IMG/VR virus record: IMGVR_UViG_3300028129_000070
Location: 1-22,605 of that record
Direction: 5' to 3' (one strand)
Length of the DNA stretch: 22,605 nucleotides
DNA from: a virus
Position numbers and translations under genes: made by a program. Every line of letters starts with the position of its first letter. Positions within the stretch are counted from its first letter, which is position 1. This document shows, one piece after another, positions 1 to 22,605 of this stretch. Under the pieces are notes generated by a model. It had not been told where the DNA came from, ran no database searches, and was given only the letters and a program-made list of their open reading frames with translations.

Positions 1-288
1 TGCTTGTTTAATTCTCATTGAGATAGTAGGTAGAGCATTATAGATGGTATAGTGGATTAGAAGGTCTGCAATGAAGTTATTGATTAAATCCTTATATGTT
101 TGTGATAAAGTGTTTGATTTAACACCATTATATAATCCTTTTAAAAATCTTGTTCCAATGACCTCCTGTAAATTAGTATCCTGACTAACCTTAATCCAAG
201 GCAATATCAATTCCTCATAATCTATGTTAGGGTCCAATTCACTGAAGTATTTTAACTTCTCTTCACTAATTAATAATACATTTTTCAT
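1..288 (-). CDS. Head-tail connector/adaptor protein, N-terminal part (runs off left edge)
   Basis: The frame is open from an ATG at 286-288 to the window edge and gives 96 residues starting MKNVLLISEEKLKYFSELDP and ending ISMRIKQA. The pattern (a short N-terminal helix, 'LPWIKVSQDTNLQEVIGTRF', then a long helix with YKDLINNFIADLLIHYTIYNALPT split over residues of about 60-88) is what I know from the small head-tail connector proteins that follow the portal in Bacteroidota phages. These form the ring beneath the portal and join head to tail. The ATG lies 3 bases after the portal stop codon, so the two are almost certainly co-transcribed. The C-terminus is not visible. The family call rests on pattern memory and position, not on a search. 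It was missed by simple ORF calling because it is truncated. Confidence 0.7.
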   Translation of the reverse strand, partial: MKNVLLISEEKLKYFSELDPNIDYEELILPWIKVSQDTNLQEVIGTRFLKGLYNGVKSNTLSQTYKDLINNFIADLLIHYTIYNALPTISMRIKQA

Positions 289-291
289 AAT

Positions 292-1389
292 CTATACATT
301 TAGGTCTCCCTCATCATCAAATAGTTTATTCTGTTCAATATACAAATCTAAGTTTAAACCATTTAAGTTAAGTCTTAAGAACCTCTTTATAATAGATATA
401 ATTTGGTCTTGGTATGGTTTGATTGTGGTGTTTAAAAAGTGTGTTTGAGCAGTGATTATTTCATCTTTATTAGAACCTAAACCTGAACTATCCTTAATAC
501 CAATCAAAAGTCCTGATGTTAATCTGTGTGCTGCTAATACATTTGTCTTTACCAACTCATATACTGATGTATAGTAATCATCATTTACAGAGGTTGTAAT
601 GGTTTCAATTTGAGGTTTTAAGTCCATACCATCAGATGTGGTTAAAATGAACTTACCAGCATTCTCAATACCTGAATAGTTGTCCTGAATGTTTCTATAG
701 AAGTCATTTAACTCCTCATCAGTTTCCAATTCAGTTGGAAGGTGAACCCATAGAGATGGACTCATACCTGAGTTTAAATTAAAGTTGTGATACTTCTCTA
801 TAGATATACCTAAATTAATTGCTGGTATCCCTCCTGAGTAGTCAGGAATAGGGAAATACTCTCTACCTGATACATATGGTGTATATGCAAAGATTGTTGA
901 ATCCTCTTCAGACATCATTGAGAAACACTCATATCTTTTTGGTGGATACTTCTTTGTGTTGTTCCATTTTGTTGAATAGTAATATTCCTTAACTCTATCA
1001 TCCTCATCCTTCTTACCAGGTCTTACATATGAATAATCTAAATGGAATACCTCAATGGTCTCTCTACTATTGGTATGAACCACATTTAAAGCAAAACCAC
1101 CATAAAGGACAAAATCCTTTGTTATCTTCATCATTATATCATCCCAACTCTCTCCATCACTATTAGCAAACCTTAACACCTCAGGATTAGATTTACTTCT
1201 TAAACCTTCACCAATAATGTTATCTAACTTTGATTTTAAGATTGAGGAATGTAAAGCACTATCCTGTGCTAGCCCTTGAAGGTATACAGGATAATCATTA
1301 CCCTGTCCCCATGAGACCCATTTCTGACCCCTTTTTTCAATGCTATTAGGATTTTCTACTAAACCAAAACTAAATACCTTTCCTTTCAT
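292..1389 (-). CDS. Phage portal protein
   Basis: This 365-aa protein forms the dodecameric ring at the capsid vertex through which the terminase pumps DNA and to which the tail attaches. The N-terminus has the WGQGNDYPVYL motif (residues about 27-37) followed by helices with 'SALHSSILKSKLDNIIGEGL', typical of portals in Bacteroidota phages. The C-terminal part has the classic portal signature: HRLTSGLLIG (about 288-297), GLGSNKDEI (about 303-311), then an amphipathic helix 'IKPYQDQIISIIKRFL'. At 365 aa it is short for a portal, which usually has 400-550 residues, so it is a minimal version. It ends in TAG, one of only two TAG stops here. It follows the 58-aa gene with a 1-base gap and precedes the connector by 3 bases. 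Its place after the capsid, tail tube and fibre genes, rather than next to the terminase, is unusual. Confidence 0.9.
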   Translation of the reverse strand: MKGKVFSFGLVENPNSIEKRGQKWVSWGQGNDYPVYLQGLAQDSALHSSILKSKLDNIIGEGLRSKSNPEVLRFANSDGESWDDIMMKITKDFVLYGGFALNVVHTNSRETIEVFHLDYSYVRPGKKDEDDRVKEYYYSTKWNNTKKYPPKRYECFSMMSEEDSTIFAYTPYVSGREYFPIPDYSGGIPAINLGISIEKYHNFNLNSGMSPSLWVHLPTELETDEELNDFYRNIQDNYSGIENAGKFILTTSDGMDLKPQIETITTSVNDDYYTSVYELVKTNVLAAHRLTSGLLIGIKDSSGLGSNKDEIITAQTHFLNTTIKPYQDQIISIIKRFLRLNLNGLNLDLYIEQNKLFDDEGDLNV

Positions 1390-1390
1390 C

Positions 1391-1567
1391 TTATCTATTT
1401 TTTAGTTCTTCTAATTCCTTATACATCTCTAGAAGTTTATCTTCTTTATCTTTAATTAAATCATCAGTTGATGGTGTCTCAATTTCTATATCTTTATTTG
1501 AAACTAACTCCATAGTGCCATCTTCTAATTTCCTCCATACCATTTGGTTAATTATTTCTGTATTCAT
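1391..1567 (-). CDS. Small acidic coiled-coil protein, 58 aa
   Basis: This short open frame fills the gap between the tail fibre (start 21 bases away) and the portal (ATG 1 base after this stop). It translates to a protein beginning MNTEIINQMVWRKLEDGTME, with an acidic middle (ETPSTDDLIKDKEDK) and a C-terminal heptad-like helix (LLEMYKELEELKNR) that looks like a short coiled coil. The start is an ATG at 1565-1567 preceded by an A/T-rich leader without a Shine-Dalgarno sequence. An in-frame second Met (residue 9) exists, but the first ATG uses the space best. I do not recognise the family. Position suggests a virion or assembly accessory protein expressed with the portal. Tight packing on both sides supports a real gene. 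Confidence 0.65.
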   Translation of the reverse strand: MNTEIINQMVWRKLEDGTMELVSNKDIEIETPSTDDLIKDKEDKLLEMYKELEELKNR

Positions 1568-1588
1568 AGTATTCTTAGTATTTATCTT

Positions 1589-3421
1589 TTATCTTATTCC
1601 AAAAATTGGGAAATCTGTTGATTTATTAAAACTTATCCCATCTATTGTTGTAGGTAATGAACCTGATTGTGTTGAATGATAGGTATTACCTCTATACATT
1701 GTAGCACTAAATAATGTTCCATGATAGTATGGTCCTGCTAAATTTGTGCTTGATACTGCTTGTATACCAACAGATGCTCCTGATTTGTTGTGTATAGCTA
1801 AAAAGTATACATCTTCTTCTGTTGAAGTTAATACATGGTCAACACCTGTAATAATCTTTTGTCCTGTTGTATTAACTAAAAAGGTTCCAAAACTTGCTTC
1901 TAATGCTCCACCTGTTAATTGACCATTACTATCAATTGTAGATTTATATATTGCTGCTTCAACATTACCAACACCACCAGCACTACTAACATAAACAGAG
2001 AAGTCTCTAATTGTTTGACCTTCAGTTAGTTGTAATGCAACAACTTTTAATTGGTTATTAGAAATACTACTACTAGCAGTCCCATATGTATCAGGGACAT
2101 ATGTTAATCTCCATAAATCATTAGTGTTTCCTGAACCCATTTTAATACCTCTTGTTGTAGAAGATAAACCAGGTTGAGCAGCACCACCACCTCCACCTGA
2201 GGCACTAACAATTGGATTAGCAGGGTCAGAAGTATCAATACTAATATTTATTCCTGCAACTACTGATTCAACACCTTTAAGTGAAGATAAATCAACATCA
2301 GTAATAATTCCATTATTTCTACTATAAGCTTCAAGAGTATCACCATTTAATGTAAGATTATTTATATTAGAATTGTATGCTTCATGCCAATTGTCAGAGT
2401 TATTGGCATTACCAAAACTATTTACATCAATTCTTGAATTTCCATTACTTTGGAATATGTGTGGTTGATTACTACCAGCAGTATAATAATTTACACCACC
2501 AAACCTGTTCTGAGAAAATTGGAAAGTGGTTGCATTATTTTGGTCTTTCATGAGGATACCTGTAGTTCCAGCATTTGCAAATGGTGAATTGTTAACATCC
2601 CAATAATTGTTTTTAAAGAGAAGTGCTGCATTTGAAGTTAATAAAGTATCATTCTCAAACCCAAAAACTCCAAAACCCTTCTCTAATGTTAATCCTGTTT
2701 CATTTCCTAAATTATCAGTGAATCCAATTTTTGTGTTAGGAAGTGCTACTCCACCTGCAACCTGTAAAGTTCCATCATTAACACCTGTGATAAATCCTGA
2801 GTCATTATTTAAAAGAGAGATATCATCACCTTCTTCCATCACATTTGATGGTATTGTTCCTGATGTTAAATAACCTGAATCATTTGTAAGTTCAGATACA
2901 TTATCCCCTGATTCCAAATAAGTGTTTGGAATTGAAGAGATAAATCCTGAATCATTGTTTAATAATGAGTTGTTCTCTCCTTCAACCATTACATTGGTAG
3001 GGATTGATGTAAGATAACCAGCATCATTTGTAAGAAGTGAAACATTCTCACCCTCTTTCATCACATTACTTGGTATAGTCCCTGCAGTAAGATATCCTGA
3101 ATTATTATTTAATTCTGATACATTGTCTCCAATTCTTAATACATCTACAGGTAAACCATCTAAATACCCTGCATCATTTGTAAATTGAGATACATTACCT
3201 GATACATTTACCAATTCACCATCACCCTGAACTCTTGTTGTCCCTGATGTCTGTAATTCTCCATTCACATCTACCTTATCAGTTGATAAAGATAATGCAG
3301 TATCAACTCCATTACCATCCTGAATTGTTGTCTTAGTTGTTCCTGATAAACCTGTGTCCTCTGTGGTTTTTAGTAAGGACCCATAACTTTCATCAATAAA
3401 CTTATTACTTAAGTCTCCCAT
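1589..3421 (-). CDS. Tail fibre / receptor-binding protein with N-terminal GYL-type repeats
   Basis: This 610-aa protein is probably an adhesin at the tail tip. Residues 1-75 form a low-complexity head. Residues 76-211 hold six tandem copies of a 24-26-residue repeat with consensus NVSxLxNDxGYLTS followed by IPSNVMxEGD. Such repeats form elongated beta-structured shafts in many phage fibres. Residues about 212-400 contain asparagine-rich segments. A glycine-rich hinge with a run of five Gly, preceded by the fibre-type phrase 'DPANPIVSAS', lies near residue 410. The last 190 residues look like a globular beta-rich head (LQLTEGQTIRDFSVYVSSAG, EDVYFLAIHN) that would carry host specificity. There is no transmembrane segment. 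The 30 bases before the ATG are nearly all A and T. Function is inferred from architecture; the C-terminal domain may be a shared tip-attachment module and not the receptor binder itself. Confidence 0.8.
   Translation of the reverse strand: MGDLSNKFIDESYGSLLKTTEDTGLSGTTKTTIQDGNGVDTALSLSTDKVDVNGELQTSGTTRVQGDGELVNVSGNVSQFTNDAGYLDGLPVDVLRIGDNVSELNNNSGYLTAGTIPSNVMKEGENVSLLTNDAGYLTSIPTNVMVEGENNSLLNNDSGFISSIPNTYLESGDNVSELTNDSGYLTSGTIPSNVMEEGDDISLLNNDSGFITGVNDGTLQVAGGVALPNTKIGFTDNLGNETGLTLEKGFGVFGFENDTLLTSNAALLFKNNYWDVNNSPFANAGTTGILMKDQNNATTFQFSQNRFGGVNYYTAGSNQPHIFQSNGNSRIDVNSFGNANNSDNWHEAYNSNINNLTLNGDTLEAYSRNNGIITDVDLSSLKGVESVVAGINISIDTSDPANPIVSASGGGGGAAQPGLSSTTRGIKMGSGNTNDLWRLTYVPDTYGTASSSISNNQLKVVALQLTEGQTIRDFSVYVSSAGGVGNVEAAIYKSTIDSNGQLTGGALEASFGTFLVNTTGQKIITGVDHVLTSTEEDVYFLAIHNKSGASVGIQAVSSTNLAGPYYHGTLFSATMYRGNTYHSTQSGSLPTTIDGISFNKSTDFPIFGIR
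2786..3196 (-). repeat. Six tandem 24-26-codon repeats in the fibre gene
   Basis: The copies begin at residues 76, 100, 126, 150, 174 and 200 of the fibre. Each carries the core N(D/N)(A/S)G(Y/F)(L/I). Copies alternate between a 24- and a 26-residue spacing because some have TSGTIPSNV and others TSIPTNV. The second and fifth copies are the closest pair (NVSELxNxSGYLTxGTIPSNVM). Such units can recombine, so copy number may vary between relatives. Confidence 0.85.
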
Positions 3422-3445
3422 TTGTTTTTTTTAATTAATTTTTTT

Positions 3446-3919
3446 TTATTCACTCTGAGACCAAATCCACTCAGCCTCACCAAATTTTACATGGGTCTGT
3501 CCCCATATTTTTCTTTCAAATCCACTATCTATGTCTACAAAAACATAGTTGGAATTGTTCTCATTATCTGAGACATACTTTATTGTTTCTACTTCTTTCT
3601 CATCACCTTCAGCAACCAATAGTTTACCTCTCTCTATTAGTCCTTGAGACAATAGAGGGTCTAAATTAGTTGGTGATGTTTGTTGATAAACCTTATATGA
3701 CCACCATCCTGAAGGAGAGATGTCTAATCCATTTTCTCCCAAATCAATATTGAACTCTGTATACCTACTATTTGATGATACCATTGTAGGAAGGTCATAC
3801 ACCTTATCCTTTGTAAAATCATTTTGAAATTCAAACAAATAGTATACAGGGGATATTGTGGTGTTCTCCCTAAGTGTGAGAGAAACAGGATTTACAATAC
3901 CATCTTTAACATATAACAT
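3446..3919 (-). CDS. Putative virion-associated protein, 157 aa
   Basis: This 157-aa protein lies between the tail tube-like gene and the fibre. It is predominantly beta-rich, with no membrane segment. The phrase 'GWWSYKVYQQTSPTNLDPLL' followed by 'GLIERGKLLV' (residues about 88-120) matches a conserved pattern I associate with small structural proteins placed just before fibre genes in Bacteroidota phages. The C-terminus ends in a Trp-rich stretch (KFGEAEWIWSQSE). A short N-terminal stretch reads as beta strands (PVYYLFEFQND). Its exact role is unknown; a fibre-attachment or baseplate adaptor is plausible from position. It is the first gene after the strong terminator at 3943-3981, so it is expressed from read-through or from a promoter I could not identify in the 90-base gap. 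The gap to the fibre is only 24 bases. Confidence 0.6.
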   Translation of the reverse strand: MLYVKDGIVNPVSLTLRENTTISPVYYLFEFQNDFTKDKVYDLPTMVSSNSRYTEFNIDLGENGLDISPSGWWSYKVYQQTSPTNLDPLLSQGLIERGKLLVAEGDEKEVETIKYVSDNENNSNYVFVDIDSGFERKIWGQTHVKFGEAEWIWSQSE

Positions 3920-3942
3920 AATTGGTCTTTGATTATAAATAT

Positions 3943-3981
3943 AAAAAAAGGGGGACCTGTGGTTTCACAAGTCTCCCCTTT
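3943..3981 (-). terminator. Strong intrinsic terminator after the tail tube-like gene
   Basis: On the minus strand the RNA forms a long hairpin. The 5' arm AAAGGGG, A, GAC, TTGTG pairs with the 3' arm CACAG, GTC, CCCCTTT, leaving a single bulged A, one T-G wobble and the loop AAAC. About 15 base pairs form. The run of seven T starting at 3949 follows the C-rich arm. It lies 28 bases after the stop codon of the tail tube-like gene and before the 157-aa gene. Confidence 0.9.
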
Positions 3982-4009
3982 AGAGAACTTTTATTAGTAT
4001 TAAAAGGTA

Positions 4010-4564
4010 TTATGCTTTCACTAAAGTGATTGTTCCTGAGAATAAAGCTTCAAATGCAGCTTCATCAGCAACATCAAATCTCTCTACCCCATAAGGTTCT
4101 TGAGCTAACATAACAACTTCATAACCTACTTTGTCAGCAAATGCTGAACCTGAAGATAATGTTGAAGTCTGAACATCTGCTCCATTAGCTTTACCCATTA
4201 ACCAATAGTTTCCTGAGTTATCCTCAATGATTAATCTCACTGCTGGATTTGCTGCTAATAATCTTAATTCATCTTGTCTCTCTTGAGAAAGACCTAATAA
4301 TGAAAATGTTAGTGTTGCTTCATAAAATAATGAACCATTCTCTGTTGAAGCATTAATAACTTCTTGGAAGTTACTAGTTGCTCTTGGAAGCTTCCATTGG
4401 TATAAGTCAGTAGTGTCTGTAGATGATATAGCAGAAATACCTGATGCTCCTGAAGTGATTGATAAAGTATCACCATCTTCAAAAATAAAGATATTCTTAA
4501 TTCCACCTGTAGAATTTCTACAACTAAGTCCCTGTGCTCCAGTGATATATGAATTACATCCCAT
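4010..4564 (-). CDS. Putative major tail tube protein, 184 aa
   Basis: This 184-aa protein directly follows the major capsid gene and is followed by a strong terminator, the usual setting for a highly expressed structural subunit. Its pattern (N-terminal 'GGIKNIFIFEDGD', 'LYQWKLPRATSNFQEVINAS', then 'GSLFYEATLTFSLLGLSQE' and 'AVRLIIEDNSGNYWLMGKANG', with a 'KVGYEVVMLAQEPYG' end strand) matches a protein widely found in Bacteroidota phages and suggested to be a tail tube subunit. It has the beta-rich composition and size of tube proteins. The N-terminus MGCNSYITGAQGLSC carries three cysteines in total within the first 16 residues. A decoration or minor tail role cannot be excluded. The leader before the ATG closely resembles that of the capsid gene. 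Confidence 0.6.
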   Translation of the reverse strand: MGCNSYITGAQGLSCRNSTGGIKNIFIFEDGDTLSITSGASGISAISSTDTTDLYQWKLPRATSNFQEVINASTENGSLFYEATLTFSLLGLSQERQDELRLLAANPAVRLIIEDNSGNYWLMGKANGADVQTSTLSSGSAFADKVGYEVVMLAQEPYGVERFDVADEAAFEALFSGTITLVKA

Positions 4565-4600
4565 AGTATTGTGTTTTTAGTTTTTTAATTTATTGTGTTG
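4565..4600 (-). promoter_or_regulatory. A-rich translation leader without Shine-Dalgarno (tail tube-like gene)
   Basis: Read on the minus strand the leader begins AATAAATTAAAAAACTAAAA and ends at the ATG of the tail tube-like gene. It has no purine-rich GGAGG element. Its core AATAAATTAAAA...CTAAAA also occurs in the capsid leader. A-rich, SD-less leaders are usual in Bacteroidota, where ribosomal protein S1 and lack of structure drive initiation. Confidence 0.5.
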
Positions 4601-4604
4601 TAAT

Positions 4605-4626
4605 GGGGTGAGAACTAACCCACCCC
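4605..4626 (-). other. GC-rich hairpin between capsid and tail tube-like genes
   Basis: The minus-strand RNA can pair GGGGTGGG with CTCACCCC (eight pairs including one G-U) around a TTAGTT loop. No T-tract follows, so it is not a canonical terminator. It is one of the most GC-rich stretches in this AT-rich window. It could be an attenuating or mRNA-stabilising element that sets the ratio of capsid to tube protein. Confidence 0.5.
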
Positions 4627-4642
4627 TCTACAGATATTATTA

Positions 4643-5551
4643 TTATAGTTGGTTAGATGAGAATAAAGTCTCAAATACAATTGCTGATGAGTATTTAAAC
4701 CCAGTCTTTAATCTCACAACATCATTATCTTGAGAATAGAAGATAGAGATTGCATCCATATCATCTAATCCATCCATACCTACATAGAATCCTGCAGATG
4801 GACCTGCAACAACTCTGTCAGTTGATATACCTGGTGTTCCAACAACTTTTACATTGACAAAACCTGGATGAGTTAATACTGAACCATTCATTTCCTCACC
4901 TTGAGTGATGAATAAGTTAGCATTTCTGTAAGATGCTTTATACTTAGCAAAGTTAGCAACAGACATAAATACTAAGATTTCTTGTTCCTGTGCATCAGCT
5001 GGTAAAGCAAATATCATCTTATCTACTTCTTCTAAACCATTAGTGTTAGTGATTGCTACAGAACCTGTAGTTGCATTTACACCTGCAGTGTTAACTGAAT
5101 CAATTGTGTATCCAAAACCATTGAATGCATCACCTCCTGCAGTTGTAGCAGTCCATAATTTTTCTTCAACATATCTTTTCACTTTAGCAGCTACTCCTGA
5201 TGCTATTGAATCAGCAAATGGGATTTCTTCATCACCTGCAATACCAGCTCTTAGGTATTGTGATAAGTATTTATCTTCTAAGTCCTTTGGACATAGTTCT
5301 TGTTTAACTTCTTCTCTGTTTACTACTAAGTCAACTTGAGTGTATTCTACATCAGAACCTGTTGAGTTAACCCAACCACATGCTGCAGTTGATGGAGCAA
5401 CATCATAAGATGCTACATTAATTGTTTTGGTATGTTTGATACCAGCTACTACTTGTGAAAGGCTAGCAGTTTGACCTTCTAAGATTGCCTGAGTGATTAT
5501 AGCACCTGACTCATCTTTCCAATTTCCTAAACTTGATACAATATAAGACAT
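4643..5551 (-). CDS. Major capsid protein (HK97-fold type)
   Basis: This 302-aa protein is the main shell subunit. It follows an acidic scaffold-like gene by only 23 bases, the normal order for capsid genes, and its leader is strongly A-rich. Sequence features include a beta-rich N-terminal region (residues about 30-80, 'VAGIKHTKTINVASYDVA'), the motif LCPKDLEDKYL at about 86-96, a long helix with 'PFADSIASGVAAKVKRYVEEKLW' pieces at 111-133 that corresponds to the HK97 spine helix, and a glycine/alanine-rich A-domain towards the C-terminus ('GFYVGMDGLDDMDAISIFYS'). The LCPKDLE motif is one I know from capsid proteins of Bacteroidota phages. At 302 aa it is in the usual range for a mature-length HK97-fold subunit without a long delta domain, consistent with a separate scaffold. 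No decoration domain is visible. I am confident in the role; the fold is inferred. Confidence 0.85.
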   Translation of the reverse strand: MSYIVSSLGNWKDESGAIITQAILEGQTASLSQVVAGIKHTKTINVASYDVAPSTAACGWVNSTGSDVEYTQVDLVVNREEVKQELCPKDLEDKYLSQYLRAGIAGDEEIPFADSIASGVAAKVKRYVEEKLWTATTAGGDAFNGFGYTIDSVNTAGVNATTGSVAITNTNGLEEVDKMIFALPADAQEQEILVFMSVANFAKYKASYRNANLFITQGEEMNGSVLTHPGFVNVKVVGTPGISTDRVVAGPSAGFYVGMDGLDDMDAISIFYSQDNDVVRLKTGFKYSSAIVFETLFSSNQL

Positions 5552-5580
5552 TTGTTTTTTGTTTTAGTTTTAATTTATTT
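5552..5580 (-). promoter_or_regulatory. A-rich translation leader without Shine-Dalgarno (capsid gene)
   Basis: Read on the minus strand the leader begins AAATAAATTAAAACTAAAAC and ends AAAAAACAAATG at the capsid start. The final twelve bases including the ATG are identical to those before the fibre gene, and the first part is nearly identical to the tail tube-like leader. The start of the leader overlaps the scaffold stop codon. Confidence 0.55.
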
Positions 5581-6204
5581 GTTAAGATTTTTTCTTAACT
5601 CTTTAATTTTATTAACTCTGATGTCATTTGAATTTTCATAATCCTTTAATGACTCAAAAGCTGAATTAGTGATTTTCTTAGCAGCTGGTGCTTTCTTGAA
5701 ATTCTCTACTTCATTGTTTAATGTTGCAACCTTTTCTTCTAATAAGGTTTTAACTTCTGACAACTCTGCTGACATTTGTTCCTTAACCTCTTTTACTACT
5801 TTTGAGATTAGTTCTACTAATTGGTCATCTGACATTGTCTCTTCTTTTTTCTCAGTAGCTTCAACTTCTTCAGTTTCTTCTACTTCTTCTTCTTTGGCAT
5901 CATCTTGTTTAGGTTCTTCCTTCTCCTCAGTTTCTTTTAACTCAGTTAAGATACCCTCTTCAATAGTGATGGTGAATCCATTATCTAAGTCAAAAATACC
6001 TGATGGAGCTGGTGTAGACCCATCCTCAAGAACAATTACCACTTCTTTTCCTACTTCCCATTCTCCTTCTACCTTAAAGATTGTTCCATCTTCTGATGCA
6101 GCTGATGCAAATACAACTTCCACTTCTGTTGTAGATGTTTCAACTTCTTCTGATGAGAATCCTAATAGAGTTCTAATTTTCAGTAATGCTTGTGAATTAT
6201 CCAT
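5575..6204 (-). CDS. Acidic scaffold-like protein, 209 aa
   Basis: This 209-aa protein immediately precedes the capsid gene. The N-terminal half (residues about 24-90) looks like a small beta domain with 'DGTIFKVEGEWEVGKEVVIV' and 'PSGIFDLDNGFTITIEEGIL', a module I associate with head proteins of Bacteroidota phages. The middle (about 90-125) is almost entirely Glu, Lys, Asp, Thr and Val. The C-terminal half is predicted to be one long coiled coil (LVELISKVVKEVKEQMSAEL, then 'VKTLLEEKVATLNNEVENF'), ending in a basic tail (KELRKNLNK) that could bind the capsid subunit. Size, charge, helix content and position fit a capsid scaffold that is removed during maturation, perhaps by the XkdF-type protease upstream. 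The exact family is not certain; a head fibre or decoration role is the alternative. Confidence 0.65.
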   Translation of the reverse strand: MDNSQALLKIRTLLGFSSEEVETSTTEVEVVFASAASEDGTIFKVEGEWEVGKEVVIVLEDGSTPAPSGIFDLDNGFTITIEEGILTELKETEEKEEPKQDDAKEEEVEETEEVEATEKKEETMSDDQLVELISKVVKEVKEQMSAELSEVKTLLEEKVATLNNEVENFKKAPAAKKITNSAFESLKDYENSNDIRVNKIKELRKNLNK

Positions 6205-6282
6205 TCTTAATATTTTTTAAAAAAATTTATTTATTACACAATTAAATATAATTAACTTTGGAGTGGTGATTTCCAGAGTTTT

Positions 6283-7833
6283 TTACTTATTGTGTTGTTC
6301 CAATATCTCTTTGATTTGGTTCATTATTATTTCATCTTTGGAGTATCTATCCACCTTAGACAAAAAGTTTCCTGCCACAGAGAAACCATTTAAGTTATCA
6401 GGGTCATTCTTTACCATCTCCCATAACTCATCATCTAATATCTTCATAGACACAACCCAACTACCATAAGGTGCAGTCTCTTCATCAAATCCTAATTGAT
6501 ATGCTTTATCACTTTCTCCTTCAATAATCCAACTCTCTACAACACCTGCTTCAACCTTGATACCATTATGTTCCAAATCAACATTCTTGTTGTTTGCTTC
6601 CAACATAAACTTCTCCATAAGTAATCTGATTGTTCTCTTGGTAAAGTATACATAGAACTCCTCATCCTTATTAGGGTCATATCTGAATATGGTCTCATTT
6701 GGAACCATTGCTAATCCTGTGATTATTCTTTTATCCTCATCAATTGATTGGAACTCAGTCTTCATTGACTTCATCTCAACATCACTTGATAACTGAATAT
6801 CTTTCATTCTTCTTCCTACCCACTTCAACATAGGGTCTCCACCCCATCCTAAGTAAGATATTGTCCCACATGAAATATTCTTTAGTTCATCATCTGTTAA
6901 TCTACCTCTACCTACCAACTCTCTTTCATTGTAGTATTCCCTTGCTCTACTCAAATAAGAGAAGGTTCTCTTCATAATGTTATCAGATAAACCTTTACCC
7001 TTCTCTATATCACCTGCTCTTCTCCTACCTGTTAAGGTCATACACTTTGCTGATGGTGTTTTTAATTCATTCAGTAATCTTGCTTTCTTAGCATTCTCTC
7101 TAGCAGTGATTGGATACCCTGTCCATTGTTTAAACTCATCTGTTGATAAGTTCTCCTTAACTTCTTTAGATACCCTCTGAACAGGTTTGTTAACCACCTC
7201 AGCTTCTGAACTTGGGTTCTGAACTTTAGGATTAACTTTTCTGTCATTAACTACTTGGAAATCAACCCTTTTCCACATATGCCTACAATTGTAAGACCCC
7301 TTGTTTTGGAATATATCATAATATCCAAACTCATCATTAGCCTCATTAGCAGTCATATACATAATGTCCTCAAATCTAAACAATGTGTTAGATTGTTGTC
7401 TCATCATATAACCACAGAAATCTCTATTCTTAGAGTCTGTAGGACCCTCATAATAAAATCTGACCCTTACCCTTTCATCTCCTGCTCCATAGTCTAAGAA
7501 ACTATCTGAGTCAGTCTTACCATCAATGTAAGACCTCTTAAGAAACTCATTGTTCATCTTCTTCATTATATCCAAATACTCTTGGTGTGAATCAACAACA
7601 ACATCCTTAAGTATTTTTGATTTCTTTAATATATCTTTACTCTCACCAATTTCCTCTTCTTCTAAAAGTTTGATGATTTCTGATTGTGTTTTTTTATCCA
7701 TTACCTTCTTATCATTCTTAAATGCTAAGAAATTTCTTTGGATTGCAGGGTCTGAAACAATTGAGATAAACTCAATTCCTGCCTCATCCTCTAAATCCTC
7801 AATGAATAATTCTATAATTTTTGGGTTTTTCAT
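6283..7833 (-). CDS. XkdF-type prohead protease with an inserted head-morphogenesis region
   Basis: This 516-aa protein appears composite. Residues 1-38 (KIIELFIEDLEDEAGIEFIS, then VSDPAI) match the start of XkdF-type phage serine proteases, and residues 368-490 match their main domain ('ITGLAMVPNETIFRYD', 'VDLEHN' at 418-423, 'VVESWIIEG', 'YGSWVVSMKILDDELW', 'GFSVAG' at 483-488). His-422 and Ser-485 are candidate catalytic residues by family analogy. Between these lie about 330 other residues. Residues 119-192 resemble the C-terminus of Mu F/SPP1 gp7-like minor head proteins (DFCGYMMR at 138-145, NCRHMW at 182-187, possible metal ligands). Residues 262-342 resemble a second phage-head module (CMTLTGRRRAGDIEKGKGLS, 'ISYLGWGGDPMLKW'). 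It starts 4 bases after the tape measure stop. It likely processes the prohead and helps assembly at the portal vertex. The separate parts are recognised by motif only. Confidence 0.75.
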   Translation of the reverse strand: MKNPKIIELFIEDLEDEAGIEFISIVSDPAIQRNFLAFKNDKKVMDKKTQSEIIKLLEEEEIGESKDILKKSKILKDVVVDSHQEYLDIMKKMNNEFLKRSYIDGKTDSDSFLDYGAGDERVRVRFYYEGPTDSKNRDFCGYMMRQQSNTLFRFEDIMYMTANEANDEFGYYDIFQNKGSYNCRHMWKRVDFQVVNDRKVNPKVQNPSSEAEVVNKPVQRVSKEVKENLSTDEFKQWTGYPITARENAKKARLLNELKTPSAKCMTLTGRRRAGDIEKGKGLSDNIMKRTFSYLSRAREYYNERELVGRGRLTDDELKNISCGTISYLGWGGDPMLKWVGRRMKDIQLSSDVEMKSMKTEFQSIDEDKRIITGLAMVPNETIFRYDPNKDEEFYVYFTKRTIRLLMEKFMLEANNKNVDLEHNGIKVEAGVVESWIIEGESDKAYQLGFDEETAPYGSWVVSMKILDDELWEMVKNDPDNLNGFSVAGNFLSKVDRYSKDEIIMNQIKEILEQHNK

Positions 7834-7837
7834 AATT

Positions 7838-10753
7838 CTATAATTTACTTCTATCAGCTATTCTTTTACTTATGACATTCTCTCTTTGAACTTCCTCAGC
7901 AACTACATATGTCTGTATAATTGGTATAGGGTTTATTGTTCCTGTTTGTGAATCTTCAAATGCTTCATTATCAAACCTACCTGTCTGACTAATAAGATTA
8001 TCTCCTCCACCTAATAAATTTGCTTGGTTAGCTAAAGCAAGTGCTTGTCTGTTTTGTGCAACACCCCTTGTAAGGACTATCTCTCCACCTTCTGCTTCAG
8101 AACCATCTCCCATCATAATACCACCCTGAGCATGTCTTGGTCCATCTAAGATACCACCTCTTCTAAGTTTCCTAGCTGCATTATACTGAGCCACTGCAAT
8201 ACCTAACTGAGCTGCTCCAATAACACCAGCAAGAGCCATTAAGAATGGATTAGGGAATACCTTAACTACATTCATTGCAGTCTGTGCAATAATCTGTAAT
8301 GAGTTTGCTAATAGGTCAGCAATCAGTGCCTTCTTTTTTAACTTCTTCTTCTCAGCCTCATATTCCTTCTCTAATTCTAATCTCTCCTTTTGATACTTCT
8401 TATCAATTCTGTTTTTTGCTCTAACATTATCACCTGCTTTGGTAAGGTCATTCTGATACTCCTCATCAAGTTTCTCAAATCTCTTATCAAATAAAGCATC
8501 TAAATAATCTAACTGAATGTTGGTAAGGTCATTAACTAAGTTTGCTATGTCTGTAGCAACCTGTGCTGCAGTGTTTAAGAAATTAGTTAGACCTTCACTC
8601 TGTTCTTGAAATCTATCCTTAGCTGACTGATTAACCTTATCACTAATATTTTCTTCAGTCTGAATATACATTTTCTCATACTCCTTAAGAAGTTTCTCCC
8701 TCTCATCTTGACTAATATTAGCAATCTTAATCTCCTCCTTCATTTTCTTGAAGGCTGCTAAGTTTTGTTCTCTTAATGACTTTTCATAGTCACTAGTATA
8801 CTCTTGGTCAAACCCATTGATTGTATCATAGAATGTTCTATAGTTATCTTCAACTATTGTTAATCTTTCTCTAGAACCTTCTTCTAAGTTTTGATTAACC
8901 TTATCCTGAACTTTTGATACTTCTTCATAAACTGCATCAATCTCATCTTCAATGTCAGATGTTGCTTTAATTAATGACTTAAGGTTTTTCTCAAATGCTT
9001 CATAACCCCTCTGTTGTTCACTAGTTAACTCACCTGTAATACCTTGTATCTTTTTGAAGGCTACCAATATAGAGTCCTCATAAGCTTCCTGTAATTCAAA
9101 GTTATATGGGTCAGCATAGAGGTCTGCATATGCTTTAGAAACCAATTTTCTTAACTCAACATCTCCACCTAATAGGTTAAATACTTGGATATAACCATTT
9201 TTGATTAATTTGGTAAGTGCATCAGTTGCTTCTTTTGTAAATCCTTTTTCAGATGCTTCTTTTAATACCTGTTCAGTAAATGTTATAAACCCATCACCAG
9301 GTAAACTTTCAAATCCTTCTTCTAACTCTTCTCTTAATGTTGAGAAGTAAAATCCAAATCTATCTGAAGGAACCTCAGCCTTTGTCAATGAATTAGTATA
9401 TTCTTCCAATGGACTTAAGATACCTGTTAATATTTGTTTCTGTTTGTCTAATTTATCATTTAACTTTTCTAACACCTCAACCTCAGGAGCAGTAGTCTGA
9501 CCTAATACCTCAAGAGCTCTGTTATACCTGTCATATGATTTGATAAGTTCATCAATAAGTTTTTTCTCTTTGTCTTTCTGTGTATTACCTTTCTTAGTCT
9601 CTTTAGCAGTCTTTCTTTTCTGAGTATATACCTTTGTCTCAATCTTGAATAGTTTCTCCATCTCAGTATTCAATAACCCCATAAGGTCATTCTGTTCCTC
9701 ATTCAACTCATTCAATTCTTCAGTCTTATTCTCAACATCAGATATTGCTTGATAATATTGGAAGAAGGCTGGATTACCTGTTGATTTTATACCATTCCAT
9801 AGAGTTTCATACCATGAGACATTCTCACCTAATTCTTGGTTCTCCTTTTTGATTGTATCAGTAATCTTCTCTTTGATAAGGTTTAATACTGCATCCACTC
9901 TAGCTTTCTGAACTGCTAATACAATACTATCTTCAACCCTCTCATTTAACATTCTAAGACTATCCTCATTGTCTAAGGTGATATCATTGGTTTCTATACC
10001 TAACTCCTTCAACCTTTCTAATGCAGTCTGTCTCTCTTCCTCTGACCTTGTAGTGTCTAATACTACATCTCTATACTTACCTAATAAGATGGTTGATGAT
10101 TTAGTCTCAGCACCAACCTCAGCAAGTTTCTTCTTTGCTTTATCTAACTGACTTACACTACCAAATATGGCTCCTGTAAGTTTGTCCCAATTAGCAACCA
10201 ATGCTCCCAATGCAATAATTATAAGACCAATCCCTGTAGCAGCTAAAGCAATTCTAAAGGCTTTAAGAGCTCCTGTTGAAGTTCCTACCACTAATGTTGT
10301 AATTGCTTGAACTGCTTGGTAGGCCTTCTCCTGTGCAATCCTCAGGGCTATCTGTCCTTGTAGTCTTGCTTCAGCTAATTGTCTCACCCCAATTGAGATA
10401 GCAATTGCTCCCTGAACCTTAGTTTGTATTTCAGCTAATTTCTCTGAATCAGCACCAAACAAAGCCAAGGCTCCTGCTCCAACTGCAAAGGCTCCTGCTA
10501 TACCCTCACCTAACTTAACAAAGGCTTCAGCCTTCTGTTGAGGTTCTAACCCTTCAAAAGTCTTCTCAAATGTTTTTAGTTCAGACCTTGCATTCTGTAG
10601 TTCTCCTGAAAGTTTCTTAAACCTTGCTGAACCTATATCTTCCTGTTTTAACTCCTCATTAAGTGATTGAATTGTTTCTTCCAATTCATTAACACTTTTG
10701 ATGGATTGTTCTACACCATCAACTTTGAGAGTAATACCTATTGTTTTAGCCAT
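7838..10753 (-). CDS. Tail tape measure protein
   Basis: This 971-aa protein sets tail length and later passes through the membrane during DNA entry. The N-terminus (residues about 10-65) is a coiled coil ('VNELEETIQSLNEELKQ'). Hydrophobic segments occur at about 82-100 (AGAFAVGAGALALFG), 160-188 (IALAATGIGLIIIALGALVA) and 830-860 ('NPFLMALAGVIGAAQLGIAV'). Most of the rest is Lys/Glu-rich helix, with a strong coiled coil just before the third hydrophobic stretch ('KYQKERLELEKEYEAEKKK'). The C-terminus has the tape measure ending pattern RRGGILDGPRHAQGGIMM and 'EAEGGEIVLTRG' near 870-895. By the usual rule of about 0.15 nm per residue the tail would be near 145 nm, which suits a siphovirus. 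It is unusual that the two giant tail proteins are transcribed before it and that the chaperone genes are about 9 kb away. It ends in TAG. Confidence 0.92.
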   Translation of the reverse strand: MAKTIGITLKVDGVEQSIKSVNELEETIQSLNEELKQEDIGSARFKKLSGELQNARSELKTFEKTFEGLEPQQKAEAFVKLGEGIAGAFAVGAGALALFGADSEKLAEIQTKVQGAIAISIGVRQLAEARLQGQIALRIAQEKAYQAVQAITTLVVGTSTGALKAFRIALAATGIGLIIIALGALVANWDKLTGAIFGSVSQLDKAKKKLAEVGAETKSSTILLGKYRDVVLDTTRSEEERQTALERLKELGIETNDITLDNEDSLRMLNERVEDSIVLAVQKARVDAVLNLIKEKITDTIKKENQELGENVSWYETLWNGIKSTGNPAFFQYYQAISDVENKTEELNELNEEQNDLMGLLNTEMEKLFKIETKVYTQKRKTAKETKKGNTQKDKEKKLIDELIKSYDRYNRALEVLGQTTAPEVEVLEKLNDKLDKQKQILTGILSPLEEYTNSLTKAEVPSDRFGFYFSTLREELEEGFESLPGDGFITFTEQVLKEASEKGFTKEATDALTKLIKNGYIQVFNLLGGDVELRKLVSKAYADLYADPYNFELQEAYEDSILVAFKKIQGITGELTSEQQRGYEAFEKNLKSLIKATSDIEDEIDAVYEEVSKVQDKVNQNLEEGSRERLTIVEDNYRTFYDTINGFDQEYTSDYEKSLREQNLAAFKKMKEEIKIANISQDEREKLLKEYEKMYIQTEENISDKVNQSAKDRFQEQSEGLTNFLNTAAQVATDIANLVNDLTNIQLDYLDALFDKRFEKLDEEYQNDLTKAGDNVRAKNRIDKKYQKERLELEKEYEAEKKKLKKKALIADLLANSLQIIAQTAMNVVKVFPNPFLMALAGVIGAAQLGIAVAQYNAARKLRRGGILDGPRHAQGGIMMGDGSEAEGGEIVLTRGVAQNRQALALANQANLLGGGDNLISQTGRFDNEAFEDSQTGTINPIPIIQTYVVAEEVQRENVISKRIADRSKL

Positions 10754-10797
10754 CTATGTCTTTTTATTAAATATATTTTATTCCCTTTTGATTATAT

Positions 10798-13700
10798 TTA
10801 TACAATCCTATAAACATGTTCTTTAGTGAATCTTTGATTATTATCTGTATAATTAACAAATATAGGTTCATTCACTGCATTACCATTAATATCTTCTGAT
10901 ATCATCACATAATTATTCATTATAGACATATATGTTCCTGATACAGATGGGTAAAGACTATCAACACATCTTGGAGCACTAGTATTAGGTGAGAAATATA
11001 TTGAATCAAAAGTATAACTATTTCCTGAAATTTGTCCTATTCCTGAGTATCTCCATCCAACTTGTCCTGATGAACCAAAGTCCCTATATACTTTAATGAA
11101 AAAGTTATATAGTTCATCCATATCAGTGGTTAAGTAAGATACAGGTCCACTGCAACTTATACTATCTAAAACACCAGTGTTATAAGGATTTGTTATTTGA
11201 ACATCAGGTGTTCTTGTTGAATCCTTACCAATTACTTTCCAAACTCTATTATGGTGTTCAGGATAATCAGGTCCTAAATAAACATATGTGTCTAAAGTTA
11301 AATTATTATCTAATGATTGACCATATAACCTTCTAGGATTAGTAATTCCACCAATGCTTAAATTTTGTATAGACCTAAATATTTCAGATGTAAAGTTTAA
11401 TCCTGAGATTGTTGTTTCTACAAAGTTGTTTGTTGTTTGCATTGTATAAGAAACTAAACCAGCATTTGGTCCACTAGTTGGTATAAGTGTTGAGGTAATG
11501 TTTACACCATCATAAATGTTTAGATATCTATCAGTATAGGTATCTAAAAGTTGTATATCAAAATTAATTAAAGTAGCATTATCTCCTACATCCCAAATCT
11601 GTATTCTATCTAAATAATCTATATCTGAAGGTCCACCTGTTAAACCAACATTTCTACCAGCATCCTCTAATATATAAATATTACCACTATCACCAAATTC
11701 ACAATCATAACAATTATTCCATAGTTCAGTAATATTTGTAGTAGTGTTTGGTGGTGTATAAGGTAGCACACCTCTATCAACAATTAAGTTATAATCCCAT
11801 CTATTATCAGGGGTCTGTGTCAACCTATAGATTATAGATGAAGTTATATTTAAACCATTAGAGTTGTCAAAAGTATATACTCCTGAACCAATCATAGGAC
11901 CTGAAGTATAGATTAAATCACCATCATTTGGTAAACCATTAATTCCATATCTTAATTCAAAAGTATTATCTAATAGGTCTCCCCTAAATGTCCAATTCCA
12001 TGAATACACACCTTCTATATTTAGAGTTTTTTCATATGGTCTTGGAAGGTTTCCAGACCCTCTGTCATGATATTCAGTATAATACCTATCATAAGTTTCA
12101 TTTCCATATACCTTAGTAATCTCATAACATACATCTTCAAATCCAGATTTATCAGTCTGAACACTAATACCAACTTCTAATGGTAGGAATGAACTATATT
12201 TAGCAACAAGCTCAACCTGTTCATCACATTTTTCTAATAAGTAGGTTCTTGTCTCCTTAATTGGTTCAGGTTCCTGTAGTATCTTAGTCAACTCAACCTT
12301 TGTCTTACCAGGGTCCATTAAATCATAATCAATAATCCTGTTAATTCTCCATTGAGTATTTCCAAACAGACCTGATATCTGTATCTTATCATTTAACTTT
12401 GTCTGTATAAACTCTTGAAATGGTAAGTTAAAATAAGCAGTTATTAATCTACTATCACTATCATATATATCAACAAAATATTCTTTCCAATATAACTCAT
12501 AATAGCTACCTGTCATATTTGAAGTATTAAAACCTGTCAATTGAGAATAATAGTTATTAACATTATTCCAACTTAATACCCTCTTATCTCTATCAATAAC
12601 ATCACTACCATATAGATATTGAGATATTGACATACATGGGAAGGTATAAAGTTGATATGATATATCATTCTCATCTCTCACCCAATAACTTCCTTGTGTG
12701 TTAAGGATTAAACCATTGTAGTATAATATTCTTGGGTTGGTAGCAAATGGTGATTTGTTACCAGCATCATCCTGTTCATATAGATGAGGTATAATAAATC
12801 TTGGATTACCATCCACACCATCACTAGGTGTAGGTGAGAATATAGTCTCAACCTCTTTTACTTTGGATAGTATCTGTGTATCAGCATCAAACAATACCTC
12901 ACCAAATATTTGGTTTTGATTGTCTTGGTATAGTTTGTTATATCTATCATCATCTTCAACATCATATAACTTCACATATCTATTGTCATTATCAACCAAT
13001 GGTTGAACAACAACATCTTTACCTGTGTCTAAGAAGTTTGTCCAATCTCTTACCACAACATCAGGAGCATTTACCCAATTGTTCCATGGCTCAATGATTA
13101 ACTTAACAGGGTCATCAGGGTCAGGGACAACAACCATATTATAATGTTGGAATATACCTTTTAAGAAATCCAATTGTGAAGTATCACAATTCATATTCTG
13201 ACTGATAAGAACAGATGAACCAATACCAGGTTCTGAAGGTGTATCATACAATAAGAATGTTGATAAGAAGTTTATTGTAGCATCACATGTATGTATTGCA
13301 GGACATGGTCCATTATCAACAATGGTTCCTGAATGTTGTGTAAATACAGGTGGTATATCAGGGTTAGCACATATAGTTTCAGGTGAACCAGCATATACCC
13401 TTAAGGTAATTGGTGTAGTATCATCCTCACACCCATAATAAGTTATGTCAGAGTGATTATTATCACTTGATGTTATTGTGTATTGATTACAATCTATAAC
13501 TCTCTTAGAAGTCCCAAAAGCTATTTGGTCTCCAACCTGCCATGTTTGACCAGGTCCTACCTGTATTGTAATATCTTTTGTAAAACTTACATTATCTACA
13601 TCACATTGATATCCTAAAAATCTTTCATTGTAATAACTAAGTGTTCCACCTCTTAGTCTTGTCCATCTATCATATAAGTGATAATATGGGTCTCCTTCAT

Positions 13701-14631
13701 ACTCACAACAATCAGTTGTTGATAAAGTATAATCAACCTTAAAAGAGAAACTACCCTCTCTGTCAAATGTATAGAAACCTGTAAAACTATTATATTGGTT
13801 AGATGTATCTGATATCTCAATATCAAATACTACATTGTGGTCTCCTACAGGTATAGCATCATCAGTAGATAAACTAGCATAGAAACTAATATCATCCAAT
13901 GTCTGAACCCCAAACTCACTTGAGAAGGATAAAGGCATATACAAGTTATTAAAGTCATCTGTATTCATAAAATCAGATTGGACCTCATATCCTGCTGATT
14001 CTATAATCTTCTCAATAACCTTATTAACTCTAATTGCTGGTTTGTAATACCAATAAGGTAATGCTGAACCTGGATTGTCAAATGAATAACCACTTAAGGT
14101 AAACTCAATATCAGGTATTACATCCTCATCATCATAACCATAATGTATAAATGGATATACAATATCACCATTAAACAATGCTAATGTCCATGAGTCCCTG
14201 ATATTATCAAATGTTAAATCATGTGTATACTCATTGAAGTTTAAATCACATAATGTTTTTTCTGATGTCTGTGATGATAAGGAACCAACCTGTGAATATA
14301 CCACAACCTCATAGTCAACCTTACCAACATTCACATACATCTTCTCCAATCTAAGTGAACCCACAATGATTACATTACCAGCATTGGTAATAGCACACTC
14401 TAAAGATTGTTTAGGGTCAAAAGAACTATCCTCAAGATTAATCTTAAAGATGTTCCCCATAACCTGATTGTTGAAAGCAGTTCCTGGTATTCTAAAAGTC
14501 TTTGTAAAGTCAGAAGCTCTCTTCTCAAACTCCTGAACTTCTAAGACTGACTTATTAAAATTGATGGACTCATTACCATAAAGGTCTAAATCCTTCCATG
14601 TATTACCTTCTCTAACTTTTAATACTAACAT
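10798..14631 (-). CDS. Giant tail tip / baseplate protein B, 1277 aa
   Basis: This 1277-aa protein is a large tail protein. The N-terminus ('LKVREGNTWKDLDLYGNESI', then 'LEVQEFEKRASDFTKTFRIP' and 'GTAFNNQVMGNIFKIN') matches a pattern I know from large tail proteins beside tape measure genes in Bacteroidota phages. Residues about 1-240 would form the tail-facing part. Next comes a beta-rich region with several cysteine pairs (TTDCCEYEG, 'DCNQYT'), then a section with 'NTQWRINRIIDYDLMDPGKT' near 765. Residues about 865-1135 hold a module also found in the neighbouring 1223-aa protein (see the repeat entries). The C-terminus is rich in Gly, Ser and Tyr and may be a carbohydrate-contacting surface. 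There is no signal peptide or membrane segment. The gap to protein A is 11 bases and to the tape measure 44 bases. A hub or tip role is inferred from size and place; no lysozyme or peptidase motif was visible. Confidence 0.7.
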   Translation of the reverse strand: MLVLKVREGNTWKDLDLYGNESINFNKSVLEVQEFEKRASDFTKTFRIPGTAFNNQVMGNIFKINLEDSSFDPKQSLECAITNAGNVIIVGSLRLEKMYVNVGKVDYEVVVYSQVGSLSSQTSEKTLCDLNFNEYTHDLTFDNIRDSWTLALFNGDIVYPFIHYGYDDEDVIPDIEFTLSGYSFDNPGSALPYWYYKPAIRVNKVIEKIIESAGYEVQSDFMNTDDFNNLYMPLSFSSEFGVQTLDDISFYASLSTDDAIPVGDHNVVFDIEISDTSNQYNSFTGFYTFDREGSFSFKVDYTLSTTDCCEYEGDPYYHLYDRWTRLRGGTLSYYNERFLGYQCDVDNVSFTKDITIQVGPGQTWQVGDQIAFGTSKRVIDCNQYTITSSDNNHSDITYYGCEDDTTPITLRVYAGSPETICANPDIPPVFTQHSGTIVDNGPCPAIHTCDATINFLSTFLLYDTPSEPGIGSSVLISQNMNCDTSQLDFLKGIFQHYNMVVVPDPDDPVKLIIEPWNNWVNAPDVVVRDWTNFLDTGKDVVVQPLVDNDNRYVKLYDVEDDDRYNKLYQDNQNQIFGEVLFDADTQILSKVKEVETIFSPTPSDGVDGNPRFIIPHLYEQDDAGNKSPFATNPRILYYNGLILNTQGSYWVRDENDISYQLYTFPCMSISQYLYGSDVIDRDKRVLSWNNVNNYYSQLTGFNTSNMTGSYYELYWKEYFVDIYDSDSRLITAYFNLPFQEFIQTKLNDKIQISGLFGNTQWRINRIIDYDLMDPGKTKVELTKILQEPEPIKETRTYLLEKCDEQVELVAKYSSFLPLEVGISVQTDKSGFEDVCYEITKVYGNETYDRYYTEYHDRGSGNLPRPYEKTLNIEGVYSWNWTFRGDLLDNTFELRYGINGLPNDGDLIYTSGPMIGSGVYTFDNSNGLNITSSIIYRLTQTPDNRWDYNLIVDRGVLPYTPPNTTTNITELWNNCYDCEFGDSGNIYILEDAGRNVGLTGGPSDIDYLDRIQIWDVGDNATLINFDIQLLDTYTDRYLNIYDGVNITSTLIPTSGPNAGLVSYTMQTTNNFVETTISGLNFTSEIFRSIQNLSIGGITNPRRLYGQSLDNNLTLDTYVYLGPDYPEHHNRVWKVIGKDSTRTPDVQITNPYNTGVLDSISCSGPVSYLTTDMDELYNFFIKVYRDFGSSGQVGWRYSGIGQISGNSYTFDSIYFSPNTSAPRCVDSLYPSVSGTYMSIMNNYVMISEDINGNAVNEPIFVNYTDNNQRFTKEHVYRIV
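11235..12035 (-). repeat. Shared tail module, copy in protein B
   Basis: Residues about 865-1135 of the 1277-aa protein resemble, in the same order, residues about 525-775 of the 1223-aa protein. Matching points are YSWNWTFRGD, GLPNDGDLIYTSG, GVYTFDNSNGL, IYILEDAGRNVGL and NRVWKVIGKDS. Confidence 0.7.
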
Positions 14632-14642
14632 ATATCTATATT

Positions 14643-17600
14643 TTAATAACCACCTAAAACTTGTAAAGTCCTAATCTCAGGTGATACTTGAACCTCCAAC
14701 TTTAATTGGAAAAGTTTTTGGTTCTTCTTATTTATAATTGTGTATTTTTTATTCAATATATTTACCCTGATAAATGCATCAGTTAACTCATCATACATCA
14801 TATGTTTTGGTGAGGTAAAGATATTCTCAAACCATTCTCTCTCCTCTTGGTTTATATAATCTGTTGTTAACTCATAAATGTCAGTAGCCTGTAAACTATA
14901 GTTGATAGTATCACCAAACTCTTGTTTACCTCTTACATAGGTGTCATTTAATGTTCCTAACTTATCTAAACCTGTAGACCTTGTAGTTCTCTTAACCTCT
15001 GTGGTCTTAAGACTTCTTGCTCTAAATCTGTAGTCATCCCATGTTCCAAACTTATTCAACCAAAATAATGAGTGTGCTTCATTTCTAAGTAAATCACCTG
15101 ATTCAATTAAGTGTGGTTCTTGATTACCATTTATCTGAACTAAGTTTCTGTCATATAACTTATATGATTCTTCTACTCTATCACTCTCTGTTTCACCAAA
15201 TAAATAACTAACCCTTACATCACCAAAGATTAAATCTTTGCTTTGCCATACTTGATAATCTGTATTACTATATGTATCTACCAACAACTCAACTCTACTC
15301 TGAAAAGATATACCAGAATCTTGGTCAGTGTTTGGAACTTCTTGAATACAATACATTCTTTTCCATCTCCCTTTATCTTCTGCTCTATACACATTCCTTC
15401 TTAAAGGACTTAAAGGTTGACCTGTAAAACCAGGAAATCCCATATATAGATTTGTATAGTTAGGATATGTTGATAATTCAGGATTATCTTTTACATATAC
15501 CATCATACTAACATGAATAAACATCTTACCTGATGGTGAATCAGCAACAACACCTGAGATTCTTTGGTTAGGTCCTATTAAAGTATCAGTCTCCCTTGAT
15601 AACATATAACTTAAATACCATGCTGGCATTCCTTGATAATATGATTGATACTCTGATGATAAAATAATATGACCACTATTTGGTTGAGCAGGTATGTTTC
15701 TCATATTACCTCTACCAACCTTTTGTTGATTTTGGTAATTACCTAAATAACCATATCCTTCTCCTGTGTCTTTATTCCATAAGTTTCCATTTACACCATA
15801 TGTAAAATATTGTGTATCTGTTAATGTGGTGTGAAATAAACCTGCAGGGAAACTTGAACTTGGACCCCATCCATTGATGTTTGTGGTGAACTTACCAGCA
15901 TTACCAACCTCTTCTTTAAGTAGGTTAAAGTTATTATCAAAATCATATAACTTAAGTTTCATTTGGTTAGCATTCTTAAGGGACTTGTCATTACCATTCA
16001 TAATTCTCCATACCTTTGTGTAAATTCTAGAACTACTAATGGCAGGTAAACTACTAGCTCTACCAATACCTGTATATACACCAGGTAATAATAAAAACTC
16101 ATCCATAGTAGCAGTATTAACAACAGGGTTAATTTGGAATGTCATTAATAGTTGTTCATAATCATCTCCACTATCCATAGAAATATTCTGACCAATAGTC
16201 TTAGAAGTTAATACTTCAATAACACTTCTTCCATTAACACCTGTATAATTTATACCTTCAAGACTTCTACCTGTTAAACTCTTTACCTCCTCATAGGTAG
16301 CAAATCTACTTTCATCAAGGTTATAAACCTTTAATGATGGTGCTAAGTTAAAGTTATATCTTGTTGTTGTTAAGTCATATTCTTCAGGTAAGTTTGAATC
16401 TAAACCAACAATTATTCCTGTATCATATTCATCATCTTGAAGTATAGCAAAATTATTACCCTGTGCTAAATTAGCAATAACAAGATTTGGGTCCCATTCA
16501 GGGTCTTCATATATGTTAACTTCATACTCCCATGCAGTTCCTGCATTTTCTCTATAGATATACATACCTAACCATAAACCATTAGGATTATCAAACTCAA
16601 AAACCCCTGTATCTGACATATACCCTGAATCATAGATTATATCACCATCAGTTGGTAATCCTTGAGCTGCATATGTTAATACAAATCTATCAGGGATATC
16701 AAAGAACTCCCATGTAAATCTATAAAAACCTGCTTGAGTATAAACTTGTGTATAAGGGTTTGCTCCCTGTTGACCTGAACCACTATATGTATTAAGTAAT
16801 GGACCTTGACCTTGACCTGTTCCACCAATTGGTGGTATATTACCTTGAAATCCTTCTACATTATCATATTGAGCTTTTGCATAACATGAGAATGTTGATG
16901 CTTGAGTGTTTGGTGAATTAGCATTTTCCTTATGGGTTGTAAGTTTCTCAATATCTTTAAATGAATTTAGGTTATTAAACCCTACCCAATTCTTATACAC
17001 TGAATTATCATCATTACTTTGTGCAATATACCTATAAGTTAATAACTCAGCTGGTCCTCTATAATCACATATCTTATCACCTTCCATATATTTTACTCCA
17101 TCAGGAGTAAACCTTCCAGCTACATTATACATAATATTTTCACCACCATATGTAAAATCTCCATCATAAGCATCATTAGTTATATTAACTCTACTACCTT
17201 CTTTAAAGGTATTGTATTTAACATATTCCCAACCTGTCTCAATCTTTCTTTGATTAGATTTACTAACACCTTCTCCTTGACCTGTAAACCTACCATCTCC
17301 ATAAATTTCATAATCAAATCCAAATGTGTCATATATTGGTTGGTTAAATACAGGACTATTAGGTTGGTATCTTACCTCATCAACTAATAAACCTGATGGG
17401 TCATAAAATTCATAACCTATGGTTTGTATTCTTTGTCTATAATTATTATATGGTTCAATCCTTCCAAATGGTTCTACAACCTCATCATCATTAGAGAAGT
17501 TTCTACCAATGGTTGCTCTATCATAGTTAGCAGGGTTTTGATTGTTATTATCACTTTTCTTATTCCATAATGTAATATAGTTGGTCTCATAGAATGAAGC

Positions 17601-18314
17601 ACTCTGTGGTATACCCTCAAACCTTAATCTCTTTAAAGGTCTATGTGATAACTCCTTAATATTATCATTAACATATAAGGTGTTGTATTGATTACCACTT
17701 AAGGTTTCATAATAATTACTACCACCATCATATCCTGCAGTATTCATCATACCCTTATTAATCCTTTCTAAGACATCTAAATGATTGGAACTGAACTGAA
17801 CATTACTTAAGTCTCCTGATGCTCTTAAAACCTCCTCAGAATTAGCATCCATAGCATGATATGATGAATACCATGATGACACATATACTGATGGTTCTCC
17901 TATACTATCAAACCCATCAAATATGGTTAATGCTCCATTTACCTTATACTCCTCACCTGCTAATATCTTAACAGATTTCATTACAAGATAATTTGTATTT
18001 ACAATATACAATTGTGTGTTTGTCTGTCTATCTTCATCAGGTGATGGTCTTGGTGTTAAGTGGTTAAAGTTATCCTCAACATAGTTCTTAAGAATATCTG
18101 ATATCTCAACAGATGCATAGTTGAGGTAAGATGCTAAAGACTTAACCCTTGCAACCTTTTCATCATTAATGTATATATCAAATAAGAACCTATGGTTAGG
18201 TTCTGCAGTTTTATCTGATAGAGTTGTGGCTCCATTTATACTATATGCTGGTTGGATAAAGGATGGTTTCTTATACACATCTCTACCATCTGTTCCATAA
18301 TTAGTTGTTATCAT
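14643..18314 (-). CDS. Giant tail tip / baseplate protein A, 1223 aa
   Basis: This 1223-aa protein follows the gp10-like gene with a gap of 2 bases. The N-terminus ('KKPSFIQPAYSINGATTLSD', 'NHRFLFDIYINDEKVARVKS', 'VEISDILKNYVEDNF') and the C-terminus ('LFWLNKFGTWDDYRFRARS', 'TEVKRTTRSTG', 'REWFENIFTSPKHMMY') both match a family I recognise from Bacteroidota phage tails. The middle holds a module shared with protein B (residues about 525-775). The protein is rich in Asn, Tyr, Gly and Ser, is beta-rich throughout and has no membrane segment or signal peptide. A distal tail or baseplate wedge role is likely; direct receptor contact is possible. No enzymatic motif was seen. It ends in TAA 11 bases before the start of protein B, so both are probably translated from one message in similar amounts. 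Confidence 0.7.
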   Translation of the reverse strand: MITTNYGTDGRDVYKKPSFIQPAYSINGATTLSDKTAEPNHRFLFDIYINDEKVARVKSLASYLNYASVEISDILKNYVEDNFNHLTPRPSPDEDRQTNTQLYIVNTNYLVMKSVKILAGEEYKVNGALTIFDGFDSIGEPSVYVSSWYSSYHAMDANSEEVLRASGDLSNVQFSSNHLDVLERINKGMMNTAGYDGGSNYYETLSGNQYNTLYVNDNIKELSHRPLKRLRFEGIPQSASFYETNYITLWNKKSDNNNQNPANYDRATIGRNFSNDDEVVEPFGRIEPYNNYRQRIQTIGYEFYDPSGLLVDEVRYQPNSPVFNQPIYDTFGFDYEIYGDGRFTGQGEGVSKSNQRKIETGWEYVKYNTFKEGSRVNITNDAYDGDFTYGGENIMYNVAGRFTPDGVKYMEGDKICDYRGPAELLTYRYIAQSNDDNSVYKNWVGFNNLNSFKDIEKLTTHKENANSPNTQASTFSCYAKAQYDNVEGFQGNIPPIGGTGQGQGPLLNTYSGSGQQGANPYTQVYTQAGFYRFTWEFFDIPDRFVLTYAAQGLPTDGDIIYDSGYMSDTGVFEFDNPNGLWLGMYIYRENAGTAWEYEVNIYEDPEWDPNLVIANLAQGNNFAILQDDEYDTGIIVGLDSNLPEEYDLTTTRYNFNLAPSLKVYNLDESRFATYEEVKSLTGRSLEGINYTGVNGRSVIEVLTSKTIGQNISMDSGDDYEQLLMTFQINPVVNTATMDEFLLLPGVYTGIGRASSLPAISSSRIYTKVWRIMNGNDKSLKNANQMKLKLYDFDNNFNLLKEEVGNAGKFTTNINGWGPSSSFPAGLFHTTLTDTQYFTYGVNGNLWNKDTGEGYGYLGNYQNQQKVGRGNMRNIPAQPNSGHIILSSEYQSYYQGMPAWYLSYMLSRETDTLIGPNQRISGVVADSPSGKMFIHVSMMVYVKDNPELSTYPNYTNLYMGFPGFTGQPLSPLRRNVYRAEDKGRWKRMYCIQEVPNTDQDSGISFQSRVELLVDTYSNTDYQVWQSKDLIFGDVRVSYLFGETESDRVEESYKLYDRNLVQINGNQEPHLIESGDLLRNEAHSLFWLNKFGTWDDYRFRARSLKTTEVKRTTRSTGLDKLGTLNDTYVRGKQEFGDTINYSLQATDIYELTTDYINQEEREWFENIFTSPKHMMYDELTDAFIRVNILNKKYTIINKKNQKLFQLKLEVQVSPEIRTLQVLGGY
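16000..16740 (-). repeat. Shared tail module, copy in protein A
   Basis: Residues about 525-775 of the 1223-aa protein. Matching points to protein B in order are YRFTWEFFDI, GLPTDGDIIYDSG, GVFEFDNPNGL, FAILQDDEYDTGIIVGL and YTKVWRIMNGNDKS. The divergence shows an old duplication or exchange, not a recent repeat. Confidence 0.7.
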
Positions 18315-18316
18315 AA

Positions 18317-18898
18317 TTAGTTATTATTTATTTCTGTTATTAGATTGTCTATTATCTTATTCATATCATCAGCAAACCCCTGTTCAAGTCTCTGTTCATA
18401 TGATGTTTCAATTAGTTTCTGTGCATAATCAAAAGTAGGGTCCAATATTGGTCTTGCTCTTAATCCATACTTATATATGTTTTTAATGATACCAAATCTA
18501 TATTTGTATAAACCTTTTCTTTGGGACCACTCTGTAATACTTCTTGTTAATCCACCTCTTGGTCCTGAACCTGTTCCAAACCTATAAGGTGATGATGGAG
18601 CTTTAGCTCCTGACTCTGAACCTCTTACACCCTTCTCAACAAAATCTATGTAGTTAGAACCAGGTTCATCTATCACTATATTGATGGCATAATCACCAGC
18701 TCCTATTCCTGTATTACCTCCACCTTGAACAACCTCTGACCTAATAGATTGGTATATCCCTCCCTTGTCATAAGCCTTCTTTTTGGTAAGGTCCCTCATA
18801 TAAGGAACAACAATAGTCTGAGCAAAGTCATTCAGTGCTTTAATTAATTGAGAGTTGTCTACCTCAAATCCAAAACCTGATAACCTTTCTAATCCCAT
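18317..18898 (-). CDS. HK97 gp10-like head-tail joining / neck protein, 193 aa
   Basis: This 193-aa protein belongs by pattern to the HK97 gp10-like group, which acts at the neck or in tail completion. Key pieces are YIDFVEKGVRG (about 81-91), the small-residue stretch 'GAKAPSSPYRFGTGSG' (about 97-112), 'LTRSITEWSQRKGLYKYRFG' (about 117-136), and the end motif 'IYKYGLRARPILDPTFDYAQ' (about 142-161), which is the usual 'GI.aRPFL.p' signature. The C-terminus is a long helix. The start ATG overlaps the stop of the previous gene by one base (TAATG), so translation is probably coupled. It ends 2 bases before the giant tail protein A. Function comes from the family and from the adjacent tail terminator-like gene. 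Confidence 0.8.
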   Translation of the reverse strand: MGLERLSGFGFEVDNSQLIKALNDFAQTIVVPYMRDLTKKKAYDKGGIYQSIRSEVVQGGGNTGIGAGDYAINIVIDEPGSNYIDFVEKGVRGSESGAKAPSSPYRFGTGSGPRGGLTRSITEWSQRKGLYKYRFGIIKNIYKYGLRARPILDPTFDYAQKLIETSYEQRLEQGFADDMNKIIDNLITEINNN

Positions 18899-19341
18899 TA
18901 CTCAAATGGATTTTCACATATACTTATTTCCTGAGGAACTGATAAGGTGATTGTAGCATTACAACCTGATACCTCATCATTAAACCTCTCAGTGAATACA
19001 CTGATTGGTGTGGGGTCTAATATCTGTTCCACTTGGTTCTGTCCCTTAAACTCATATATAATGTCCTGAGCAATCCTGATGGTGTCTGATTGAATATCAT
19101 AATGATTAGCAAACTCTGTATCAACCAAATCCATTACAATAAGGTTGAAGGTAAACAACAATTCATTCTCCAACATCTGTGATGGTTGTGGAACCAAATG
19201 GACATATGGGTATATTGGTTTCTTATTCTCATCATCAAAGTTAATATCATAGATATCTCCTGAGTTGAATGAGTTTACCATCTTATGTCTTGTTGCTAAA
19301 CTCTTAAATTCCTCAACAATGTTTTTGTAAGTCTTATTCAT
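18898..19341 (-). CDS. Tail terminator / tail completion-like protein, 147 aa
   Basis: This 147-aa protein is placed between the tail chaperone and the gp10-like gene, where tail terminators often lie. The pattern ('KMVNSFNSGDIYDINFD', 'YPYVHLVPQPSQMLENELLF', 'FNLIVMDLVDTEFANHYDIQ' with 'SDTIRIAQDIIYEF', then 'DPTPISVFTERFNDEVSGCN' and a closing NPFE) matches a protein I know from Bacteroidota phages whose probable fold is that of tail terminators. It would cap the growing tail tube and join it to the head. Its ATG overlaps the stop of the chaperone extension by one base, and its own stop overlaps the next ATG by one base (TAATG in both cases). Direct evidence for function is absent, so this is a family and context inference. 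Confidence 0.65.
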   Translation of the reverse strand: MNKTYKNIVEEFKSLATRHKMVNSFNSGDIYDINFDDENKKPIYPYVHLVPQPSQMLENELLFTFNLIVMDLVDTEFANHYDIQSDTIRIAQDIIYEFKGQNQVEQILDPTPISVFTERFNDEVSGCNATITLSVPQEISICENPFE

Positions 19342-19646
19342 TATCTTCTATTTTTTATTTCTTGTTTCTTATGTTCCTTTTCAATCTCTTTATTATAATC
19401 CTTCATATATGAAAGATATGTTAGACATTCTTTAACAGGTCTCTTAAGTGTCTCCTCCATCTTTGAGAAGTCCCTTTCAACCAAGTTCATTAGGACTCCA
19501 TACCAACCCCAGTGTTCATTAAATGATGGTCCATCTTCTTGACCAAGAGTTCTAACTTCTGTATCTTCTCCATCATCTCCAAGCTCATCTTCTCCTCCAC
19601 TAAAGAGTCCTTCATAACTTTTATAGATTGAAGCCCTGTATGCAAA
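19341..19646 (-). CDS. Tail chaperone T-like extension, read by -1 frameshift
   Basis: In the -1 frame a TAG at 19553-19555 lies directly before the T9 run. From the run onward this frame is open for 101 codons, to a TAA at 19341-19343. It reads ...FAYRASIYKSYEGLFSGG, then an acidic Gly-rich linker, then SFNEHWGWYGVLMNLVERDF and a Lys/Glu-rich helical tail. The WGWY phrase followed by 'LVERDFSKMEETLKRPVKEC' and 'LTYLSYMKDYNK' resembles the T part of tail chaperones in Bacteroidota phages. If read by -1 frameshifting, the product has about 275 residues (174 from the 0-frame gene plus 101). An internal ATG at 19488-19490 could also start a free 49-aa protein, with a TAATG overlap to the 0-frame stop. 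As with lambda gpG/gpGT, the longer form would recruit the tube protein to the tape measure. The frameshift is inferred, not shown. Confidence 0.8.
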   Translation of the reverse strand, partial: FAYRASIYKSYEGLFSGGEDELGDDGEDTEVRTLGQEDGPSFNEHWGWYGVLMNLVERDFSKMEETLKRPVKECLTYLSYMKDYNKEIEKEHKKQEIKNRR

Positions 19647-20167
19647 AAAAAACTACTAGCTGAGAATGCTTTCTCTACTTCCAAATCCTTAAACAGATTT
19701 GCTCTGTCCTCAAAATCTTCTGTTGAATACTCATCAATATCCCACACATATTTACCCATTATCTTCTGACCATACTTAAGTGGTCTATAGAGTATAGCTA
19801 TAATCTTATGTAGGTTCTTAACAACCCCATCTGTAATGAAGTGGTCCAAGTCAATATACTCACCCAATGTAATCTCATTTAGGTTGGGTATAAACCCATA
19901 GTTCTTTTCCTGAAATGTAAATGTCTGTTGGTATGTAGTATCTTCTTCCTTAAACAATAGGTCAGCATACTTAAACAACCTTGCTGAGTGTTCTGTCTTA
20001 ACCTTTCTTAGTGTCTGTATTGGACACCCTGTTAATACTGAAAGGATAAATAAACTCTTATCAACCCCCATTATGTCTTGTTTACCTTGTATCTTTTGAT
20101 ACTGACCAATGGTCATCTTCTCAGGTAATACATAATCTACACCTTCTATATTAAACTCTACTTTCAT
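19490..20167 (-). CDS. Tail assembly chaperone, G-like, 225 aa
   Basis: This 225-aa protein follows TerL with a 29-base gap. It opens 'VEFNIEGVDYVLPEKMTIGQ' and has 'NYGFIPNLNEITLGEYIDLD' at about 88-107, then 'LHKIIAILYRPL'. These phrases match a family I associate with tail chaperones in Bacteroidota phages. In lambda-like systems the short G form coats the tape measure before the tube assembles, and a rarer GT form is made by -1 frameshifting. The T9 slippery run lies at codons 172-175, so about 50 residues of C-terminus (HTGLQSIKVMKDSLVEEKMS and an amphipathic Lys/Glu-rich helix) are specific to the short form. It ends in TAA with the next ATG overlapping by one base. The family and the frameshift support each other. 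It is placed about 9 kb from the tape measure gene, which is unusual. Confidence 0.75.
   Translation of the reverse strand: MKVEFNIEGVDYVLPEKMTIGQYQKIQGKQDIMGVDKSLFILSVLTGCPIQTLRKVKTEHSARLFKYADLLFKEEDTTYQQTFTFQEKNYGFIPNLNEITLGEYIDLDHFITDGVVKNLHKIIAILYRPLKYGQKIMGKYVWDIDEYSTEDFEDRANLFKDLEVEKAFSASSFFLHTGLQSIKVMKDSLVEEKMSLEMMEKIQKLELLVKKMDHHLMNTGVGMES
19643..19652 (-). promoter_or_regulatory. T9 slippery sequence for -1 frameshifting (TTTTTTTTTG)
   Basis: In the 0 frame the codons are AGT TTT TTT TTG CAT, giving heptamers T TTT TTT and T TTT TTG, both of the X XXY YYZ form that allows tandem -1 slippage. A TAG in the -1 frame abuts its 5' side, so slippage must happen at this run. It is also long enough for RNA polymerase slippage. 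I did not see a clear downstream stem-loop. Confidence 0.75.
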
Positions 20168-20196
20168 ATTCTTAAATATAATTAATTTATTTTTGA

Positions 20197-21522
20197 TTAT
20201 CTGGCTCCTCCACCTGACATTATCTTATACCTACCCTTAGGTTGTAGTTCATACCACATCCTAAACATTATGGTATCTGAGATATCAGGAGACTTACCAA
20301 TGTTCTTCTTAACTTGGTCTTTTGGAATAACTTGGTTCTTACCATCCTTATCCACATCCTTTATTCTATGAGCAATTAACTCCTTTGATAATTGTTCCTG
20401 TAAACTCATCTTCATATCACCAAAATTAATCTTACCATCCTTAACATATTCTGACAATAAGAAATAACATTGTGATTTAAGATTGTTGTAGTTCCCTTCC
20501 TTCAATGGTCTTGAACCATTCTTAAATCCTTTACACCTCAACAAATCCACAACACCAATTCCCAATCCATCAGCATCCACTATGATATTCTTTAATGGGA
20601 CATTATAAGAGGTTTTAAGGGACTTTATTTTCTCAACTATGTTAGGTATAGACTGATGGGTTAATATGTCCATAGAGATGAGGTTAAGACCATTCCATAC
20701 ACATAAGACAGACCTGTCATCACCATAGGATGCTATATCCCCTGTAATGTAATAACTACCATCTTCCATATCATTATTGAAACACATGTTGATATCATTG
20801 TATGAGAACAACTGGTCTATTGAACTATCATAATCCCAATTACCCTCCAACAACCTCTTCCTACTTTCCTCAGGTAGTTTCTTTAACTCCTTTAAATAAC
20901 TCTCAGGTAAATGTGGGTTATCTGTTGGTAAGGATTGTATAAAGGTTTTATACTCCTCCAAATCTCCATCCCTATCAGGTTTATAGAAATACTCATACAA
21001 CCAATTCTGTGATGGGTTGGTTGTTAGTAATATCTTTGGAGTTATGTCATACTCTTTTATCTTATATCTAAATCTTGATTTGATTACCTGAAATGCTTTG
21101 AAGGATACCTGTGATGCCTCATCCACAAATCCTCCTGTCAATTCTAAAGAACCTAAGGAATCATACTCAGGGTCTGATGGGTATAAGAATAAATCCTTTA
21201 AGATAATCTCTGAACCATTATAGAATGTGAATACATTTGTTTGTCCATTGAATGTCCAATGTGTTCCCTCCTTCAATTGTAGATTTACAAATACCTCAAA
21301 CATGGTCTTAAGTGTTGTAAGTTTTAATTGTGTTAACTTACTCCTTCCTACCAACATTCTAATACCCTCATATTGAAGACAGGATATAATCACCCACATA
21401 CAACCCAAATAAGATTTACCACCACCAACTCCACCACCATAGAGAACCTCTGTTGTAGTGTCATCAATTAACTTTCTAAAAGCTATTTTTTGTTTAGGTA
21501 ATAGTTCAGGATTTACAACCAT
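20197..21522 (-). CDS. terL: Terminase large subunit (TerL)
   Basis: This 441-aa packaging motor cuts concatemeric DNA and pumps it into the prohead through the portal. The ATPase domain has Walker A GGGVGGGKS (29-37), Walker B FVDEA (132-136, catalytic Glu-135) and coupling motif TTN (167-169). The RNase H-like nuclease domain shows the expected acidic residues: D262 in 'YYITGDIASYGDDRS', D316/D318 in 'NIIVDADGLGIG', and D413/D416 in 'SPDISDTIMF'. Length is typical. It begins with ATG at 21520-21522 after an A/T-rich leader without Shine-Dalgarno. It follows TerS by 29 bases. The nuclease and ATPase sites are all intact, so the protein is probably functional. The packaging strategy (cos, pac or direct repeats) cannot be judged from this window. 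Confidence 0.96.
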   Translation of the reverse strand: MVVNPELLPKQKIAFRKLIDDTTTEVLYGGGVGGGKSYLGCMWVIISCLQYEGIRMLVGRSKLTQLKLTTLKTMFEVFVNLQLKEGTHWTFNGQTNVFTFYNGSEIILKDLFLYPSDPEYDSLGSLELTGGFVDEASQVSFKAFQVIKSRFRYKIKEYDITPKILLTTNPSQNWLYEYFYKPDRDGDLEEYKTFIQSLPTDNPHLPESYLKELKKLPEESRKRLLEGNWDYDSSIDQLFSYNDINMCFNNDMEDGSYYITGDIASYGDDRSVLCVWNGLNLISMDILTHQSIPNIVEKIKSLKTSYNVPLKNIIVDADGLGIGVVDLLRCKGFKNGSRPLKEGNYNNLKSQCYFLLSEYVKDGKINFGDMKMSLQEQLSKELIAHRIKDVDKDGKNQVIPKDQVKKNIGKSPDISDTIMFRMWYELQPKGRYKIMSGGGAR

Positions 21523-21551
21523 AACTTGTAATTATCTTTTTAACTTTGTAT

Positions 21552-21968
21552 TTAGTCTCCTAAGTCCAATTTAATGTCCACTTTACCATTTCCATCACTT
21601 GATACTGATAGGACTTGAGTTTGGTATATACCCATAATCTTTGACAATTCTTTTATGGTATCCAATTCTATTTTCTTATCATCATCTTTTCTTCCTCTTT
21701 TGTTCAGGTCAAATAATAAGTGTAATACTTTCTGCATCATATCTTCTCTCTCATCTGAGAATTGACTTCTTATCTTTTCCCAAGCATATACCCAAAATTT
21801 ATTTCCATCTATGATATCATGTTCACTTCTTATCCATTGACAGAACTCATTCCAATTGTAGTGTTCATAGAGTATCTTCTCCATACAGGTATTCACCACT
21901 TGTTCTCTCTGTGCTTTTGTAAACTTTGGACCTGTCTTTCTTTTCTTCTTTGGTTTATCCTTGCTCAT
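21552..21968 (-). CDS. terS: Terminase small subunit (TerS)
   Basis: This 138-aa protein precedes TerL and would recognise the viral DNA and regulate TerL. The N-terminus is very basic (SKDKPKKKRKTGPKFTKAQR), then come helices with HTH-like spacing ('YNWNEFCQWIRSEHDIIDGN', 'KFWVYAWEKIRSQF'). The central helix 'DMMQKVLHLLFDLNKRGRKD' and the end 'DTIKELSKIMGIYQTQVL' fit the oligomerisation part of small terminases of Bacteroidota phages. Its ATG overlaps the end of the 98-aa MGCGCK gene by 14 bases, so the two are probably translationally coupled. Size is typical. Function rests on pattern and on its position just before TerL. Confidence 0.8.
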   Translation of the reverse strand: MSKDKPKKKRKTGPKFTKAQREQVVNTCMEKILYEHYNWNEFCQWIRSEHDIIDGNKFWVYAWEKIRSQFSDEREDMMQKVLHLLFDLNKRGRKDDDKKIELDTIKELSKIMGIYQTQVLSVSSDGNGKVDIKLDLGD

Positions 21969-22251
21969 TGGTATTTATTTTTTCAAACTCTTTATAGAAG
22001 TTGTTTAGGTTTTTCTGTATAATAACTCTCTGTTTGATATTCAATGTGTCAGTCATTGTTGAGTTGACAAATATCTTATTATGTATATGAAAGATAATCC
22101 CCCACTCTTCTAATGTTTTGGATTTCTTGTTTAACAATTCATTATACATATACAGAGTTTCAGTTATTAACTTTTTGGTCCATCTTGTTTCCCTAATCTC
22201 CAATCCTTTAAATTGGTCTTGACCCTTTCTTGATTTACATCCACATCCCAT
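21955..22251 (-). CDS. Small cysteine-start protein (MGCGCK), 98 aa
   Basis: This 98-aa protein begins MGCGCKSRKGQ. A Cys-X-Cys at the very N-terminus is a feature I have seen in short Bacteroidota phage proteins. The rest is helical and Lys/Asn-rich: 'KKLITETLYMYNELLNKKSK', 'EWGIIFHIHNKIFVNS', and 'IQKNLNNFYKEFEKIN'. No membrane segment or known enzyme motif is visible. The N-terminal Cys residues could bind a metal or receive a lipid only if followed by a signal sequence, which is absent, so a metal site or thiol contact is more likely. It ends with TAA inside the TerS start region (14-base overlap). I cannot assign a function; position suggests a packaging-associated protein. Confidence 0.7.
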   Translation of the reverse strand: MGCGCKSRKGQDQFKGLEIRETRWTKKLITETLYMYNELLNKKSKTLEEWGIIFHIHNKIFVNSTMTDTLNIKQRVIIQKNLNNFYKEFEKINTNEQG

Positions 22252-22253
22252 AG

Positions 22254-22328
22254 TTATTCTGTTTTTATTTCTGTGATTATTCTAACCCCTGATAATACCA
22301 ATAGGGTTAATAGTATTATGTTTAACAT
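22254..22328 (-). CDS. Possible 24-aa hydrophobic micro-protein
   Basis: A short open frame fills the gap between the HTH gene and the MGCGCK gene. It reads MLNIILLTLLVLSGVRIITE followed by IKTE, that is, one strongly hydrophobic helix of about 14 residues and a charged C-terminus. Its ATG overlaps the end of the HTH gene by 7 bases, and its stop lies 2 bases before the next ATG, as expected in this tightly packed block. It could be a small membrane peptide. It may also be chance, since 24 codons are few and AT-rich spacers often encode hydrophobic residues. Confidence 0.35.
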   Translation of the reverse strand: MLNIILLTLLVLSGVRIITEIKTE

Positions 22329-22605
22329 AACTTTTGTTTTATTATTCTCTTCACCCTTCTTATGGTTGAAGCTATGGTATGATAAGATATTCCTGTTTTG
22401 TTAGCTAATCTCTGATAAGAATATCCTTCATAATAGTATTTATTGAATAGAGCTCTGTCAAACCATCTAAGGTCTCTTAAGACTAAGTCTATTTCTATTA
22501 ATTGTTGTTCCACAATCTTCTTATTATCTATCTCCTCATTTGGATTATCAACACTAGGGTCAAACAATAACTCTGAGGTATTTTGGAAGTGTTTCCTGAA
22601 CTGAT
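22322..22605 (-). CDS. Sigma-4-like helix-turn-helix protein, C-terminal part (runs off right edge)
   Basis: The frame stays open to the right edge, so the N-terminus lies outside the window; a TTG at 22565-22567 is not needed as start. The visible part reads QFRKHFQNTSELLFDPSVDN, then an acidic linker, then 'RDLRWFDRALFNKYYYEGYS' and 'YQRLANKTGISYHTIASTIR' with a basic end 'RVKRIIKQKLC'. The second part is an HTH of the sigma-70 region 4 type. Proteins with the WFDR...LF.kYY.EG.SyqrLa pattern are common just before the terminase genes of Bacteroidota phages. They may act as late-gene regulators or as DNA-recognition helpers of packaging; the sequence does not decide. It is the first of the downstream block and its stop overlaps the micro-ORF start. 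Confidence 0.7.
   Translation of the reverse strand, partial: QFRKHFQNTSELLFDPSVDNPNEEIDNKKIVEQQLIEIDLVLRDLRWFDRALFNKYYYEGYSYQRLANKTGISYHTIASTIRRVKRIIKQKLC

Follow-up and report, generated by a model that had tools for sequence, protein, structure and literature searches.

Complete absence of the CG dinucleotide from the genome of a tailed phage of a probable Bacteroidota host

A tailed phage that most likely infects a marine flavobacterium has a genome of about 27 kb in which no CG dinucleotide is present. Selection against CG at the nucleotide level is well supported. The explanation that we favour, and hold to be probable though well short of certain, is that CG was purged from the phage by selection, with a host defence recognising CG as the most likely agent.

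Absence of CG across the phage genome

In the window (the whole stretch of DNA analysed, positions 1..22605, 22,605 bp), exact counting yielded 0 CG, compared with about 600 expected from base composition (C 4,571, G 2,966). This confirmed the preliminary description, according to which CG was missing where several hundred were expected. GATC and GTAC were likewise absent by count, and the dinucleotide GC was present at about half of its expectation (0.56).

A terminase search led to a second IMG/VR record, IMGVR_UViG_3300024294_000046 (27,728 bp, with a 284-bp end overlap), which represents the same phage at 99.86% identity. The two records align in circularly permuted order, over 18,113 bp at 99.86% and over 4,776 bp at 99.85% identity. 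The second record adds 4,839 bp missing from the window, and no CG was found there either, so that the count over the rest of the genome, proposed in the preliminary description, gave the same result. The complete genome comprises about 27.4 kb, of which the window covers about 82%, and contains 0 CG compared with 704 expected by composition.

Since two separate records agree on the absence of CG, an assembly artefact was ruled out. The records differ at 32 positions, none of which creates a CG, while 10.9% of single-base changes would do so; given only 32 differences, this is a weak sign and suggestive at best.

The absence extended to every class of sequence. Neither CGN nor NCG codons were used in the phage genes, and arginine in the larger genes was encoded by AGA or AGG in 304 of 304 cases, as had been predicted. 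The further prediction that a codon ending in C is never followed by one starting with G also held, with 0 C|G codon junctions against 258 expected. In the 1,454 bp of non-coding DNA, some of which is promoter, 0 CG were observed compared with 23 expected. Arginine content was 3.65%, compared with 3.61% in the sister phage described below. A codon or tRNA bias against the CGN arginine codons would leave the missing NCG codons, the C|G junctions and the non-coding DNA unaccounted for; because CG is gone from all of these, a cause in tRNA supply or codon usage was set aside.

All genes assigned in the window lie on the minus strand. The terminase large subunit (20197..21522; PHROG phrog_2, E=6.5e-36; placed in a tree) has its nearest relatives among flavobacterial phages and prophages of Bacteroidota; Cellulophaga phage phi10:1 and Flavobacterium phage 11b are 47% identical. 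Terminase relatives in bacterial genomes belong nearly all to Bacteroidota, mostly to Flavobacteriaceae, and the host therefore appears to be a member of Bacteroidota, probably of Flavobacteriia.

Structural genes comprise the portal protein (292..1389; phrog_11226, E=6e-29; sister homologue 54%), a repeat-rich tail-fibre-like protein (1589..3421), a probable major capsid protein (4643..5551; by position, with weak similarity of 21% to a protein of locus L092), a head protein with an XkdF-type protease domain (6283..7833; Pfam PF14550, E=6e-17) and the tail tape measure protein (7838..10753; phrog_18891, E=7e-6, length and position). Two large tail proteins of no recognised family follow, one assigned by position (10798..14631) and the other distantly related to a protein of the sister (14643..18314). 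The 3' part of a sigma-70 region 4-like regulator lies at 22322..22605 (PF08281, E=2e-6; phrog_1740, E=6e-5; full gene L005:8794-9336), and a replication-initiation-like protein is also encoded by the genome.

No methyltransferase, restriction or anti-restriction gene was recognised in protein searches that took in nearly the whole 27.4 kb. For the capsid protein, the fibre protein, a nuclease candidate and a DUF6712 protein, searches found relatives in no genome other than those of the phage and its sister, apart from a single weak match to the fibre.

The early region carries repeats in which TTTGGCAG-N15/16-TATCTTTG precedes a conserved stretch, and these repeats also occur in the sister phage. 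They resemble the Bacteroidota promoter type TTTG-N19/20-TATCTTTG, which we take to have TTTG near -33 and TANNTTTG near -7, and the early repeats fit this arrangement. The promoter pattern was found twice compared with 0.56 expected, only mildly above chance, so that the match alone is weak.

CG levels in the sister phage, other relatives and candidate hosts

The closest relative found is a 16,487-bp contig (3300000928_000571), whose terminase is 68% identical and which is placed as sister to the phage in the tree at 100/100 support. It contains 178 CG, corresponding to a ratio of 0.38, distributed over 14 of the 16 NCGN contexts. Where the two genomes could be aligned, all 51 of the 51 sister CGs were changed in the phage, compared with 44-67% of other dinucleotides. 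Of these 51 positions, 21 read TG or CA in the phage and 30 read other pairs.

Among about 150 other terminase relatives, CG ratios mostly ranged from 0.24 to 1.6, with values of 0.87 for phage phi10:1 and 0.67 for phage 11b. The clade contains a further, distantly related lineage (L010, L092 and L093) that was also nearly CG-free, with a ratio of 0.05. Its terminases are 91-100% identical to one another and 51-52% identical to that of the phage. In this CG-poor lineage a methyltransferase is present (PF01555, in L010).

For candidate hosts, 60 Flavobacteriales genome stretches gave CG ratios of 0.25-1.21, the lowest in small genomes; these values describe sampled Flavobacteriales, and all ratios were counted on the fetched loci only. 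Ratios of 0.25-0.45 are ordinary for small Flavobacteriales genomes, and part of the general scarcity of CG is thereby explained, while the value of zero is not. None of the hosts yielded a nuclease or methyltransferase that recognises CG.

At the CG density of the sister, 27.4 kb would contain 296 CG, and at the lowest Flavobacteriales ratio still 176, in addition to the 704 expected by composition; chance and base composition were thus ruled out. A property of the whole phage clade was excluded by the sister and the roughly 150 terminase relatives, and a property of the hosts by the range observed in the 60 genomes. Relatives and hosts at the same CG level, which according to the preliminary description would have pointed to mutational bias only, were not what was observed, and neither therefore accounts for the value of zero.

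Avoided motifs and possible causes of CG loss

CG is not the only motif missing from the phage. Compared with shuffled sequences in which proteins and codon usage were preserved and CG remained forbidden, GATC occurred 0 times against 69 expected, GTAC 0 against 53, and ACAGC plus ACAGT (ACAGY) 0 against 48. CG, GATC and GTAC are palindromic; ACAGY is not, yet it was at zero on each strand counted separately. The sister lacks GATC, GTAC and ACAGC and has kept ACAGT.

Such all-or-nothing loss of short, mostly palindromic motifs is a signature of restriction-site avoidance. The traits of this process are found together in the phage, namely motifs near zero against a protein-preserving null, palindromic targets and lineage specificity. 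It is because other short motifs are avoided in the same all-or-nothing manner, and no methyltransferase was recognised, that host restriction is considered the most likely agent. We infer restriction as the agent, and also CG itself as the target rather than a union of CG-containing motifs.

According to this explanation, a host defence would recognise the two-base palindrome CG and destroy DNA carrying it, and purifying selection on DNA would have removed every CG from the phage genome. In the phage lineage, CG would have become one more forbidden motif, and the phage would survive by offering no targets (CG, GATC, GTAC, ACAGY), without a recognisable methyltransferase. Zero CG is no proof of lethality; by our estimate, even a modest cost incurred at each replication could be enough under mutation-selection balance. 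To our knowledge, no two-base restriction target has been described. We propose tentatively that a defence of marine Bacteroidota recognises bare CG, the shortest palindromic target, and that in two or more phage lineages the response has been to rid the genome of CG wholly or almost wholly.

The preliminary description had suggested strong selection or modification, for example by host restriction or a virus-encoded process. Strong selection is well supported, because the sister and the sampled hosts lack the zero value, coding, junction and non-coding sites are all affected, and the sister CGs correspond to many different dinucleotides. Host restriction is the most likely form of it, with no CG-recognising system found, while nothing shows either DNA modification or a virus-encoded process.

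Several ordinary restriction systems with targets of 4-6 bases containing CG, spread across hosts, might jointly have removed all CG contexts. The phage evidently meets several systems, as it avoids GATC, GTAC, ACAGY and others, and CCGG, CGCG and GCGC are avoided singly by related flavophages. However, all contexts occurring in the sister are at zero, including the non-palindromic ACGA/TCGT (103 expected), ACGG/CCGT (50) and ACGC/GCGT (42), and covering 16 contexts would take many systems or very short targets, which makes a joint effect unlikely. Modification-dependent restriction would turn CG into a liability between hosts, if some hosts methylated CG and other hosts or elements cut methyl-CG by Mrr-, McrA- or MspJI-like enzymes. 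Enzymes restricting CG-modified DNA do exist, as cited in PMC12707154, but the mechanism calls for a pair of hosts opposite in this trait, and the analysis gave no sign that Flavobacteriia methylate CG; we regard this as distinctly improbable. A phage-made nuclease cutting CG, which would destroy host DNA and spare a phage free of CG, is highly improbable. Its candidate, a gene of 174 aa that carries a PD-(D/E)XK-like motif, lies outside the window (L005:7932-8456), and the sister has no such gene at the corresponding position. However, the motif was read by eye, the protein matches no family and may equally be a junction resolvase, and its structure model was unusable (pLDDT 36). It has no relatives in phages or IMG/VR, and a homologue of the gene was found in no fetched locus, including those of the other CG-poor lineage.

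Sensing of CpG in phage transcripts by a host factor, by analogy with the vertebrate antiviral protein ZAP, would be compatible with the palindromic nature of CG, for which DNA and RNA targeting are inseparable from sequence alone. Yet CG is also absent from the non-coding DNA, part of which is promoter, and the loss of the non-palindromic ACAGY from both strands points to DNA; we know of no bacterial factor sensing CpG in RNA, and the likelihood of this mechanism is as low as that of a phage-made nuclease. Mutational decay, in which methylated CG deaminates to TG or CA or a host mutation bias removes CG, receives the lowest probability. Background bias is visible in the ratios of 0.25-0.45 in small Flavobacteriales, and the 21 of 51 sister CGs matched by TG or CA in the phage agree with deamination. 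Nevertheless, the other 30 changed to different dinucleotides, arginine was retained through AGR codons, and the TG/CA ratio is 1.20 in the phage compared with 1.25 in the CG-containing sister, without any excess. Furthermore, 0 CG against 704 expected takes a rate of CG loss hundreds of times that of gain, well beyond the hypermutability of methylcytosine, which is roughly tenfold. Decay is judged unlikely on two grounds, namely a TG/CA level that does not exceed the sister's and the extreme rate ratio needed.

Relation to known systems and exchange with the sister phage

Restriction-site avoidance is documented in phages, where GATC was under-represented in 46 of 46 phages whose hosts encode a matching enzyme (Rusinov et al. 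2018, PMC6286503). The present case resembles these phages in that motifs are absent far beyond chance and that avoidance takes the place of self-methylation. It differs in the avoided unit, a two-base palindrome with roughly tenfold the expected sites of a four-base target (704 by composition compared with 69 for GATC).

CG is also the unit concerned in Mollicutes with methyltransferases of the M.SssI and M.MpeI type (PMC9465063), where the genomes of Mycoplasma agalactiae keep CG at 0.46-0.50 of expectation. Here, in contrast, CG is at zero, in a phage of Bacteroidota that itself has no recognised methyltransferase. According to PMC9465063, Mollicutes are the only prokaryotes in which methylation of CpG is known, and a classical CG restriction-modification pair in Bacteroidota would therefore be new; the host would need an undescribed way of protecting its own CGs.

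In vertebrate RNA viruses exposed to ZAP, selection likewise acts against CG across the whole viral genome, and these CpG-avoiding genomes retain some CG. The present genome belongs instead to a dsDNA phage of a bacterium, and its other avoided motifs point to targeting of DNA. Phages phi10:1 and 11b are tailed flavobacterial phages like this one, but their genomes are larger and keep the CG levels given above; phi10:1 carries two DNA methylases, whereas no methyltransferase is recognisable in the CG-free phage.

As far as searches of the open-access literature show, complete loss of a dinucleotide has not been reported for a dsDNA phage, although such a search falls short of proving that there is no precedent. 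Should a host system be responsible for the loss, a CG-recognising defence awaits discovery in marine Bacteroidota and would represent a new restriction specificity. If real, such a defence might also serve as an enzymatic tool for CpG analysis.

The CG-free phage and its CG-containing sister together form a clean natural experiment on the extent to which defence shapes genome composition and gene flow. The two segments of the sister that most resemble the phage are themselves poor in CG. The first, of 889 bp and 92.7% identical to the phage, where it lies within the tail-fibre-like gene, contains 1 CG where the remainder of the sister would predict 10 (P ~5e-4). The second, a 1,004-bp stretch of the early region with the shared promoter repeats, contains 0 CG compared with 11 expected (P ~1e-5); both P values are only indicative, as the segments were noticed after the fact. 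These islands fit the view that a phage tolerating CG has taken up DNA free of it.

CG-poor islands in the sister phage and shared promoters

Two CG-poor islands were located in the CG-containing sister phage L160, at L160:15601-16487 and L160:11127-12131, and these coincided with the stretches of its highest similarity to the phage of the window. Repeated early promoters of the form TTTGGCAG-N15/16-TATCTTTG, followed by TATCTCAC, were common to both sister phages, lying at 6505-6535 and 6789-6820 in L005, the locus of the window's own phage, and at L160:11179-12298.

Genes that differ among the phages

Outside the window, L005:7932-8456 encodes an orphan protein of 174 aa with a PD-(D/E)XK-like motif, and this protein was missing from the corresponding place in L160. 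A fusion of ParB with an N6/N4 methyltransferase is encoded in L010/L092, the second, distant CG-poor lineage (L010:1339-2631 and L162:7225-8517), but is absent from the window's phage.

Dinucleotide composition and avoided motifs

The GC dinucleotide, the reverse of CG, was also below expectation, with ratios of 0.56 in the window, 0.42 in L160 and 0.41-0.75 through much of the sister clade (low-GC-dinucleotide relatives include L102, L020, L114 and L129), compared to 0.83-1.28 in sampled host genomes. This depletion appears to be an older, clade-wide trait, separate from the loss of CG.

The composition biases of the clade are unusually diverse. In the related phage contig L073, GC reached twice expectation (2.01) at a CG ratio of 0.32. 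The relative L119 showed low CG (0.24) together with low CA/TG (0.75), which is the reverse of the deamination pattern.

CATG was completely absent from the related loci L017, L072, L075, L079 and L081, against 14 to 56 expected occurrences, and represents a further strong avoidance signature. The L092 contig (L161, L162) of the second CG-poor lineage contained no GATC, GGCC or GACTC/GAGTC, and CTTC/GAAG was strongly depleted; the set of avoided motifs therefore differs there.
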